Assembly (NCBI GenBank): GCA_000687975.1
Contig: JIAB01000001.1
Span: 3,014,001-3,078,000 of the forward strand
Reading direction: 5' to 3'
DNA from: Lachnospiraceae bacterium AC2031
GTDB lineage: Bacteria; Bacillota; Clostridia; Lachnospirales; Lachnospiraceae
DNA: 64,000 bases
The notes under the pieces are model-generated. The model searched no databases and was not told where the DNA came from. It saw nothing but the letters and a program-made list of their open reading frames with translations. Numbering within the stretch: position 1 is the stretch's first letter; the number at the start of each line of letters is the position of its first letter. The position numbers and the translations under genes were made by a program. This document shows, piece after piece, positions 1 through 64,000 of the stretch.

Positions 1-2
1 TT

Positions 3-290
3 ATATCTTATGGAGATCTTTCTTTAGATGTTTCTGCGATGAAGCTTCTTAAGTCTGGCGTTGAGGTAGAACTGACTGCGATTGAATATAGGATGATCAG
101 TTATTTCATGGAAAATAAGGGCAGGATCCTTACAAAGAATCAGATATACGAAACAGTCTGGGAACAGGAGATGTTTGCAGATGATAACAGTATTATGGTG
201 GCAATAAGTAAACTAAGAGGAAAGATTAACGATGAGTCTCATGATTATATAAAGACAATAAGAGGTTTGGGCTATCGATTTGAAGGGTAG
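3..290 (+). CDS. OmpR/PhoB-family response regulator, C-terminal part (5' end outside window)
   Basis: The frame is open from the window edge, so the receiver domain lies upstream and is not visible. The visible part is a winged-helix DNA-binding domain: the core 'ELTAIEYRMISYFMENKG' with the usual 'LTxxEyxLLxxL' pattern, then 'GRILTKNQIYETVWEQ' and the terminal 'YIKTIRGLGYRFEG', which is the standard ending of OmpR-type regulators. It is expected to bind DNA after phosphorylation by the kinase that starts 12 nt downstream. The internal ATG at 39 is not the real start because coding sense continues upstream of it (residues reading ISYGDLSLDVSA). Confidence 0.9.
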   Translation: MSYGDLSLDVSAMKLLKSGVEVELTAIEYRMISYFMENKGRILTKNQIYETVWEQEMFADDNSIMVAISKLRGKINDESHDYIKTIRGLGYRFEG

Positions 291-302
291 ATTAGAAAAG
301 GT

Positions 303-1394
303 ATGAAGAGAGAAAAAAACAAAAAAAGGAAAAATAATAATCTCTTTAGTTATCTATTACTTCTTTTTATTGGAGTCATCCTTATATTACGCATTGTCGA
401 CAACCTTAGTGACTTTATGAGGGGCTTTGTAGAGGGATGGAATGAGACAGAAGCATCTGACTCGGTTGTTATTTGGATTAAGATAACAGCATGGGGGATT
501 ATATGCGTAATAGTTTTAATTATATATTGGGTTTTAAGGAAGAATGTTTCTGATCCATTAAACAAGATTACAGAAGGAATGAAGCAGGTAGAAATGGGTA
601 ATCTTGATGTAGAGATAGATGTAACGGATGAGTTCGAATTTAGACAAATGGAAGAAGGCTTTAACTCTATGGCTAGAGGGTTAAGGGAAGCGAAGAAAAA
701 AGAAGAAGAAATGAATGAGAAGAACCGTGAGTTATATGCGGAGATTGCTCATGATTTAAAAACTCCTATGACCATGGTACTGGGATATGCAAAACTTCTT
801 TCGGAAGATGCTGTTCCTGAAGAAAAGAAGAAGGAGTATCTCCACACTGTAACTGAACAGACTGAGGCTGCAAACTCTCTTCTGGAACAACTACTAGAAT
901 ATTCTAAATTGGGAAGTACAGAGTATAAACTTTCGATTAATGAAGGTGATATTGCAGAGTGTCTCAGACTAGTTGCAGCTGATAGCTTTGTAAGATTTGA
1001 AGAAAAGAATATGAATCTGGAAGCGGATATTCCAGATAAGCCTGTTATATATAGATTCGATGAGACACAGATGAGGCGTGTGTTCAATAATCTGATAGGA
1101 AATGCTATAAATCATAATCCGGAAGGCACCTCTGTAAAGATATTTATGGAAGAGGATAATAGCAAGATTAAAATCTATATAGCTGATAATGGGCCATTGA
1201 TTCGTAAAGAACTAGTGGGAAAGCTCTTTGATCCTTTTAAAATGGGGGATGAATCTAGGAATTCCAAGGGTAGTGGTCTTGGACTTTCAGTAGCAAAGAA
1301 GATAGTTGAGATGCATAATGGTACACTAGAGTATAAAGAACAGATAATTGATGGATATAAAGGATTTGTAATAACGTGTAATGAAAGCATATAG
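303..1394 (+). CDS. Two-component sensor histidine kinase with HAMP domain
   Basis: A 363-residue membrane kinase. Two transmembrane segments (about residues 14-31 and 57-79) flank a very short extracellular loop, followed by a HAMP region (80-132), a HisKA helix with phospho-acceptor H150 in 'EIAHDLKTPM', an N box 'NNLIGNAINHNPEG' and a G box 'KGSGLGLSVAKKIVE'. The tiny outer loop suggests sensing in or at the membrane. It follows the response regulator by 12 nt, so they form one two-component system, and its last 14 nt overlap the start of the methyltransferase gene, indicating one transcript. The signal sensed cannot be read from the sequence. Confidence 0.93.
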   Translation: MKREKNKKRKNNNLFSYLLLLFIGVILILRIVDNLSDFMRGFVEGWNETEASDSVVIWIKITAWGIICVIVLIIYWVLRKNVSDPLNKITEGMKQVEMGNLDVEIDVTDEFEFRQMEEGFNSMARGLREAKKKEEEMNEKNRELYAEIAHDLKTPMTMVLGYAKLLSEDAVPEEKKKEYLHTVTEQTEAANSLLEQLLEYSKLGSTEYKLSINEGDIAECLRLVAADSFVRFEEKNMNLEADIPDKPVIYRFDETQMRRVFNNLIGNAINHNPEGTSVKIFMEEDNSKIKIYIADNGPLIRKELVGKLFDPFKMGDESRNSKGSGLGLSVAKKIVEMHNGTLEYKEQIIDGYKGFVITCNESI

Positions 1395-2109
1395 TGAATT
1401 TGCAAATGTATATGATAAGATGATGGATAATATTCCTTACGAGGAGTGGGAACAGTACCTTCTGACGCTGATGTATAAGCATGGAGTTTCAGTATCTGCT
1501 TCAGTTACTGAGATTGGTTGTGGTACTGGTACTATGACTGGGCTTCTTGCTGAGGAGGGTTTTAAGGTTACAGGACTTGATCTATCTGAGGATATGTTAC
1601 AGGTTGCAAGTATTAAGTATCCAAATATCTCTTTTTTTCAGGCAGATATGAGAGACTTTGAACTTACCAGTAAGCAGGATGTTATTGTTAGTATATGTGA
1701 TAGTATTAATTATATACTAACTACAGATGATCTTACTCAGACCTTTTCTTCGGTAAAGAAGAATCTAAAGGATGATGGTATCTTTATCTTTGACCTGAAG
1801 ACCAGGTTTTTCTTTGAATATGCTCTGGATGGCAGAACCTATAGGGATAAGGGTAAAGACTTTAAATGCACGTGGAAGAATAGTTTTGATCCTGACACAT
1901 GTATTCACCATTATTATCTTGATCTAAAGACAAGAGATAGTAGCGGTTGGAAACTAAGTAAGGAGCATCATGAGCAGAGAGCATATACTGCGAAGGATAT
2001 CGTAGAGGCTGCTAGAAGAGCCGGCTTCGAAAAAGGTTTCGCTTATGATGCATTTACCTTTGATAAACCAAGGAAGAACAGTGATAGATTATACATAATA
2101 TTAAAATAA
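1381..2109 (+). CDS. Class I SAM-dependent methyltransferase
   Basis: A 242-residue protein with a clear SAM-binding motif I 'VTEIGCGTGTMTGLLAEEG' (residues 40-60), followed by the acidic end of beta2 'VTGLDLSEDML' and motif 'FFQADMRDFEL'. This is the stand-alone methyltransferase-25 type often annotated YodH-like; the small-molecule or RNA substrate is unknown. It starts inside the last codons of the histidine kinase gene, so it is translationally coupled to that two-component system; whether it acts in the same response is inference. A strong terminator-like hairpin lies about 90 nt downstream. Confidence 0.88.
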   Translation: MKAYSEFANVYDKMMDNIPYEEWEQYLLTLMYKHGVSVSASVTEIGCGTGTMTGLLAEEGFKVTGLDLSEDMLQVASIKYPNISFFQADMRDFELTSKQDVIVSICDSINYILTTDDLTQTFSSVKKNLKDDGIFIFDLKTRFFFEYALDGRTYRDKGKDFKCTWKNSFDPDTCIHHYYLDLKTRDSSGWKLSKEHHEQRAYTAKDIVEAARRAGFEKGFAYDAFTFDKPRKNSDRLYIILK

Positions 2110-2199
2110 AAACTATATAGTTATCAGGACTGATGATATAGAACAAAAATCAGTCAAAACAAGTTAATAATTCTCTATAGATTTAAAAGGTTTTCAATT

Positions 2200-2240
2200 A
2201 TTCTGCTATTGTAGGCTTTCTACAGTGGCAGAATTTTTGT
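2200..2240 (+). terminator. Intrinsic terminator after methyltransferase gene
   Basis: A 15-bp stem including G-U pairs (2200-2214 with 2220-2234), a 5-nt loop, then a T-rich tract. It ends the two-component/methyltransferase transcript. Confidence 0.75.
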
Positions 2241-2298
2241 TTTTGAGGATGGATAATAATGGTATAATTCTCTTGAAGAAGAAGTAAAGGGGAATATT

Positions 2299-2988
2299 AT
2301 GGCAGATATTATAAGAATCAATGAAAACACATGGCGAATCGAAGATGGACAAGTTAGATTCTATCTTTTAGAAGGTAGCGAAAGGGCGGCTCTGATAGAT
2401 ACAGGAATGGATACTCCTAATGCAAGGGAGATAGCAGAGAGCCTGACAGAGCTACCTATTATTTTGATAAATACTCATGCGGATCCTGATCATATATCAG
2501 GTAATAAGGCATTTGAAGAGTTCTATATGAGTCCTAAAGAGGAAGAAAACTACAGGGAACAGCATGGAACCGGGAATCTTATTCCGGTAGTGGAAGGTGA
2601 TGAGATAGAGCTTGGAAACAGGCTCCTAACTATTATCGATATTCCAGGGCATACGCCAGGCAGTATAGCTATCCTAGATGAGAAGAACAGAGTTCTTATC
2701 AGTGGAGATACTATACAGGACGGTAATATATTCATGTTTGGTAAGTACAGAAATATTACTGAGTATATTAATAGTTTGATTCATCTGAAAGAGTTCGCTG
2801 GTCTTTTCGATGAGATATATCCAATGCATGGATCATTTCCTGTAAAACCTGAACTGATAGATAAGCTGCTAGAAGGAGCAAAGGATATAAAGTATGGAAG
2901 AGCAGCTGGAACTGAGATCAGTTTGTTTGGAAATACTGTATGTCATTATAAGTTTTCTTATGCAAGTTTCCTTGGGGAAACAGTGTAG
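2299..2988 (+). CDS. MBL-fold metallo-hydrolase
   Basis: A 229-residue metallo-beta-lactamase-fold protein. The metal motif is 'INTHADPDHISG' (H60, D62, D64, H65), so the second histidine of the classic HxHxDH is an aspartate. It is followed by 'DIPGHTPGSIAI' (His ligand), 'LISGDTI' (bridging Asp) and 'YPMHGSFP' (last His). The family includes glyoxalase II-type thioesterases and diverse hydrolases; the substrate is not predictable. The start ATG has 'aaagggg' about 9 nt upstream. It is followed 33 nt later by an aldo/keto reductase gene on the same strand, suggesting a small metabolic operon. Confidence 0.88.
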   Translation: MADIIRINENTWRIEDGQVRFYLLEGSERAALIDTGMDTPNAREIAESLTELPIILINTHADPDHISGNKAFEEFYMSPKEEENYREQHGTGNLIPVVEGDEIELGNRLLTIIDIPGHTPGSIAILDEKNRVLISGDTIQDGNIFMFGKYRNITEYINSLIHLKEFAGLFDEIYPMHGSFPVKPELIDKLLEGAKDIKYGRAAGTEISLFGNTVCHYKFSYASFLGETV

Positions 2989-3021
2989 ATTTTTTTGATT
3001 TCTTTATAGGAGGTATTTATT

Positions 3022-3948
3022 GTGAAGAAAATCAATATTATGAACGGACCACAGGAAGTATCACGTATAATTCAGGGCTGTATGAGAATGCCGGCACTTT
3101 CAAAGGATGATGCGGCAAAGGTTATTCGCACGGCTTTCGATTGTGGTGTAAACTTCTTTGATCATGCAACCTGTTATGGAGCTGGTGAGGCAGAGATACG
3201 CTTTAGTGAAGCTTTTCCGCTCACAGGTCTTAAGAGAGAAGATATATACATCCAAAGCAAATGTGGTCTCTGCTTTGACAGAAACGAATTTGACTGGTCT
3301 AAGGAAACAATCCTTACAAGTGTGGATGAAATCCTTGGAAGACTGAAGATAGATTATCTGGATACATTACTTCTGCATCGTCCTGATGTACTCTTCGATC
3401 CAGAAGAGGTGGCAGAGGCATTTGATGAGCTGGAAAAAGCAGGAAAGGTAAAATGGTTCGGTGTAAGTAATCTTGTTCCTATGCAGATTGAGTTACTTAA
3501 GAAGTATGTTAAGCAGGACCTTGTGATAAATCAGGTTCAGCTTTCTCTTGAGCAGTCACAGCTTATTGATCAGGCACTATATATGAATAATAAGACAACA
3601 GATTATTCCATCAATAGAGACGGTAACTGTCTTGATTACTGCAGACTGCACGATATAACAATCCAGGCCTGGTCACCGCTTCAGTTTGGAATGTTCGGCG
3701 GTACATTTATCGACAATCCTGATTTCCCAGAGCTTAATAAGACTCTTGGAGAGCTTGCAGATAGAGAAGGGGTATCTAAGACTGCTATTGCTATAGCATG
3801 GATACTCAGACATCCTGCTAAGATGCAGGCAATCATTGGTTCTATGAACCCAGAACATATAAAGGATGCATGCGATGCTGCGAAGGTTGAGCTTTCTCAC
3901 CATGACTGGTATGAACTGTACCTTGCAGCAGGAAAGTTCCTTCCATAG
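3022..3948 (+). CDS. Aldo/keto reductase family oxidoreductase
   Basis: A 308-residue NADPH-dependent carbonyl reductase of the YdhF-like class. Visible signs: 'INVNFFDHA'-type beta2 region (GVNFFDHATCYG, catalytic Asp), 'IYIQSKCGL' with the catalytic Lys, 'DYLDTLLLHRPD' with the catalytic His, 'KVKWFGVSN' and 'QVQLSLEQ', and 'AWSPLQFG' near the cofactor site. The start is a GTG preceded by AGGAGG at 7-nt spacing. It is followed by a Gfo/Idh/MocA oxidoreductase after 13 nt, so the two are almost certainly co-transcribed and may act on related sugar or polyol substrates (inference). Confidence 0.92.
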   Translation: MKKINIMNGPQEVSRIIQGCMRMPALSKDDAAKVIRTAFDCGVNFFDHATCYGAGEAEIRFSEAFPLTGLKREDIYIQSKCGLCFDRNEFDWSKETILTSVDEILGRLKIDYLDTLLLHRPDVLFDPEEVAEAFDELEKAGKVKWFGVSNLVPMQIELLKKYVKQDLVINQVQLSLEQSQLIDQALYMNNKTTDYSINRDGNCLDYCRLHDITIQAWSPLQFGMFGGTFIDNPDFPELNKTLGELADREGVSKTAIAIAWILRHPAKMQAIIGSMNPEHIKDACDAAKVELSHHDWYELYLAAGKFLP

Positions 3949-3961
3949 GAGGTAGTAAGTT

Positions 3962-4936
3962 ATGAGTAAAGTTAAATGGGGCGTGCTGGGAACAGCAAAT
4001 GTAGCAGCCTGGGGTACGATTCCAGGAATGAAGAAGTCAGAAAGCTGTGAGCTTTATGCGATTGCAGGAAGAAGTCTGGAAAAGGCTGAAAGATATAAGG
4101 CTGAATTTGGTTTTCAGAAGGCCTATGGAAGCTATGATGAATTGATTGCTGATACGGATGTACAGGCTATCTATATTCCGCTTCCTAACAATCTTCATAA
4201 AGAGTGGGTTATCAAAGCTCTTAAGGCAAAGAAGAATGTTCTGTGCGAGAAGCCTATAGGTTTAAATGCAGCAGAAACAAAAGAGATGTTCAAAGTAGCT
4301 TCTGATAACGGAGTACTTCTTATGGAGGCTTATGCATATCTTCATAGTCCATATGTTGAAAGTCTGAAGAAGGATGTGAGTAGCGGTGTGATCGGTGACA
4401 TAGATTATATTGAGACCGCATTTATCACTCAGGGCTATAAGGAAGATATACGTTTATATAAGGAGCTTGGTGGCGGAGCAATGTATGATCTCGGATGCTA
4501 CTGTACCACAATGATCCTGTCGCTTATAGATTCTGATGTTTCTTACGTGAAGGCTGATGCAGAATTCTCAGATAAAGGTGTAGATTTAAATACAGCAGCT
4601 ATACTTAGATTCGATAATGGAACCAGGGCTTCCTTTAATGTGGGAATGATCCTTGGAGAGAATACCAATTCTAGATTCGACAGACTCTTTATTCATGGTA
4701 CTAAGGGAAGTATTCGTTCAGATGTAGAGTACAATCAGGAGGGTGATGTTTCATATCGTATATATTCAGGAGATGAAGTGATTGAGAGAAAGGTCTCTGT
4801 ACCACATAACTATTCTCTAGAGATAGAACAGTTCTCCAGATGCATCATGCATGGTGAGAAACCTCATATCACATCCCAGTTCTCAATCAAGAATGCAGAA
4901 CTTATAGATATGGTACTTGAGGATATAGGTTATTAA
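3962..4936 (+). CDS. Gfo/Idh/MocA-family oxidoreductase
   Basis: A 324-residue NAD(P)-dependent dehydrogenase. The N-terminal Rossmann fold opens with 'WGVLGTANVAAWG', a variant GxxGxA nucleotide motif; 'AIYIPLPNNLHKEW' and 'KNVLCEKPIGLN' carry the family EKP signature with the catalytic Lys, and 'GGGAMYDLGCY' is the typical second active-site motif. Members oxidise or reduce sugars, inositols and related polyols; the specific substrate is unknown. It has a good ribosome binding site (GGAGG, spacing 7) and sits between an aldo/keto reductase and a flavoprotein gene in the same orientation. Confidence 0.92.
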   Translation: MSKVKWGVLGTANVAAWGTIPGMKKSESCELYAIAGRSLEKAERYKAEFGFQKAYGSYDELIADTDVQAIYIPLPNNLHKEWVIKALKAKKNVLCEKPIGLNAAETKEMFKVASDNGVLLMEAYAYLHSPYVESLKKDVSSGVIGDIDYIETAFITQGYKEDIRLYKELGGGAMYDLGCYCTTMILSLIDSDVSYVKADAEFSDKGVDLNTAAILRFDNGTRASFNVGMILGENTNSRFDRLFIHGTKGSIRSDVEYNQEGDVSYRIYSGDEVIERKVSVPHNYSLEIEQFSRCIMHGEKPHITSQFSIKNAELIDMVLEDIGY

Positions 4937-4965
4937 AAGACAAGTAGTGAAAGAAAGGTTTTAAG

Positions 4966-5592
4966 ATGTCAAAAGTATTATTGATTAACGGTAGCCCTCA
5001 TGCTAATGGCTGTACAGCAACAGCTCTTAAAGAGATGATAAAAGTATTCAATGAGGAAGGTGTTGAGACAGAACTGATCCAGGTTGGCCATATGGATATT
5101 CGTGGTTGTATCGGATGTGGCGCCTGTGGAAACATAGGTAAATGTGTCTTCGACGATATAGTTAACGAAGTTGCCGAGAAGTTTGAAAAGGCAGACGGTC
5201 TAGTTCTGGGAAGCCCAGTATATTATAGTTCACCTAACGGAACACTGCTTTCGTTTGCAGACAGACTATTCTATAGTTCCAAGTTTTCTAAGCATATGAA
5301 GGTTGGTGCTGCAGTGGTTAGCTGCAGAAGAGGTGGAAATACGGCTACATTTGACGTCTTAAATAAGTACTTTACTATAAGTGGCATGCCTGTTGCTCCA
5401 AGTACATATTGGAATCAGGTTCATGGTCATACGGCAGAGGACGTGATGAAGGATCATGAAGGTCTTAGGACCATGAGAAATCTCGCCAGAAATATGGCAT
5501 TTATGATCCAGAGCTTTGCTGATGCAAAAGAAAAGTATGGTTACCCAGAGGTCGAAACTGGAGAACTGACCTGCTTTGCAGATGGCAAATAA
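4966..5592 (+). CDS. Flavodoxin-fold FMN reductase with Cys cluster motif (iron-sulfur flavoprotein type)
   Basis: A 208-residue NAD(P)H-dependent FMN reductase. The N-terminal 'LINGSPHANGCTATAL' is the FMN phosphate loop (GSPxxxGxT), 'GLVLGSPVYYSSPNG' is the second FMN-binding loop, and 'CIGCGACGNIGKC' (residues 47-59) is a cysteine-rich stretch as in iron-sulfur flavoproteins, probably carrying a 4Fe-4S cluster or redox cysteines. The role is electron transfer or reduction of small quinones or nitro compounds. It closes the operon 2299-5592; a terminator lies about 80 nt downstream. Confidence 0.88.
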   Translation: MSKVLLINGSPHANGCTATALKEMIKVFNEEGVETELIQVGHMDIRGCIGCGACGNIGKCVFDDIVNEVAEKFEKADGLVLGSPVYYSSPNGTLLSFADRLFYSSKFSKHMKVGAAVVSCRRGGNTATFDVLNKYFTISGMPVAPSTYWNQVHGHTAEDVMKDHEGLRTMRNLARNMAFMIQSFADAKEKYGYPEVETGELTCFADGK

Positions 5593-5610
5593 AACTATAT
5601 AATAAAAGAG

Positions 5611-5688
5611 ATGCTTATTGTTGGATCCGTAACCGCTCTTGTAGGAGTGTTGATCACATTTGGCGCTCGTTTAAAAAGCAGTGTGTAA
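5611..5688 (+). CDS. Possible 25-residue hydrophobic small protein
   Basis: An ATG-started frame of 25 codons encoding a single hydrophobic helix (MLIVGSVTALVGVLITFG followed by ARLKSSV), with a weak 'aaaagag' ahead of it. It is in the same frame as, and 18 nt after, the flavoprotein stop codon, and its stop lies inside the following terminator stem. It may be a genuine membrane micropeptide, a decayed C-terminus, or chance. Only the hydrophobic, basic-tailed composition supports it. Confidence 0.25.
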   Translation: MLIVGSVTALVGVLITFGARLKSSV

Positions 5689-5702
5689 GCGCTGCTTTTT
5701 TT
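5672..5702 (+). terminator. Intrinsic terminator, fused to an extended -10 element
   Basis: The stem AAAGCAG/CTGCTTT is followed by seven T residues. The T tract runs straight into TGTTATAAT (5702-5710), an extended -10. The same terminator-promoter arrangement occurs at 55119-55155. Confidence 0.7.
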
Positions 5703-5710
5703 GTTATAAT
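5702..5710 (+). promoter_or_regulatory. Candidate extended -10 promoter for GH127 gene
   Basis: TG-N-TATAAT directly after the terminator T tract, about 45 nt upstream of the GH127 start codon. No convincing -35 is visible because the upstream DNA forms the terminator stem; an extended -10 can compensate. Confidence 0.5.
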
Positions 5711-5754
5711 AACAATGCTTTATTATGGTTGTTATGATTTAAGAGGTAATTAAT

Positions 5755-7584
5755 ATGAGACGTTTTTCTTATAATGAAGTTAAGGTTCTGGATGGTCTTT
5801 TTAAGAGAAGAATGGATGTGAATAAGGAGTATCTCAGAGAGCTGGATGATACTTGTCTGCTGCAGAATTATTATCTTGAAGCGGGGGTTATTATGCCTGG
5901 ACTTACGATAGTTGAGGATCCAGCTAAGGCGAAGCTGCACTGGGGCTGGGAGGCTCCATCATGTCAGCTGAGAGGACATTTCCTTGGACATTATCTGTCT
6001 GCTGCATCTATGTTGGTGGCAAATGATGGCGACGAGATACTGGCGGCGAAGCTGCGCCATATAATCTCTGAGCTCAGAAGATGTCAGGAACTGAATGGTG
6101 GAAGATGGGCAGGTCCTATTCCAGAGAAGTATTTTGAGATACTTACAACTGACAGATATATCTGGTCTCCACAGTATACAATTCATAAGCTGCTGATGGG
6201 TCTTCTGGATACATATAAATATACTGGAAATGAAGAGGCACTTCAGATCCTTTCTGGCATGGCAGACTGGTTCCTGGACTGGACGGCTGATATGAAGAAG
6301 AGATGTCCAGATGCGATATTTAAGGGTGAGCAGGCTGGTATGCTTGAGCTTTGGGCTGATGCATATGGAGTTACAGAGGATAAGAGATATCTGAAACTTG
6401 CTAACATATATAAGGGACAGAAGCTCTTTAAGCTTATTAAGTCTAAGAGCGTGGATGCCCTTACTGATGATCATACTAATGCCAGCATTCCTATAATTCA
6501 GGGAGCTGCCAGAATGTATGAGGTGACTGGTGACATTAAATGGCGCGACATCGTTGAAAAGTTCTGGGAGCGAGCTGTTACTGAACGCGGAATGTATGCA
6601 ACCACAGGTTCAAATGCTGGCGAATTCTGGATTCCTCCTATGAAGCTGGGAGAGTATAGAGGCGAGCGTGGTCAGGAGTTCTGTACAGTTTACAACATGG
6701 TGAGAGTAGCGGAGTATTTGTTCAAGTGGACCAAGGACTCTAAGTATGAAGATTACATCGAGCGCTGTATATATAATGGCTTCCTTGCTCAGCAGAATGC
6801 AGAGACTGGAATGCCTGATTACTTCTTATCTCTGACTACTGGTTCTAAGAAGGAGTGGGCATCTAAGACTCGCGATTTCTGGTGCTGTCAAGGAACTATG
6901 ATCCAGTCAGCTGCCAAATATCCGGAAATGGTATATTCAGCGGATGATGATTCGAAGATACTTTATGTAAACCAATACATTCCATCTAAACTGGATGGTC
7001 GTATAGGGGATATATATGTAAAAGTGGTGCAGTCTCTTGCAATGAAGGGCTATGATGCACAGACGCTTTTCGACGAGCACGGTACTTATGAAAAGTCCAG
7101 GTGGAAATTCCATTTGGATGTGGAAATAAAGGGAAGAAAAGGTATAAGCATTGCGCTGAGAATTCCAGAATGGACTGGAGATAAGACTGAGATCACTTTG
7201 AATGGTGAGATAAAAGAAGTGTCTCATGCAACAGATGGGTACCTTGTCTTAACTAATGTAAAGAGCGGCGACGCTATAGATATATTCTTTGATGCTGAGG
7301 TTAAGGCTGAAAGACTGCCTGATGAGGCGGATGTAGCGGCTTTTGTGGACGGACCTATAGTGCTGGCTGGACTTACCTCTGACATAGATTCCATAGTCGG
7401 AGATTTTGAAAGTCCATCCGAGTTTCTTCGTCCTGTTACCGAGCATACCTACGACACATTTTTGTGGCTGCAGAATAATTACCGCACAAAGCATCAGACA
7501 CGCAGTATAAAGTTTATTCCGCTGTATGATGTGAAGGATGAAGAATATACAGTTTATTTTGAAGAAATACGCCCGGAAAGGTAA
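5755..7584 (+). CDS. Glycoside hydrolase family 127 (DUF1680) protein, beta-L-arabinofuranosidase type
   Basis: A 609-residue (alpha/alpha)6-barrel hydrolase. Family marks: 'GHFLGHYLSAASM', 'WSPQYTIHKLLMGLLDTY', the zinc-ligand region 'GQEFCTVYNMVRVAEYLF' (Glu and first Cys) and 'FWCCQGTMIQS' (Cys pair); GH127 enzymes use a Zn-bound catalytic cysteine from this pair. There is no signal peptide, so it works in the cytoplasm on imported arabino-oligosaccharides. The length fits the family. Ribosome binding site 'agaggtaatt' precedes the ATG. The downstream gene starts 7 nt after the stop, so they are coupled. A GH43 gene at 42.3 kb may act on related glycans (inference). Confidence 0.9.
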   Translation: MRRFSYNEVKVLDGLFKRRMDVNKEYLRELDDTCLLQNYYLEAGVIMPGLTIVEDPAKAKLHWGWEAPSCQLRGHFLGHYLSAASMLVANDGDEILAAKLRHIISELRRCQELNGGRWAGPIPEKYFEILTTDRYIWSPQYTIHKLLMGLLDTYKYTGNEEALQILSGMADWFLDWTADMKKRCPDAIFKGEQAGMLELWADAYGVTEDKRYLKLANIYKGQKLFKLIKSKSVDALTDDHTNASIPIIQGAARMYEVTGDIKWRDIVEKFWERAVTERGMYATTGSNAGEFWIPPMKLGEYRGERGQEFCTVYNMVRVAEYLFKWTKDSKYEDYIERCIYNGFLAQQNAETGMPDYFLSLTTGSKKEWASKTRDFWCCQGTMIQSAAKYPEMVYSADDDSKILYVNQYIPSKLDGRIGDIYVKVVQSLAMKGYDAQTLFDEHGTYEKSRWKFHLDVEIKGRKGISIALRIPEWTGDKTEITLNGEIKEVSHATDGYLVLTNVKSGDAIDIFFDAEVKAERLPDEADVAAFVDGPIVLAGLTSDIDSIVGDFESPSEFLRPVTEHTYDTFLWLQNNYRTKHQTRSIKFIPLYDVKDEEYTVYFEEIRPER

Positions 7585-7591
7585 TGAATAA

Positions 7592-8803
7592 ATGAGATTA
7601 CCTAGGATCAAATGGGATATAAATACAGCAGACAGCATCCTTTTTGTACCGGCGATGCTTGATATGCATTTCCCGCTGATTAAATATGCATTTTACTCAA
7701 AGGACTATTATCCGGTGGTAATGAGCGAAGAGGATGGTATTACAGACATCGGGCTTAAATATATCAATCACGATATGTGTTATCCGTTGTCACAGTTTGT
7801 GGGCTCCATGGCCAAGACTCTGGATAGCGGCAAGTACGATGTGAACCGTGTGAAGCTTCTGATGCCGACTGGTGCAGATGCATGCAGAGGCGCCAATTAT
7901 ACTGGCGCTCTAAGGAAGGCCATCGCTCTGGCAGGTTACCCTGACGTGCCAGTGCTTACTCTCAATGTTCGTGACTATGAACCAGAGAGTATGATGAAGT
8001 TTGATTTTCCGATGGTTTGGCGTGCTATGTTTGGAATGTTTTATTGTGACATACTGATGATGCTACTTTATCAGACTCGTCCTTATGAGAAGATTAAGGG
8101 TGATGCGGACCGTTGCTGGGCCAAATGGATTCGCAGGATGTCCAGGGATATGAAGGAAGGCCTCAACCTTTCTCTTGCCTACATGCATCGAAACTTCCGT
8201 CTTATGTGCAAGGACTTTGCCAATATCAAGGTAGATAAGAGAAAGAAGAAGCAGGTCATAGGCCTGGTGGGGGAGCTGTATGTTAAGTATTGTCACTTGG
8301 GTAACTGGGATGTGGTGGACTTCGTTGAGAAGAATGGCGGCGAGATCCACGTAAATGCTCTTTCGTATTATGCAATCTATTACATGGATACCCACATGGT
8401 TAGAAAGCATAACCTAGAAGCTAAGGGTGCTAAGGTTCTGATGAAGCTTCTGGAGCTGATTCAGAAGGATATGATAAAAGCATTACGTGATTATGGTTTC
8501 TTTTCACTTCCTCCATATCTGGAGATGAAAAAAGAGGCCCACGGATTTGTTAATTACAATATAAGAAATGCAGATGGCTGGCTTATAGGAGCTGAAGCGG
8601 TGGGATACATCAAGCACGGCGTCGATAAAGTGTTTGCTGCGCAACCATTTGGCTGTATGGTAAATCACTGTGCAGGCAGGGGACTTTATCCATCACTGAC
8701 AAGAAAGCTTAAGAAGGGTTATATCGTCAGTGCGGATGTGGATGCCAGTGCGTCGAAGCTGAATTACTATAACCGTCTGCTCATGCTGATGCATGGATAT
8801 TGA
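7592..8803 (+). CDS. HgdB-like protein related to 2-hydroxyacyl-CoA dehydratase/activase components
   Basis: A 403-residue protein resembling the HgdB-like (COG3581/DUF2229-associated) part of large activase-dehydratase fusion proteins: 'GLKYINHDMCYPLSQFVGS' with a conserved Cys, 'LLMPTGADACRGANY' with a second conserved Cys, and 'FGCMVNHCAGRG' near the C-terminus with two more. These cysteines are positioned to hold an iron-sulfur cluster. Usually this unit is fused to or neighbours an ATPase activase, which is absent here. It starts 7 nt after the GH127 stop and is probably co-transcribed with it. The function is unknown; assignment rests on motif resemblance. Confidence 0.7.
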   Translation: MRLPRIKWDINTADSILFVPAMLDMHFPLIKYAFYSKDYYPVVMSEEDGITDIGLKYINHDMCYPLSQFVGSMAKTLDSGKYDVNRVKLLMPTGADACRGANYTGALRKAIALAGYPDVPVLTLNVRDYEPESMMKFDFPMVWRAMFGMFYCDILMMLLYQTRPYEKIKGDADRCWAKWIRRMSRDMKEGLNLSLAYMHRNFRLMCKDFANIKVDKRKKKQVIGLVGELYVKYCHLGNWDVVDFVEKNGGEIHVNALSYYAIYYMDTHMVRKHNLEAKGAKVLMKLLELIQKDMIKALRDYGFFSLPPYLEMKKEAHGFVNYNIRNADGWLIGAEAVGYIKHGVDKVFAAQPFGCMVNHCAGRGLYPSLTRKLKKGYIVSADVDASASKLNYYNRLLMLMHGY

Positions 8804-8836
8804 TTAGTTGGGAAAAAATTTATATGGAGACGAATT

Positions 8837-9979
8837 ATGATGAAACTTAGAAAAAGACAACTAGCGGGTGTAGTATGCCTTGCTATGATGATGGGCATGA
8901 CAGCCTGTGGAAAAACAGCTGATGATACATCTAGTCAGGAGGTTACAACAGAGGTAGTAACAGAGTCCGTTGAGGTGGAAAATGATGCTATGGATATTCA
9001 TTCAGAGGACAATGCGGAGTTTTATGCTATCAGGATCAAGGATGAATATTATGAGATCTATCAGGAAGGGGACTATGTAGGATTTAGAAATCTTTACCTT
9101 GATCAGCAGGGAACTTATCCACCACTTGAAGAGGGTAAGGTTGGAAAGGTTATCGCAGACGTTGATATATACAATGGCGGTGAAGGCGGCTACAGTAATG
9201 AGAAATTCATAAAGGAGATAAATGAATTCGAAGAGATAAGCTATTCAAAGTTTGTCAGTGCCTTCGATATATGTGACGCGTCAAATGCCATTTATAATTC
9301 TGAGCATCCTTTCCTTAAGTACCAGGAAATGGAAGATATATACATATTATTCCCAGATGGCCATAATGCAGTTGTTTATAAGAATGGCGAGCGCTTTATG
9401 GAGTACAATAATGAGAACTATACGAGTCAGGAATACCCTGTGGAGTTCTTTGAGTATTTAGAGGAAGTAAAGGAAGCTGAAAAGGCTACGGCTTCTGATG
9501 CTGAGGGAATGATGCTGGGAGATATTTCCGTGATAGAAGAGACGGAAGAAACTTCTGATTCATCTGAAACATCTGAGGATGGCCCACAGAATGCTTCGGG
9601 AATCGGACCTGGAAGCGGTTCTTCATCGGCTAAAAAATCAGATAAGATCGATTATGTAGAGGTCGATGGATATAAGCAGATCACTCAGGAAACAGCCCAG
9701 ACACTTATGGCTAATAATTCGGATTACATCATCCTGGATGTAAGAGAGGATACTGAGTATTATGATGGACATATACCAGGTGCTATCAATATTTCTAATA
9801 CTGGTATAGCTGATAAGGAGCTTTCTGAACTGCCAGATAAGGACCAGATGATACTTGTATATTGCAGGAGCGGTCGTAGAAGTAAGGATGCAGCAAGAAA
9901 GCTTGCGAAGATTGGATATACAAATGTTTACGAGTTTGGCGGTATCAATGACTGGACTGGTGACATTACTATGGAGTAG
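8837..9979 (+). CDS. Lipoprotein with C-terminal rhodanese domain
   Basis: A 380-residue secreted lipoprotein. The signal peptide 'RQLAGVVCLAMMMGMTAC' ends in a lipobox (MTAC), so it is anchored outside the membrane. The middle is acidic and ends in a Ser/Thr/Glu-rich linker (about residues 215-265). The C-terminal 100 residues form a rhodanese domain: 'YIILDVREDTEYYDGHIPGA' and the active-site loop 'VYCRSGRRSKDAA' with the catalytic Cys, then 'YTNVYEFGGINDWTG'. Rhodaneses transfer sulfane sulfur or bind persulfides. Two adjacent ATG codons (8837, 8840) could start it. Confidence 0.9.
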   Translation: MMKLRKRQLAGVVCLAMMMGMTACGKTADDTSSQEVTTEVVTESVEVENDAMDIHSEDNAEFYAIRIKDEYYEIYQEGDYVGFRNLYLDQQGTYPPLEEGKVGKVIADVDIYNGGEGGYSNEKFIKEINEFEEISYSKFVSAFDICDASNAIYNSEHPFLKYQEMEDIYILFPDGHNAVVYKNGERFMEYNNENYTSQEYPVEFFEYLEEVKEAEKATASDAEGMMLGDISVIEETEETSDSSETSEDGPQNASGIGPGSGSSSAKKSDKIDYVEVDGYKQITQETAQTLMANNSDYIILDVREDTEYYDGHIPGAINISNTGIADKELSELPDKDQMILVYCRSGRRSKDAARKLAKIGYTNVYEFGGINDWTGDITME

Positions 9980-10014
9980 TTTGTTTTATATAGTTTTGAT
10001 GTGTTTTGAGAATG

Positions 10015-10049
10015 AGTCACTTTCCCTAGTGGAGAGTGACTTATTTTTA
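10015..10049 (+). terminator. Intrinsic terminator after rhodanese lipoprotein
   Basis: An 11-bp stem (10015-10025 with 10031-10041, one mismatch) and a T-rich tail, ending transcription before the feo promoter. Confidence 0.75.
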
Positions 10050-10067
10050 TGGGATTCCATTTTATTA

Positions 10068-10096
10068 TTGACATATAATAATAATTAGTTTAATAT
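10068..10096 (+). promoter_or_regulatory. feoAB promoter
   Basis: TTGACA (10068-10073), exactly 17 nt, TAATAT (10091-10096). This is close to the housekeeping sigma-A consensus and lies 78 nt upstream of the feoAB start. Confidence 0.8.
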
Positions 10097-10102
10097 AACT
10101 AA
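10085..10102 (+). promoter_or_regulatory. Palindromic operator over the feoAB -10, DtxR-like
   Basis: An 18-bp inverted repeat TTAGTT-N6-AACTAA covering the -10 hexamer. It resembles the DtxR/IdeR iron box (TTAGgtTAgcctAAccTAA) with one half-site position shorter. Position and partner gene suggest iron-dependent repression; which regulator binds is inference. Confidence 0.6.
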
Positions 10103-10136
10103 CTGAAATTATTTTTATATATAGCATGTTTGATAT

Positions 10137-10151
10137 ATAAAATAATTATCA
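10137..10151 (+). promoter_or_regulatory. Possible Fur-type half palindrome upstream of feoAB
   Basis: Matches 11 of 14 defined positions of the 7-1-7 Fur box TGATAATnATTATCA; the right half is perfect and the left half is degenerate. It lies between the promoter and the ribosome binding site. In such AT-rich DNA, chance is possible. Confidence 0.35.
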
Positions 10152-10173
10152 CATCAGAGGAGTACAAATTAAT

Positions 10174-12564
10174 ATGACGTTAAGAGAACTGGCGATAGGC
10201 GAGACATGCGTTATTAACTCTGTCGGTGGAGAGGGAGCGCTGAGACAGCATTTCCTTGATATGGGTGTGATTCCTGGAGTGGAAGTTACACTTGTTAAGC
10301 TTGCACCAATGGGTGACCCGATGGAGCTTAGGATTCATGACTACGAGCTTACTCTGAGACTTGCTGATGCAGAGCAGATCGAAGTAGTGCCTGTTACTAA
10401 GGATAGTGAACATACGTCTGATAATAAAGACGAAGAGAATATAAAGAAGAGTACTGATAAGAATAAGGACCAGGATAAAGATAAGAAGAAGCATAAGCAC
10501 CATCCTGGACTTGGTGAGGGTGGTATTTACCATGACCACACTAAGGAGAAGAAACTTCCTCATGGAACCCTGCTTACTTTTGCGCTTGCAGGTAATCAGA
10601 ACAGTGGAAAGACTACGCTCTTTAATCAGCTTACTGGTTCTAACCAGCATGTTGGTAACTTCCCTGGAGTTACAGTGGATCGTAAGAGTGGAGGTATAAA
10701 GGGAAAAGATAATACTGAGGTGGTAGATCTGCCTGGTATTTATTCACTGTCACCTTATACAGATGAGGAGATCGTTTCCCGCCAGTACATTATCGGCGAG
10801 AAGCCGAAGGGCATCATTAATATAGTAGATGCCATGAATATAGAGAGAAACCTGTATCTTACTATGCAGCTTATTGAGTTGGACGTTCCTATGGTTCTTG
10901 CTCTCAACATGATGGATGAGGTAAGAGGCAACGGTGGCTCCATAAACATTAATGCTATGGAGGCTCTGCTGGGAATTCCTGTAGTACCTATATCAGCTGC
11001 TAAGAATGAAGGCGTAGACGAGCTTATAAGTCACGCTGTTCATGTTGCAAAGTATCAGGAGAGTCCTGGAAAGAAGGACTTCTGTGATGAGTCGGATCAT
11101 GGAGGAGCGGTACATAGATGCATACATGGTATCATGCATCTTATTGAGGATCATGCAAAGGCTGCTGATATTCCAGTTCGTTTTGCTGCTAATAAGGTTA
11201 TAGAAGGTGATAACCGTGTAATAGATGCTCTGAAGCTTTCTGATAATGAGAAGGAAATGGTAGAGCACATTATAGTTCAGATGGAAGAAGAGAGAGGTCT
11301 GGACAGATCTGCTGCTATTGCGGATATGAGATTCTCCTTTATTGATAAACTGGTTAAGGAGACAGTAGTAAAGCCAGCAGAGAGTAAGGAGAGGGAGCGG
11401 AGTGAAAAGATAGACAAGATACTTACGGGCAAGTTCACTGCGATTCCGAGCTTCGTACTCATAATGGGCGTGATTGCATTTCTCACCTTCAATAGTGTGG
11501 GAGCTTGGTTACAGGGACTTCTGGAGTCGGGAATTGATTTTGTGACGGATAAGCTGGATGCGGCGCTTACCGCCTGGAAGGTAAATGACGTCATCCATTC
11601 GCTGATAATCGATGGAATCTTTAGCGGTGTGGGAAGCGTGCTGAGCTTTCTGCCGATAATAATACTCTTGTTTTTCTTCCTGTCGCTTCTGGAGGATACG
11701 GGATACATGGCCAGAGTTGCATTCGTCATGGACAGGCCTCTTCGTAAACTGGGACTTTCGGGACGAAGCATAGTGCCAATGCTGATCGGATTTGGCTGTT
11801 CGGTGCCTGGTGTAATGTCCAGCCGTACCATGCCGTCGGAGCGTGATAGAAAGATGACTATCATGCTGATTCCTTTCATGAGCTGTACAGCCAAGTATCC
11901 TATATACGGATTTCTTGTGGCAGCATTCTTCCCTGGAAAGGGCGCACTTGTGATTATTTTGCTTTATCTGCTTGGTATTATTGTAGGTATAGTAACAGCG
12001 CTTGTATCAAAGCGTTTCGTATTTAGAGGTGAGGCAGTTCCTTTCGTTATGGAGCTTCCAAACTACCGTATGCCAGGAGCTAAGAATGTTGCGCAACTGA
12101 TGTGGGAGAAAGCAAAGGACTTTCTTGTAAAGGCTTTCACCATAATCTTTGTGGCAACTATAGTTATCTGGTTCCTGCAGACATTTAATCTGCATCTTGG
12201 ACTTGCATCTGATCCGGCTGAGAGTATTCTGGCAAAGGTGGCAGGTCTTATTGCTCCAATCTTTGCACCACTTGGTTTCGGAGATTGGCGTGTTGTAACA
12301 GCACTTATCACAGGCTTTATGGCAAAGGAGAGTGTAGTATCAACTCTTACTATTCTGACAGAGGGTAATATTGCAGGACTCATCGGAACTGCTGCGGCAG
12401 CATCCCTCCTGGTATTCTGCCTGCTCTATACACCATGTGTTGCAGCTATCGCTTCAGTAAAGCGTGAGCTTGGCCGTAAGTGGGCTCTTGTCATGGTAGT
12501 GCTTCAGTGCAGTGTTGCATGGATCGTATCATTTATCGTATATATGATTGCTTCATTTTTATGA
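10174..12564 (+). CDS. feoB: FeoA-FeoB fusion ferrous iron transporter
   Basis: A 796-residue fusion. Residues 1-75 are a FeoA SH3-like domain ('MTLRELAIGETCVINSVGG', 'LDMGVIPGVEV'). A charged Lys/Asp- and His-rich linker (about 78-130, containing KKHKHHP and YHDH) joins it to FeoB: G1 'GNQNSGKTT' (about 140-148), G3 'VVDLPGIYSLSPYT', G4 'LNMMDE', then a helical GDI region and the membrane permease with 'GFGCSVPGVMSSRT', 'MSCTAKYPIYG' and 'TPCVAAIAS', the conserved Cys-containing gate motifs. It imports Fe2+ under anaerobic, iron-poor conditions. FeoA is normally a separate protein. A good ribosome binding site (agagga) precedes the ATG. Confidence 0.95.
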   Translation: MTLRELAIGETCVINSVGGEGALRQHFLDMGVIPGVEVTLVKLAPMGDPMELRIHDYELTLRLADAEQIEVVPVTKDSEHTSDNKDEENIKKSTDKNKDQDKDKKKHKHHPGLGEGGIYHDHTKEKKLPHGTLLTFALAGNQNSGKTTLFNQLTGSNQHVGNFPGVTVDRKSGGIKGKDNTEVVDLPGIYSLSPYTDEEIVSRQYIIGEKPKGIINIVDAMNIERNLYLTMQLIELDVPMVLALNMMDEVRGNGGSININAMEALLGIPVVPISAAKNEGVDELISHAVHVAKYQESPGKKDFCDESDHGGAVHRCIHGIMHLIEDHAKAADIPVRFAANKVIEGDNRVIDALKLSDNEKEMVEHIIVQMEEERGLDRSAAIADMRFSFIDKLVKETVVKPAESKERERSEKIDKILTGKFTAIPSFVLIMGVIAFLTFNSVGAWLQGLLESGIDFVTDKLDAALTAWKVNDVIHSLIIDGIFSGVGSVLSFLPIIILLFFFLSLLEDTGYMARVAFVMDRPLRKLGLSGRSIVPMLIGFGCSVPGVMSSRTMPSERDRKMTIMLIPFMSCTAKYPIYGFLVAAFFPGKGALVIILLYLLGIIVGIVTALVSKRFVFRGEAVPFVMELPNYRMPGAKNVAQLMWEKAKDFLVKAFTIIFVATIVIWFLQTFNLHLGLASDPAESILAKVAGLIAPIFAPLGFGDWRVVTALITGFMAKESVVSTLTILTEGNIAGLIGTAAAASLLVFCLLYTPCVAAIASVKRELGRKWALVMVVLQCSVAWIVSFIVYMIASFL

Positions 12565-12577
12565 TAAAAGAGTTTTG

Positions 12578-12626
12578 GTGCAAGTGGGGACAGACCTTGG
12601 TGCAGTGGGGTCCGTCCCCACTGCAC
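12578..12626 (+). repeat. 49-nt REP-like element, copy 1 (full form)
   Basis: The left part contains the invariant TGGGGACAGACCTTGGTGCA; the right part is a hairpin with 11-bp arms GTGCAGTGGGG/CCCCACTGCAC and loop TCCGT, followed by a T run. It sits 14 nt after feoAB and probably terminates it. Confidence 0.85.
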
Positions 12627-12722
12627 TTTTTTGTGTTAGAATGAAACAGTTTGAGGGGTGGGGGACACTGTAATTATGTAGTTTGGTTTTAGTAAAATAT
12701 AGTGTTTTTCGGGGGAATTAAC

Positions 12723-13646
12723 ATGAAAAAGATACTACTTATATTTGTGCCATTTTTGCTGCTGGCATGTATTGCTTTCGTTCTACATAATGGGTATTTT
12801 GAGAAGGGAGTTGCTATAGACGATGATACTTTTCCAGATGCTAAATTCAGGGAACATGTAGCAAAGCATTATGACACCAATGGAAATGGTTACTTGGGTG
12901 AGTTTGAGCGTGAGAAGGTTACAAGTATTAGCATGGAGTCTTGCTTTAATGTTCAGGGGATTGAGACATTTCCCAATATAGTAAGACTTGATTTATCCTA
13001 TGTGGATGATGTGAGTGCGGTGGAACAGCTCTCAAAGCTGAGCGAGCTTAAGCTAACTGATTGTTCAAGTGTAAATCTTGATTTTAGCAAGCTTACTGGT
13101 TTAAAGACTGTCAATATCAAGAACTGTGTTATAGAAAATGAAATCAACATGACAGGGCTTGAGTATCTGGAGAAGATTGAGCTTGTTGATTCAAAGTTTG
13201 ATAAGATGGCAGTTGAGGATTGCCCTGCTTTTCAACGTATGACAAGCCATAGCTCATCTGCTGTTAATGATATGAGCTTTGTGAATCTTCCGAAGTTTAA
13301 TTATTTTTCTAGTAATAAGGATGAAAAATTAGAAGGATTACATTTTATTGATTGTCCAAAACTATTAGAGATTAATGTCGGTTCAGCGCCTGAATTAAGC
13401 GAAATGGAGCTTAAAGGATGTGCGGTTCTTGAAAACCTTGATCTTCCAAAGTGCAAGATTACAGAAGTTGATTTAAGAGAATGTCCGCGACTTGTTGAAG
13501 CTGTGAATGATGAGAGAACCTTCACAGAAGAGAGTAAGATTCTAAAAGATAAGGATACAGGCAGAATGAAATTTCATTTTGATACAAAAGATTTTTACTA
13601 CCAGTCCATCTATTATTTTGGTGATGTAAACTTTATAACAAAATAA
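12723..13646 (+). CDS. Secreted leucine-rich-repeat protein with EF-hand-like motif
   Basis: 307 residues from the ATG at 12723, chosen because GGGGG lies 7 nt upstream; a longer frame from 12702 lacks this. The N-terminus 'MKKILLIFVPFLLLAC' looks like a signal peptide with a possible lipobox (LLAC). Next comes 'FPDAKFREHVAKHYDTNGNG', an EF-hand/dockerin-like calcium loop commonly found at the start of Lachnospiraceae LRR proteins, then irregular leucine-rich repeats of about 22 residues through the C-terminus. It is probably a cell-surface protein involved in binding; the ligand is unknown. Flanked by REP-like copies 1 and 2. Confidence 0.72.
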   Translation: MKKILLIFVPFLLLACIAFVLHNGYFEKGVAIDDDTFPDAKFREHVAKHYDTNGNGYLGEFEREKVTSISMESCFNVQGIETFPNIVRLDLSYVDDVSAVEQLSKLSELKLTDCSSVNLDFSKLTGLKTVNIKNCVIENEINMTGLEYLEKIELVDSKFDKMAVEDCPAFQRMTSHSSSAVNDMSFVNLPKFNYFSSNKDEKLEGLHFIDCPKLLEINVGSAPELSEMELKGCAVLENLDLPKCKITEVDLRECPRLVEAVNDERTFTEESKILKDKDTGRMKFHFDTKDFYYQSIYYFGDVNFITK

Positions 13647-13683
13647 AAGTGCGTTTACTCTTGATTATATGTTAAAATAAAAA

Positions 13684-13732
13684 GTGCAACTGGGGACAGA
13701 CCTTGGTGCAATGGGGGCCGTCCCCATTGCAC
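13684..13732 (+). repeat. 49-nt REP-like element, copy 2 (full form)
   Basis: Left part identical to the other full copies; hairpin arms GTGCAATGGGG/CCCCATTGCAC with loop GCCGT. Both arms carry matching changes relative to copy 1, so the stem is preserved. It ends 23 nt before the start codon of the next gene. Confidence 0.85.
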
Positions 13733-13755
13733 TTTCTGTGTTTTGGGAGGTATTT

Positions 13756-15282
13756 ATGAGAAGGTTAAAAGGTGTATTAAAGGGTGGACTAGCCTTAAGT
13801 CTTTCTATGATGCTCATGTTATCTTGCACTTCATGCGGTAAGGAGCAACAAGTTATAGATGATTATGGCGTACAGACTGATGAGGCTACTGATGAAGCAG
13901 ATGATGCGTCAGGGACTGATACTGAGCCAGAATCTGAAGATCGAGATAATGCGGGACGCAGTTTGACTGAAATATTTGGTGAGAATATTTCTGCTACTGA
14001 TGGATTTAATATGGGTCAGGTTACTGTGGAATATTCCCTTGATTATAAGGTTCCTGAAGTTGAAAAGATTAATGTATATGAAGGTAAGTTCATTGAAGAT
14101 AATTCGGAGATAGAGAAACAGATTGTAAGTAGTTTCTTTGGCGGTACAGAGAAGAATCTAGATGAGATTAAATATGTAAATGAAACAGATTATATACTTC
14201 TTTTATATAAATACAGAAGTATATTAAATGCAGCATCTTCAGGTGGTTTGGATGGTGCGTCTAGTGATGGGATATCCTTGAACATTATAGATTCTTCGTT
14301 TGAAGAGGTTTATACCTGGGGGGATGAGTCGTCCTATTATATCCATATGTATGAAGGTGAATATAATGGAACCAGATATGGAATGATATATTCTTATGAT
14401 AAAACTAGCTTAAAAAGAAACATATATATCTGTCCAATAAGTATAGCTGAATATTTTCCTGATCAAGATGTGAAAACAATGTTTGTTGTAGATCAGAATT
14501 CTGATTATGGAACGAGTAATGTATGTACAATGTCTGGATCAGATGTAGAGGCTGAAGCAGGTGATGTTGTAGAAAAACTTGGCCTCGGTGAAGAAGATGT
14601 TAAGATATCATTTGATCCGAGTATGGCACCTCCTGATGAGGATGTTTTTGGGGCAAACTATGAAACTGAAGCTTATAACGAGATGCCTAAACTTATCTTT
14701 TCAGATTCGGATATTATATTTACGGTTGGAAAGCTTAATATTACAAATCCTTCGGGACGTACATATGCTTATAAGATATTAAAAGAACAGCCTTTTGAAC
14801 AGCAGATGGGAGATGACCAGTCGGAGGATGCGAATTTAACAGAAAATGGATATGCAGTATATTTTTGTTCGAAGCCTTTTTCTGAGAATGTAAAGCCTGA
14901 GGAGCCATCCACATTCAATAGAGGTAGTGTTTTATTCACTGATAAAGGGCTCTTTTCAGCTGATATTTCAGTGATAACGGAAATGGAAGATGTGGTTGAA
15001 GGTGTTTCACTTCTTTCGTTTGATGAGGTAAAAGATCATTTTAAAGAGGCATTAAATAATGATTCGGATATTTCTCATAAATCTGCAGGCAGTCTGGAGG
15101 TTATGAGTGTAAGCTTTACTTATGTTCTGATCCAGGACGAGGAAACAGGTAAAGCAGAGTATGTTCCTGCCTGGTATTTTATAACAAAGGATAATAAGCT
15201 TAAGGACGGAGATCAGAATGTTACTTATTCTCATGTAATCAGCGCTATTGATGGTTCCGATTTAAAGGATATGATTAGATAA
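13756..15282 (+). CDS. Large secreted lipoprotein of unknown function
   Basis: 508 residues from the ATG at 13756, which has GGGAGG 6 nt upstream; a longer frame from 13684 would be translated out of the repeat and is rejected. Signal peptide 'GGLALSLSMMLMLSCTSC' ends in a lipobox (CTSC). After a Thr/Asp/Glu-rich linker (about 30-75) the rest is a soluble domain with no recognisable catalytic motif, ending in a region rich in beta strands ('AEYVPAWYFITKDNKL') that resembles PepSY/DUF6034-like lipoproteins. It is an extracellular membrane-anchored protein of unknown role. Confidence 0.75.
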   Translation: MRRLKGVLKGGLALSLSMMLMLSCTSCGKEQQVIDDYGVQTDEATDEADDASGTDTEPESEDRDNAGRSLTEIFGENISATDGFNMGQVTVEYSLDYKVPEVEKINVYEGKFIEDNSEIEKQIVSSFFGGTEKNLDEIKYVNETDYILLLYKYRSILNAASSGGLDGASSDGISLNIIDSSFEEVYTWGDESSYYIHMYEGEYNGTRYGMIYSYDKTSLKRNIYICPISIAEYFPDQDVKTMFVVDQNSDYGTSNVCTMSGSDVEAEAGDVVEKLGLGEEDVKISFDPSMAPPDEDVFGANYETEAYNEMPKLIFSDSDIIFTVGKLNITNPSGRTYAYKILKEQPFEQQMGDDQSEDANLTENGYAVYFCSKPFSENVKPEEPSTFNRGSVLFTDKGLFSADISVITEMEDVVEGVSLLSFDEVKDHFKEALNNDSDISHKSAGSLEVMSVSFTYVLIQDEETGKAEYVPAWYFITKDNKLKDGDQNVTYSHVISAIDGSDLKDMIR

Positions 15283-15313
15283 CTTGGTGCAGTGGGGTCC
15301 GTCCCCACTGCAC
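15283..15313 (+). repeat. REP-like element, copy 3 (truncated, hairpin half)
   Basis: Only CTTG plus the hairpin GTGCAGTGGGG-TCCGT-CCCCACTGCAC remain; the constant left part is missing. It abuts the lipoprotein stop codon and ends 13 nt before the next ATG. Confidence 0.75.
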
Positions 15314-15326
15314 TTTTGAGGGGACA

Positions 15327-15878
15327 ATGATGGAAGAGAGGAAGTTGAAAAAGTGGGATTGGTTCCGTGATCACATGGAATACTTTCTGGTATATTGCCT
15401 GATAGGCTGGATTTATGAATCTATCTGGTGCTGCTGGATATATCATAAACTTGGATTTATAAATCGTGGCTTTCTTTTTGGACCGTGGATTCCAATATAT
15501 GGAATAGGCTTTTTCATTATATATGGGCTTTTTAAGCTGATAAGAGTTAAGAATCCTATACTTGTTTTTGTGGTCGGTACTGCAATTGCTACTGGTATTG
15601 AACTCCTGGCTAGTTATATAATCGAGGCTGTGATGCACAGAAAGCTGTGGGATTACACAGGCTACTTCATGAACTTTCAGGGGAGAATAGCATTTGAAGC
15701 CAGCATGATGTTTGGTATAATGATCTTTGCGGCTATATGTCTGATTCATCCTGCGATAAAAAAACTGCAGGAAAAGATTCGTGACAGCAAGGTTCATAAC
15801 GTGATATTTATTATCATATCATCGCTGTTCTTTATTGATCTTGTGGCAAGAATCTGGCTGGGGAGCAATATGAAATGA
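15327..15878 (+). CDS. CmpB-like integral membrane protein (putative ABC-transporter type IV family)
   Basis: A 183-residue membrane protein with about four to five hydrophobic helices. It carries family marks 'LIGWIYESIWC', 'NRGFLFGPWIPIYG' and 'GIELLASYIIEAVM', 'WDYTGYFMNFQGRIAFEAS', which match the Pfam ABC_trans_CmpB family found widely in Firmicutes. The real function is unknown despite the name. The start has GAGGGG 4-9 nt upstream (15318-15323). The stop overlaps the next ATG by 4 nt (ATGA), so the two genes are coupled. Confidence 0.82.
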   Translation: MMEERKLKKWDWFRDHMEYFLVYCLIGWIYESIWCCWIYHKLGFINRGFLFGPWIPIYGIGFFIIYGLFKLIRVKNPILVFVVGTAIATGIELLASYIIEAVMHRKLWDYTGYFMNFQGRIAFEASMMFGIMIFAAICLIHPAIKKLQEKIRDSKVHNVIFIIISSLFFIDLVARIWLGSNMK

Positions 15879-16411
15879 GTAGAAGAATAAATTTTTTTGC
15901 AACTGAAAAGGATATGGTGAGTCTGCTTAAAGAAGTAGAGGAAACGATACCATTTGATGTTAAATATATTCTTTCTTATGATACAAGTATTGTCACTGAA
16001 AAGGTGCTTGAGTATAAAAATGTTGAGCAGATTCCGAATCTTGGCAGGCTGACAAAACACCATAGTGAGAAGAGTTTTTTGATCACGCGTAGTGACATGA
16101 AGCCGAAAGTTAAGAAAACCCCTATCGGAGTGAAGGTGATCCAAGGGGAGAATCCGGAATCCGTTGGTTTTGATCCAAGTGGATTTAGCGAAGATGGAAG
16201 CTGCGTTATACATGGCATCTTTTCGACGATGGAGGAAGTGGGTTTATCAAAGGAGCTTTTTAATGCGATACGAAGGCTCATGAATAAACATTTTACCAAA
16301 GTGCGAGGCTGGTATTTTGGTGATGAGGTAAAGTCCCTTTGTGGGCAGGTGAGATATATCTGCATTGAGGTGAATGAGCCTGAGGAATACGACTTTCATC
16401 CTGAGTTTTAG
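15875..16411 (+). CDS. Conserved hypothetical protein, 178 residues
   Basis: A soluble protein with no signal peptide or membrane helix and no motif I recognise. It contains a 'FDPSGFSEDGSCVIHGIFS' segment and a C-terminal 'VRGWYFGDEVKSLCGQVRYI'. It is translationally coupled to the upstream CmpB-like membrane protein through a 4-nt overlap. No function is proposed. Confidence 0.7.
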   Translation: MSRRINFFATEKDMVSLLKEVEETIPFDVKYILSYDTSIVTEKVLEYKNVEQIPNLGRLTKHHSEKSFLITRSDMKPKVKKTPIGVKVIQGENPESVGFDPSGFSEDGSCVIHGIFSTMEEVGLSKELFNAIRRLMNKHFTKVRGWYFGDEVKSLCGQVRYICIEVNEPEEYDFHPEF

Positions 16412-16451
16412 ATAAGATTTAGAGAGGAATGACTACTTAGTTTTAACTGAT

Positions 16452-17141
16452 ATGAAGATAAAGAAAATACTGACAAAGCTGATAGTGATAGGCCTTATCA
16501 TATGCTTTGTCGCTGGCGCTATGGTTTTAGGTTTAAATTTTTACATTATAAAATCTGTAAAAAGAAATGTTATATCTGTTGATGATACTGCATCTCTTGA
16601 AGATGTGGACTGTATTATGGTTTTAGGCTGCGGAGTTTATGCGGACGGAACTTTAAGTCCTATGCTGAACGATAGACTCAGTCTTGCAGCTGATGTGTAT
16701 GGAAAGGGAGCTTCTGAGAAGCTACTTATGTCTGGTGATCATGGCACTGAATACTACAATGAGGTTAGTGCTATGAAAAACTACATGACTTCTAACGGTA
16801 TTGCTTCTTCATCCGATATATTTATGGACCATGCAGGATTTTCAACTTATGAAAGTATCTACCGGGCTAAAGAAATCTTTGGTGCTAAGAAGATAGTGAT
16901 CGTTACCAATACATATCATCTATATCGTGCGCTGTATATTGCAAAATGTTTTGGGCTGGATGCATATGGTGTTGGTGTTGATGATACCTATACAGGAAGA
17001 GAGTATAGAGAGGTTCGTGAGATCCTAGCAAGAGATAAGGACTTTGCAAAATGTATTGTAAAACCTGAGCCTACATTTCTTGGTGAATCCATAGATCTTA
17101 AAGGCGATGGAAATGTAACAGAAGATAAAAGTACAGATTAA
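16452..17141 (+). CDS. YdcF/SanA-like DUF218 membrane-anchored protein
   Basis: 229 residues with one N-terminal transmembrane helix (about 8-28) followed by a DUF218 domain: 'CIMVLGCGVYADGTLSPML', 'ASEKLLMSGDHG', 'MDHAGFSTYESIYRAKEIF', 'IVIVTNTYHLYRALYIAK' and the terminal 'PTFLGESIDLKGDG'. The SanA/YdcF family is linked to cell-envelope integrity (vancomycin sensitivity in enterics); biochemical activity is unsettled. The ribosome binding site is weak (GAGAGGAA lies 20-odd nt upstream), so a slightly different start is possible. Confidence 0.85.
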   Translation: MKIKKILTKLIVIGLIICFVAGAMVLGLNFYIIKSVKRNVISVDDTASLEDVDCIMVLGCGVYADGTLSPMLNDRLSLAADVYGKGASEKLLMSGDHGTEYYNEVSAMKNYMTSNGIASSSDIFMDHAGFSTYESIYRAKEIFGAKKIVIVTNTYHLYRALYIAKCFGLDAYGVGVDDTYTGREYREVREILARDKDFAKCIVKPEPTFLGESIDLKGDGNVTEDKSTD

Positions 17142-17174
17142 CAGAAGATAAAAGTAAGTATTAACGGGGAAAAA

Positions 17175-17639
17175 ATGAATAATAATGAACTTGAGAGGAT
17201 TGCATGGAGGGATGCAAACCAGTTTGATATTGAAAGACTGGACTTTGTTATAAGGAAGAACAACTTTACAAATATAGCACTGATCTGTGCTAGTGTATTT
17301 TCGTTGTTAGTAACTGGCGGATTAGTTGTATTACAGCTGAAAAACAGTATAAATACTTGGCCTATATCTGTTGTGGTAATATTAATTGCGATAGGTTGTT
17401 TGATCTTTTTTATAAGACGTATGCATTTTAAGCCTACGTTTAAGGTTGCTGATGTTACAGTTGAGAAGATAGAGCGTACAGAAAGTTCAGAAATGCCTAA
17501 CATGTATACAGCTGTAGTATCTCAGGGAGATATCACATTACGAAATATAAATATTTACTGTCAAACTCATCCAGAAGAAAATTCAAAAGTCCTGTTATTC
17601 ATTATGGACAGTGACACTTGGTCAGTTGGAATCGCATAA
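17175..17639 (+). CDS. Small membrane protein of unknown function
   Basis: 154 residues with two transmembrane helices (about 34-56 and 63-80) and a C-terminal beta-rich domain ('KVADVTVEKIERTESSEM', 'LLFIMDSDTWSVGI'). The topology, two helices then a soluble domain, resembles DUF3592-like proteins but the match is weak. It has GGGG 6 nt upstream of the ATG. The stop is immediately followed by REP-like copy 4. Confidence 0.65.
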   Translation: MNNNELERIAWRDANQFDIERLDFVIRKNNFTNIALICASVFSLLVTGGLVVLQLKNSINTWPISVVVILIAIGCLIFFIRRMHFKPTFKVADVTVEKIERTESSEMPNMYTAVVSQGDITLRNINIYCQTHPEENSKVLLFIMDSDTWSVGIA

Positions 17640-17641
17640 TG

Positions 17642-17690
17642 GTGCAGCTGGGGACAGACCTTGGTGCAACGGGGTCCGTCCCCACTGCAC
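17642..17690 (+). repeat. 49-nt REP-like element, copy 4, left of the RAYT gene
   Basis: Full form with the invariant left part and hairpin arms GTGCAACGGGG/CCCCACTGCAC (two central mismatches), loop TCCGT, then TTTTTT. It lies 104 nt upstream of the transposase start, in the same orientation as copy 5 downstream. Confidence 0.88.
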
Positions 17691-17794
17691 TTTTTTATTT
17701 TATTTAGAGGGTATTTATGATAATATAATTTTCAATTGTTTGTTCGTTAATAAGATGCTACTGAGTCTCGAGTTTCTAGAAAGGAGTTGGTAAC

Positions 17795-18532
17795 TTGCCA
17801 AGAAAACCTAGAGTATTTGAGGCTCAAGGATATCTGCACATCATCGTAAGAGGAAATGCAAAACAAATCATTTTCGAATGCGATGGTGATTATTTATATT
17901 ACATTTCCCTTTTGGAAAAGTATTCGGAAGAAACAGGTGTGCGTGTTTGTGCTTATTGTTTAATGAGCAATCATGTCCATTTGCTTGTTTATTATGAAAA
18001 TGATAGCGTTCCAGTACTAATGAAAAAGTTAGGTGTGGCCTATACAAGTTATTATAACTGGAAATATGATAGGGTTGGCCACTTGTTTCAGGGACGTTAC
18101 AGGTCTGAACTTGTAATGGATGAACGTTATTATTTGACGGTGTTTAGGTATATTTTGAATAATCCTGTAAAAGCTGGAATATGTGAGGCGGCCAAATACA
18201 AATGGAGTAGCTTCGATATTTTTTCGAAGAGAAACCATTTTGTTGATACAAGCCTTATTCTTGAGCTTGTTGGTGGTCATGATGGATATATTCGTTTTAT
18301 GGGAGAGCCTAATTCTGACGAATGCATGGAGTACGAATCGATGGCGCACAATGATAAATGGGCGATCGATGTAATGAACCGTGTTTTGGGTATTCAAAGC
18401 GGAAATGAAATAAAAACGTACGACAAGATAAAAAGGGATGTAGCTATCCGAAAGCTAAAAGAAAATGGATTAAGCCAAAATCAAATAGCCAGAATAACTG
18501 GTTTGGGTCGTGGAGTAATTCAAAAAGCATAA
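17795..18532 (+). CDS. REP-associated tyrosine transposase (RAYT, Y1/IS200-like)
   Basis: A 245-residue HUH-superfamily enzyme. Motifs: 'HIIVRGNAKQIIF' at the N-terminus, the metal-binding HUH motif 'MSNHVHLLVYY' (H60, H62), 'LFQGRYRSELV', and the catalytic tyrosine helix 'LTVFRYILNNPVKAG' (Y119). The C-terminus (about 205-245) is a helix-turn-helix 'NGLSQNQIARITGLGRGVIQ'. RAYTs nick single-stranded REP hairpins and are thought to disperse them. The start is TTG at 17795 with AAGGAG 9 nt upstream. Two 49-nt elements flank it in direct orientation, which identifies these as its likely cognate REPs. Confidence 0.92.
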   Translation: MPRKPRVFEAQGYLHIIVRGNAKQIIFECDGDYLYYISLLEKYSEETGVRVCAYCLMSNHVHLLVYYENDSVPVLMKKLGVAYTSYYNWKYDRVGHLFQGRYRSELVMDERYYLTVFRYILNNPVKAGICEAAKYKWSSFDIFSKRNHFVDTSLILELVGGHDGYIRFMGEPNSDECMEYESMAHNDKWAIDVMNRVLGIQSGNEIKTYDKIKRDVAIRKLKENGLSQNQIARITGLGRGVIQKA

Positions 18533-18534
18533 AA

Positions 18535-18583
18535 GTGCAAATGGGGACAGACCTTGGTGCAACGGGGTCCGTCCCCACTGCAC
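18535..18583 (+). repeat. 49-nt REP-like element, copy 5, right of the RAYT gene
   Basis: Full form starting 2 nt after the transposase stop; loop TCCGT, same two stem mismatches as copy 4. Together copies 4 and 5 bracket a unit of 942 bp (17642-18583). Confidence 0.88.
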
Positions 18584-18609
18584 ATTTTTTCATAAAGGAG
18601 GGAAAAAGT

Positions 18610-19107
18610 ATGGAGTATGATTGCTGTTTTACAAATGAGAATAAATGGTTTCGCTACAGGGCAGCCGCTATAATTGTGGAGGAAGGCTGCGTGCTTTTTG
18701 CAGGCAATGAGAGAGATGATTATTTCTATTCCATAGGTGGTGGAGTTCATATGGGGGAAACTGCAGAAGATGCTGTGAAGCGTGAAGTTCTGGAAGAAAC
18801 TGGAATTCCTTATGAGGTTGATCACTTGGCTGTTATACATGAGAATTTCTTCTGTGAGAATCAATCGTATCTTAAAGGGCTGGATTGCCATGAGATAGCA
18901 ATGTACTACGTGATGAAGCCTAGAGGAACTAAGGAACTGAAAAGCGATAGCTATACTCTGGGCGTTAAAGAAAGTATGCATTGGATACCAATTGAGGATT
19001 TAGATAAATATAAAGCTTTCCCTACATTTATGAAAGATTTTCTTCAAAGTGAACATGAAGGAGTTGAACATATCGTAACTGATGAACGTACGGATGAATG
19101 TATATAG
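18610..19107 (+). CDS. Nudix hydrolase
   Basis: 165 residues from the ATG at 18610 (GGAGG 18598-18602 upstream); the longer frame from 18535 is read out of the repeat and rejected. The Nudix box is complete: 'GGVHMGETAEDAVKREVLEE' followed by TGI (residues 44-66; pattern GX5EX7REUXEEXGU), binding Mg2+ for hydrolysis of nucleoside diphosphate-linked compounds. The substrate is not predictable. It is flanked by REP-like copies 5 and 6. Confidence 0.9.
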   Translation: MEYDCCFTNENKWFRYRAAAIIVEEGCVLFAGNERDDYFYSIGGGVHMGETAEDAVKREVLEETGIPYEVDHLAVIHENFFCENQSYLKGLDCHEIAMYYVMKPRGTKELKSDSYTLGVKESMHWIPIEDLDKYKAFPTFMKDFLQSEHEGVEHIVTDERTDECI

Positions 19108-19122
19108 TGGTTTAAAGAAATG

Positions 19123-19171
19123 GTGCATGTGGGGACAGACCTTGGTGCAGTGGGGACGGACCCCGCTGCAC
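19123..19171 (+). repeat. 49-nt REP-like element, copy 6 (loop inverted)
   Basis: Left part identical to other copies, but the hairpin loop reads ACGGA, the reverse complement of the usual TCCGT, so the hairpin half is inverted relative to the left part. Arms GTGCAGTGGGG/CCCCGCTGCAC. It ends at the 3' end of the convergent aldehyde dehydrogenase gene. Confidence 0.85.
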
Positions 19172-19173
19172 CA

Positions 19174-20607
19174 TTAGCGTTCGAAGAGGTGGATCAGGGC
19201 TTCTTTCCATTTTGGGGTGTATGGGTGCTCGCGCATGGAAAGGTTAAACTTGTTGGAGCCGATAAGCACGGTCTGTGGATGGGTGAATTCTTTGAATCCC
19301 CATTCGCCGTGATATGCTCCCATGCCTGAATGTCCAACACCATTAAATGGCGCGCCTTTCACCATCATATGAAGGCACACTTCGTTGATGCAGCCTCCAC
19401 CGAACTGCATTCTCTGCATAGTATTCTTGGCCCAGGCAATGTCTCTTGTGAAAACATAGAGTGCCAGGCCTTTTTCTCTTTTTGAAATCTCTTTTATAAG
19501 AATATTGATCTGCGCATCCTTGTATGGAACAACTGGCAGGATAGGGCAGAACAGTTCTTTCTTAACAATATCTTCGTTTATATTAACAGGATAAAGAATG
19601 GTAGGTGAGTACTTAAGTGTCTGTTTGTCACCAGTGCCGCCGTATATAACTCTGTCTCGATATTTGTCTACGTCGGAATCACATTTGGCGTAGGCCGCCT
19701 CGCTTATCAGATGTGGATACTCCGGATTTTTATGAGACTCATCGTCCAGCTGCTTTGTAAAAGCCTTCTTTAGTTCTGCAAGGAATTCCTCAGCAACTTC
19801 TTCAGCAACAGCCACCTGATTTATATTTATACAAACCTGCCCTGAATTAAGGGCCTTGAAAAATGCTATCTTACGCGCTGCATCTTTTAAGTCCGCATCT
19901 TTACGGATGATGCACCAATTACCTGTCTCGCCGCCAAGCTCGAGGGCCACAGGAGTCAGATTCTTCGCAGCTTTCTCCATAACATGAGAGCCCACCTTAG
20001 GTGAACCGGTATAGAATATCTTATCAAATCGCTGCTCGAGGCAGATGTCTGCGATGTCATGTCCGCCACCCAGAACAGTTACATACTTCTCTGGGAATAT
20101 CTGTGAGATTATTTTCTGCATCAGCTCGGTGCAGTGAGATGACTTCGAACTTGCCTTGATCACTGCTGTGTTGCCTCCTGCGATGCTTGCCGCAAGCACG
20201 CCGAGAGAGAGAAGTATCGGAAAATTAAAAGGACTGATGATGAGTGTGACACCGTAAGGCAGCTTGTACACCTTAGTCACAAGACTTGGAAAACAATGAA
20301 GTCCACTAAAATGGGTCTCCGGCTTTGCCCAGTTTCGAAGCCCTTTGATCATTTCATTTATCTCGAGGATCAGACTACCGATATCACAGAAGTATGCTTC
20401 TGTAGGATAGCGTCCAAGATCGTCAGCCAGCGCTTCTTTAAGTTCAGCTTCGTTAGATACGATTGCTGCACGAAGTCGCTTCAGCTGTCTGATACGAAAA
20501 TCGATAGATAGAGTTCTATCCGTAAGAAAGAATCGTCTCTGTGCTTCAACGATCTTTTCAATCTTTTCTCTTTTTTCTAAATTCTCATCATTTGAATAAT
20601 TTGCCAT
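19174..20607 (-). CDS. Aldehyde dehydrogenase family protein (class 3-like)
   Basis: A 477-residue NAD(P)-dependent aldehyde dehydrogenase. 'LIISPFNFPILLSLGVLA' is the cofactor-binding helix, 'FYTGSPKVGSHVM' the Rossmann loop, E223 of 'ALELGGETGNW' the general base and C259 of 'LNSGQVCININQ' the catalytic nucleophile. In most relatives the first motif reads LELGGKSP; here it is GGETGNW, with an altered local spacing. The lack of a signal and the length around 470 residues fit class 3 (fatty or aromatic aldehyde) enzymes such as YwdH. It is transcribed alone, opposite to its neighbours, with GGAGAG ahead of the start. Confidence 0.9.
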   Translation of the reverse strand: MANYSNDENLEKREKIEKIVEAQRRFFLTDRTLSIDFRIRQLKRLRAAIVSNEAELKEALADDLGRYPTEAYFCDIGSLILEINEMIKGLRNWAKPETHFSGLHCFPSLVTKVYKLPYGVTLIISPFNFPILLSLGVLAASIAGGNTAVIKASSKSSHCTELMQKIISQIFPEKYVTVLGGGHDIADICLEQRFDKIFYTGSPKVGSHVMEKAAKNLTPVALELGGETGNWCIIRKDADLKDAARKIAFFKALNSGQVCININQVAVAEEVAEEFLAELKKAFTKQLDDESHKNPEYPHLISEAAYAKCDSDVDKYRDRVIYGGTGDKQTLKYSPTILYPVNINEDIVKKELFCPILPVVPYKDAQINILIKEISKREKGLALYVFTRDIAWAKNTMQRMQFGGGCINEVCLHMMVKGAPFNGVGHSGMGAYHGEWGFKEFTHPQTVLIGSNKFNLSMREHPYTPKWKEALIHLFER

Positions 20608-20750
20608 AGTTATTTCTCTCTCCAGGAGGTTTTTTATTATCTATGTCCTAGTATATGTTATATAAATGTTGATTGTAAATAAAGAAAGCATATAAGCGAC
20701 CAAAATGTGAAGTGTGGTCAGTTGAATGCGAAAAAAAGGAGAGTAAAATT

Positions 20751-21137
20751 ATGGAAGCAAGATGGAAAAGAGCGGCGATTGGTGGAATTGTTTTGACAAT
20801 TTGTTTTATTATAGCAATGTCAGCTTCGAGAACGTATGAACCGATCACTTCTAACTGGGAACTGGTTGAGTACACGGTAAATGGAAAAACTACCAAGGTG
20901 ATTGACGAAGCAGAGGATAATCCTAATTCCCCATCCTTTGTTTGTAAAGGAAATAACAGTTGCGTGGTTTCTGTTAACGGAAAGGACCACGAAGGATATA
21001 TGACGGAGTCCGCAAAAGGAAAGTACAAGATAACCTTTGATGATACAGATCAAGGAATGACCGCGACAATAAAGGGACACAAGCTCACACTTGAAAATGA
21101 TAAGAAAACAGTAGAGATAATTTTCGAAGCAGATTAA
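20751..21137 (+). CDS. Small membrane-anchored lipocalin-like protein
   Basis: 128 residues from the ATG at 20751 (AAGGAGAG 8 nt upstream; a frame from 20712 has no binding site). One N-terminal hydrophobic segment (about 6-24) is followed by an exported beta-rich domain opening with 'SNWELVEYTVNGKTTKV' and ending 'TATIKGHKLTLENDKKTVEI', the pattern of small lipocalin-like DUF5640/DUF4923 proteins seen in many Firmicutes. Function unknown. A terminator hairpin follows. Confidence 0.7.
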   Translation: MEARWKRAAIGGIVLTICFIIAMSASRTYEPITSNWELVEYTVNGKTTKVIDEAEDNPNSPSFVCKGNNSCVVSVNGKDHEGYMTESAKGKYKITFDDTDQGMTATIKGHKLTLENDKKTVEIIFEAD

Positions 21138-21146
21138 TATATAGAT

Positions 21147-21197
21147 AAAACCTATAACGAGTTATAAGTATTAAATATACCTCTGTTATAGGTTTTT
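21147..21197 (+). terminator. Intrinsic terminator
   Basis: Stem AAAACCTATAAC/GTTATAGGTTTT with a 26-nt loop and T tail. Confidence 0.75.
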
Positions 21198-21306
21198 ATT
21201 TATGCTATAGATTTTTTATGATAATATGACCAAGTAATAAATTTATTTTATAGTTAGTAATACAAGTATTCTATAACAAAAATTGTTAGAACAAAGGAGA
21301 TATGAT

Positions 21307-22575
21307 ATGAAAGACGAAACAAAGTGCCTACATTCAGGCTACACACCTGGAAATTCTGAGCCAAGAGTAGTACCTATCGTTCAGAGTACAACTTACAGAT
21401 TTGATTCTACACAGGATATCGCTGATGTATTTGATGATCCTACAAAGGCTCTTATCTATTCAAGATTTGCTAACCCTACAGTTATGGCTGTAGAAGAGAA
21501 GATCAATCAGCTTGAGGGCGGTGTTGGTGCTATGGCAACTTCATCAGGACAGGCTGCATCACTTCTTTCAATACTGAATATTGCACAGGCAGGTGACAGC
21601 TTCGTTTCTGTATCTGAGATATATGGTGGAACAATCAACCTCTTCGCATACACACTTAAGAAGCTTGGTATCGAGTGCATCTTCGTTAACCAGGAAATGA
21701 GTGATGAGGAGATCAAGGCTGCATTTAAGCCTAACACAAAGTGTGTATTTGGTGAGACACTTGCTAATCCATCACTTACAGTATTTGATATCGAGAGATT
21801 CGCTAATATCGCACATGAGCAGGGCGTTCCACTTATCGTTGATAATACATTTGCTACACCTATTTTATGTAAACCATTTGATTTTGGTGCTGATATCGTT
21901 GTTCATTCAACAACAAAGTACATGGATGGTCACGCAGTACAGGGGGGTGGTATGATCGTTGATAGTGGTAAGTTCGATTGGACAAATGGCAAGTTCCCTG
22001 AGCTTGTTGAGCCAGATGAGAGTTACCATGGAACATGCTACGTAAGAGACTACGGCAAGATGGCATACATCCTTAAGGCACGTATGCAGCTGATGAGAGA
22101 CTTTGGTTGCTATCCAGCAGCTCACTCAGCATTCCTTCTTAACCTTGGTCTTGAGACACTTCCAATTCGTATGGAGCGTCACTATGCAAATGCACTTGAG
22201 GTAGCTAAGTTCCTTAAGGATAGCCCATATGTTGAGTCTGTTACATTCCCAGCTCTTGAGGGCGATAAGAACCACGAGCTTGCTAAGAAGTATCTTGGCG
22301 GAAAGGCTTGCGGCGTAATCTCCTTCGTTATTAAGGGCGGACGAGAGAAGGCTATGAAGTGGATGGATTCACTTGAGATGGCTTCAAATGAGGTACACGT
22401 TGCAGATATCAGAACCTGCGTACTTCACCCAGCAAGTGAGACACATCGTCAGCTTACAGATGAGCAGCTCGTTGCAGCTGGTATCGAGGGTGGTATGATC
22501 CGTCTTTCAGTTGGTCTTGAGAATATCGAGGATATCCTTGCTGATATCAAGCTTGGATTCGCAGCTCTTGATTAA
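21307..22575 (+). CDS. metY: O-acetylhomoserine sulfhydrylase / Cys-Met metabolism PLP enzyme
   Basis: 422 residues from the ATG at 21307 (AAAGGAG 6 nt upstream; the frame from 21283 is not used). A fold-type I PLP enzyme: 'YSRFANPTVMAVEEKI' near the N-terminus, 'ATSSGQAASLLS' and 'SEIYGGTINLF' at the cofactor phosphate, 'LIVDNTFATPILCKP' with the PLP-binding Asp, and the Schiff-base lysine K204 in 'VVHSTTKYMDGHAVQGG'. Length and motifs fit MetY-type sulfhydrylases making homocysteine, but methionine gamma-lyases are close relatives and cannot be excluded. Codon use is extremely biased (CTT for Leu), suggesting high expression. Confidence 0.85.
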   Translation: MKDETKCLHSGYTPGNSEPRVVPIVQSTTYRFDSTQDIADVFDDPTKALIYSRFANPTVMAVEEKINQLEGGVGAMATSSGQAASLLSILNIAQAGDSFVSVSEIYGGTINLFAYTLKKLGIECIFVNQEMSDEEIKAAFKPNTKCVFGETLANPSLTVFDIERFANIAHEQGVPLIVDNTFATPILCKPFDFGADIVVHSTTKYMDGHAVQGGGMIVDSGKFDWTNGKFPELVEPDESYHGTCYVRDYGKMAYILKARMQLMRDFGCYPAAHSAFLLNLGLETLPIRMERHYANALEVAKFLKDSPYVESVTFPALEGDKNHELAKKYLGGKACGVISFVIKGGREKAMKWMDSLEMASNEVHVADIRTCVLHPASETHRQLTDEQLVAAGIEGGMIRLSVGLENIEDILADIKLGFAALD

Positions 22576-22626
22576 TAAAGTGAGTACATTTGCTTATTCT
22601 TGAGTTGATGTAGATTAGATGATACA

Positions 22627-22667
22627 ATGATGTATGTTTTCGAATGGAAACATACATCATTTTTTTG
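22627..22667 (+). terminator. Intrinsic terminator after metY-like gene
   Basis: A perfect 13-bp stem (22627-22639 with 22648-22660) and a T run. Confidence 0.85.
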
Positions 22668-22722
22668 TGTGCCAAATGGAATTCCCATATGACACGTGTT
22701 CGAAAGAATTTCGGAGGTTAAT

Positions 22723-23376
22723 ATGATCAAGATACTCGTAGTAGAAGACGAGAAACCAATATCGAATCTTATAAGAATGAGTTTAAAGGGTGCGGGCTAT
22801 ACCTGCGATCAGGCATTTGACGGCAATGAAGCGCTGGATAAGATCGATGATACAGTATACGATCTGATCCTTCTGGACATAATGCTTCCTGAGGTTGATG
22901 GCTTCGAGCTTATGGAGTACATCAGACCGCTTGGAGTGCCTGTAATATTCCTTACAGCCAAGGATGCTCTTGACGACAGAGTAAAGGGCCTTAAGATGGG
23001 GGCTGAGGATTACATCGTAAAGCCTTTCGAGGTTGCAGAGCTTATAGCCAGAGTAGAAGTTGTACTTCGTAGATATAAGAAGACAGAAGATACATTTGAG
23101 TTAAATGGCCTCTATGTTGATGCGTCTTCGATGGTAGCAAGACGTGGAGACAAGGAGATTCCTCTTACACCAAAGGAATTCGACCTTCTGCTTCTGTTCC
23201 TTAGAACACCTAATACAGCTCTTTATCGTGAGAATATATACGAGAAGGTCTGGGGCGGTGAGCTTGAGTATGGAAGCAAAACTGTAGACCTTCATGTTCA
23301 GCGTCTTCGTAAGAAGGCTGGCCTTGAGAAGGAACTTAAATCTGTCAGCAAGGTTGGTTATCGTCTGGATGTTTAA
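22723..23376 (+). CDS. OmpR-family response regulator
   Basis: 217 residues from the ATG at 22723 (CGGAGG 6 nt upstream; the frame from 22696 is not used). The receiver domain has the acidic pair in 'ILVVEDEKP', phospho-acceptor D52 in 'LILLDIMLPEVDG', and the conserved Thr and Lys in 'FLTAKDALDD' and 'DYIVKPFEVAEL'. The C-terminal winged helix ends 'TVDLHVQRLRKKAG ... VGYRLDV'. It is the first gene of a sensory operon with the kinase 20 nt downstream and two surface-protein genes after that. Confidence 0.95.
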   Translation: MIKILVVEDEKPISNLIRMSLKGAGYTCDQAFDGNEALDKIDDTVYDLILLDIMLPEVDGFELMEYIRPLGVPVIFLTAKDALDDRVKGLKMGAEDYIVKPFEVAELIARVEVVLRRYKKTEDTFELNGLYVDASSMVARRGDKEIPLTPKEFDLLLLFLRTPNTALYRENIYEKVWGGELEYGSKTVDLHVQRLRKKAGLEKELKSVSKVGYRLDV

Positions 23377-23396
23377 ACTGACGATATTTATAATGT

Positions 23397-24815
23397 ATGA
23401 GTTTTAGATTAAAGATTACAATTGTAACAACGGTTATTGTGGCCATGCTGTTCAGTCTTGGTTCAACAATCATGATCCATCGTTCCTACATGGATTCTCT
23501 TACAAGAGAAGAAAAGGAAGCGGTGGACAGTGTACAGATGGTCACAAGCGTTATCCAGATTTCCTATGAGACAGGTACTGAAACTGGCGATGAACAACTG
23601 GTTCAGACTCTTCGCAGGCTGGGAACATATCAGACATCTTCGGATGTCTTTTTGTTGTATAAAGGGAGAAATCTCATTTACGGCAATATTCAGGGGGCAA
23701 ATATTGATGTAAATATTGACCGTCTTTCTTCTGAGATGACAGGCCAGGGAGATGTTTATGTCAGTTATGATAATGAGTTCTCGGGTATGGAATATATTAT
23801 CGGAGCCTCTGAAATAATAATAGATGACGACACTTATATAATCTGCGTATGTCGTGATGTCAGCTACGTAAGTAATATGCGTAAAAGACTTCATCAGATG
23901 TTTATCTATACATTCTTCGCACTTCTTCTTACTTCAAGTATTATTTCCTGGCTGCTTTCCACATTCCTTGTTCGACATCTTTCCAGACTTACAAAGGCAA
24001 CCCGAGAGATTGCTGATGGAAATCTGTCATACCGTTCCAATATAGAGACAAATGATGAGATAGGCGAGCTTTCCCAGGACTTTGATAAGATGGCTGAGGA
24101 GCTGGAGGGAAATGTTAATCTGCTTGAGGCTGCTGCCGAAGAGAAGGACCGCTTTATGGGCGCCTTCACCCATGAGCTGAAGACTCCTATGACATCTATC
24201 ATCGGATATGCGGAACTTCTCCGTACACAGGAACTTGATGAAGAAGATAGAGAGGATGCTTTGCAGTACATATATTCCGAGGCTAAGCGTCTTGAAAATA
24301 TGTCTCTTAAGCTTCTGCAGCTTTTTGTTGCAGATAAAGAAAAGCTGGAGATGAAGAAAGTATCTCCAAAGGAAATGGTAGAGGATATAGTTACTCACCT
24401 CAGACCAACTCTTTCGGAACAGAATATATCTATTATCTGCAGAACTCAGGAAGGGCTTGCTATGCTGGAGCCTGATCTGGTGAGAACTCTGCTTATTAAC
24501 CTTATTGATAATGCCCGTAAGGCTATGGATAAGAAGGGAAATATAAGAGTAGATCAGAAGATGGATGAGGACGGAGTAACATTTATCATTACAGATAACG
24601 GTAAAGGAATGCCTAAGGAAGCTATAGAGCATGTTACTGAGGCGTTCTATCGTGTAGATAAAGCTCGTTCCAGAGCCCAGGGTGGTGCTGGTCTTGGACT
24701 TTCTCTTGTGTCTAAGATAGTTGAGCTTCACAATGGTACTATTGATTTCAGTAGTGAGCCAGGTATCGGTACGGTTATCACAGTTAAGCTGAAGGGAGGT
24801 GCTGTAGATGTTTAA
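23397..24815 (+). CDS. Sensor histidine kinase with extracellular domain
   Basis: A 472-residue kinase: transmembrane helices at about 8-27 and 168-193 enclose an extracellular domain of about 140 residues; then HAMP (193-245), phospho-acceptor H259 in 'FTHELKTPMTSIIGYAELL', an N box 'LINLIDNARKAMDKKG' and a G box 'GGAGLGLSLVSKIVE'. The stop overlaps the next ATG by 8 nt, coupling it to the membrane-anchored protein that follows, a typical layout for a sensor and its extracellular accessory factor. Confidence 0.94.
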   Translation: MSFRLKITIVTTVIVAMLFSLGSTIMIHRSYMDSLTREEKEAVDSVQMVTSVIQISYETGTETGDEQLVQTLRRLGTYQTSSDVFLLYKGRNLIYGNIQGANIDVNIDRLSSEMTGQGDVYVSYDNEFSGMEYIIGASEIIIDDDTYIICVCRDVSYVSNMRKRLHQMFIYTFFALLLTSSIISWLLSTFLVRHLSRLTKATREIADGNLSYRSNIETNDEIGELSQDFDKMAEELEGNVNLLEAAAEEKDRFMGAFTHELKTPMTSIIGYAELLRTQELDEEDREDALQYIYSEAKRLENMSLKLLQLFVADKEKLEMKKVSPKEMVEDIVTHLRPTLSEQNISIICRTQEGLAMLEPDLVRTLLINLIDNARKAMDKKGNIRVDQKMDEDGVTFIITDNGKGMPKEAIEHVTEAFYRVDKARSRAQGGAGLGLSLVSKIVELHNGTIDFSSEPGIGTVITVKLKGGAVDV

Positions 24816-25935
24816 AGGTGGTAGTATAAAACCTGTAGTTATAGCGCTGCTTGCGATATCCGCCATAATGATATCATTTAGCTTCCCATATCTAGTTTTT
24901 GCATACGAGAATCACATGTTAAATGGATATGGCATTCATTACGATGCAGATCCTGTTCGAATTAATTCAGCGTCAATTTCCTTCACTGAGAAGCTGAGGA
25001 ACATGACGTCCACTATCGACAGTTCGTCCTATGTTTATGTAAGTGATGATAATACCAGTGATTTCGAGATCAATCTGACGCTTGAAAGTGCATATAGATT
25101 TGCTGCAGAAGCATATATGGATATGTTTATCTGTGACAGCATGTTAGATGAACTGGGAATGGAAAGAGAAAAACTAAAGACTAAATTTTTTGATGATGCT
25201 AATAAGTATTCTGCAAAGTATCTTCTGATCCGTCCGGGTACCAAGGATATGTATCTTGTATGGGCTGTTGGACTTTATACTGATTTCGGTGATATGGAGC
25301 TTCTGGTAGATGATGAGACTGGAAAGGTCCTTTCTATGTATGCTACTTTAAATGCTGATACGGGTCTTGATACCATTTATAATGATAATTATTTTGACGA
25401 GGAATTCGGTAAGAGTATAGCAAATTATTACGAGATGAATTATATTACTTCTGAGTATTCGGCCAGCAAAAGCTGGGGGATAAATAATGGAAGTTCCAGT
25501 TATTCCATAAGAAGCATTAAGCTTATGGGAGCAGATCCTGATGAGGAGATTGTATTACCATATATTGTTCAGACTTATTCGGATGGAAGTCTGGTGGTGT
25601 ATTATAATTTCTATAGTTTTTCAGCATTGAATCTGGATGCATATGATTCAGATATTCATATTGGAGAATACTACTTTCAGGATTATAATGATGTGGATGC
25701 CACCGATGATTCTAATACTACTGAAGATGGAAGTACGGATAAGGAATCAGGTAGTTCAAATAGTAATTCAAAGAATAATCAGAATACTGATCCAAATCAG
25801 CCGCCTCCATATGGTCCGGATGGAACCCCGGAAGTTCAGGACAATGATGATGAGGATGATTCAAAGAATAATAATTCAAAAGATGATAAGGTAAATAAAG
25901 GAACGCCAACAGATGCAGACAAAAAAGACAACTAG
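24808..25935 (+). CDS. Membrane-anchored extracellular protein, likely accessory to the adjacent kinase
   Basis: 375 residues: an N-terminal signal-anchor (about 8-30) and a large extracellular domain (35-290) with no known motif, then an Asp/Asn/Ser-rich low-complexity tail of about 85 residues ('SSNSNSKNNQNTDPNQPPP' and further acidic stretch). Overlap of 8 nt with the kinase gene and of 23 nt with the following gene places it in one translation-coupled chain. By analogy with YycH/YycI-type regulators it could modulate the kinase; this is inference. Confidence 0.8.
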   Translation: MFKGGSIKPVVIALLAISAIMISFSFPYLVFAYENHMLNGYGIHYDADPVRINSASISFTEKLRNMTSTIDSSSYVYVSDDNTSDFEINLTLESAYRFAAEAYMDMFICDSMLDELGMEREKLKTKFFDDANKYSAKYLLIRPGTKDMYLVWAVGLYTDFGDMELLVDDETGKVLSMYATLNADTGLDTIYNDNYFDEEFGKSIANYYEMNYITSEYSASKSWGINNGSSSYSIRSIKLMGADPDEEIVLPYIVQTYSDGSLVVYYNFYSFSALNLDAYDSDIHIGEYYFQDYNDVDATDDSNTTEDGSTDKESGSSNSNSKNNQNTDPNQPPPYGPDGTPEVQDNDDEDDSKNNNSKDDKVNKGTPTDADKKDN

Positions 25936-26599
25936 TATTATAATAATATCTATTGTTCTTGTGGCAATGTTCGTGGTGGGTCTTATTGCTTTCTTCGGTG
26001 CAAATGGTGATACAGGGTCGACACAGCATGAAGAGCAGAGTACTGTTGCTGTAGTCACTACGGAAGCTACAACCACGGCTGAGTCCTTAAGTGATTCGTC
26101 TATGCCGTCAGGAGGAGATGAACTGAGTTCGGATGGACCTGGTGCGATAAGCAGTTCGGATGGAACGGATGGAGATAGCTCTGGACCATCAGATAGCTCA
26201 TCAGTGGTTCCTGGTGATGATAATGATTCACCAGTGTTTGAACCAGCTATAGCAGTAGATGCTGATTTAGAGGAAAGTGAAGAGAAGACTACTGAGACAA
26301 CTACTGAGTCCACAACAGAAGATGACTATGTAGAGTATACTTTCCGTAACCAGAAGAGACTGGATGAACATTACGAGAAGCATGGAAAGGATATGGGCTT
26401 TAAGGATGCTAAGTCTTATGAGAAGGCAGCGTCCGACGTGGTGAATGATTCAAGAGCTCTGCATAAGATAGAAAAAGAAGACGGCGATGACGTCTACTAT
26501 ATAGAAGCTACCAACGATTTCGTTATTGTGTCCCCAGATGGATACATCAGGACTTACTTCTGGCCTAACGACGGAATCAAATACTACAACAAACAATAA
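25913..26599 (+). CDS. Membrane-anchored protein with C-terminal toxin-like (BECR-type nuclease-like) domain
   Basis: 228 residues: a transmembrane helix at about 8-28, a long Ser/Thr/Glu/Asp-rich linker (35-138), and a compact C-terminal domain (139-228). That domain has the pattern 'LDEHYEKHGKDMGFKDAKSY', then 'VYYIEATNDFVIVSPDGYIR' and a final aromatic 'TYFWPNDGIKYYNKQ'. This resembles C-terminal domains of secreted polymorphic toxins with the barnase/EndoU/ColicinE5/RelE-like (BECR) fold, where a His and a Thr/Asn-Arg set form the active site (here H153, H157, T200, R213, T214). The assignment is by pattern, unproven. It overlaps the previous gene by 23 nt. Confidence 0.7.
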   Translation: MQTKKTTSIIIISIVLVAMFVVGLIAFFGANGDTGSTQHEEQSTVAVVTTEATTTAESLSDSSMPSGGDELSSDGPGAISSSDGTDGDSSGPSDSSSVVPGDDNDSPVFEPAIAVDADLEESEEKTTETTTESTTEDDYVEYTFRNQKRLDEHYEKHGKDMGFKDAKSYEKAASDVVNDSRALHKIEKEDGDDVYYIEATNDFVIVSPDGYIRTYFWPNDGIKYYNKQ

Positions 26600-26601
26600 T
26601 A

Positions 26602-26628
26602 GTGCAGCGGGGACGGACCCCATTGCAC
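26602..26628 (+). repeat. REP-like element, copy 7a (hairpin only)
   Basis: GTGCAGCGGGG-ACGGA-CCCCATTGCAC, the inverted-loop hairpin without the constant left part, 2 nt after the upstream stop codon. Confidence 0.75.
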
Positions 26629-26635
26629 CAAAATA

Positions 26636-26661
26636 TGCAGTGGGGACGGACCCCATTGCAC
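26636..26661 (+). repeat. REP-like element, copy 7b (hairpin only)
   Basis: A second hairpin with loop ACGGA, 7 nt after copy 7a in the same orientation; it ends 14 nt before the tex start codon. Confidence 0.75.
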
Positions 26662-26675
26662 CATGGGAGGAAAAG

Positions 26676-29126
26676 ATGGACATAATTAAGAAGATTAGTG
26701 AAGAGTTAGAGGTTAAGACTGGACAGGTACAGGCTGCAGTTGAACTGCTTGATGAAGGATGTACTGTTCCTTTCATTGCCAGATACCGTAAAGAGAAGAC
26801 AGGAGCTCTTAATGATGAGCAGCTCCGTAAGCTTTATGAGAGACTTACTTACCTCAGAAACTTAGAGGAGAAGAAGCAGACAGTTATCACAAGTATTCAG
26901 GAACAGGAGAAGATGACTCCTGAACTTATGAAAGAGATTGAAGCTTGTGAGACTATGGTTGCTCTGGAGGATCTCTACAGACCATATCGTCCAAAGAGAA
27001 GAACAAGAGCTACTATCGCTAAAGAAGCTGGACTTGAACCACTTGCCGAGATCATTATTGCTCAGGAAACTTCAAAGACTATCGAAGAAGAGGCTGCTCC
27101 TTTCGTTAACGAGGAGAAGGGTATCAAGAATGTGGACGAAGCTGTTCAGGGCGCGTCAGACATTATCGCTGAGCAGATAAGTGATACAGCTGATTATAGA
27201 ACATGGATCCGTGAGAAGACATTTAAACTTGGTCGTATGGTATCCACAGCTAAGGATGCAGAGGCTAAGTCTGTATACGAGAATTATTATGAATTCGATG
27301 AGCCACTTAACAAGATAACAGGCTACAGAACTCTTGCTCTCAACCGTGGTGAGAAGGAGAAGTTCCTTACAGTTAAGATTGATGCTCCAGTTATCGATGT
27401 TGTTAATTATCTTGAGAGACAGCTGGTAAAGAAGGAACTCCTTCCAAGACTTAAGGCTGCCAGCGGAGTAAGCTTCCAGGAGGATACAAATGTATCTGAC
27501 AAGAAGTTTGATAAGAAGAACAAGAAGAATGATCGTAACAGATATTCTAACAGCGGAATAGATGGACTCGAGGAGGCTGCAATGCTTCTTGGTCTCGCTG
27601 GAAATGATAAGAAGAATGATAAGAGACGTGATAATCGTCAGGCTAAGAATGCGCCTGAGAAGGAAGAGAAGAGAGCTGAGGAGTACCTTCTTAACACAGG
27701 TAAGCCAGGAGAGACAGAAATCCCTTGGACTTCACAGGTAATCGTAAATGCTATCGTAGATGCATACGACAGACTGATCGCACCTGCTATCGAGCGTGAG
27801 ATCAGAAATGAACTTACAGAGACTGCAGAAGACGGAGCTATCGAGGTATTTGGTAAGAACCTTACACAGCTTCTTATGCAGCCACCTATCGCAGGTCAGA
27901 CGGTACTTGGATGGGACCCTGCTTTTAGAACAGGTTGTAAGCTTGCAGTTGTAGATCCAACTGGTAAGGTTCTTGATACAACAGTTATCTATCCAACAGC
28001 TCCTACAACTGATGAGAAGATTGCAAAGGCTAAGGCTACACTTAAGAAGATGATCAAGAAGTACGGTATCACACTTATTTCATGTGGTAACGGAACAGCA
28101 TCCAGAGAGTCTGAGCAGATAATCGTTGAGCTCCTTCACGAGATTGATGATAAGGTAAGCTATGTAATTACAAATGAAGCTGGTGCTTCTGTATATAGTG
28201 CAAGTGCTCTTGCAACAGAAGAGTTCCCTGAGTTCGACGTTGGACAGCGTTCAGCTACATCCATCGCAAGACGTGTTCAGGATCCTCTTGCTGAGCTGGT
28301 TAAGATCGATCCTAAGTCCATCGGTGTTGGTCAGTATCAGCACGATATGAACCAGAAGAAGCTGGGCGAGGCTCTTGGTGGAGTAGTAGAGACAGCCGTT
28401 AACAAGGTTGGTGTTGATCTTAATACTGCATCAGCTCCACTGCTTCAGTATGTATCTGGTATCTCAAAGCCAATCGCAAAGAATATCGTTGCATATAGAG
28501 AAGAAAATGGAAGCTTCACAGATAGAAAAGAACTGCTTAAGGTACCTAAGCTGGGTGCGAAGGCATTTGAACAGTGCGCTGGATTCCTTAGAATCTCTGG
28601 TGGAAAGAATCCACTTGATGCTACAGCTGTTCACCCAGAGAGTTACGAAGCAACCCAGAAGCTTCTTGATAATCTTGGGATTACACTTGATAAGAAGGTT
28701 CTTACAGAGATGGGTAAGGACGCTGCATCTAAGCTTAAGGCTCTTTCAGAGGCTGATAAGAAGAAGCTTTCAGATGAGATTGGTATCGGTGAACTGACAC
28801 TTAGTGATATCATCGATGAGCTCCTTCGTCCAGGCCGTGATCCTCGTGAGGATATGCCAAAGCCAATCCTTAGAAGTGACGTTCTTGATATGAAGGATCT
28901 TGAAGAGGGTATGGTACTTAAGGGTACAGTTCGAAATGTTATTGACTTCGGTGCATTTGTGGATATCGGCGTTCATCAGGACGGACTGGTACATATTTCA
29001 CAGATCACAAATAAGAAATTCATCAAGCATCCACTTGAGGTTGTTAGCGTTGGTGACATTGTAGAAGTAAAAGTTATCAGCGTAGATAAAGAAAAAGGCC
29101 GAATCGGTCTTTCAATGATACTGTAA
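26676..29126 (+). CDS. tex: Tex family S1 RNA-binding transcription accessory protein
   Basis: 816 residues from the ATG at 26676 (GGGAGG 5 nt upstream, just after the repeats). Domains in order: N-terminal helical 'TVPFIARYRKEKTGALND', the YqgF-like RNase H domain 'VLGWDPAFRTGCKLAVVDP', a helix-hairpin-helix region 'VVETAVNKVGVDLNTAS' and a C-terminal S1 domain 'LKGTVRNVIDFGAFVDIGVH'. It is about 90 residues longer than typical Tex (about 720) owing to a Lys/Asn/Arg-rich insertion at about residues 268-338 ('KKFDKKNKKNDRNRYSNSG', 'NDKKNDKRRDNRQAKNAPEK'). Tex is a nucleic-acid-binding factor affecting transcription. Confidence 0.95.
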   Translation: MDIIKKISEELEVKTGQVQAAVELLDEGCTVPFIARYRKEKTGALNDEQLRKLYERLTYLRNLEEKKQTVITSIQEQEKMTPELMKEIEACETMVALEDLYRPYRPKRRTRATIAKEAGLEPLAEIIIAQETSKTIEEEAAPFVNEEKGIKNVDEAVQGASDIIAEQISDTADYRTWIREKTFKLGRMVSTAKDAEAKSVYENYYEFDEPLNKITGYRTLALNRGEKEKFLTVKIDAPVIDVVNYLERQLVKKELLPRLKAASGVSFQEDTNVSDKKFDKKNKKNDRNRYSNSGIDGLEEAAMLLGLAGNDKKNDKRRDNRQAKNAPEKEEKRAEEYLLNTGKPGETEIPWTSQVIVNAIVDAYDRLIAPAIEREIRNELTETAEDGAIEVFGKNLTQLLMQPPIAGQTVLGWDPAFRTGCKLAVVDPTGKVLDTTVIYPTAPTTDEKIAKAKATLKKMIKKYGITLISCGNGTASRESEQIIVELLHEIDDKVSYVITNEAGASVYSASALATEEFPEFDVGQRSATSIARRVQDPLAELVKIDPKSIGVGQYQHDMNQKKLGEALGGVVETAVNKVGVDLNTASAPLLQYVSGISKPIAKNIVAYREENGSFTDRKELLKVPKLGAKAFEQCAGFLRISGGKNPLDATAVHPESYEATQKLLDNLGITLDKKVLTEMGKDAASKLKALSEADKKKLSDEIGIGELTLSDIIDELLRPGRDPREDMPKPILRSDVLDMKDLEEGMVLKGTVRNVIDFGAFVDIGVHQDGLVHISQITNKKFIKHPLEVVSVGDIVEVKVISVDKEKGRIGLSMIL

Positions 29127-29193
29127 CTGTGTTAAAATAAATATTGTATGGGGTTTTAATTGTTTTTATTTTGTTCATTATGGGGGATAGATA

Positions 29194-32100
29194 ATGGCAA
29201 GATTATTAGCAAGGTTTATAAACGCAGGAAGGGGTCTCTATTTGATGGGACTCCTTGCTGTGTTTATTTTTGTTTTTGGAAGCTTTACCGTTTATGCTGA
29301 GACCATCTCTGGAGATGAAAATGATGAGGTTGCAGTTGACCCTACAGGCAAGGGCGATGGATATGCGGCTGTACTTTATAACAATACAAATGGCCTTCCA
29401 ACTTCTGAAGCAAACGCACTGGCAGAAACCCGCGAAGGCTTTATCTGGATCGGAAGCTACAGTGGTCTTATAAGATACGACGGTAATACATTTGAAAGAA
29501 TAGATTCTACAACTGGTATTGCCAGTGTTGTAAGTCTATATGTTGATTCCCTGAACAGGCTGTGGATCGGTACCAATGACAACGGCGTCGCAGTAATGGA
29601 ACAGGGGGAATTTACATTTTTCTATGAAGAGGATGGTCTTGGTTCATCTTCTGTAAGAGCGATAGTAGAAGATAAGAAGGGTAACATCTATATTGGTACT
29701 ACCGACGGAATCAGTATCATTGATCCTGATCTGAATATGACCCGTATGGATGAGTCACTTCTTAGTGATACATATATCTGCGAACTTCGCTGCGGCGTTG
29801 ATGGCGTTATATATGGTGAGACAAGATCCGGAGCTATCTTCACTATTGAGGATCAAAAGATTTCAGCCTGCTATGATGCAGATAAGCTTGGTATTGGTTC
29901 TATATATACAGTATATCCAGATCCAAAAATGTCTGGTTATGTGTATATCGGAACAGAGGGCTCTGAGATTTATCATGGCAATCTGAACGATGGTTTTAAA
30001 GATGTTGAAGTATGGGATGCTTCACCTCTGGATTGCATCACATCTATCGAAGAGTTCCAGGATGTTCTTTGGGTTTGTTCCGACACTGGTATCGGATATT
30101 TCCAGGATGGGGAATTCTCACTTATGGAGAATATTCCTCTGAATAATTCTATAGATAACATGCTTGTTGATTACGAGGGAAACCTCTGGTTCAACTCATC
30201 TCGTCAGGGCGTTATGAAGGTTGTTCCTGATCGCTTCACAGATGTCAGCTTCAAGTATGGTCTTTCAGACATGGTAGTTAATTCTACCTGTCGTCTTGGT
30301 GATAGACTTTTCATTGGTAGTGATACAGGTCTTGTAGTCGTTGACAAGTATACAAAGGTCAGAAATGTAAAGATAAAGCAATTTGAAACTGAACTTGAAG
30401 AAGTTAACAGCAAGACCAATCTTGTAGCTTTGTTGGATGGTGTAAGAATCAGATCTATCATAAGGGATTCGCAGGACAGACTTTGGATTTCAACCTACAG
30501 TGAACTTGGTCTTATCAGATACGATAACGGTAAAGTAAAAACATTTACAACTGCAAATGGAATGCCTGCCGATAAGGTTCGAACAGTAAGCGAGAAGTCC
30601 GACGGAACTATTATGGCAGCATGCAGTGGTGGTCTTGCGATAATTGATGGTGACGAAGTAAAAGAAGTTTATGATTCATCATCAGGAATTAGTAATACTG
30701 AGATACTAACTGTTGTAGAAGGTGACAATGGTGATATACTTCTTGGTTCTGATGGAAATGGTATCTATAAGATATCAAATGGTAAGGTAACAAACTACGG
30801 CACAGAGAATGGACTTCGCAGTGAAGTTATCATGCGAATCAAGAAGGATATATCTCGTGATATGTACTGGGTTGTAACTAGTAACTCTCTTGCATATATG
30901 AAGGGAGATACAATTACAACCATCGAGAAGTTCCCTTACTCAAACAACTTTGATATATATGAGAATCACGATGGAGATATGTGGATACTCAGTTCAAATG
31001 GTATCTATGTAATTCCAATTGACGAGATGCTGGCCAATGCAGAAATAAGTCCTGTTTACTACGGAAGAGAGAATGGACTTCCTTGTGTTACAACGGCTAA
31101 CTCATATAGTGATATCAGCGAAAATGGACTTCTGTATGTTTCTGGTGTTACCGGAGTCTTCAAAGTAAATATTGATGAAAACTTTGAAGATGTTAGTGAG
31201 ATAAAGATGGCGGTACCATTCGTGGAAGCGGATGGAGAGATGATATACCCTGATAAAAAAGGACAGTTCGTCATCTCTGCAGATGTAAAGCGTGTAACCA
31301 TTTATCCTTATGTTTATACATATTCAATGATCAATCCTCAGGTTATTTATTCTCTTGAAGGATTTGATACAGAAACAAAAACTGTAAAAAGAACCGAGCT
31401 TGAACCAATCGATTATACAAACCTGGCAGGCGGCACTTATACATTTAATATGAGTATAAAAACTGCGCTGGGTGATGGCGATAAATCGATGAAGATTGTC
31501 ATCGAAAAAGAAAGATCCATATATGAAAAGTTCTGGTTTAAAGCTATGCTTTCATTCCTGCTTTTTGCAGTAATGGCAGGTGGAATTGCACTTTATGTTA
31601 GAAGAAAAACTAAAGCTCTTGTTAAGAAGCAGCAGGAGAATAAAGAATTCATTCGTGAGATGATCGAAGCCTTCGCTAAGACAATCGATATGAAGGATGA
31701 ATATACCAACGGACATTCTTCAAGAGTTGCTGATTATACTGCAATGCTTGCTGAAGAACTTGGATATGAAGAAGAGGATGTTGAGAAGTATTACAACATA
31801 GCACTTCTCCATGATATTGGTAAGATAGCAATACCACCTGAAGTTCTGAATAAACCAGGTCAGCTTACTGATGAAGAGTTTAATATCATAAAGTCACATT
31901 CAGCAAGAGGTTATCAGGTTCTTAAAGATATCAGTATCATGCCTGAACTTGCAATAGGTGCAGGAGCTCATCATGAAAGACCAGATGGAAAAGGATATCC
32001 TAAGGGACTTAAGGGTGATGAGATACCACGAGTTGCTCAGATAATTGCAGTGGCAGATACATTTGACGCTATGTATTCTGACAGACCTTATCGAAAGCGA

Positions 32101-32547
32101 ATGAATTTCGAAAAGGCTGTATCGATCATAAAAGAAGTATCTGGTACACAGCTTCAGGCTGATGTCGTTGATGCATTTCTTAGACTTGTAGATAAGGGTG
32201 AATTCAGAGCTCCTGATGATACAGGTGGAGGAACAACAGAAGATATTAATAACATACATAAGCAACAGAGAAAGTATGAAGAACAACGTAAGAAAGTTGA
32301 AGAACAAATAAAGAACGGAGAGTTTTCTTCACCGAAGAAAGAAGAAAAGTCAGAACAAAAAGAAGAGAAAAAGGAAGAGGTAAAAGAAGAAAAGAAACAA
32401 GAAAAGAATAAAGAAAAAAATAAAGCGAAAAATGAGAAAAAAAATAAACGTTCAAGTATGAAAGACAGACTTCATAAAGTTAAAGATACACAAGATGAAT
32501 TTGAAAATGAATCAGAAGATGATTCGGATTATTTGGATGAAGACTAA
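29194..32547 (+). CDS. Beta-propeller sensor with HD-GYP domain (putative c-di-GMP phosphodiesterase)
   Basis: A 1117-residue membrane receptor. Signal segment (about 12-35); repeated two-component-regulator propeller blades ('GFIWIGSYSGLIRYD', 'RLWIGTNDNGVAVM', 'DRLWISTYSELGLIRYD') through about residue 650; a Y_Y_Y-like domain (670-770); a transmembrane helix (about 784-805); then HD-GYP with 'IALLHDIGKIAIPPEVL' and 'AHHERPDGKGYPKGL'. The C-terminal 90 residues are a Lys/Glu-rich coiled tail. Hybrid two-component proteins usually pair these propellers with a kinase; here the output would be cyclic-di-GMP breakdown after sensing an extracellular, possibly glycan, ligand (inference). Confidence 0.93.
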   Translation: MARLLARFINAGRGLYLMGLLAVFIFVFGSFTVYAETISGDENDEVAVDPTGKGDGYAAVLYNNTNGLPTSEANALAETREGFIWIGSYSGLIRYDGNTFERIDSTTGIASVVSLYVDSLNRLWIGTNDNGVAVMEQGEFTFFYEEDGLGSSSVRAIVEDKKGNIYIGTTDGISIIDPDLNMTRMDESLLSDTYICELRCGVDGVIYGETRSGAIFTIEDQKISACYDADKLGIGSIYTVYPDPKMSGYVYIGTEGSEIYHGNLNDGFKDVEVWDASPLDCITSIEEFQDVLWVCSDTGIGYFQDGEFSLMENIPLNNSIDNMLVDYEGNLWFNSSRQGVMKVVPDRFTDVSFKYGLSDMVVNSTCRLGDRLFIGSDTGLVVVDKYTKVRNVKIKQFETELEEVNSKTNLVALLDGVRIRSIIRDSQDRLWISTYSELGLIRYDNGKVKTFTTANGMPADKVRTVSEKSDGTIMAACSGGLAIIDGDEVKEVYDSSSGISNTEILTVVEGDNGDILLGSDGNGIYKISNGKVTNYGTENGLRSEVIMRIKKDISRDMYWVVTSNSLAYMKGDTITTIEKFPYSNNFDIYENHDGDMWILSSNGIYVIPIDEMLANAEISPVYYGRENGLPCVTTANSYSDISENGLLYVSGVTGVFKVNIDENFEDVSEIKMAVPFVEADGEMIYPDKKGQFVISADVKRVTIYPYVYTYSMINPQVIYSLEGFDTETKTVKRTELEPIDYTNLAGGTYTFNMSIKTALGDGDKSMKIVIEKERSIYEKFWFKAMLSFLLFAVMAGGIALYVRRKTKALVKKQQENKEFIREMIEAFAKTIDMKDEYTNGHSSRVADYTAMLAEELGYEEEDVEKYYNIALLHDIGKIAIPPEVLNKPGQLTDEEFNIIKSHSARGYQVLKDISIMPELAIGAGAHHERPDGKGYPKGLKGDEIPRVAQIIAVADTFDAMYSDRPYRKRMNFEKAVSIIKEVSGTQLQADVVDAFLRLVDKGEFRAPDDTGGGTTEDINNIHKQQRKYEEQRKKVEEQIKNGEFSSPKKEEKSEQKEEKKEEVKEEKKQEKNKEKNKAKNEKKNKRSSMKDRLHKVKDTQDEFENESEDDSDYLDED

Positions 32548-32588
32548 AAAATACAAAATAAAAACCTAGAAAAATAAATAGTTAAGAG

Positions 32589-32624
32589 ACGACTTAGTAG
32601 TAAATTGCTACTAAGTCGTTTTTT
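32589..32624 (+). terminator. Intrinsic terminator after HD-GYP gene
   Basis: A perfect 12-bp stem (32589-32600 with 32608-32619), 7-nt loop, T run. Confidence 0.88.
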
Positions 32625-32700
32625 GTAAGTTTTACCTAATTTTTTGTTGTCAATATACACAAAAGCCTAATTTTCGAAAGTATTTCGTTGTTGATTATGG

Positions 32701-32748
32701 CGAAAATGCACTAAAAACCTTGCATTTTCGTATGTTTTGGATTATCAT
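32701..32748 (+). promoter_or_regulatory. Promoter with overlapping inverted repeat, histone-like gene
   Basis: A perfect 10-bp inverted repeat (CGAAAATGCA at 32701-32710, TGCATTTTCG at 32721-32730). The right arm overlaps a candidate -35 TTGCAT (32720-32725), with TATCAT (32743-32748) at 17-nt spacing. The arrangement suggests an operator or a leader hairpin. The other bases of the gap 32625-32832 show no gene. Confidence 0.45.
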
Positions 32749-32832
32749 AGTGGTCGATACTAAAAATTTGAGACAGAAGTTTCTAAAACAACTTGGGGTA
32801 AATATTTTTTTCTAAAACGGAGGAAAGAAAAA

Positions 32833-33453
32833 ATGACAGTTAAGAAGACAAGTGTTAAGGATCTCGCTGAGAAGGCTGCTGCTGCAAAGAAGGCAGACGC
32901 TAAGGTAGCAGAGAAGAAGGAAGTTGTTAAAGTTGAGAAGAAGGAAGTTGCTAAGGTAGCAGAGCCAGTTAAGAAGGCAGAGCCAGCAAAGAAGGAAGCT
33001 CCTAAGGCTGCTGAGAAGAAGGCAGAGCCAGCAAAGAAGGAAGCTGCTAAGAAGGCACCTGCAAAGAAGGCTGCTCCAGCTAAGAAGGCTGCTGCAAAGA
33101 AGGCAGAGCCAGCAAAGAAGGAAGCTGCTAAGAAGGCACCTGCAAAGAAGGCTGCTCCAGCTAAGAAGGCTACAACAGCTAAGGCTGCTACAAAGAAGGC
33201 AGAACCAGCAAAGAAGGAAGCTGCTAAGAAGGCACCAGCAAAGAAGGCTGCTACAAAGACAGCAACTGCTAAGTCAGTAGAGAAGGTTGTTGTTGAGTAC
33301 GCTGGTGGTCAGTTCGATACAGCTGATATCGTAGCTAAGGCTAAGGCTGCTGCTGGTAAGAAGTCAGTCAAGGAACTTAACGTATACTTCCAGCCAGAGA
33401 CAGGAATGATCTACTTCACAGCTGATGGTACTGAGGGATCAACAAGCCTGTAA
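32833..33453 (+). CDS. Lys/Ala-rich histone H1-like DNA-binding protein with conserved C-terminal domain
   Basis: 206 residues. The first 155 are almost only Lys, Ala, Pro and Glu in repeats of AKKAPAKKAAPAKKA type, like eukaryotic H1 tails and bacterial histone-like proteins; they should bind nucleic acid electrostatically. The C-terminal 55 residues form a small conserved domain ('VVVEYAGGQFDTADIVAKAK', then 'LNVYFQPETGMIYFTADG') resembling Lachnospiraceae DUF6465. The DNA contains long direct repeats (units starting at 33022, 33103 and 33199). AGGAAAG upstream of the ATG; codon bias suggests strong expression. Confidence 0.88.
   Translation: MTVKKTSVKDLAEKAAAAKKADAKVAEKKEVVKVEKKEVAKVAEPVKKAEPAKKEAPKAAEKKAEPAKKEAAKKAPAKKAAPAKKAAAKKAEPAKKEAAKKAPAKKAAPAKKATTAKAATKKAEPAKKEAAKKAPAKKAATKTATAKSVEKVVVEYAGGQFDTADIVAKAKAAAGKKSVKELNVYFQPETGMIYFTADGTEGSTSL
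33022..33252 (+). repeat. In-frame tandem repeats within histone-like gene
   Basis: Three near-identical units beginning GCAGAGCCAGCAAAG at 33022 and 33103 and GCAGAACCAGCAAAG at 33199. Spacings are 81 and 96 nt, both multiples of three, so copy-number changes keep the frame. Confidence 0.85.
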
Positions 33454-33485
33454 GTAACACTTTAATAGATAAAGCATTTAAAAAA

Positions 33486-33518
33486 GTGCAATGGAACCGA
33501 TTCCATTGCACTTTTTTT
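33486..33518 (+). terminator. Intrinsic terminator of histone-like gene
   Basis: GTGCAATGGAA-CCGA-TTCCATTGCAC with a T run. The outer arm GTGCAATGG also matches the REP-like hairpins, so it could be a diverged member. Confidence 0.85.
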
Positions 33519-33537
33519 ATCGCCTTTATTTTTTTTG

Positions 33538-33563
33538 GTGCAGTGGGGACGGACCCCGCTGCA
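33538..33563 (-). repeat. REP-like element, copy 8 (hairpin only), at the clpX 3' end
   Basis: The loop ACGGA, read on the minus strand as TCCGT, puts this copy in the canonical orientation for the convergent clpX gene, whose stop lies 5 nt away; it probably works as its terminator. Confidence 0.75.
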
Positions 33564-33567
33564 TATT

Positions 33568-35103
33568 TTATTCAACGCCACGCATTTTTATTATTGGTGA
33601 ACCTTTACCTTTAACATAGTCGCCAGTAATTATAACTGTTCCGATGTTATCATCCTTTGGAACCTGATACATGATATCAAGTAGAAGTTCTTCGATGATG
33701 GATCTAAGTGCTCTTGCACCTGTTTTTCTTTCTGCTGCAATATGAGCAATCTCTACAAGAGCTTCATCTTCAAACTGAAGATCTACTTCATCAATTCTGA
33801 ATAATTTCTGGTACTGCTTGATGATAGAGTTGCGAGGTTCCTTAAGAATCTTTACGTACATATCATCATTTAGATCGCTGAGTGTAAATACAACAGGAAG
33901 TCTTCCAATAAATTCTGGAATCATACCGAAGTTACGTAAGTCTTCGTTGGTAACCTTTGAAAGAAGCTCAGGATCCTTTTCTAATTCATCTCTAAGGTTT
34001 GCTCCGAAACCGATAGAAGACTGAGCGGCAATTCTTGTTTTAATGATCTCTTCAAGATCAGGAAATGCTCCGCCGCAGATGAAAAGTATTCCGCTGGTAT
34101 TCATCATAGTAGTAGGAGTCATTGCATTTTTACTTCCAGATCCTACTGGTACTTCAACATCTGAACCTTCCAGGATTTTTAGGAGTCCCTGCTGAACAGC
34201 TTCACCGCTTACATCTCTTGAACGTGTTTCCTGCTTCTTGGCAAGCTTATCAATCTCATCGATAAATACAATACCGTGCTCGGCACGTTCTACATCATTT
34301 CCAGCTGCAGTAAGAAGCTTGGAGAGAACGCTTTCTACATCATCACCGATATAACCGGCTTCTGTAAGAGAAGTAGCATCTGTGATTGCAAGTGGTACAT
34401 CAAGTATCTTTGCAATAGTCTTTACCATATATGTTTTACCGGAACCTGTAGGTCCGATCATCAGCATATTTGATTTCTCAATCTCAACTTGATCAAGAAA
34501 TGCTTCTGGATTTTCTTCGTAATCGAGCGCAGCCTGTTCCTTAGCAGAAAGATGTTTCTTTGGATTCTTTTCTGCTTCTTCAAGAGCAGCCTCTTCAGAA
34601 AGAACTCTCTTATAGTGGTTATAAACTGCAACTGACATAACCTTCTTAGCTTTTTCCTGTCCAACAACATCGCGGTCCAGAAGTTTCTTTATCTGGTGTG
34701 GTGCAGGAATATCTTTAAGTGTCAGCTTCTTTGTTTCTTCTTCATCGTCTTCCTGTTCATCCGCAGGACTTCCTGAAGGAGTACCATCAGGATTAAGACC
34801 GAATCCAAATCTGATTCCAGGTCCTTTAGAAGTGTTCTTACGCTTTTTAACCTTCTGAGAGTTTGGGATATCCATATTTGGCGTAAACATGTTCATGTTG
34901 TTGAAGCCTGGCATGTTTGAAAGGTCAAATATTGGGCTGTTCTGTATCTGATCCATAGTTTTCTGGATGCAGTCAGGACATATATATACACCAGTAGAGA
35001 AGTTGATCAGTTTACCTACCTCAGATTCAGGTCTTCGGCACATATAACAGTAGTTTTCATACTCATCATCATGGTTATTATTGTTGTTATTGTTATTGTC
35101 CAA
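33568..35103 (-). CDS. clpX: ClpX, ATP-dependent Clp protease ATPase subunit (divergent, enlarged)
   Basis: About 511 residues from a TTG at 35103; GGAGGA lies 7 nt upstream, whereas the upstream ATG (35118) overlaps that binding site. N-terminal zinc finger (Cys pairs in 'NYCYMCRRPE' and 'YICPDC'), Walker A 'GPTGSGKTYMV', Walker B 'IVFIDEIDK', pore loop 'AGYIGDDVES' and ClpP-contact loop 'SSIGFGANL'. It unfolds tagged proteins for ClpP. Usual ClpX is about 420 residues: here there is an eight-Asn run at the N-terminus, an acidic linker ('DEQEDDEEETKK') and an insertion of about 38 residues before Walker A. No clpP or tig is nearby. Confidence 0.92.
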   Translation of the reverse strand: MDNNNNNNNNHDDEYENYCYMCRRPESEVGKLINFSTGVYICPDCIQKTMDQIQNSPIFDLSNMPGFNNMNMFTPNMDIPNSQKVKKRKNTSKGPGIRFGFGLNPDGTPSGSPADEQEDDEEETKKLTLKDIPAPHQIKKLLDRDVVGQEKAKKVMSVAVYNHYKRVLSEEAALEEAEKNPKKHLSAKEQAALDYEENPEAFLDQVEIEKSNMLMIGPTGSGKTYMVKTIAKILDVPLAITDATSLTEAGYIGDDVESVLSKLLTAAGNDVERAEHGIVFIDEIDKLAKKQETRSRDVSGEAVQQGLLKILEGSDVEVPVGSGSKNAMTPTTMMNTSGILFICGGAFPDLEEIIKTRIAAQSSIGFGANLRDELEKDPELLSKVTNEDLRNFGMIPEFIGRLPVVFTLSDLNDDMYVKILKEPRNSIIKQYQKLFRIDEVDLQFEDEALVEIAHIAAERKTGARALRSIIEELLLDIMYQVPKDDNIGTVIITGDYVKGKGSPIIKMRGVE

Positions 35104-35222
35104 AAATAATTCCTCCATATATTTTAATTTGGTTATATTTTTACGTATTATCGAGTTATAATAGTAACTACTTGAGTCATCATTATAGCAAATAGTTTAA
35201 TTATTTGACAGGGGTAAATTAT

Positions 35223-35927
35223 ATGATTAAAATAGTTGCACACCGTGGAGCATCAGGACAGCCTGGTGTAGAGAACACACTCGAGAGTTTTCAGAAGGCC
35301 ATAGAGCTTGGCGTAGATATGGTGGAGTATGATGTAAGAAAGACTAAAGACAATGTTCTTGTTGTATATCATGACAAGAATTTTGCTGATCAGCCAGTTG
35401 CCTGGTATACATATGAAGAGATGGAAAAGCAGGCAAAGATTCAGGGATTCCATGTACCTCTTTTTGTGGAAGTACTTGAGCTATGCAACGGCAAAGTCTT
35501 TATGGATATAGAGATTAAAGAAACGGGCTTTGAGAACCGTGTAGTTAAGTTACTCCACAAGTATGCTGATTACGAGTGGTATTCGGTTAAATCCTTTAAG
35601 GATAAAGTACCTTATAAGATAAAGGACATTGATCCTAAGATTAAAACAGGACTTCTTCTTGGCTATGACAATGCCGACGTACGTAGAAGGGTAAATGAGC
35701 TTTTCCCTCTCAGGAGATTAAGAGCTTGTAGAGCTGACTTCGTGAGCCCACATTTCCTTTTACTGAAATTTGGTTTTGAAAAAAGAATGAAGAAGTTCGG
35801 ATATCCAATATATGTTTGGACAGCTAATGCTCCAGAAGTTATAGATGATATGCTTACTCGTGACATCACGGGCATCATCACGGATAATCCTGTCTATGCG
35901 CTGGAGGCAAGAGCAAAAAATAAATAG
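35223..35927 (+). CDS. Glycerophosphodiester phosphodiesterase (GDPD family)
   Basis: 234 residues from the ATG at 35223 (AGGGG 8 nt upstream; the TTG at 35205 is not needed). Family marks: 'VAHRGASGQPGVENTLESF' with catalytic His and metal-binding Glu, 'VDMVEYDVRKTKDN' with metal ligands, 'LVVYHD' with the second catalytic His, and 'FMDIEIKE'; the terminal 'TRDITGIITDNP' is also typical. It hydrolyses glycerophosphodiesters to glycerol-3-phosphate. No signal peptide, so cytoplasmic. A polysaccharide deacetylase gene follows after 18 nt. Confidence 0.92.
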   Translation: MIKIVAHRGASGQPGVENTLESFQKAIELGVDMVEYDVRKTKDNVLVVYHDKNFADQPVAWYTYEEMEKQAKIQGFHVPLFVEVLELCNGKVFMDIEIKETGFENRVVKLLHKYADYEWYSVKSFKDKVPYKIKDIDPKIKTGLLLGYDNADVRRRVNELFPLRRLRACRADFVSPHFLLLKFGFEKRMKKFGYPIYVWTANAPEVIDDMLTRDITGIITDNPVYALEARAKNK

Positions 35928-35945
35928 ACAGAGAAGTAAAACGAG

Positions 35946-36944
35946 ATGAAAAGTAACAGATATGGAAAACTAAACATACTTATTATAGTTGTGGCAGTGG
36001 CATTTTTGGTTCTTCCTACGTATATAACATATACACTTATGAAGAGAAATGATGCAGCGGATCAGAAGGCGGATGAGATGATCTTCTCCGCTGAGAATGT
36101 TCCAGAGAAAATAGAAGTTGAAACACCAGTTGATCCGTTAGTTGCAGAGGATCATTCAGATAATAACGCAGAGCTTGAGAAGGATACCACAGCGGTTAAT
36201 CCTCTTACAGTTGCTGAAACACCTACTGATGCAGTTGTTGCTGATGCTAAGAAGGAAGAGATTATTAGTTCAGAAACAGATGCAGAAGCTACAGAGACAG
36301 ATGCAGTACCTTTAAATGGTAAAAAGGTTTATTTAACATTTGACGATGGCCCATCTGATTATACAGATGAGCTGCTTGATATCTTAGATGAGTATAATGT
36401 TAAGGCTACATTTTTCGTTGTAAGACAGTTTGATAAGCCGGACAAGCTTCGCAGAATAGCTGAAGAGGGCCACACAATCGGTCTTCATTCTGCAAGTCAT
36501 GTATATAGCAAGATCTATGCTGATCTTGATTCTTTTGAAAGTGATGTTCAGGGCGTTCATAACTGGGTTGAACATCTGACAGGAATTGATACACGTCTTT
36601 ATAGATTCCCAGGTGGAAGTTCTAATTCTGTATCAAGTGTATCTATTGCTGAATGTGTAGATTATCTACATGCAAATGGATATGAATATTATGACTGGAA
36701 TGCAGAGAGTCAGGATGCAGAAAAGTTGTATCTTACTCCTGAACAGTTAAATGAGAACATTATGTACAGTGTTCGAAATAATGAGGGCGATTCAATAGTT
36801 CTGATGCATGATCTTGATGATCATTACAATACAGTACAGGCTCTGCCTGCACTCATTGAGACGCTTCAGTCTGAAGGTTATGAACTGTGTACACTTGGAG
36901 ATGATTCACCTAAGTGTCAGCATTTCGTACCATCTGAAGACTAG
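35946..36944 (+). CDS. Membrane-anchored polysaccharide deacetylase (NodB domain)
   Basis: 332 residues: a transmembrane anchor (about 9-31), a Glu/Thr/Asp-rich extracellular linker (35-115), and a NodB domain: 'VYLTFDDGPSDYTDELL' (catalytic Asp and metal-binding Asp), 'GLHSASHVYSK' (metal-binding His pair), 'LYRFPGGSSNS' and 'SIVLMHDLDD' (catalytic His). It belongs to carbohydrate esterase family 4, probably removing acetyl groups from peptidoglycan or other N-acetyl glycans outside the membrane. Probably co-transcribed with the GDPD gene upstream. Confidence 0.92.
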   Translation: MKSNRYGKLNILIIVVAVAFLVLPTYITYTLMKRNDAADQKADEMIFSAENVPEKIEVETPVDPLVAEDHSDNNAELEKDTTAVNPLTVAETPTDAVVADAKKEEIISSETDAEATETDAVPLNGKKVYLTFDDGPSDYTDELLDILDEYNVKATFFVVRQFDKPDKLRRIAEEGHTIGLHSASHVYSKIYADLDSFESDVQGVHNWVEHLTGIDTRLYRFPGGSSNSVSSVSIAECVDYLHANGYEYYDWNAESQDAEKLYLTPEQLNENIMYSVRNNEGDSIVLMHDLDDHYNTVQALPALIETLQSEGYELCTLGDDSPKCQHFVPSED

Positions 36945-36975
36945 ACTTAAGAATCTGAATGGGGCAGATTGAGTT

Positions 36976-38244
36976 ATGGATTATAAAGAAGCTAGAAATT
37001 ACATAAAAGAAAAGGAAAAGCTGGGGAGCGTTTTCGGATTAGATAGTATCAAGGAACTACTAAAGCGACTTGATAATCCGGAAAAGTGTGCCCCGGCTAT
37101 TCATATTGCGGGAACAAATGGAAAAGGCAGTATTCTGGCGTTTGTAGAAGAGACCTTCGTAAAGTCGGGAATGAACGTTGGCCGTTACATATCCCCGACT
37201 ATATATAGCTATAGAGAAAGATATAGACATAATAAAGAGTGGGCATCGAAAGAAGAGATAGCTCTTGCTATATCATCAGTAAAGAAGCATGCAGATGCCA
37301 TGATCGAAGAGGGACTTCCTAGTCCTACAGCCTTCGAGATCGAGACTGCTGCTGCATTCTGGCTTTACAGATACTGGAATGTGGATGTAATGCTTATTGA
37401 ATGTGGTATGGGTGGAAGACTGGATGCCACTAATGTTCTGGAAGAAGATGTTCTCAACGTTCTTTCTTCAATAAGCCTTGACCATATGAACGTTCTTGGC
37501 AAAACCCTGAAGGAAATAACCGGAGAAAAGCTTGGTATCGTCAGAGATAAATCCACACTTATTACCTATCCTCAGTGCGATGAGGTTATGACTGAGATCA
37601 TGGAGTATTCGGTGCTTCATAATGTTCGTCTTATCACTGTAGATAAGGATGAGCTTAATATCAATGAAGAAAGCTTCCATAGTGCGTCCTTTACATATCG
37701 TGGTGAGGACTATGATATCTCCATGGGTGGCGAGTATCAGATACTAAATGCAATCACAGCTATTGAGGTGCTTAAGTACTTCAAGAACGTGTGTGAGGAA
37801 TATATCTACATGGGACTTCTCACTACTCAGTGGGACGGACGATTCACTATTGCAGGCACAAAGCCGCTGATAATAGTTGATGGCGCTCATAATAAGGACG
37901 CCTGGCTTAGACTTCGTGAGAGTGTAGATAAATATTTTACAAATGAAAAGATCGTTTATATAATGGGAGTGTTCCGCGATAAGGAATACGAAAAGATGAT
38001 TGAAATCCTTTCTCCAACCATGAAGAAGGTATATACAGTACAGTCCGATAATCCAAGAGCTATTCCATCTGAAGAACTGGCTGATTTTTTTAAAGAGGCT
38101 GGTGTTGACGCTGAAAGCAAGAAAGATGTAAGACTTGCACTGGACACAGCTTTGGAAGAGGCGGATGAAGATACCAAGATCATCGTCTGCGGAACCCTTT
38201 CTATAACAGGTAATGCACTGAAACACCTGAAGGTAAGGTCTTAG
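36976..38244 (+). CDS. folC: Folylpolyglutamate synthase / dihydrofolate synthase
   Basis: A 422-residue Mur-ligase-like enzyme: ATP loop 'IHIAGTNGKGSILAFVEE', 'ALEIGMGGRLDATN'-type motif present as 'LIECGMGGRLDATN', and 'SSISLDHMNVLGKTLKEIT' with the conserved metal-binding His; 'LIIVDGAHNKDAWLRL' is the C-terminal hallmark. It adds glutamate to dihydropteroate and folates. It lies 31 nt after the deacetylase and ahead of an HD-domain gene and the FolB-FolK-PheA fusion, so this stretch serves folate synthesis. Confidence 0.95.
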   Translation: MDYKEARNYIKEKEKLGSVFGLDSIKELLKRLDNPEKCAPAIHIAGTNGKGSILAFVEETFVKSGMNVGRYISPTIYSYRERYRHNKEWASKEEIALAISSVKKHADAMIEEGLPSPTAFEIETAAAFWLYRYWNVDVMLIECGMGGRLDATNVLEEDVLNVLSSISLDHMNVLGKTLKEITGEKLGIVRDKSTLITYPQCDEVMTEIMEYSVLHNVRLITVDKDELNINEESFHSASFTYRGEDYDISMGGEYQILNAITAIEVLKYFKNVCEEYIYMGLLTTQWDGRFTIAGTKPLIIVDGAHNKDAWLRLRESVDKYFTNEKIVYIMGVFRDKEYEKMIEILSPTMKKVYTVQSDNPRAIPSEELADFFKEAGVDAESKKDVRLALDTALEEADEDTKIIVCGTLSITGNALKHLKVRS

Positions 38245-38281
38245 TAGCGTTGTACTACTAAATTAAATAAAGAAGAGACTA

Positions 38282-38860
38282 ATGATGAATAGAGTAGATA
38301 AGATACTAAATGATCCAAGTTTTATAAAAAGAATAAATGAGATAGAAGCAGGAGAAGGCACAAGAGAATACTGTCGTCATGGTATGGACCATATAATCTC
38401 TGTAGCACGTATATCCTATGAACTCTATCTTGAACTATATATCGACTGGCTGGACAATGAATGGCATCATACCGATATGGTAAAGGATGAGTCAATAGTC
38501 GAGCTAAATGACGACATAGAACGTAGCTTCTGGAAGAAGGACTACATGAAGGAAATCCTTTATGCCACAGCACTTCTTCATGATATCGGAAGATGCTCAA
38601 AGTATGAAGAGACCATGAGTCATAGAGATGCAGGTCCTATCATAGCAAGACCAATCCTTGAGAGATGTGGATTCTCCTATGGAGAGATAGATGATATCTT
38701 AGATGCTATAAAGAAGCATGGCACACCTCCAGAAGATGAGGGTAGTCTTGCAGGAATCCTTTATAGAGCAGATAAGCTTTCAAGACTCTGCTTCAGATGC
38801 GATGCTAAAGGCACCTGTGACTGGTCAGAAGAAAAGAAGAATGCGACTATTAAGTATTAG
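38282..38860 (+). CDS. HD-domain phosphohydrolase in folate gene cluster
   Basis: A 192-residue HD-superfamily protein: first His in 'RHGMDHIISVARISYEL', the HD pair in 'TALLHDIGRCSKYEETMSH', then 'KHGTPPEDEGSLAGILYRAD' with the last conserved Asp. HD proteins are metal-dependent phosphohydrolases. It sits between folC and folB-folK, so it may supply the dihydroneopterin triphosphate dephosphorylation step that lacks a known dedicated enzyme in many bacteria (inference). Two ATG codons (38282, 38285) are adjacent. Confidence 0.82.
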   Translation: MMNRVDKILNDPSFIKRINEIEAGEGTREYCRHGMDHIISVARISYELYLELYIDWLDNEWHHTDMVKDESIVELNDDIERSFWKKDYMKEILYATALLHDIGRCSKYEETMSHRDAGPIIARPILERCGFSYGEIDDILDAIKKHGTPPEDEGSLAGILYRADKLSRLCFRCDAKGTCDWSEEKKNATIKY

Positions 38861-38906
38861 TAGCATTTCGTAACTAACTCACTAATGTTTTATCAAGTGG
38901 TGGATT

Positions 38907-40592
38907 ATGGATAAGATTAGAATTGATGATATAAAGATATATGCATATCATGGTGTTCTTCCAGAGGAGAAGAGGGATGGACAGGACTTCTTTATCTCAG
39001 CAGAATTAGAGCTGGATCTTAAGTCTTCAGGAACCTCTGACAGATTGGATCATACAGTAAACTATGCCGACGTAACTAAACTCATTGAAGATACATTTAC
39101 CGAGGTAAGCTATAACACTATTGAAGCAGCTGCTGAATCTGTGATAGAGGCAATCCTTGCTGAATACAGCCTTATTCAGAAGGTAACTATCAAGGTTAGC
39201 AAGCCGCATGCACCTATCGATGCAGATTTCAGAGATGTGTCGGTTGAACTTACAAGAAAGCGTCATACCGTATATCTTGGTCTTGGATCGAATCTTGGAG
39301 ATAAGAGAGGATACCTTAATAAAGCTGTTGAGGAACTGGGTAAGGATACAGCAATCACAGTTCGTAAGGTATCAGAATATATAGAGACAGAGCCATATGG
39401 CCCTGTAGATCAGCCGGACTTCCTGAATGCAGTTATGGAGATTGAAACTCCGCTTGAAGCACAGGAACTTCTTTCTATCATTCATGATATTGAGAAGGAA
39501 GCTGGAAGAGAAAGACTTATACACTGGGGTCCACGTACTCTGGATATTGATATACTTCTTTTCGATGATGAGGTTATCAACACAGAAACACTTACAATAC
39601 CTCATCCAGAGATGCATAAGAGAGAGTTCGTACTTATTCCTCTTACAGAGATTGCTCCTTATGTATATCATCCAACACTTAAACAAAATGCAGTGCAGAT
39701 GCTTGAGAATCTTCGTAAGAACTCATATGCAGCTGTAGAAAAGGTAGATACAGAAGATTACGAGGAACTTGATCATCTTAGCATGAAGGGTAAATCTGTT
39801 GTGTATGCAGGTGTTCCTGGAGCATATGCTGAGGAAGCTGCGATCAAGTACTTCGGTGACAGCGTTATATATAAGAATGTAAAGCGTTTTGATGATGTAG
39901 TAAAAGCTGTAGCTGATGGAGAAGCAGAGTATGGCGTTATCCCAATCGAGAATAGCTCAGCTGGATTCGTAACAGGTAACTACGACATTATCCGTACTGG
40001 CGGCGTAAAGATTGTTGCTCAGATAACTATAGATATAAATCACTGCCTCCTGGGACTTCCAGAAGCAGAAATCTCAGATATAACAAAGGTGTACTCTCAT
40101 AGACAGGGACTTATGCAGTGCAAGGAATTCATAGATGAGCACGGATTTAAGTCAGAAAATGTTAGCAATACCGCCAGAGCGGCTGAGAGAGTAAAGGACG
40201 AGGGCATAATAAGTCAGGCAGCTATCTCCAGTGAGAGAGCAGCAGAGATATATGGCCTAAAAGTTCTGGATAAGAACATTAACTTCTCAGCAGATAACGC
40301 AACTAAGTTCGTTATCCTTACTAAAGAAGAAGTTTTCCTGTCAGATGCAACCAATGTAAGCGTCTGCTTCACAACTCAGCATAAGGTTGGTGCCCTATAC
40401 GACGTAATGGGTATCATTGATACAAACCAGCTGAACATGACCAGCATTGAGTCACGTCCATCTCTGAAGCATCAGTGGGAGTACTGGTTCTACGTAACAT
40501 TTGAGGGTAAGCTTACAGACCGAAATGTAATCCGTGCACTCAGAGAACTTGAAGCAAACACCGATGAGATGATAATCCTCGGCACTTACTAA
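38907..40592 (+). CDS. FolB-FolK-PheA triple fusion (dihydroneopterin aldolase / HPPK / prephenate dehydratase)
   Basis: A 561-residue fusion. Residues 1-117: FolB ('IRIDDIKIYAYHGVLPEEK', 'VSKPHAPIDADF'). Residues 120-275: FolK ('VYLGLGSNLGDKRGYLNKAV', 'PYGPVDQPDFLNAV', catalytic Asp pair in 'GPRTLDIDILLFDD'). Residues 296-475: prephenate dehydratase ('YAGVPGAYAEEAAIKYFGD', 'YGVIPIENSSAGFVTGNYD', 'YSHRQGLMQCKEF'), then an ACT domain to the end ('VGALYDVMGI', 'MTSIESRPSLKHQWEYWFYV') that binds phenylalanine. The catalytic TRF motif reads TKF (466-468). FolB-FolK fusions are known; joining PheA links folate and phenylalanine synthesis in one chain. No stop or frameshift interrupts it. Confidence 0.93.
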   Translation: MDKIRIDDIKIYAYHGVLPEEKRDGQDFFISAELELDLKSSGTSDRLDHTVNYADVTKLIEDTFTEVSYNTIEAAAESVIEAILAEYSLIQKVTIKVSKPHAPIDADFRDVSVELTRKRHTVYLGLGSNLGDKRGYLNKAVEELGKDTAITVRKVSEYIETEPYGPVDQPDFLNAVMEIETPLEAQELLSIIHDIEKEAGRERLIHWGPRTLDIDILLFDDEVINTETLTIPHPEMHKREFVLIPLTEIAPYVYHPTLKQNAVQMLENLRKNSYAAVEKVDTEDYEELDHLSMKGKSVVYAGVPGAYAEEAAIKYFGDSVIYKNVKRFDDVVKAVADGEAEYGVIPIENSSAGFVTGNYDIIRTGGVKIVAQITIDINHCLLGLPEAEISDITKVYSHRQGLMQCKEFIDEHGFKSENVSNTARAAERVKDEGIISQAAISSERAAEIYGLKVLDKNINFSADNATKFVILTKEEVFLSDATNVSVCFTTQHKVGALYDVMGIIDTNQLNMTSIESRPSLKHQWEYWFYVTFEGKLTDRNVIRALRELEANTDEMIILGTY

Positions 40593-40630
40593 TGAGTCAA
40601 AAGGGATCAAAGCCAAATCGACTCATTTTG
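40591..40630 (+). terminator. Possible terminator after FolB-FolK-PheA
   Basis: Stem AATGAGTC/GACTCATT with a 21-nt loop and only a short T tract; weak. Confidence 0.45.
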
Positions 40631-40633
40631 TTG

Positions 40634-40663
40634 TTGACAAGTAGGGAAGTGTTGTTGTATTAT
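40634..40663 (+). promoter_or_regulatory. Promoter of infC-rpmI-rplT
   Basis: TTGACA (40634-40639), 18 nt, TATTAT (40658-40663). It gives a leader of about 250 nt before infC. Confidence 0.75.
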
Positions 40664-40669
40664 AACAAA

Positions 40670-40920
40670 GCGCGTGTAATATGCGTTTATAGAAAACCAA
40701 GTAGAGTATCCACTCTCACCTGGATTGCCGTTTAAGCCCAAGAGGCTTTGAAGCTATGACTTCTTATATAGGCAGTCGGGTCGAATACATTTAGTAATCA
40801 GTACCTGAAGGTAAACCCACTGTGACGGAGGGCGATTCTTCTTTATGGTTTTGACTGATAGAATGTTAAGTGGATGTCTCTATAGATATCCACTTATTTA
40901 GTTTTATGGAGGGTAAGGCA
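40670..40920 (+). promoter_or_regulatory. Structured 5' leader of infC-rpmI-rplT (L20/IF3-type autoregulatory leader)
   Basis: A gene-free leader of about 250 nt. Visible structure: AGAG-TATC-CACTCT local pairs near 40704-40715, and a 9-bp stem TAAGTGGAT/ATCCACTTA (40867-40875 with 40888-40896) just ahead of the infC binding site, followed by ATTTAGTTTT. The segment TATCCACT occurs both at 40707 and in the right arm of the late stem, so the left arm could pair with either: mutually exclusive structures are possible. Firmicute infC operons are controlled through such leaders by L20; membership of the known Rfam family is not checked. Confidence 0.65.
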
Positions 40921-41430
40921 ATAGACTACTTAATTAATGAACAGATTCGAGATAAGGAAGTCAGAGTTATCGGAGCTGAGGGTAATCAGCTGGGAGTAAT
41001 GAGCATTCAGGAAGCTAGAGATGCTGCAGATGCTGCAGGTCTTGACCTTGTAAGGGTCTCACCAAATGCTAAGCCACCAGTTTGCAAGATTATCGACTAT
41101 GGCAAGTTCCGTTACGAGATTGCTCGTAAGGAGAAGGAAGCCAAGAAAAAGCAGAAGATTGTTGAGATTAAAGAGGTACGCCTCTCACCTAATATTGATT
41201 CTAATGATCTTAACACTAAGATCAATCAGGCAAGAAAGTTCCTGCAGAAGGGTAACAGAGTAAAGGTTACACTTCGATTCAGAGGTAGAGAGCTTGCATA
41301 TGTAAATCAGAACAAGCCACTTCTTGATGACTTCGCAGAGAAGCTTTCAGATATATCAACTATTGATAAGCCTGCTAAGTTCGAAGGTAGAAGCATGACT
41401 ATGGTGCTTGCTGCTAAGGCCTCAAAATAA
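40921..41430 (+). CDS. infC: Translation initiation factor IF-3, probable ATA start codon
   Basis: IF-3 with the typical opening 'LINEQIRDKEVRVIGAEGNQ', the linker 'VSPNAKPPVCKIIDYGKFRY' and the C-terminal 'VTLRFRGREL'. No ATG fits: the ATG at 40906 overlaps the GGAGGG binding site (40908-40913), and the ATG at 40870 lies inside a leader stem. The ATA at 40921 is 7 nt after GGAGGG and gives (M)DYLINEQIRDKEV, matching the usual N-terminus of Firmicute IF-3. Many infC genes start with AUU, which IF-3 itself discriminates against, giving autoregulation. About 170 residues. First gene of the infC-rpmI-rplT operon. Confidence 0.93.
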   Translation: MDYLINEQIRDKEVRVIGAEGNQLGVMSIQEARDAADAAGLDLVRVSPNAKPPVCKIIDYGKFRYEIARKEKEAKKKQKIVEIKEVRLSPNIDSNDLNTKINQARKFLQKGNRVKVTLRFRGRELAYVNQNKPLLDDFAEKLSDISTIDKPAKFEGRSMTMVLAAKASK

Positions 41431-41515
41431 ATGGTATCTATGCTATAAGGCATTTAAGTAACTAAGTTAATAATTCAGCTAATCCTGAATTACATATAAA
41501 TAGGAGGAGATAATT

Positions 41516-41713
41516 ATGCCAAAGTTAAAGACAAAAAGAGCTGCTGCAAAGCGCTTCAAGGTAACAGGAACTGGAAAGCTTAAGAGAAGTAAGGCTTACA
41601 AGAGTCATATTCTTACAAAGAAGACTACTAAGAGAAAGAGAAATCTTAGAAAGTCTGCAATCACTGATAAGACAAATGAGAAGAACATGAAGAAGATTCT
41701 TCCATATCTCTAA
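41516..41713 (+). CDS. rpmI: 50S ribosomal protein L35
   Basis: 65 residues, the full family length, opening '[20 protein letters not shown]' and ending 'MKKILPYL'. A strong AGGAGGAG binding site is present 6 nt ahead. It sits in the standard order infC-rpmI-rplT, 85 nt after infC and 34 nt before rplT. It is a small basic protein of the large ribosomal subunit. Confidence 0.98.
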
Positions 41714-41747
41714 GATTTGATAATATTTCGATTAGGAGGAAAAACAA

Positions 41748-42104
41748 ATGGCAAGAATTAAAGGTGGCGCTAATGCCAAGAAGAGACATAATAAAGTACT
41801 TAAGGCTGCAAAGGGATACCGTGGAGCTAGAAGTAAGCAGTATAGAGTAGCTAAGCAGTCAGTTATGAGAGCTGATGCAACAGCATTTTCAGGACGTAAG
41901 GAGCGTAAGAGAGACTTCCGTAAGCTCTGGATCGCACGTATCAACGCTGCTGCAAGACAGAACGACATCTCATACAGCCAGCTTATGCACGGTCTTAAGG
42001 TTGCAGGCGTAGACATGAACCGTAAGGTTCTTTCTGAGATCGCTATCGCTGATCCAGAAGGTTTCGCTAAGCTTGTAGAAGTTGCTAAGGCAGCTATTGC
42101 TTAA
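41748..42104 (+). CDS. rplT: 50S ribosomal protein L20
   Basis: 118 residues, full length, with '[20 protein letters not shown]' and '[19 protein letters not shown]' and '[20 protein letters not shown]'. L20 binds 23S rRNA early in assembly and, in Firmicutes, represses its own operon by binding the leader mRNA upstream of infC. AGGAGG precedes the start. A strong terminator follows. Confidence 0.98.
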
Positions 42105-42126
42105 TCAACCTAAACTCTGATTATAC

Positions 42127-42162
42127 AAAGCGTGATGAACTAATGTTCGTCACGCTTTTTTT
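42127..42162 (+). terminator. Intrinsic terminator of infC-rpmI-rplT
   Basis: Stem AAAGCGTGA/TCACGCTTT with additional inner GAAC/GTTC pairing and a T run. Confidence 0.9.
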
Positions 42163-42285
42163 GTACATAGTATCGAAATATTACTAAGTAGTTATACAAT
42201 CTTACGAAGTTATATTTTTCGTTTGCAATATTTATGGTATGTGTGTTAGCATCTCTTTATCAATAAAAAGTAGGGGGAAATATAT

Positions 42286-43668
42286 ATGTCTAATCCATAT
42301 TTACCAAGATGGGAGTATATCCCTGATGGAGAGCCAAGAGTATTTGGCGACAGAGTCTATATATATGGCTCACATGATAAGGCTGGAAATTCCCAGTTTT
42401 GTGACAACGTACTTAAATGCTGGAGTGCACCTGTAGATAACCCAACTGAGTGGGTATGTCACGGCGATATCTTCCGTGTTGGAAGAACAAGAGATTATGA
42501 TAAGCCTGACACAGACTATACTCAGGATACATCAAAGCTTTTTGCTCCTGATGTAGTAGAGAAGGATGGTAAATACTATCTCTTCGCATATATTGAGAGC
42601 CTTCCAGGATGTGTTGCAGTAAGTGATAGGCCAGAAGGTCCATTTGAATTCTTATCAACATTCAAATGCTACGATGAGAAAGCCTTCAATGGTGGTATCT
42701 TCATTGATCCAGGCGTACTTGTTGACGACGATGGAAGAGTGTACATCTATTGTGGTTTCCAGAAGGCTGAGATGGCAGAGCTGAATCCTGATAACATGTT
42801 TGAAGTTATAGATGGTTCAATCAAAGAAGATTTCATTCCTATAGAACCTCGTCCAGAGGATGGCTTCGATGTTAATGGAAAGCTTTTCTTTGAGGCTGCT
42901 TCACCTCGTAAGGTGGGCGACACCTATTACATGATATATTCACCTAATGACTGTCCAAATCTTGCTTATGCAACCTCTGACAGCCCTACAGGACCATTTA
43001 AATATAGAGGCAACATCGTAGACAGTGGAACAGACTATCCAGGTGGAAATAATCACGGTTCTATCATGAACGTGAATGGACAGTGGTACATATTCTATCA
43101 CCGCATGACTAACGGAACTATCATGTCTCGTCGTGGATGCGTAGAGAAGATCGAGATTCTTCCTGATGGAACTATCCCTAAGGTAGAGACAACCTGCCAG
43201 GGCTTTGGTGGTCCACTAAATCCATATCAGATCACAGATGCTGATCTTGCGTGCGTACTTACAGGCGGAGCATTCATTACAGAGCGAAATGTCTTCTCCC
43301 GTTTTATCCGCAATATAACAGCTGATACAGTTATCGGTTACCGTTACTTCGACTTCGGCGAAGATTTTGGAAGCAAGACTATGGAATTTGCTGCTAAGGT
43401 TCGTGGTCTTGGTACAGACTGCAGACTGAATATCTACATTGATGGAGTAGATTCTGCGGACCGTCTTGATACCTGTAAGACCGTTGGAAAGAAGATAGGC
43501 TCTATCACTATAGGTAATGACGATGAAGTGGTTACAACGGTTGTAGAGGCTGTTACAGGCGTACATGCTGTATACTTCACAATCGAGACTGACTACAGTG
43601 GTTGGATGGCAGATTACTTCAAGGGCAGATCTCTGTTCGAACTTGAAAGCTTTGTATTCATGAAGTAA
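42286..43668 (+). CDS. Glycoside hydrolase family 43 protein
   Basis: A 460-residue five-bladed beta-propeller hydrolase with a C-terminal beta-sandwich-like part (about 310-460). Expected acidic residues: the general base region 'VYIYGSHDKAGNS', the pKa-modulating Asp in 'LFAPDVVEKDGKYYLF', and the general acid Glu in 'FFEAASPRKVGDTYYMIYS'. GH43 enzymes are mostly beta-xylosidases and alpha-L-arabinofuranosidases. It lacks a signal peptide, so it acts on imported oligosaccharides; together with the GH127 at 5.8 kb it suggests arabinoxylan or arabinan use (inference). GGGGG precedes the ATG. Confidence 0.92.
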   Translation: MSNPYLPRWEYIPDGEPRVFGDRVYIYGSHDKAGNSQFCDNVLKCWSAPVDNPTEWVCHGDIFRVGRTRDYDKPDTDYTQDTSKLFAPDVVEKDGKYYLFAYIESLPGCVAVSDRPEGPFEFLSTFKCYDEKAFNGGIFIDPGVLVDDDGRVYIYCGFQKAEMAELNPDNMFEVIDGSIKEDFIPIEPRPEDGFDVNGKLFFEAASPRKVGDTYYMIYSPNDCPNLAYATSDSPTGPFKYRGNIVDSGTDYPGGNNHGSIMNVNGQWYIFYHRMTNGTIMSRRGCVEKIEILPDGTIPKVETTCQGFGGPLNPYQITDADLACVLTGGAFITERNVFSRFIRNITADTVIGYRYFDFGEDFGSKTMEFAAKVRGLGTDCRLNIYIDGVDSADRLDTCKTVGKKIGSITIGNDDEVVTTVVEAVTGVHAVYFTIETDYSGWMADYFKGRSLFELESFVFMK

Positions 43669-43684
43669 TAAAATAGACATATGA

Positions 43685-43720
43685 TTTAGGGCTGTTTTAT
43701 GACAGCCCTAAACATTTTTT
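43685..43720 (+). terminator. Intrinsic terminator of GH43 gene
   Basis: A perfect 11-bp stem (43685-43695 with 43702-43712), then T6. Confidence 0.9.
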
Positions 43721-43730
43721 GATTTACCCG

Positions 43731-43759
43731 TTGACATATATAACTAAAAATGCTATTAT
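43731..43759 (+). promoter_or_regulatory. Promoter of first tRNA-Leu
   Basis: TTGACA, 17 nt, TATTAT, with an upstream TG making an extended -10. Confidence 0.85.
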
Positions 43760-43796
43760 ACGCAAGTCGCGTAAATAAGTGTGACGATGAATATGA

Positions 43797-43880
43797 GCGG
43801 GAGTGCTGGAATTGGCAGACAGGCTAGACTAAGGATCTAGTGTTGGCAACGACGTGTGGGTTCAAGTCCCATCTCCCGCA
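43797..43880 (+). tRNA. tRNA-Leu(AAG), first copy
   Basis: An 84-nt class II tRNA. Acceptor GCGGGAG (43797-43803) pairs with CTCCCGC (43873-43879), discriminator A; the anticodon stem CTAGA/TCTAG encloses loop CTAAGGA, so the anticodon is AAG (reads CTT, and CTC after inosine change). Variable arm 'TGTTGGCAACGACG' and T arm 'GTGGGTTCAAGTCCCAT' are present. CCA is not encoded. It is 100% identical to the second copy. Confidence 0.97.
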
Positions 43881-43941
43881 CTTATAACATTGCTTTCGGT
43901 GTTTTTTTTATTTGATCTTATAAGATTTTTATATTTCGTTG

Positions 43942-43970
43942 TTGACAAAAATATATATAAGTGATAATAT
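43942..43970 (+). promoter_or_regulatory. Promoter of second tRNA-Leu
   Basis: TTGACA (43942-43947), 17 nt, TAATAT (43965-43970). The start-site region AAGTCGCGTA is shared with the first tRNA unit. Confidence 0.85.
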
Positions 43971-44012
43971 ATCAAAGTCGCGTACGGATGGACGTGATGA
44001 AAACTTATATAT

Positions 44013-44096
44013 GCGGGAGTGCTGGAATTGGCAGACAGGCTAGACTAAGGATCTAGTGTTGGCAACGACGTGTGGGTTCAAGTCCCATCTCCCGCA
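44013..44096 (+). tRNA. tRNA-Leu(AAG), second copy
   Basis: The 84-nt sequence is identical to the copy at 43797-43880, with its own promoter. Its 3' half takes part in a long inverted repeat with 44132-44160. Confidence 0.97.
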
Positions 44097-44103
44097 CGCA
44101 AGA

Positions 44104-44132
44104 AACAGATGCGAATGCATCTGTTTTTTTTT
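44104..44132 (+). terminator. Terminator of second tRNA-Leu
   Basis: Stem AACAGATGC/GCATCTGTT, loop GAAT, then nine T. The same stem core recurs at 45451-45478. Confidence 0.9.
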
Positions 44133-44160
44133 GCGTGCGGGAGATGGAACTTGAACCCAC
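44132..44160 (-). repeat. Inverted copy of tRNA-Leu 3' end
   Basis: 29 nt that are the reverse complement of 44072-44100 (tRNA T arm, acceptor strand and following bases) with one mismatch. With the terminator between them, the whole 44072-44160 stretch is one near-perfect palindrome. Confidence 0.9.
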
Positions 44161-44398
44161 GTGGGTCCAAATCAGTCCTCGATTTTGAAAAAATCGAGGA
44201 TCCGAACGAAGTGAGGAAGCGCTGCGTGAAACACAGCAATTCTGCGAAGCAGAATCAAGAATCATCATTGATGATTCTTGGCTCAGTCTCAGCGACTTCC
44301 CGAGGAAGTCGCTTCGGTCAGGTCGCAATCATAGATTGCTCCCGATTTGACTAAAAAAGGGCCACCGGACCTTTTTTTACGTCAAATCCCCATCTCCC
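44139..44398. other. 260-bp hairpin-train element bounded by inverted GGGAGATGG
   Basis: Ends: GGGAGATGG (44139-44147) and CCATCTCCC (44390-44398). Inside are consecutive small hairpins with 3- to 5-nt loops: TCCTCGATTT/AAATCGAGGA (44176-44200), ATTCTGC/GCAGAAT (44239-44255), CAAGAATCATC/GATGATTCTTG (44256-44280), AGCGACTTCC/GGAAGTCGCT (44291-44313), GCAATC/GATTGC (44325-44339), and a long last one GATTTGAC...GTCAAATC (44344-44388) with an AAAAAAGG/CCTTTTTT core. No credible protein. It may be a MITE-like element or a structured RNA; the rest of the gap 44399-44484 shows nothing clear. Confidence 0.65.
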
Positions 44399-44484
44399 AT
44401 ATTATTAAAGAAGCGATTGTTGAATTGATTTAGTTAATATAAATAATATCTAGTTTTTGCTACTCTTATGTGTCATAAATCAAA

Positions 44485-44513
44485 TTGACACAATTTTTGA
44501 TGGAGTTTATAAT
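44485..44513 (+). promoter_or_regulatory. Consensus promoter of HTH-BECR operon with TGTCA/TGACA half-sites
   Basis: TTGACA (44485-44490), 17 nt, TATAAT (44508-44513): a perfect sigma-A promoter. TGTCA half-sites at 44471-44475 and 44516-44520 and an inverted TGACA at 44486-44490 surround it, so the -35 and the start site are each within an inverted pair, suggesting an operator for the HTH protein encoded next. Confidence 0.75.
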
Positions 44514-44538
44514 AGTGTCAAAAAGCGAGGTGGCATAG

Positions 44539-44817
44539 ATGAAGTATACGACTCTTGATGAAGCTCTTAAAAGAATAGAGGAATTGGAAAAAGAAGTATA
44601 TGAACTAAAATTAGAAAATGAAAAATTGCGTAATCGTAACTTTGGTGGACGAAAGAAGCATGATGCTTCTTGGATGTATTCTTATAATCAATTTATTTTT
44701 AAATATGAAAGAGGTATGACACTCAAAGAAATAGTTTCAGAGGGGGATATAAGTAGAAGAACTGCCTATCGCTATTTGGCATATTATAAAGAGTTACAGA
44801 AAAATATAGTTAAATAA
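44539..44817 (+). CDS. Small HTH DNA-binding protein, candidate antitoxin/regulator
   Basis: 92 residues: an N-terminal coiled coil (about 5-32, 'RIEELEKEVYELKLENEKLR') and a C-terminal resolvase-type helix-turn-helix ('MTLKEIVSEGDISRRTAYRY', residues about 60-80). GCGAGG lies 8 nt before the ATG. The gene is 17 nt ahead of a putative BECR-fold nuclease gene and behind a perfect promoter with repeated half-sites, a typical layout for an autoregulating antitoxin, although a fragment of a site-specific recombinase could also look like this. Confidence 0.75.
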   Translation: MKYTTLDEALKRIEELEKEVYELKLENEKLRNRNFGGRKKHDASWMYSYNQFIFKYERGMTLKEIVSEGDISRRTAYRYLAYYKELQKNIVK

Positions 44818-44834
44818 GGAATAGAAAGGCTTTT

Positions 44835-45404
44835 ATGAAAAATAATACTAGAAGGAATGTATCAGTAATACAGGATGTAGATGGTAACAGAATTGTTTTG
44901 ATTAATGATATTATATTTAAGGGAAGACGTTCTATAGAATGGGAGGATGTTGAAAATTATTTAAAACGTTATGTTGGTGAAATATATTCTGTAGCTGAAG
45001 ATTGTGAATTAATTTATATAGGTTCAGAGCTTCCAAGTGAATATTCTGGATCTGTATATACAAAAATGTTAAAAGGAACGGATGCTAAAGCTAAAGCTAA
45101 TGCTGCACAAGCTATTCCAGAAATGATTGAAATAGCTACGAATAGAATTTATGAGAAAAATCATAAAGCGAAGCATGAAAGAAATGCAAAAAATGGATGG
45201 TATCGTTATGATACAAGATTTGCTTTACCTGTATACGGAGTTGATGGTGATATAGAAAGATTTAATATATTTCGGGCGAGACTTCTTATTAGACATTCTT
45301 CCAGTGGGAAGAAATATCTCTATGATATTTTGGAAATAAAAAAAGAAACAGGCAAGTCCTGTCAGACAAAAGTCCTACCCGGTGAAAACCCATTTCTTGA
45401 TTAG
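44835..45404 (+). CDS. Putative BECR-fold (barnase/EndoU/ColicinE5/RelE-like) nuclease, candidate toxin
   Basis: 189 residues, no signal peptide or membrane helix. N-terminal part 'VIQDVDGNRIVLINDIIFKG'; a middle helical region rich in Ala/Lys ('TDAKAKANAAQAIPEMIEIA'); a C-terminal domain 'NGWYRYDTRFALPVYG' ... 'NIFRARLLIRHSSSGKKYLY' followed by DILEIKKET. The pattern F-x-A-x-x-x-IRH-x5-K-x-LYDI-x-x-IKKE resembles domains at the ends of phage MuF-type and polymorphic toxins, grouped with BECR RNases. Basic and polar residues that could form an active site are H112, H114, R124, R148, R153 and H154. Assignment is by pattern only. Follows the HTH gene by 17 nt. Confidence 0.65.
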   Translation: MKNNTRRNVSVIQDVDGNRIVLINDIIFKGRRSIEWEDVENYLKRYVGEIYSVAEDCELIYIGSELPSEYSGSVYTKMLKGTDAKAKANAAQAIPEMIEIATNRIYEKNHKAKHERNAKNGWYRYDTRFALPVYGVDGDIERFNIFRARLLIRHSSSGKKYLYDILEIKKETGKSCQTKVLPGENPFLD

Positions 45405-45450
45405 GACGATAACAAAATATGTTATTGTTGTCAAGAAGAATATATAATTA

Positions 45451-45478
45451 AACAGATGCCGAGCCATCTGTTTTTTTT
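45451..45478 (+). terminator. Terminator after HTH-BECR operon
   Basis: Stem AACAGATG/CATCTGTT, loop CCGAGC, then eight T. Its stem is the same as that of the tRNA terminator at 44104. Confidence 0.88.
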
Positions 45479-45551
45479 GTTTTTCTGTTCAGAGGGATAA
45501 GAGTATGGTATATTTTATTGGTAGTGATAATTATGGGACAGGGGATAAAAT

Positions 45552-45779
45552 ATGGGTATTTTTTCGTTTCATAAAAAGAATGTTCAGGAAAGAATCGAGT
45601 TTGATCCGAATAGCCAGTATGCGGTTATAAGGAGTTCTATCTGTACTGGAGAGAAGGTTGCTGGGTTCAAGAATAAAACGGATGGTCATTTTGTTGATGT
45701 AATGGTGATTCAATCACCAGAGGATGAAGAGTATTTTAAAGAGTTATACGGGATAGATAAGATAAAAACTGAGTATTAG
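45552..45779 (+). CDS. Conserved small protein, 75 residues
   Basis: A short soluble protein with the motif 'YAVIRSSICTGEKVAGFKNK', which recurs in small uncharacterised Firmicute proteins of this length. Opening 'MGIFSFHKKN' has no signal peptide. GGGG lies 6-9 nt before the ATG. It is 23 nt upstream of the DUF-type gene at 45803 and probably shares its transcript. Function unknown. Confidence 0.7.
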   Translation: MGIFSFHKKNVQERIEFDPNSQYAVIRSSICTGEKVAGFKNKTDGHFVDVMVIQSPEDEEYFKELYGIDKIKTEY

Positions 45780-45802
45780 TTTTGAAAGGATGAGTTTTTA
45801 AG

Positions 45803-46810
45803 ATGTTTTGTATAGATGTTTTAGATACGGCAGTAAGTTTTAACGGGCAGGTTGTGCCATTTCCTATGTCTTATGAGGATATAAGAGCGGTGCTTGGTGA
45901 TGCTAGAGTTGTAAATGATGGTGATGAGGATAGAGTTCATACAACTTATTATTATGATGATTTAGGAATTGAGTTTGATGGTTCTCCCTTATATCTAAGT
46001 AACCTTAGAAAGAAAAAGGCTTATAAGGATAATGATCATAATATTGTTGGAATTACTTTATATGTGACTGGAAATGAATTATATGGTTTTAAGGCTGGTA
46101 AGTGTAAAAAGAATTATGAGGGTAATCTGACTGTTTTAGGTAAGCAGATTGATAGAGATATGACCTGGAAAGATATATTAGGTTATGGATGTCAGCCTGT
46201 TCTAGATGAAAAGAGTAAAAATAAGAAGTATATTCAGGTGAAGACGACTATAGTTACTGAGGATGAAAAGCCTTTTTATGACGGTGATGTACTCTTAAAG
46301 GATGTTATGATTTCATTTCAGCCTGAAAGACCAAAGTTAAAAGTGAATTATGATATTGTTGTTCCTGATGAAGAATGTCTGGTGTTTGATACCTTCAACT
46401 TTAAGCTGGCTGTTATAAACGAACTGATGTACAACCAGGAAGTGTTAAAGCCATATTTTGATATTTATGATTATATGGCATTTAAGAAGGCTCATTGGAA
46501 TCTTGAAACGGATAAAAATGTAAGAGCAGCCGTTAATTACTTTAAGGAACTGCCTATACCAGTTAGTCTTGCAGATTATGTGACTGAGATTAACATGGAT
46601 GGAGACGATGATATCTATATGAATATAGCTCCGGAATGGGATGGAAGAGATGAAAGATTCGATTTCAATAAGCTTACCGAGGTTGAATTAAAGCAGTTTA
46701 AGAATCTTAAAAAGATGATCATATTCGGCAATGATAAAGATGCAGACAAGCTACGAAAAGTCTGTGATCCTCTTGGTATAGAAGTTGAACCGTTAGCTAG
46801 TATTGGATAG
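45803..46810 (+). CDS. DUF6892/DUF7738-like protein
   Basis: 335 residues, cytoplasmic by composition. The N-terminal half ('VSFNGQVVPFPMSYEDIRAV' ... 'YYYDDLGIEFDG') resembles DUF7738; the C-terminal half ('FDTFNFKLAVINELMYNQEV', 'DDIYMNIAPEWDGRDERFDF', 'QFKNLKKMIIFG') resembles DUF6892. Both are uncharacterised and occur in variable gene neighbourhoods, sometimes with toxin-immunity genes; a role in such systems is only a suggestion. GAAAGGATG precedes the start. Confidence 0.65.
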   Translation: MFCIDVLDTAVSFNGQVVPFPMSYEDIRAVLGDARVVNDGDEDRVHTTYYYDDLGIEFDGSPLYLSNLRKKKAYKDNDHNIVGITLYVTGNELYGFKAGKCKKNYEGNLTVLGKQIDRDMTWKDILGYGCQPVLDEKSKNKKYIQVKTTIVTEDEKPFYDGDVLLKDVMISFQPERPKLKVNYDIVVPDEECLVFDTFNFKLAVINELMYNQEVLKPYFDIYDYMAFKKAHWNLETDKNVRAAVNYFKELPIPVSLADYVTEINMDGDDDIYMNIAPEWDGRDERFDFNKLTEVELKQFKNLKKMIIFGNDKDADKLRKVCDPLGIEVEPLASIG

Positions 46811-46858
46811 TGCATCATAGAGACGTGTATTAAAGGGTTAGTTTTATAGGGGTGTAAC

Positions 46859-47314
46859 ATGAGATGGGTTTTATTTGGGTTTTATGTTGTATTAACGTTT
46901 TCATTACCGGTAATCGTGAAGGTTTTGTCACGGAGGAGTCTTGTTAAATCTGGAAAGATTAAGGATAACAGGGCGTGTAAAAGTAGGACGCAGGCGAGGA
47001 TTCTTTCGACTGAAGCGACTGGACGTATTGATCGTGATACTGGAAGAGGTATATATACTTCTGCACATTACGAATTTTTTGTTAATGGAGTTCGTTATAC
47101 TGGTTATGACCAGATATATGGAAATCCGTTTAATACTCAGACGGTTATTGTGTATTATGATCCAAGGGATCCCAATAACAACTGTACCAAGTTTGGTAAG
47201 GGACAGGATAACGGCACCAATTATCTTATTGCTTTAGGGATAGTCTTTGGCATTATTGCAGTTATTATTCTCTTTTTTATATCTATAATGATGTTGTCAA
47301 AATTATATGGGTGA
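46859..47314 (+). CDS. DUF3592-like small membrane protein
   Basis: 151 residues: an N-terminal helix (about 3-22), an exposed beta domain with 'GIYTSAHYEFFVNGVRYTG' and 'TVIVYYDPRDPNNN', and a C-terminal helix (about 121-145). The sequence order V-G-x-x-Y then Y-D-P-x-x-P is typical of DUF3592 proteins. Function unknown. It follows the DUF6892-like gene after 48 nt with AGGGGTG upstream. Confidence 0.72.
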   Translation: MRWVLFGFYVVLTFSLPVIVKVLSRRSLVKSGKIKDNRACKSRTQARILSTEATGRIDRDTGRGIYTSAHYEFFVNGVRYTGYDQIYGNPFNTQTVIVYYDPRDPNNNCTKFGKGQDNGTNYLIALGIVFGIIAVIILFFISIMMLSKLYG

Positions 47315-47341
47315 TTACAACATTAAAAGGAGAGGGTGCGT

Positions 47342-47535
47342 ATGGCTGTAATTCATATGATCACACTTAGTCCAGAGGTTGCAAATGGCATCATGAGCAG
47401 GAAGTATAGCGAAGCACAGCTGGGGCAGATGTATGGTTCTTAACCTGGTATCTTACTTTGGGATCGGTTAAGCTAAAATGGAATAGTCTGATAAAGGAAT
47501 ATTACCCTTTATGCTATGAGAAGTATAAATTGTAA
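47342..47535 (+). pseudogene. Small gene with probable frameshift, about 65 residues
   Basis: A 33-residue ORF (47342-47443, 'MAVIHMITLSPEVANGIMSR' onward) with an excellent ribosome binding site (AAGGAGAG). At its stop the +2 frame is open and continues with protein-like sequence 'WFLTWYLTLGSVKLKWNSLI' and 'KEYYPLCYEKYKL' to a stop at 47535. This suggests one small gene broken by a frameshift, or a 33-residue protein with chance sequence behind. The remainder of the gap to 47623 shows nothing else. Confidence 0.4.
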
Positions 47536-47623
47536 TAAATGTAGCTGTATTTGCGTTATCTGTATTTGAATATATACATATGTATGACATTATGCTATCA
47601 TTCGATATAGGGAGGGGGACTAT

Positions 47624-48031
47624 ATGAATAGACAAACAAAAGCTAAGGTTATGATTGCTGTTTCGGTATTTCTAATACTTGTATCAGCTATTATGTTTTA
47701 TATGATTCTTGGAGAAGCGATATCATTTAGATGTATGTTCTTATACTTGATCATCATACCAGTGTTAGTAACGTGTATTGCGTATGTGATATATTATTTT
47801 GTCGAATGGCTTAGAGAAAAAGATTCGTTTTTTGTTGTTCCGCTTGTATGTTTTTCGGTAACGATAATAACTCTGTTGATCGGATTAATAAGTTATATAA
47901 ATGATCATAATTTTATATTGAGAGGACTAGGGGCTCAGATGCTTTGGTTTTTTGTTTCACTTCCTTCATTTGTTGCTTGTATTATTCAAATAATAGTCTT
48001 TCATGTTAAGGCTAAAAATTCAAAAAAATAG
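47624..48031 (+). CDS. Small integral membrane protein, four helices
   Basis: 135 residues with four predicted transmembrane helices (about 8-28, 35-60, 70-92, 102-126) and a short basic C-terminus 'KAKNSKK'. GGGAGGGGG lies 6 nt before the ATG. No recognised family. A terminator hairpin follows at once. Confidence 0.65.
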   Translation: MNRQTKAKVMIAVSVFLILVSAIMFYMILGEAISFRCMFLYLIIIPVLVTCIAYVIYYFVEWLREKDSFFVVPLVCFSVTIITLLIGLISYINDHNFILRGLGAQMLWFFVSLPSFVACIIQIIVFHVKAKNSKK

Positions 48032-48039
48032 TATGTATG

Positions 48040-48070
48040 CCACCAAGATTATTCTTGGTGGTTTTTATTT
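48040..48070 (+). terminator. Intrinsic terminator
   Basis: A perfect 9-bp stem CCACCAAGA/TCTTGGTGG with a 4-nt loop and T-rich tail. Confidence 0.88.
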
Positions 48071-48084
48071 GACGCGCGTCAAAT
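48067..48084 (+). promoter_or_regulatory. 18-bp perfect palindrome ATTTGACGCGCGTCAAAT
   Basis: A fully symmetric, GC-cored palindrome in AT-rich surroundings, between a terminator and the beta-lactamase-family operon. It looks like an operator for a dimeric regulator. Its TTGACG could also serve as a -35. Confidence 0.55.
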
Positions 48085-48203
48085 AACTTGATTTTCATAG
48101 TAGATGTTGCATTATGTGTTCCTGTTTTTGTATTATCTGTATAGAGGTATAGAAAAGCAAAATTAGTTCCTTTATGATGGCTGTAATAGGAGGAACTTGC
48201 TAT

Positions 48204-49586
48204 ATGAAAAAACGTAAATTTATCTCGGTATTTATTGTTTCTATAGTTTTGATTTTTGCTTGTATTCAGAATGTTTTTGCAATGAGACAGGATTCACCTG
48301 AATCAAATGGTATTGAAACACTTATACAGGATTTTAAGAACGACACAAGTTGTGAAGATGTAAGTGTTGTTATTTATGATAAAGGTGATGTCACATATTA
48401 TGGCGATGGCGGAGCTCTTTATCAGATAGGTTCTATGACGAAGACATTTACCGGTCTTGCAGTGCAGAAGCTGATAACTGAAGGGCGTGTTGATGAGGAT
48501 ATGGCGATAGCCAGCTATATTCCTGGTTTTGAGGCCTATTATGATGGTGAGCTTGCAGAAATTACTGTAAGGAATCTACTTGAACAAAAGAGTGGGTTTA
48601 CAAATAGTGAGAAGGATTATCCAAGTGCTGAAGAAGGCGTAACTCTTTCTGAATGGGCCCATGGTTTATCGGGATGTTTGCTCAGCAGTAAGCCTGGAAC
48701 AGAGTATGCATATTCAAATGTGAATTATAATCTTCTTGGACTGATCATAGAGAATGTTACTGGAAAGTCCTACAAGGATTATATGGAGCAGGAGATACTT
48801 ATTCCACTGGGGCTTGCAAATACATTTGTCGGTGCCCCGACAGATGGTAAGATAGTTGAAGGAACAAGGCTTGGATATCGCCATGTGTTTAATTATCCTA
48901 TGACTGTAAAGGAAGCGTGTATTCCTGCAGGATATTTTTATTCCAATACTGAGGATATGGGGCGCTGGATAGCCATATGGACAGATGATGGAGTAGAAGA
49001 CAGTGTTGTACCTGAGGAACTAAGAGAACCTTTAGCGAAGGTCAAAGAGACCTTTAAAAATGAAGGGGATTATTATTCCGGTTGGGAACTGTTTGCAGAT
49101 GGTGTTATAGGTCATTCAGGAGGTACACCTCAGTATTCTTCGAGAATTGTATTTGATGAAACAAAGAATATTGGAGTTTGCGTGCTTTGCAATCTAAATG
49201 TAGCCGCAACTACTGACAGCCTTTGCAATAATACATATGATATCTTAGCTGGAAATGGTTCAGGTAAACTTGCAACTGATATATGGACCATCTTTGATAA
49301 GATATTTATTAGTGTTACAATAGTTGGAGTAATCCTTTTAATAGTACTTCTTGCTTTAAAGAAGAAAGCAGTGATACTGATTCTTGGAGCTTTTCTATTG
49401 CTCCTTCTAGTGTTAGTACTTATTCTATTCCCGATAATTTTTGGAGCTGGAATGAAGGAGATACTCTTCGTATGGGCTCCACTCAGTCTTACTGGTGGAC
49501 TTCTAATGATTACAGTAGATGTTGTAGTAGTTATTATAAAGATTTTGATAAGGAAAAAGAATGCAGATTATAACAAGGCAGATTAA
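48204..49586 (+). CDS. Serine beta-lactamase-family hydrolase with C-terminal membrane helices
   Basis: 460 residues from the ATG at 48204 (AGGAGG 10 nt upstream; the frame from 48174 is not used). Signal peptide (about 5-25); class C beta-lactamase/DD-peptidase-like domain with S-x-x-K in 'QIGSMTKTFTG' (about 73-83), Tyr motif 'YAYSNVNYN' (about 167) and 'GHSGGTPQYSS' (about 302); three C-terminal transmembrane helices (about 365-455). Such proteins are peptidases or esterases of the envelope and seldom cause resistance. It overlaps the LytTR gene by 26 nt, giving a three-gene operon. Confidence 0.9.
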   Translation: MKKRKFISVFIVSIVLIFACIQNVFAMRQDSPESNGIETLIQDFKNDTSCEDVSVVIYDKGDVTYYGDGGALYQIGSMTKTFTGLAVQKLITEGRVDEDMAIASYIPGFEAYYDGELAEITVRNLLEQKSGFTNSEKDYPSAEEGVTLSEWAHGLSGCLLSSKPGTEYAYSNVNYNLLGLIIENVTGKSYKDYMEQEILIPLGLANTFVGAPTDGKIVEGTRLGYRHVFNYPMTVKEACIPAGYFYSNTEDMGRWIAIWTDDGVEDSVVPEELREPLAKVKETFKNEGDYYSGWELFADGVIGHSGGTPQYSSRIVFDETKNIGVCVLCNLNVAATTDSLCNNTYDILAGNGSGKLATDIWTIFDKIFISVTIVGVILLIVLLALKKKAVILILGAFLLLLLVLVLILFPIIFGAGMKEILFVWAPLSLTGGLLMITVDVVVVIIKILIRKKNADYNKAD

Positions 49587-50004
49587 AGAAAAGCCGCTTA
49601 CGGTTATAATTGAATATCCTGAATATAATGATTCAGTATCGAATCTTGTAAAAAAGATTAAAAGTCTGGACGTGGAATTCAGTGCGAATCTAGATGGTCG
49701 TCAGGTGAGGATCGGTCTTTCGGATGTGTATTATATTGAGAATGTTGAAAGAAAACTCTTTATTTACACGGCGAAAGAGGTATACCGTCTCGATGCTACT
49801 ATGGCGGAGATTGATGATATGGCTATTGATACGGATCTCGTTAGGATTTCCAGAACATGCATTATGAATACAGACCATTTGAAGGAAATCAGACAGGTTA
49901 AAAATAGTCACCTTGAGGCGGTGCTTGATAATGATGAGATGCTTATTGTTTCCAGAAAGTATTTGAAGGATATAAAGAAGGCTTTTCAAAAGGGGTTAGT
50001 ATGA
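49561..50004 (+). CDS. LytTR-family DNA-binding regulator
   Basis: 147 residues: a short N-terminal part and a C-terminal LytTR domain (about 45-145) with 'SDVYYIENVERKLFIYTAKE', 'LVRISRTCIMNTDHLKEIR' and 'IVSRKYLKDIKKAF'. There is no receiver domain, as in stand-alone LytTR regulators encoded with a DUF3021 membrane protein that controls them. Its start lies inside the hydrolase gene and its stop overlaps the DUF3021 start by 4 nt. The palindrome at 48067 might be its site, although LytTR proteins usually bind direct repeats. Confidence 0.92.
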   Translation: MQIITRQIKEKPLTVIIEYPEYNDSVSNLVKKIKSLDVEFSANLDGRQVRIGLSDVYYIENVERKLFIYTAKEVYRLDATMAEIDDMAIDTDLVRISRTCIMNTDHLKEIRQVKNSHLEAVLDNDEMLIVSRKYLKDIKKAFQKGLV

Positions 50005-50405
50005 AGAAGATATTGAAAGATACATTATTATTAGCGGCGCTAATGATTCTGGTAGTATTTATAATCTCAATATTTTGGGTCGGAATTACCGAAGAGATAG
50101 GGCTGGTTCTGAAGCTGTTTGGGCTTGCATTTGTCTTATCCATTGTAAATTATCTTTTAGATGAATACTTATCGCTATCTATAATTATGAGTTACATAGT
50201 TAAATATTTTGCGATAACAGGTATTGTAATGCTTTTCGGGTTTATAGTAAGATGGTTTTATCCAAGTAATTTTTGGATGGCATTTATCTATGTAGGTGTT
50301 GTAATGGTTTTGGCATATTCTATAGATAGTTTCAGAATCAAAAAAGACTTAGAATTTATTAATAAAAAAATAGCTGACAGATCAATACTGGATAAAGAAA
50401 ACTGA
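50001..50405 (+). CDS. DUF3021 membrane protein
   Basis: 134 residues with four transmembrane helices (about 7-28, 34-54, 62-86, 93-110) and a C-terminal charged helix 'DSFRIKKDLEFINKKI'. The order LytTR then DUF3021 is the LytTR regulatory system layout, in which the membrane protein restrains the regulator. A 4-nt overlap with the LytTR gene supports coupling. Possible zinc or envelope signals are unknown. Confidence 0.88.
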   Translation: MKKILKDTLLLAALMILVVFIISIFWVGITEEIGLVLKLFGLAFVLSIVNYLLDEYLSLSIIMSYIVKYFAITGIVMLFGFIVRWFYPSNFWMAFIYVGVVMVLAYSIDSFRIKKDLEFINKKIADRSILDKEN

Positions 50406-50438
50406 TAAATTCTTGCGGGTTACAGTGAGGTATTATAT

Positions 50439-51725
50439 ATGGGGTACAATTTCTTTCTGAATAAACAGATTCCCGAAATGTTTATTCAAAAGCTGCATAA
50501 TTTTAAAAATTCACTAGGAAATGCGATAGAGACTGGGCAGAATATTCCATTTGCAGACAGCGATATTACTTATCTTATGAGGCTTCAGCGTAACAGGATT
50601 AATAACAAAGGGGTCGATTTGGATTACAACATCTATTCCAGAGGTAAAGATCTTGATCACTTTACTCTTGGCAGCAGTTGGAAGGATGCACATTATGAGA
50701 GTTCTGTATGCTTTAATCGCTGTGGTATAAAGCGTATTGTAAGAAAAGATGGGAAAACCGCATTTCGTGACGATAGAAAAAGCGTTATATATGAGACGGT
50801 AACGGATGTAATGAATGGCGCTCACCCAGATAATGATCCTTTCAGTTGTCCAAACTGTGGAGCAGTATCAACAGTAGCAGGGCTACAAAACGGATGTTCT
50901 TATTGTGGAACCCGTTTTCGTATGGACGAGCTTTTTCCAAAGATCACATCTTATTATTTCCTGGATGATGCGGGATTAACTAAAAAAGAATTTGCAAAAA
51001 TGTATTTCATCTGTTATCTGATTACAGTGGTTTCGATATATCTTACTGGATGTATCCTCAGGTGGGATGCTTATTCACCTTTCTTTTTGATGACGCATCC
51101 GACTAAATTGATTGGTACCTTTCTTGCGATTGTTTTCGGAAGTATTCCAGTGGGATATATTCTGTTGACGTATGTGCTGCTTATTCGATTTATTATAAAG
51201 GCAGCATCAGCAGCTGGAAAGATGGGAACCGCTGGTTCCAGGGCTCAATTTGAAGCGAGAATGAAGAGGATCAGTCCTGAGTTTTCTTTTGAGTATTTTA
51301 CAAGCAAAGCTATATCACTTATTAAAACAGCTATCTTTTCTGATAACGAGCAGGAGCTTATGTTCTATGAGGGACAGCCTTTAGATCCTAGAATGAAAGA
51401 TATCATTGATCTAAATTATGGTGGAGCACTGGGATGTCAGAGGGTTATAGATGAAGGAAACTTCGTGACGGTTGTGACTAAAGCATATTTTGATATTCTC
51501 TATGCTAGTGAAAATAAGGTTTATTATAAATCACAGGCATTCACTGCTACATTTAGAAGACGAACAGATATACCTGTGAATTTTAACTTTTCTATGACGA
51601 GAATTGCCTGCCCATCATGTGGTGCCAGCTTTGATGCAACAAAAATCAAAAACTGCCCATATTGCGGAAATCAATATAATATGATCTCCGACGACTGGGC
51701 ATTGATTGAACTGAAATATAATTAA
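50439..51725 (+). CDS. Membrane protein with two zinc ribbons and Tim44-like region
   Basis: 428 residues. A first zinc ribbon (about 136-155: 'SCPNCGAVSTVAGLQ' then 'CSYCG') and a second near the C-terminus (about 390-410: 'CPSCGASFDATKIKNCPYCG'). Between them are two transmembrane helices (about 190-208 and 228-256) and a cytoplasmic domain (about 268-385) that resembles the Tim44/TIM44-like fold seen in bacterial zinc-ribbon membrane proteins. Function unknown. GAGG precedes the start. Confidence 0.72.
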   Translation: MGYNFFLNKQIPEMFIQKLHNFKNSLGNAIETGQNIPFADSDITYLMRLQRNRINNKGVDLDYNIYSRGKDLDHFTLGSSWKDAHYESSVCFNRCGIKRIVRKDGKTAFRDDRKSVIYETVTDVMNGAHPDNDPFSCPNCGAVSTVAGLQNGCSYCGTRFRMDELFPKITSYYFLDDAGLTKKEFAKMYFICYLITVVSIYLTGCILRWDAYSPFFLMTHPTKLIGTFLAIVFGSIPVGYILLTYVLLIRFIIKAASAAGKMGTAGSRAQFEARMKRISPEFSFEYFTSKAISLIKTAIFSDNEQELMFYEGQPLDPRMKDIIDLNYGGALGCQRVIDEGNFVTVVTKAYFDILYASENKVYYKSQAFTATFRRRTDIPVNFNFSMTRIACPSCGASFDATKIKNCPYCGNQYNMISDDWALIELKYN

Positions 51726-51761
51726 AATAAATTAGTATCAGAATAAAACTAAGTGTAAGAT

Positions 51762-53012
51762 TTATCTTTCATCTAGTACCTGGAATATAAGGAATTTCAG
51801 ATAATATGAAACTTCGTCACCTGCCCAGAGGATTGGATGATCCTTGGCCTGGGTACGGAATTCTATCTGTCTAAGTTTTTTATGTGCAGCCTTTGCAGCC
51901 TGGGCGATTACTTCTGAGAAGAGCTTCTGATCCATGAAGTGGGAGCATGAGCAGGTTGCAAAGTATCCACCTGATTTAACAAGCTTAAGTCCGCGAATGT
52001 TTATCTCTCGATAACCTTTCGCGGCTTTTTTAATTGTTTCTCTGGATTTTGTAAAAGCTGGAGGGTCCAGGATTACAAAGTCATATTGTCTTCCTTCTTC
52101 AACGTATCTAGGAAGCAGATCCAGTACATCATCACAGGTGAATGTCATTCTATCCGTAACACTGTTAAGCTCGGCGTTTCTCTTTGCTTCTTCGATAGCA
52201 AGGTCAGAAACATCTACAGCTTCAACATTTGATGCGCCACCTACAGCAGCATTCAGGGCGAAAGATCCTGTGTGTGTAAAGCAGTCAAGAACGGAGAGTG
52301 GCTTAGTGCCATTCTCACTTAGTCTCTGACAAAGCTCCTGAACAGCCATTCTGTTACCTTTCTGGTCCAGGAAGAATCCAGTTTTTTGTCCATTTACTAT
52401 ATCTACATTAAACTTAACGCCGTTCTCAGTGATCTGAACGGCAGTATCAAACTCATCGCTAATAAAACCTTTGCGGCGTTCCATACCTTCCTTGAGACGT
52501 ACCTTGGCGTCACTTCTTTCATATACGCCGCGGATCTTTATACCGTCTTCAAGAAGGATCTCTTTAAGTATATCTACGATTCCTTCTTTAAGAATATCGA
52601 TACCAAGAGCAAGGGATTCAACAACTAGAACATCCTCGTACTTATCTATAACAAGTCCAGGAAGAAAGTCAGCTTCACCAAAGATTACTCTGCATGATGA
52701 AGTATCGATAACAGCTTTTCTATATTCCCATGCGTTCTTTACACGGTTATAGAGGAAATCATCGTTCATTTCTGCGTTTGCGTCTCGAGTGAGCATACGG
52801 ATCTCAATCTTGGACTTGGTATTAATAAATCCCCAGCCCATAGGATAGCCGTCGAAATCTTCAACACGGAGCACATTTCCGTTCTGAAAATCTCCATCTA
52901 TCTTCGCAATCTCGTTATCATATATCCAGCTGCCACCAGCCTTCAGGGTTCGGCCTTCGCCCTTCTTCAGAGTAACTACAGCTGAGCTTACATTTGACTT
53001 TAATATATCCAT
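51762..53012 (-). CDS. rlmI: RlmI-like class I rRNA methyltransferase (23S rRNA m5C)
   Basis: 416 residues with an N-terminal PUA-like domain ('LKKGEGRTLKAGGSWIYDNE'), a linker, and a Rossmann methyltransferase domain: motif I 'SVLDCFTHTGSFALNAAVGG', 'VEAVDVSDLAIEEAKRN', motif IV 'FVILDPPAFTKSRE' and catalytic Cys in 'FATCSCSHFM'. E. coli RlmI methylates C1962 of 23S rRNA; the exact target here is inferred. It is transcribed alone on the minus strand. Confidence 0.88.
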   Translation of the reverse strand: MDILKSNVSSAVVTLKKGEGRTLKAGGSWIYDNEIAKIDGDFQNGNVLRVEDFDGYPMGWGFINTKSKIEIRMLTRDANAEMNDDFLYNRVKNAWEYRKAVIDTSSCRVIFGEADFLPGLVIDKYEDVLVVESLALGIDILKEGIVDILKEILLEDGIKIRGVYERSDAKVRLKEGMERRKGFISDEFDTAVQITENGVKFNVDIVNGQKTGFFLDQKGNRMAVQELCQRLSENGTKPLSVLDCFTHTGSFALNAAVGGASNVEAVDVSDLAIEEAKRNAELNSVTDRMTFTCDDVLDLLPRYVEEGRQYDFVILDPPAFTKSRETIKKAAKGYREINIRGLKLVKSGGYFATCSCSHFMDQKLFSEVIAQAAKAAHKKLRQIEFRTQAKDHPILWAGDEVSYYLKFLIFQVLDER

Positions 53013-53176
53013 AATAAACCTGCCTTAATATCGTTCTTACATTACATGCGATTCGCTAATAGTATGGAGTTGGGGCGCGGGTTTGTCAAGTGAGTAAAAA
53101 TACTTGATAAATCGTGGTATTTATATATGATTATATAGTGTTATTAAACTACTAGTATTATGGTTGGAGTTTAGAT

Positions 53177-54229
53177 TTGGAAGAAAAGAAGCATAAGAGA
53201 AGAGTTCATTATTCTGGGAAGTATCCTAAGAAGTTTGAAGAGAAGTATAAGGAGCATAGTCCTGAGAAGTATCAGGATATTGTAGAACACGTTATTGCAA
53301 AGGGTTCTACTCCTGCGGGCATGCATATATCTATTATGGTGAAGGAAATCCTGGATTTTCTTCAGATAAAGCCAGGACAGCAGGGACTTGACTGTACCCT
53401 TGGGTATGGCGGTCATACACGAAAGATGCTGGAATGTCTTCAGGGAGAGGGCTGCATCTATGGACTGGATGTGGATCCTATAGAATCTGAGAAGACTGTG
53501 GCAAGGCTCCGTGATGCGGGCTTCGGAGATGATATATTCCATTTCCGTCTTATTAATTTTGCAAATATTGACAAGGTTGCTGAGGAGGCTGGCAAGTTTG
53601 ATTTTGTACTGGCGGATCTTGGCGTATCATCTATGCAGATCGATAACCCAGAGAGGGGTTTTTCTTATAAGATAGATGGACCACTCGATCTGAGGCTTGA
53701 TCCTGAGCATGGAGAGTCTGCAGCTGAGAGACTGCATAATGTTACACGGGATGAGTTTGTGGGTATGCTTATAGAGAACTCGGATGAGCCTTACGCTGAG
53801 GAGATAGCTGATAAGGTCTTTAACCTTATGAGAAAGGGTAAGCCTATGAATACCACTACAGAGCTGAGACAGGCTATTGAAGATGCTCTGTGGAAGCTTC
53901 CTAAGGATGAGAAGGATCAGGCTGTAAAGAAGAGCTGTGCCAGAGTATTTCAGGCTCTTAGAATTGATGTGAATAGTGAGTTTGAGGTGCTGTATTCATT
54001 TCTGGAGAAGCTGCCTGGTATATTAAATCCTGGTGGAAGAGTAGCAATACTTACGTTCCATTCTGGAGAGGACCGTCTTGTTAAGAAGGCTTTTAAGGAA
54101 CTGAAAAAGACAGGGGTTTTCAGTGAGATTTCTGCTGATGTTATAAGACCTTCTGCAGAGGAGTGCAGGATCAATCCAAGAAGTAAGTCAACAAAGATGA
54201 GATGGGCAATAAAGGCAAATGATTTGTAA
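53177..54229 (+). CDS. rsmH: 16S rRNA m4C1402 methyltransferase RsmH (stand-alone)
   Basis: 350 residues from a TTG start with GGAG 7 nt upstream. RsmH marks: 'GMHISIMVKEILDFL', motif I 'LDCTLGYGGHTRKML', 'LADLGVSSMQIDNPERGFSY', 'GPLDLRLD', and 'VAILTFHSGEDRLVKKAFKE' at the end. The N-terminus is about 40 residues longer than most RsmH and very basic ('EEKKHKRRVHYSGKYPKK'). RsmH is usually in the mra/dcw division cluster; here it stands between RlmI-like and ProC genes, so it may be a second copy. Confidence 0.92.
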   Translation: MEEKKHKRRVHYSGKYPKKFEEKYKEHSPEKYQDIVEHVIAKGSTPAGMHISIMVKEILDFLQIKPGQQGLDCTLGYGGHTRKMLECLQGEGCIYGLDVDPIESEKTVARLRDAGFGDDIFHFRLINFANIDKVAEEAGKFDFVLADLGVSSMQIDNPERGFSYKIDGPLDLRLDPEHGESAAERLHNVTRDEFVGMLIENSDEPYAEEIADKVFNLMRKGKPMNTTTELRQAIEDALWKLPKDEKDQAVKKSCARVFQALRIDVNSEFEVLYSFLEKLPGILNPGGRVAILTFHSGEDRLVKKAFKELKKTGVFSEISADVIRPSAEECRINPRSKSTKMRWAIKANDL

Positions 54230-54295
54230 AAGGATTGTATAACGCCTTCTAAAGGAATATAATAGAGAAGATTTTTTTGCAAGGGAGATGTAAAA

Positions 54296-55090
54296 ATGAA
54301 ACTTGGAATTATTGGTGCCGGAAATATGGCAAGTGCCATCATCGGTGGTATTGTTAAAAAAGGAATTATTGCAGGACAGGAAATCATCTGTTCATCACCA
54401 GTTGATGCAGAAAGAGAAAAAGCTGAGAAGTCATTTGGAATTAATGTGACAGCTGATAATAAGGAAGTTGTTACAAGCTCTGAGATAGTACTTCTTGCTG
54501 TAAAGCCTCAGGTTATTCCTGTTGTTGCTGCAGAGATAAAGGATGTGCTTAAGGATGACCAGCTTATCATATCTATCGTTGCTGGTAAGTCTATAGCATG
54601 GTACAACGAAGCTTTTGGCAGAGAACTTAAGATTATAAGAACTATGCCTAACACACCTGCTCTTGTTGGTGAGGGAATGACAGGCGTCAGCCCAGCTCCA
54701 ACTGTAAGTGAGGAGGAGACACAGAAGGCATTAGAAATCCTTTCATCATTTGGTGAGGCTGAGGTAGTTCCTGAGAATCTTATGGACAGTGTTGTTGCTG
54801 TTTCAGGAAGCTCACCTGCTTATGTATTTATGATGATCGAGGCTATGGCTGATGGAGCTGTTAAGCTTGGAATGCCTAGAGCTAAGGCATATAAGTTTGC
54901 TGCACAGGCTGTACTTGGAAGTGCTAAGATGGTGCTTGAGACAGGAAAGCATCCAGGAGAACTGAAGGATATGGTATGTTCACCTGCTGGTACAACTATC
55001 GAAGCAGTAAAGGTGCTGGAGCAGGAAGGCTTCAGAGCTAGTCTTATCGATGCTATGGAGGCTTGCGCTGATATCTCTAAGAGACTGTAA
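54296..55090 (+). CDS. proC: Pyrroline-5-carboxylate reductase
   Basis: 264 residues: N-terminal Rossmann motif 'KLGIIGAGNMASAIIGGI', 'IVLLAVKPQVIPVV', 'RTMPNTPALVGEGMTG' and the signature 'GKHPGELKDMVCSPAGTTIE'. It reduces pyrroline-5-carboxylate to proline with NAD(P)H. Full family length. AGGGAG precedes the start. A strong terminator follows. Confidence 0.97.
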   Translation: MKLGIIGAGNMASAIIGGIVKKGIIAGQEIICSSPVDAEREKAEKSFGINVTADNKEVVTSSEIVLLAVKPQVIPVVAAEIKDVLKDDQLIISIVAGKSIAWYNEAFGRELKIIRTMPNTPALVGEGMTGVSPAPTVSEEETQKALEILSSFGEAEVVPENLMDSVVAVSGSSPAYVFMMIEAMADGAVKLGMPRAKAYKFAAQAVLGSAKMVLETGKHPGELKDMVCSPAGTTIEAVKVLEQEGFRASLIDAMEACADISKRL

Positions 55091-55118
55091 GCCTATTTTG
55101 ATAAACAGTGAACGATTT

Positions 55119-55147
55119 AAAAAGCAGTGATTTTCACTGCTTTTTTT
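55119..55147 (+). terminator. Intrinsic terminator after proC, fused to a promoter
   Basis: Stem AAAAAGCAGTG/CACTGCTTTTT with a 5-nt loop; the T tract continues into TGTTATAAT. Confidence 0.88.
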
Positions 55148-55155
55148 GTTATAAT
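55147..55155 (+). promoter_or_regulatory. Extended -10 promoter for AAA+/TelA operon
   Basis: TG-T-TATAAT right after the T tract, about 39 nt upstream of the first gene; same arrangement as at 5702-5710. Confidence 0.5.
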
Positions 55156-55193
55156 AGGGAATGTTGTAGAAGTATTTATTTGGGGAAATAACT

Positions 55194-56354
55194 ATGATCA
55201 AAAGTATTTTTAGACAAATGTCATCTGAAGAGATGAATATCGAAGGTATCGATGATATCAAGATGATTCATATCTATGATCTGACGGGGGCGGCTAGTCC
55301 TGATGGAAAGTATGGTGTAACAGCTGTACTTGTAAATTATGGTGAGAATGAACAGCTTAACTATACTGAGAATGATCACTGCTTTACTAAGTTTGTGAAT
55401 AAGATCATTGAAGCTTATAACACCTGCAGTGATAAGACTTCGGTTATCATGGATGATACCACCCGCCGTATTATGGAGGCAGGTGAGGTTCCAAGACATG
55501 AATCCATACTTAGTAAGTATTATGATTCTGAGAAGCTGGAATTGCCTGTTCTTGTTAATGTTTCAACTCTAAGTAAACGTTTTGAACCGCTTATTGAGTA
55601 TCTTGTGGTCGGACTTTATAAGACCATGGGAACTGATGTAGAAGTAATAGATAGAAAGAGCGGATGGCGAGGATCAGGAAGAGTGATCCTTCGTGTAGGA
55701 AACGTTAATCGTACTACCTATTTCAAGGTATTTGAACTCAGCGACAACACATTTTCTATAAAGCTTAACGGCTTTATGGTTGATAACGGGGATCTTCTCA
55801 TCAATGTTTCTTTACATGATGATGTATTATCCATAAATTATTATTCTGAATCTGCTGTGATAGAGGGAAGCGGTTCTTTTAAATTTGGAAAAGATAGTCT
55901 TCGTGAAATGCAACAGATAAAGAAAAATAACGAACAAATATTTTATGATGTAAATAATTATGAGAATACATTTGATGCTGAGTCAAGTCTCTCGGATGAG
56001 GTATCAGTTCTCTTAATGGGACTGCTTCCAGAGGGACTTCGACCATGTGCAGTGTATAGTATGCCATTTGGCATGAAATATATTCTGTATGATATAGAGG
56101 AGGCTTCTGATGCAGTTGAGGTTGAAACCTTCTGTGGCGTCTTTTTATGGCCTGATGCTGCGTGTACTGATATAAGCGGCTGGACCATGATAAAGAGCAT
56201 AGAGTCCGGGCTTACGATCAAAAATGAAGCCTTCAGGCTGTTGAATATAAGCGATAATAAAGAGTTTATTCAGACTGCGTTCCTTGAGGGTACAGGAAGC
56301 AGATATAAAGAGGAACTTGAAGGTAAGTTTGTTATTAGCAAGCTAGAAATATAA
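55194..56354 (+). CDS. Unknown protein, first gene of the AAA+/VWA-like/TelA operon
   Basis: 386 residues, soluble, no signal peptide, no motif I recognise. It has alternating charged and beta-rich stretches ('VILRVGNVNRTTYFKVFELS', 'SIKLNGFMVDNGDLLINVSL'). GGGG precedes the ATG. It lies 25 nt ahead of the AAA+ ATPase gene and shares its promoter, so it is probably a component or partner of that complex; the fact that the other three genes belong to known families makes it the least understood part. Confidence 0.8.
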   Translation: MIKSIFRQMSSEEMNIEGIDDIKMIHIYDLTGAASPDGKYGVTAVLVNYGENEQLNYTENDHCFTKFVNKIIEAYNTCSDKTSVIMDDTTRRIMEAGEVPRHESILSKYYDSEKLELPVLVNVSTLSKRFEPLIEYLVVGLYKTMGTDVEVIDRKSGWRGSGRVILRVGNVNRTTYFKVFELSDNTFSIKLNGFMVDNGDLLINVSLHDDVLSINYYSESAVIEGSGSFKFGKDSLREMQQIKKNNEQIFYDVNNYENTFDAESSLSDEVSVLLMGLLPEGLRPCAVYSMPFGMKYILYDIEEASDAVEVETFCGVFLWPDAACTDISGWTMIKSIESGLTIKNEAFRLLNISDNKEFIQTAFLEGTGSRYKEELEGKFVISKLEI

Positions 56355-56379
56355 GAAGGATATATAAGGGAAAACGATT

Positions 56380-58500
56380 ATGGGAATATTTTCAATACTT
56401 GAAAAAGATGAAGATAATGAATTAATTAATAACGTTGAAGCTGTGCTTCGTACACATTATAGTTCCGCTGCCAAGGAGTTTTTTAGTAGATATACATATC
56501 TTAAGAGCCATCCGGAAAGCAGAGTGATCGAGCCTTTTGGCCTATATGCTTCAGCCGTTAATATGATGATCGGAAGCTCATCTGTTTCGCCAGAAAAATA
56601 TACTGAAACCATGAGCTACGGTGAAAAGGTTTATAAGGTAATGTTTCCTTACGAGGAAAAAACTCCTGGATTTGAGGATCTGAGTACTGTCTTTATTGAG
56701 ATGTTTAATAAGGGCGGAATTGTTTCTCAAAGAAATTTTGATGAATATATATATGACCTTTTCAGCGATAAGCTTAACTACGTGAAATGGGCTAAGAACA
56801 TTATCGGGAATCCGCAGGATGGTGCGATTGAAGGATTCGTCAGACCTTATGGTATTGAAGCAAGAGCATACTTCCTTGATGAGGACTGTTTTACTGCAAA
56901 TCTTATCGATGTAACTCTTAAGGTTCTGAAGACAGCTGACAGGCAGGCTGTTATTGATGAGGAGCTGGAGAAGCTTCGCCGTATGTCTGGTATATACGAT
57001 GTAAATGAAGCGGCTCTCCTGGATGCAGTAAGAAAGATTCAGATGGCTCAGGTTCTTCATGACAGAGTTACTGAGCTTGTTAAGGTGGTTGAGGAAAGAG
57101 TAAGTATACTTGATGCAACCTCAAGAAACTCCATACAGGAAGTTAAGACCAGCTGTGATGATGAGGTCAAAAAGGCTAAGTATGAACTTAGTATTATAGA
57201 TGAGAAGCTGAAGGCTGCATATGAAGAGTGCGTTGCCCAGCAGAAGCAGGTTGTTCTTTATGAAAAGAAGAAACTGATCGATGAGGTATATGCTGAGGCT
57301 GAGGAGCGCCTCAGTCAGCTCAAGGCTGCTGCTGAAAAGACTATTAATACTGTAAAGCTGGAGATGCCTGAAGGTATCACTGAACTTCAGTTGGAGGCAG
57401 CAAAGCAGAATACAGAAATTAAGGTGAAAGCCACAGGAACTGGGGTTAAGACAGCTACAGGGGCTGCAAAGGTAATTCCTGATTATAACAATACTATACT
57501 TGATGCATCTGCATACCTGAGTCAGTCTAATGAATATGCTGAGGTCTATGAGCCTCAGATTATGGCAAGTGATAATGATGTAGAGATACCTGATATTAAT
57601 CCTTTACTGGATGAGAGAAAGCCATTTTCTGATAGATATCAGGAGGCCATGGATAAGAAAGCATATATGACTGCCATGGGAGAGCATTTCCATCAGATGT
57701 TTGATGACGTGCTTATAGCTGTTATGGAAAATGCTAATCCTTACTTAATAGGTCCTTCTGGATGCGGTAAGACCTATATGGTTTCTCAGATAGCAAAGAT
57801 TCTGGGGATGGACTTTATCGATATCGGATATATAAATGAGGAGTACGATATCCTGGGATTCCAGACAGCAGATGGAGGTTACAGCAGACCTAACTTCTAT
57901 AGATGCTACAAGTACGGAAAGATTGCCTTCTGCGACGAGCTGGATAACGGTAACAGCAGAGCAACTGTAAAGCTGAATTCATTTCTTTCGAATCTGAAGG
58001 ACGCCAGCTACAATTTCCCTAATGGTGAAAATGTAAGACGCCATCCGAACTTCCGTATTATCGGCGCTGGTAATACAGACGGAAATGGAGCTGACAGCAA
58101 TTACAACTCCAGAGAGAAGATTGAGGAGTCTGTACAGCAGAGATTTACGCCAATCTATGTTGGTTACGATAATGAAGTAGAGAAGAAGATACTGGCTGAC
58201 TATCCTGACTGGTATTCATTCCTGGTACTGTTCAGAATGGCAACAGACGAATGGGGCAGAAAGAATTATGGAGATGCTCCTGGTATCATAACTACTCGTG
58301 ATGCTACACGTATCAAGAAGTACAGGGATAACAACAGCTTTGATATGAATAAGATTCTTGAATATGAGTTTATTCAGACAAAGGATATAACTTATCTTGC
58401 ATTTATTGAGGATCATATGAGACAGAATATAATGAATTACGGAAATGCAGAAGAAATCTTTAGAGCATTCTGTGCGAAAGTAGATTCAAGAAGGGGTTAA
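56380..58500 (+). CDS. MoxR-like AAA+ ATPase with N-terminal coiled-coil domain
   Basis: 706 residues. The N-terminal 420 are helical, with a long coiled coil at about 215-330 ('DDEVKKAKYELSIIDEKLKA', 'KKKLIDEVYAEAEERLSQLK'). The C-terminal AAA_5-type ATPase has Walker A 'LIGPSGCGKTYMVSQIAK', Walker B 'GKIAFCDELDNGNSRATVKL', sensor-like 'FRIIGAGNTDGNGADSNYNS' and an arginine-bearing 'VQQRFTPIYV'. MoxR-type ATPases remodel partner proteins and usually work with a VWA-domain protein; the next gene, 3 nt downstream, has that relationship. Stop and start are nearly joined. Confidence 0.9.
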   Translation: MGIFSILEKDEDNELINNVEAVLRTHYSSAAKEFFSRYTYLKSHPESRVIEPFGLYASAVNMMIGSSSVSPEKYTETMSYGEKVYKVMFPYEEKTPGFEDLSTVFIEMFNKGGIVSQRNFDEYIYDLFSDKLNYVKWAKNIIGNPQDGAIEGFVRPYGIEARAYFLDEDCFTANLIDVTLKVLKTADRQAVIDEELEKLRRMSGIYDVNEAALLDAVRKIQMAQVLHDRVTELVKVVEERVSILDATSRNSIQEVKTSCDDEVKKAKYELSIIDEKLKAAYEECVAQQKQVVLYEKKKLIDEVYAEAEERLSQLKAAAEKTINTVKLEMPEGITELQLEAAKQNTEIKVKATGTGVKTATGAAKVIPDYNNTILDASAYLSQSNEYAEVYEPQIMASDNDVEIPDINPLLDERKPFSDRYQEAMDKKAYMTAMGEHFHQMFDDVLIAVMENANPYLIGPSGCGKTYMVSQIAKILGMDFIDIGYINEEYDILGFQTADGGYSRPNFYRCYKYGKIAFCDELDNGNSRATVKLNSFLSNLKDASYNFPNGENVRRHPNFRIIGAGNTDGNGADSNYNSREKIEESVQQRFTPIYVGYDNEVEKKILADYPDWYSFLVLFRMATDEWGRKNYGDAPGIITTRDATRIKKYRDNNSFDMNKILEYEFIQTKDITYLAFIEDHMRQNIMNYGNAEEIFRAFCAKVDSRRG

Positions 58501-58503
58501 TAT

Positions 58504-59433
58504 ATGAATGGTACAGGGGTGAACCCTGAAGAATGCAAATACCTGGAGATTATAGAGGGTAATAATCTAACTGAATATAAGATGTATTTCAGGTCTATAG
58601 GTGAGGTTCAGAGTTTTCTTCGTACTGATCCTGATATTAATTCTGAAATCTTCTACGAACAGAAGAGTAAGACCTCCAGTGAGGATTTTGCCGGAGCGCC
58701 TCTTGATATAGCTATTAATTATTGCATAGGTGGTTATAGTGAGAACTATGATCAGTTTCTGAAACTCTCAAGACAGCTTGAACAGGTCAACAAGAAAAAG
58801 GCTAAGGTGAGACAGACCACCACATCCTTTGTGGGACAGAGGCCTAATGTACCTGCTTATATTGCTGGGGCGCCTAAGAACATGTACAGGCTGGAACGAA
58901 CAGAAGAGAAGAAGCTTAAGAGGATATGGATGAAGGTTACCTATGAGTCAGCTACTACTGAGGAACAGATAAGAAACAGAGGAATCATAGCTCTTAATCT
59001 TATCAATCTTCTGGAAATGAATAACTACCTGGTAGACTTCAGACTCTTCGAGGTTTGTAATGTGGACTCTGAGGTATTCAGATGCGAGGTGGATCTGAAG
59101 AGACCTGGACAGAGGCTTCATCCTAGACTTTGCTATTATCCTATGTGCGGAAAGGCATTTGTTCGCAGGGTCTTATGCAGAATAAAGGAATCGATGCCAT
59201 TTAAATGTGGCTGGGGCCTTAGCTACGGTGTAGTTATGAATGAGCAGTACACTCGTATGATCATGGATATTCAGGACAGGGATATCTATATAGGTTCTCC
59301 AAGTGAGATGAATATTAAAGGTTTAAATATTTACGAGGATGCAGATGCATTCTTAGAGAAGTTAGATTTAGGGGACAAGATTGTACTTCCTTCATATAGG
59401 GAAGAGGGAGTACAGATTTCTGTTGGAGGTTGA
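58504..59433 (+). CDS. VWA-like partner protein (DUF7192-like)
   Basis: 309 residues following the AAA+ gene by 3 nt and joined to TelA by the shared GGAGG. The central region 'LKRIWMKVTYESATTEEQIR' then 'NRGIIALNLINLLEMNNYLV' resembles DUF7192 proteins of actinobacterial phages, a predicted VWA-like fold in which the metal site is degenerate; this is pattern resemblance. VWA partners recognise substrates for MoxR ATPases, consistent with the gene order. The start ATG has AAGGGG 8 nt upstream. Confidence 0.7.
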   Translation: MNGTGVNPEECKYLEIIEGNNLTEYKMYFRSIGEVQSFLRTDPDINSEIFYEQKSKTSSEDFAGAPLDIAINYCIGGYSENYDQFLKLSRQLEQVNKKKAKVRQTTTSFVGQRPNVPAYIAGAPKNMYRLERTEEKKLKRIWMKVTYESATTEEQIRNRGIIALNLINLLEMNNYLVDFRLFEVCNVDSEVFRCEVDLKRPGQRLHPRLCYYPMCGKAFVRRVLCRIKESMPFKCGWGLSYGVVMNEQYTRMIMDIQDRDIYIGSPSEMNIKGLNIYEDADAFLEKLDLGDKIVLPSYREEGVQISVGG

Positions 59434-59435
59434 TT

Positions 59436-60467
59436 ATGGATGATTTAGCTTTGCTAAGAGAACTGTCAGATAATCCGGAGCTTTATCTGGAGGATGAGGA
59501 CAGGGAGTTATTACAGACAAATAAAGATCTTATAGATGTGAGCAAGGCCAACAGCATTACGATGTATGGATCAGATATCCAGAAAAAGATGGCTGATCTC
59601 TCTGAGATGATGATCAAGAGTATCGGGGAAACAAAGGTTGACGAGATAAGTGAGACTATCGATCAGACCGTGGAATATCTTTCTGAGACTGATGACAAGG
59701 ATGTAAAGAAAAGTGTGCTTCCGTGGAAGAAGCAGGATAAGTCACTTACACTTCAGAATAAGTATGATATCATTTCGCAGAATGTAGAAAAGATAGAGAG
59801 TTCACTTCAGGCTCATCAGGTCCGTCTTATGAAGGATACGGCTATGCTGGACCAGATATATAAGATGAATCAGGAGTATTTTCGTCTTGTTAATCTGAAG
59901 ATCGCTGCGGCAAAAGATAAGCTTGAACAGCTGAGAATGGGACAGTACCCAGCTGACTGTGCTGATATCATGCCTGATATTATGGATCGACTGGAGCGAA
60001 AGATTGTGGAGCTTGAGACCACCAGAACTATCTCAATTCAGCAGGCACCACAGATAAGAATGCTACAGGCAAATGCGGCTGCTATGGCGGACAAACTTCA
60101 GTCCACACTGTATACAGTTATTCCTCTATGGAAGAACCAGATTGTGATTGCATTTGGAACCGAGCATACAAGAGCGGCTATAGCTACTGATAAGAAGCTT
60201 ACGGATATGTCGAACCAGCTGTTGATCAAGAATGCGCAGAATCTTAAGATGCTGACTATAGAGACTCAGAAGGCCAGGGATGAGAATACTATCGATCCAA
60301 AGGCGCTGGGTGAGGCCAACAGGATTCTTATTGAGAGTCTGGATGATATTACAAAGATTCAGCAGGAAGGAAAGCTGAAGAGATATCAGGCGGAGCAGGA
60401 ACTGGCTAAGATCGATGAAGAGATGAAGGGAAGGCTTTATCTTGCTTCTGTTGAATCTAAGTCCTGA
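59436..60467 (+). CDS. telA: TelA-family toxic anion resistance protein
   Basis: 343 residues from the ATG at 59436 (GGAGG 7 nt upstream; the TTG at 59430 is too close). TelA marks: 'RTISIQQAPQIRMLQANAAA', 'TLYTVIPLWKNQIVIAFG', 'DMSNQLLIKNAQNLKMLTIE', and the terminal 'IQQEGKLKRYQAEQELAKID'. The protein is all-helical and cytoplasmic. TelA proteins are linked to tellurite and envelope-stress tolerance through Ter-type complexes; no terC or terD is seen here. It ends the operon. Confidence 0.93.
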   Translation: MDDLALLRELSDNPELYLEDEDRELLQTNKDLIDVSKANSITMYGSDIQKKMADLSEMMIKSIGETKVDEISETIDQTVEYLSETDDKDVKKSVLPWKKQDKSLTLQNKYDIISQNVEKIESSLQAHQVRLMKDTAMLDQIYKMNQEYFRLVNLKIAAAKDKLEQLRMGQYPADCADIMPDIMDRLERKIVELETTRTISIQQAPQIRMLQANAAAMADKLQSTLYTVIPLWKNQIVIAFGTEHTRAAIATDKKLTDMSNQLLIKNAQNLKMLTIETQKARDENTIDPKALGEANRILIESLDDITKIQQEGKLKRYQAEQELAKIDEEMKGRLYLASVESKS

Positions 60468-60525
60468 GTTTAGCTTTGTTGAGGTAAATAGTTTGAATTA
60501 GTTTTTGGTTTACATAAGTTTACAT

Positions 60526-60574
60526 AAAACAGTCTGTTTTTGTGAGTTGTTATAAAGACGGGCTGTTTTTCTTT
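60526..60574 (+). terminator. Intrinsic terminator after telA
   Basis: Stem AAAACAG/CTGTTTT with further G-U pairs inside and a T run; moderately strong. Confidence 0.6.
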
Positions 60575-60662
60575 TGTGTGAGATAGCATTTGGCTTTGAT
60601 ACAATGCGGATACAATGTAGTTATAGTATGAGACGATAGAAATACCAGAGTGGTTGAAAGGT

Positions 60663-63146
60663 ATGGTGAAAGTTATGAAGAGAGTTATGAAAAAATCTAT
60701 GAAGAAGTTGCTGGGGATGTCCTGCGCAGCGTTGTATGTATTATCGATGGGCTTTGGTAATACGACAGGAGTATCGGATGTATATGCTGACGGGGATAAG
60801 ATCCTTATTGAACAGCAGGCAGAGGACATTAATGTTATACCTGATACGTATAATACAGGTGTTGATAGTTCAGTCAGCTTTACAAAGTACGTGGGAGTTG
60901 ATGCGAAGGACGCTGATATAGATGTTTGTACTCCTATTGTTGCAACGTCAGGTTCTAATTCGTACAACATCGGGATAAAGAAAAGTAATGGAGACTACGT
61001 TATAGATTTTGGCGCTAAGCAGAATGCTAATCTCCCAGAACGTATAGAGGTCACAAATTATGATTTCACTGACTTTTATTTTAGAACCAGCAGAGAAGAT
61101 TTTGTTACTACTAAGAAAACTATAGTTTTTAAAAACTGTATTATTTACAGATTTTCAAGGGATAAGTTTGACAGGAATATAACATATGAGTTTTATAACT
61201 GTACTATCCGTCGTTATGAAGGAAGTAATGCCTTGTTTAGAAACTGCTTCTTCGGTGGAAGCACATCAGATCCGCTAGTTCCATTTAGAAATATAGATGT
61301 AAAAGACTGTTTCTTTGGAAATCTAAATCATCCGAGTACTGACCCTACTCATATCGACTGTACTCAGATGTATGGTCATCAGTATTATGATAAGGCGACT
61401 CAGACAAATAAAACCCTTGATGTAGAAAACGTTAAGTATAAGAATTGCAGATTTATGGTTCCAAACATTCTTTATGATAATGGTAATCAGGCTACAGTAA
61501 ATGCATGTATGATGATCCAGCTTGAGTATGCTAGTGGTAATAACATCTCTGTAGAAGACTGTATAATGAACGGTGGTTCTTATACCATATATTGTCAGTC
61601 TACTGCTGGTGATATACATATGAATAACGTTAAGCTGATAAATAACCGTGTAGGTGCAGCTACGTCTCACGGAGCAGTATATCCTACAAATATTGATCCA
61701 GATGCTGAATTCCAGGGTTTAAGAGGAACGGATTCACTGTATGTCAGCAGCGTATATAAGGAGAATGGTAAAACTTACTTCTACGTGACAAATGATACTC
61801 CTCGCGAAAGAAAGCTTAAGGTAATTACATCTAAAGGGGAATATGATTTTACAGTTAAGGCATGTCCAAAAGGTAAGACCGAGGAGAATGAGGAAGGATT
61901 CCATTGTTCTTACAGTGATTTTCCTATAGATGTTGTCGAATCAATAAATGAAGATTGTTCATATGCTGTATGTCTTGATGTGACAGATGAGAATAACGTA
62001 AGGCAGATCCGTTTTGTTAATTACGCAGGTTCACCTGTATATATTGATAAGAGTTATATGGGAACTGGATATAATCAGGATGTGATAGTTAGTGAAGGTC
62101 CTCTTGGAACTGATCTTACTTACACGGTAACAAGAACAGCTTCTAATGAATATATTCTTAGAATTTCAGGAAAAGGACAGATGCCTGGATTTAACAAGCT
62201 TGATACACCACCTTGGTCTGATTACACAGATTATTTAACTAAGATCATTGTTGAAGATGGCGTAGAGAATATAAGTAGCTTTGTATTCTTTGGAAGTTTT
62301 GGAGTAACAGACATAGAGCTACCTGATTCGATTACAATGATTGATAAATATTCTTTTGCAAACTGTGCAAGTATAAAGAAGATCAACATTCCTGCTTCTG
62401 TTAAAACAATAGGAGAAAGAGCATTTTTAGGTGCTCAGCTTGTGAATGCTGATGGAACTCTTAAGAAGGAGACATCCAATTCAGGAACAGATTCAGGAGA
62501 GGGAGTTGAGAAACCTGATGATTCAAATGTAAATCCTTCAAATGAAAATGACGCGAATAACGTGCCTAAGGACGTGAAGGAGAATAACAATAATGATTCT
62601 AGCTCTTCTGGTAATGGAACATCAGGTGGAGCGGCCGGTAATGGTGGATCAGGTGATGCTTCTGGTAGTGGAGCGGCTGGTACTGGTGAGGCTGCTCAGG
62701 CAGGAACCTCATATTCAAGTGAATGGGTAAATGGCTACTGGTACAACGCTGACGGAAGTCAGACTTATCCAGGTGTAATGGAATGGAAGAGTAATAGCAA
62801 GGGCTGGTGGATAGAGGATACTACAGGCTGGTATCCAGTAAGTACATGGCAAAAGATCAACGGCTATTGGTACTATTTTGATTATAATGGATATATGGCA
62901 TCTAGTGAGTGGGTAGATGGCTACTGGCTTGGCTCAGACGGTGCATGGGTTTATGCCGAGACAGGCTCCTGGAATTCTGATAAGACAGACTGGTGGTTCG
63001 GTGATACCTCTGGTTGGTATGCTGCAGGACGCTGGCAGAAGATCAACGGCTACTGGTACTATTTCAATTCATCAGGATACATGGTGACCAATAAATACAT
63101 TGATGGCTACTGGCTGAACGGTAATGGCCAGTATACAGGAAACTAA
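60663..63146 (+). CDS. Secreted beta-helix/LRR protein with C-terminal choline-binding-type repeats
   Basis: About 827 residues; start uncertain among ATGs at 60663, 60675 and 60687, with no strong binding site. Signal peptide 'MKKLLGMSCAALYVLSMGFG'; a right-handed beta-helix-like region (about 90-345) with recurring 'FKNCIIYRF', 'YNCTIRRY' and 'FRNCFFGG' strands; a BspA-type LRR ('VTDIELPDSITMIDKYSFAN'); a Gly/Ser/Asn linker (about 610-680); and four wall-binding repeats such as 'WQKINGYWYYFDYNGYM' and 'WQKINGYWYYFNSSGYM'. It should be attached non-covalently to the cell wall and bind or cleave a polysaccharide; enzymatic residues are not evident. Confidence 0.85.
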   Translation: MVKVMKRVMKKSMKKLLGMSCAALYVLSMGFGNTTGVSDVYADGDKILIEQQAEDINVIPDTYNTGVDSSVSFTKYVGVDAKDADIDVCTPIVATSGSNSYNIGIKKSNGDYVIDFGAKQNANLPERIEVTNYDFTDFYFRTSREDFVTTKKTIVFKNCIIYRFSRDKFDRNITYEFYNCTIRRYEGSNALFRNCFFGGSTSDPLVPFRNIDVKDCFFGNLNHPSTDPTHIDCTQMYGHQYYDKATQTNKTLDVENVKYKNCRFMVPNILYDNGNQATVNACMMIQLEYASGNNISVEDCIMNGGSYTIYCQSTAGDIHMNNVKLINNRVGAATSHGAVYPTNIDPDAEFQGLRGTDSLYVSSVYKENGKTYFYVTNDTPRERKLKVITSKGEYDFTVKACPKGKTEENEEGFHCSYSDFPIDVVESINEDCSYAVCLDVTDENNVRQIRFVNYAGSPVYIDKSYMGTGYNQDVIVSEGPLGTDLTYTVTRTASNEYILRISGKGQMPGFNKLDTPPWSDYTDYLTKIIVEDGVENISSFVFFGSFGVTDIELPDSITMIDKYSFANCASIKKINIPASVKTIGERAFLGAQLVNADGTLKKETSNSGTDSGEGVEKPDDSNVNPSNENDANNVPKDVKENNNNDSSSSGNGTSGGAAGNGGSGDASGSGAAGTGEAAQAGTSYSSEWVNGYWYNADGSQTYPGVMEWKSNSKGWWIEDTTGWYPVSTWQKINGYWYYFDYNGYMASSEWVDGYWLGSDGAWVYAETGSWNSDKTDWWFGDTSGWYAAGRWQKINGYWYYFNSSGYMVTNKYIDGYWLNGNGQYTGN

Positions 63147-63222
63147 ACTTTTTATTTTTAATCCAAATTTTAATTGTCCTTAAGGACTTCTTAATGTAAT
63201 TCTTTCTATAATTACAAAAAAA

Positions 63223-63271
63223 GTGCAATTGGGGACAGACCTTGGTGCAGTGGGGACAGTCCCCACTGCAC
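63223..63271 (+). repeat. 49-nt REP-like element, copy 9 (full form)
   Basis: Invariant left part; hairpin arms GTGCAGTGGGG/CCCCACTGCAC with loop ACAGT. It ends 23 nt before the next start codon. Confidence 0.85.
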
Positions 63272-63294
63272 CATTTCTATTTGGAGGAAGAATG

Positions 63295-64000
63295 ATGAAG
63301 TCTAAGGGAAGAAAGGTTCTGGTTGTTATAAGTGTGGTGCTGGTGCTGCTTATTGTGGCGGACTGGGCGCTTTCAGTATTTATATATGATCAGAATTTCG
63401 ATGTGAGATTTACTACAGGAGATTCATACTTATTAAAGGTGGAGGAGTTTGAAGGACTCAGTCGTGAGAAGTATGAATTCACTTCGGATAAGGGCCAGAA
63501 GCTTACTGGATATATGTATTCTTCAGGTGATGATGAGAAGAAGGGAATCATAGTACTGGCTCATGGCTTTGGTGGCGGTGGTCACTGTAGTTACATCAGC
63601 TGTATCGATCAGTTCGCGAAGCATGGATATCTGGTTTTTGCTTACGATGCTACGGCATGTGATGAGAGTGAGGGCGAAAAGGTTGGCGGACTTCCTCAGG
63701 GAGTTATCGATCTGGATAACGCTATATCATTTGTAGAAGGAAATGAGGCATTCCCTAAACTTCCTATAATGCTTTTCGGACACAGCTGGGGCGGCTATAG
63801 CGTATGTACAGTGCTGAAGTACCATCCTGAGGTTAAGGCTGTGGTTGCATGTAGTGGCTTTGATTCATCTACAGATTTAATTCAGTCTGAAGGAAGTGAG
63901 ATGATCGGACCTGGAATCTATGCCATGATGCCATTTTTGAAGCTGCATGAGAGAATGCGATTTGGTGAGAGAGCAAATGATACGGCTATGGAAGGTTTTG
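63295..64000 (+). CDS. Membrane-anchored alpha/beta hydrolase (3' end outside window)
   Basis: The frame is open to the window edge, at least 235 residues. Start ATG at 63295 has GGAGG 7 nt upstream; an ATG 3 nt earlier is too close. An N-terminal helix ('KVLVVISVVLVLLIVADW') anchors it; then 'IIVLAHGFGGGGHCSYIS' (oxyanion region HGFG) and the nucleophile elbow 'MLFGHSWGGYSVC' (GxSxG, Ser) of serine hydrolases such as DUF1749/lysophospholipase-like proteins. The catalytic Asp and His would lie beyond the window. Substrate unknown. Confidence 0.9.
   Translation, partial: MKSKGRKVLVVISVVLVLLIVADWALSVFIYDQNFDVRFTTGDSYLLKVEEFEGLSREKYEFTSDKGQKLTGYMYSSGDDEKKGIIVLAHGFGGGGHCSYISCIDQFAKHGYLVFAYDATACDESEGEKVGGLPQGVIDLDNAISFVEGNEAFPKLPIMLFGHSWGGYSVCTVLKYHPEVKAVVACSGFDSSTDLIQSEGSEMIGPGIYAMMPFLKLHERMRFGERANDTAMEGF

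Follow-up and report, generated by a model that had tools for sequence, protein, structure and literature searches.

A REP-like hairpin repeat family probably copied by a neighbouring TIRYT-type transposase in Lachnospiraceae bacterium AC2031

In the genome of Lachnospiraceae bacterium AC2031 (G000) we analyzed a stretch of 64,000 nucleotides, referred to here as the window, in which short hairpin-forming repeats surround a gene for a Y1 transposase. We consider it probable, at roughly 0.83, that the nearby TIRYT gene has spread these repeats over the chromosome by copying them as single-stranded DNA, the repeats themselves being non-autonomous, REP-like hairpin elements. Elements flank the gene and are most densely clustered there, high copy number tracks the transposase, and the occupied sites differ between species, all of which suggests copying by this enzyme, while its invariant HUH and tyrosine residues and a predicted fold closest to 4er8 are consistent with activity on the repeats. 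By analogy with the HUH/Y1 fold and the known RAYT and IS200 enzymes, the transposase would bind the folded hairpin, Tyr119 would cleave beside it, and the cut hairpin would be rejoined elsewhere, giving short copies in AT-rich spots, mostly right after stop codons.

In the elements, TGCA boxes lie about 22 nt from one another, and the DNA between them is one of two modules. The first, P (RYGGGG-NCNGN-CCCCRY), is nearly palindromic and forms an 11-bp stem together with the TGCA boxes; the second, L (nnTGGGGACAGACCTnnG), is akin to P and non-palindromic. The usual units are P alone or L+P (49 nt), and a few arrays are larger. The copies in the window and the transposase gene are as follows:

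12578..12626, + strand: 49-nt element, module L plus hairpin P at 12600-12626
13684..13732, + strand: 49-nt element, L plus P at 13706-13732
15287..15313, + strand: hairpin-only copy (P); NE2001 has a copy at the same site
17642..17690, + strand: 49-nt element 5' of the transposase gene, L plus P at 17664-17690; P only in NE2001
17795..18532, + strand: TIRYT-type (by its flanking repeats) Y1 (HUH) transposase, 245 aa, TTG start, predicted C-terminal helical (HTH-like) tail
18535..18583, + strand: 49-nt element 2 nt past the transposase stop codon, L plus P; same site filled in NE2001
19123..19171, + strand: 49-nt element, L plus P with the loop oriented like L; found in NE2001
26602..26628, unstranded: hairpin-only copy (P), first of a pair that is also found in NE2001
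26635..26661, unstranded: hairpin-only copy (P), second of the pair shared with NE2001
33538..33564, unstranded: hairpin-only copy (P); longer array at the orthologous NE2001 site
63223..63271, + strand: 49-nt element, L plus P with an ACAGT loop

The preliminary description of this DNA had placed six 49-nt copies at 12578, 13684, 17642, 18535, 19123 and 63223, and their positions and lengths were borne out, while the four hairpin-only forms that it gave at 15283, 26602, 26636 and 33538 were recovered within 4 nt (15287, 26602, 26635 and 33538). The left part that it described as constant is so: the 20-nt left half is exact in all six copies (0.01 expected), and TGGGGACAGACCTTGGTGCA occurs as 6 exact copies in the 64-kb window, all on the + strand, with the number unchanged when 3 mismatches were allowed (shuffle mean 0.01). 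The only matches to Rfam at gathering scores in the window were two tRNAs. The fixed left half and the hairpin of the proposed architecture are two modules with a common box, the hairpin occurring without L in 45 of 105 cases. Among 58 L+P units, the loop of P had the same direction as L (ACGGA) in 33, was inverted (TCCGT) in 11, and had another form in 14; a strict inverted dimer (REPIN) structure of the 49-mer was therefore rejected for the family of the window. One strand of the copy at 12578 can alternatively fold into a single long hairpin, so that both folds are possible for it. Paired changes in the arms had also been reported, and copy 2 does carry changes in both arms; over the 105 units, however, pairing was not in excess, the two variable arm pairs matching 54 times against 57.3 expected and 43 times against 52.4. 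Compensatory evolution of the arms within the family was thus not supported, and this lack of co-variation counts against copying by the TIRYT.

The transposase matches PF01797 (E value 2.2e-11), and residues H60, H62, Y119, N123 and P124, comprising the HUH motif and the Y---NP signature, are invariant across 40 aligned sequences. Its predicted fold (mean pLDDT 88.7) had as best match 4er8, the structure of the E. coli RAYT in complex with a REP hairpin (E value 1.2e-06; TM 0.73 by target, 0.51 by query), and a profile of the transposase also matched 4er8 (E value 0.0028); a phmmer search of the PDB with the single protein gave no match at E 0.01. Helices are predicted within residues 187-244, where Pfam matches to HTH_3 and HTH_7 were below cut-off. 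Two 49-nt elements bracket the gene, one ending 104 nt upstream and the other starting 2 nt downstream, and GGGGACAG lies on either side of it, at 17650 and 18543. No second copy of the gene was found in AC2031 or NE2001, the nearest relative in AC2031 being 47% identical; AC2031 also has one ordinary IS200-type gene, at 2167791.

The preliminary description had linked the repeats to a RAYT. A nearby Y1 transposase tied to a dispersed hairpin family is indeed present, but it is not a RAYT of the GTAG type: GT[AG]G was found at the foot of the hairpin or within 6 nt of it in only 3 of 210 ends (105 hairpins), and the protein scored 51.3 bits against the NCBIfam RAYT model NF047646, below the cut-off of 80. 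Since the gene is flanked by GGGGACAG repeats, it is on present sequence evidence a TIRYT. TIRYTs and TIRtrons were described by Di Nocera et al. 2013 (PMC3733652) as RAYT relatives with long inverted repeats, deemed less productive than RAYTs, whose dispersed copies are moderately abundant in some species; some TIR families are dispersed, in dimers or clusters, and some are self-complementary. In the scheme of Quentin et al. 2018 (PMC6006769) they are subclass 2.1, which is marked by a C-terminal extension resembling a helix-turn-helix and at whose genes that study found no REP-like sequences. As in the TIRYTs so described, a RAYT-like Y1 gene with a long C-terminal extension and a Y---NP signature lies between GGGGWSAS repeats (GGGGACAG here), whereas the clear hairpins, the approximately 100 copies, and the constant GGGGAC core with variable arms in the clostridial set depart from that description. 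The system resembles the gammaproteobacterial RAYT/REP and REPIN systems (PMC8266576, PMC8049555; 4er8) in having an HUH/Y1 enzyme with a cognate palindromic repeat family whose copies are mostly intergenic and clustered near the gene. It differs from them in the rarity of a GTAG/GTGG foot, the position of the conserved core at the loop, the C-terminal helical tail, the non-palindromic L module, and the score below the NCBI RAYT cut-off. If our reading is true, RAYT-REP style systems extend to Bacillota, and the TIRYT group does run REP-like populations, contrary to the 2018 description (PMC6006769).

Across the AC2031 genome, the 27-nt hairpin had 111 matches with up to 3 mismatches and 105 with up to 1, and the left half had 67 matches with up to 2 mismatches, a few of which, e.g. 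those reading GACCCC, are hairpin units instead; reversed-pattern controls gave 0 matches in the same genome. Catalogued sites of the family lie closest together around the transposase gene, where a stretch of 6.6 kb contains 6 of the 96 (0.20 expected). When mapped relative to genes, as the preliminary description had suggested, the copies proved mostly intergenic (81 of 96 sites by a crude, ATG-only ORF model, chosen because GTG starts within the element lengthen ORFs), at a median distance of 13 nt from the neighboring stop codon. By this model 15 sites are inside ORFs, 11 of them no more than 100 nt from the ORF end and four (683570, 2400077, 2415275 and 2442795) deeper within.

Such positions would also suit ordinary intrinsic terminators, or stabilizers of mRNA ends, kept under host selection and near the transposase by coincidence. 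A run of four Ts within 9 nt is enriched at unit ends (40 of 210, against 44 of 1152 nearby control stretches), and two elements between 12400 and 19400 score as terminators. Yet 68 of the 105 units lack a T-run, the L half does not evidently act as a terminator, and neither a fixed 20-nt sequence in common, nor clustering at a transposase, nor abundance in just two of 62 genomes is expected of terminators, which leaves this explanation quite improbable. About one third of the copies have a T-run and could, in a secondary role, also terminate transcription; if the elements are mobile as we propose, they would caution that hairpins resembling terminators in genomes of this kind may often be mobile DNA.

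Among the 62 genomes compared, the family is abundant only in AC2031 and NE2001, both of which carry this transposase. The NE2001 protein is 96-97% identical to that of AC2031 and was the sole match to it there, and NE2001 has 56 matches to the left half. The other 60 genomes each contain 0-3 hairpins, against 105 in AC2031 (up to 1 mismatch). The earlier expectation that copies be limited to transposase-carrying genomes therefore mostly holds; the converse, an element without the gene, was encountered in part, since three of the 60 relatives have 1-3 hairpins, and in two of these, G032 and G009, no Y1 transposase was detected.

Some orthologous sites proved to be filled in one of the two species and empty in the other, a pattern that had been suggested as a check on mobility. 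For 17 of 36 AC2031 sites the flanks had an orthologous counterpart in the NE2001 DNA compared (14 filled, 3 scored empty), and for 18 of 24 NE2001 sites they had one in AC2031 (15 filled, 3 empty), filled sites being over-counted because the blocks compared were partly picked for shared elements. Of the three AC2031 sites scored empty, 304916 corresponds to a diverged GTGCG-boxed array in NE2001 and 2732544 faces a 693-nt gap there, so that these two are weak cases. The flanks are just 70-99% identical, so that empty sites are not base-exact and do not fix element ends or target duplications. NE2001 has in addition expanded a subfamily of its own, with CCTATG in 26 of 56 matches and in 0 of the 65 listed among the 67 AC2031 matches. 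From this subfamily and the differing occupancy we infer that the family has been mobile since the two species split.

MITEs arise as deletion derivatives of larger elements, and the two very similar elements that bracket the gene might be taken to mean that a larger IS200/IS605-like element moves as a unit with the gene and has the 49-mers as its ends, or has given rise to them as MITE-like derivatives. IS200/IS605 transposases share the catalytic domain family and recognize hairpins, as is proposed here. The gene, however, is single in both species, with approximately 100 repeats, and shows no movement with its flanks: the locus is in the same place in AC2031 and NE2001, save for one upstream 154-aa gene absent in NE2001. 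The flanking elements are moreover in the same orientation, and in NE2001 the upstream one consists of P alone, making this origin very unlikely. Binding sites for a host protein (e.g. nucleoid or replication signals), with functional TGCA boxes and a transposase domesticated for processing, would fit the conserved position of the gene and the many sites common to both species (in blocks partly picked for sharing), but an essential chromosomal role fits poorly with the turnover of subfamilies between close species and with a family almost missing from 60 relatives, which makes this equally hard to credit.

Transposases of relatives are 34-56% identical to that of AC2031. A hairpin with variable arms and a GGGGAC-type core was found at 60 of 80 related transposase loci, and 43 of 70 loci with full flanks have GGGGWSAS (or GGGGACRG) on either side of the gene, the density being 4.52/kb compared with 0.353/kb elsewhere. 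Ten of 13 relatives' loci inspected have a GGGRC- or GGGTC-type core in other surroundings, representing mostly different repeats, and one relative's own hairpin had 226 matches in that genome and 0 in 10 other genomes. It is tempting, though doubtful, to suppose a whole clostridial branch of Y1 transposases with HTH tails, each having a private REP/REPIN population, in which the common GGGGACGG core would be the catalytic recognition signal and the arms, specific to each genome and recognized by the C-terminal HTH, would be an address tag through which coexisting systems stay orthogonal. Two families count against a strict pairing of transposase and hairpin: a sister family matched 64 times in G032, a genome of 97% completeness that yielded no Y1 transposase, and a third related family in AC2031 (24 matches, TGCCA-type arms), for which no third TIRYT was found. 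If the proposed reading is true, such systems provide a natural series of enzymes and matching hairpins, constant in one part and variable in another, with which substrate choice could be probed. In NC2007 (L310) and WCD3002 (L305), too, a single transposase type goes with a single hairpin family, and in these two relatives inverted pairs occur, as in REPINs.

All six 49-nt copies and all four hairpin-only copies that the preliminary description placed in the window were recovered, and the left 20-mer was unchanged in six of six 49-nt copies (0.01 expected by shuffling). The family is abundant in the 3.19-Mb, single-contig genome of Lachnospiraceae bacterium AC2031 (G000) that contains the window, with 67 matches to the left half (≤2 mismatches; 34 forward and 33 reverse, a few of them hairpin units) and 111 matches to the 27-nt hairpin (≤3 mismatches). 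Reversed-pattern controls for both gave 0 matches in G000. The units are built on TGCA boxes spaced about 22 nt apart. The 27-nt module P has the form RYGGGG-NCNGN-CCCCRY between TGCA boxes and folds into a strong hairpin (-13.6 kcal/mol as DNA, z -5.8), while module L, nnTGGGGACAGACCTnnG, is P-like but lacks a matching 3' arm; together they make up the 49-nt element. Among 105 P units, 45 stood alone, 58 had L on one side and 2 had L on both, and longer arrays with tandem L modules occurred at a few sites (304916, 1391147). The P loop ran in the same direction as L (ACGGA) in 33 of the 58 L+P units, in the opposite direction (TCCGT) in 11 and took other forms in 14, and this mixture rules out the 49-mer as a fixed inverted dimer. 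The paired arm change described for copy 2 is not a property of the family, since the two variable arm pairs matched no more often than independence predicts over the 105 units (54 versus 57.3 expected, and 43 versus 52.4).

A catalogue of 96 sites was compiled from 550 kb of G000, mostly around known copies. With genes predicted by a crude model that allowed only ATG starts, 81 of the 96 were intergenic, though only 10-12% of the DNA examined was so, and the median distance to a neighbouring stop codon was 13 nt. At ends without L, positions two and three beyond P were A or T in >90% of cases. Of the 210 unit ends, 40 had a run of four Ts no more than 9 nt away, which makes 37 of 105 units with such a run; among control stretches taken at a distance of 60-120 nt the figure was 44 of 1152. 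This excess suggests that perhaps one third of the copies are usable as terminators, or that insertion favours T-runs. The densest cluster of catalogued sites, 6 in 6.6 kb (0.20 expected), is adjacent to and surrounds the transposase gene:

17795-18532, Y1/HUH transposase, 245 aa, Y1_Tnp match with E 2.2e-11

Residues H60, H62, Y119, N123 and P124 of this protein were invariant in an alignment of 40 sequences. Its AlphaFold model (mean pLDDT 88.7) ends in C-terminal helices, and the predicted fold had as its top PDB match 4er8, a RAYT with a REP hairpin (E 1.2e-06), which a profile search also reached by sequence (E 0.0028). Against the NCBIfam RAYT model, whose cut-off is 80 bits, the protein reached 51.3 bits, and HTH matches in the tail were all sub-threshold. 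By analogy of fold, Tyr119 would cleave the hairpin as a single strand and copy it.

The same arrangement was seen in other genomes. Of the first 13 homologous loci viewed, 10 had flanking repeats in which a GGGRC- or GGGTC-type core was set in a different sequence context. Among the best 80 of at least 567 stretches encoding a transposase relative, 43 of the 70 loci with full flanks had GGGGWSAS or GGGGACRG within 250 bp on both sides, and the density of these motifs was 4.52/kb in the flanks versus 0.353/kb elsewhere in the same loci. At 60 of these best 80 loci, at least one of the two 300-nt flanks held a hairpin whose arms enclose GGG[AT]C[AG], and at 28 both flanks did; the control windows gave 135 of 2441. 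Among the 60 hairpin-bearing loci there were 39 versions of the five innermost arm bases, and GGTTCT stood in the loop of 32. Across 11 genomes, the hairpin of NC2007 matched 226 times in NC2007 and 0 times in the other 10; that of WCD3002 matched 86 times in WCD3002, 24 in G000, once each in NE2001 and NK2B42, and 0 times in seven. In both NC2007 and WCD3002 there are inverted pairs of hairpins around a short spacer, a layout that matches that of REPINs.

Family and transposase are co-distributed. In 60 relatives, 36 of them in the same genus, hairpin matches (≤1 mismatch) numbered 0-3 per genome, versus 105 in G000, and were present in three (three in G032, one each in G007 and G009); the left half numbered 0-2 and was present in seven. 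A transposase relative was encoded in 17 of 61 genomes, G000 included. NE2001, a Lachnospiraceae bacterium outside this set, had a single match to the transposase, 97% identical, and 56 left-half matches. A CCTATG linker was found in 26 of these 56 and in 0 of the 65 G000 matches listed (of 67), which suggests that this subfamily grew in NE2001 or disappeared from G000 after the split.

Around the transposase gene, G000 and NE2001 keep synteny across about 80 kb, though with gaps, and their copies differ. The comparison took in six blocks of G000 and five of NE2001, partly picked for shared copies, so that the filled counts are inflated: 17 of 36 G000 sites had orthologous flanks (14 filled, 3 scored empty, of which 304916 and 2732544 were doubtful), as did 18 of 24 NE2001 sites (15 filled, 3 empty). 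Site 304916 was rejected as empty because a diverged array sits there. Close reading upheld NE2001 C41:44231, 133968 and 134636 and G000 299177 as presence/absence differences, so the proposed check at orthologous sites did reveal copies filled in one species and empty in the other; with flank identity of 70-99%, the junctions are not base-exact. Modules also differed at some sites filled in both genomes (3000270, 3047539 and 3012705, the last unplaced by the automatic test). Two window genes beside repeats are absent from the corresponding position in NE2001: an LRR-like gene between two 49-nt elements (12702-13646) and a 154-aa gene (17175-17639) that stops 2 nt short of such an element and after which similarity restarts at a GTGCA box. 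Gene gain or loss at repeats is possible.

The best account of the window system is a TIRYT, the RAYT-like type with GGGGWSAS flanking repeats, with its own REP-like population. The reading of it as a REP system with a linked RAYT holds for the way of working; by the GTAG criterion it does not, GT[AG]G occurring at the hairpin foot in 3 of 210 ends, and the system is therefore filed under TIRYT/TIRtron, best as a clostridial variant of the type outlined in PMC3733652. According to Quentin et al. 2018 (PMC6006769), REP-like sequences were not seen near subclass 2.1 genes, whereas the clostridial set, a putative member of that subclass, has them. Within the literature collection searched, the names TIRYT and TIRtron appeared in only two papers, Quentin et al. 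was the only one found on REP-associated tyrosine transposases in Clostridia, and no related report was found on a RAYT with REPIN in Firmicutes, on Butyrivibrio REP repeats or on the string GGGGACGGTTCT.

For the window's family, the expectation that it occurs only where its transposase is was borne out at high copy number; it is no strict rule, given two further families. A second TIRYT-like gene of G000 (C1:1993640-1994404), 44-47% identical to the window transposase, has repeats of its own on its flanks, boxed by TGAGTCA and with ACGTCCGACGT cores, and GGCTTTGAGCC forms lie nearby. The ACGTCCGACGT form matched 8 times in G000, 64 times in G032 and 0 times in NE2001 and 10 others, and a PF01797 search of G032 (assembly 97% complete) found no Y1 transposase; the gene was either lost, or lies in an assembly gap, or the repeats were mobilised from elsewhere. 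The third family has TGCCA/GGCCA arms around GGGGACGGTTCTC (24 matches at ≤3 mismatches, e.g. C1:952328, 3162569 and 2057881), and a third TIRYT matching it was not found in G000. Window 40593-40625 looks like a copy of the GGCTTTGAGCC form, which its two strands match with 4 and 2 mismatches.

Other features were also noted. At 33485-33512, 25 nt before a family copy, lies another kind of hairpin, which has GTGCAATGGAA arms and a T-tail; in NE2001 its place is taken by a different terminator-like hairpin. Directly after two near-identical tRNA-Leu genes (43797, 44013), a stretch of 140 nt (44176-44313) holds three hairpins whose stems pair perfectly over 10 bp or more. An ORF with many lysine/alanine-type repeats (32833-33453) provides, as DNA, the largest repeat families of the window. 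Elsewhere in G000 (C1:2167791) an ordinary IS200-type TnpA of 143 aa adjoins a long ORF, which we take to be TnpB-like.
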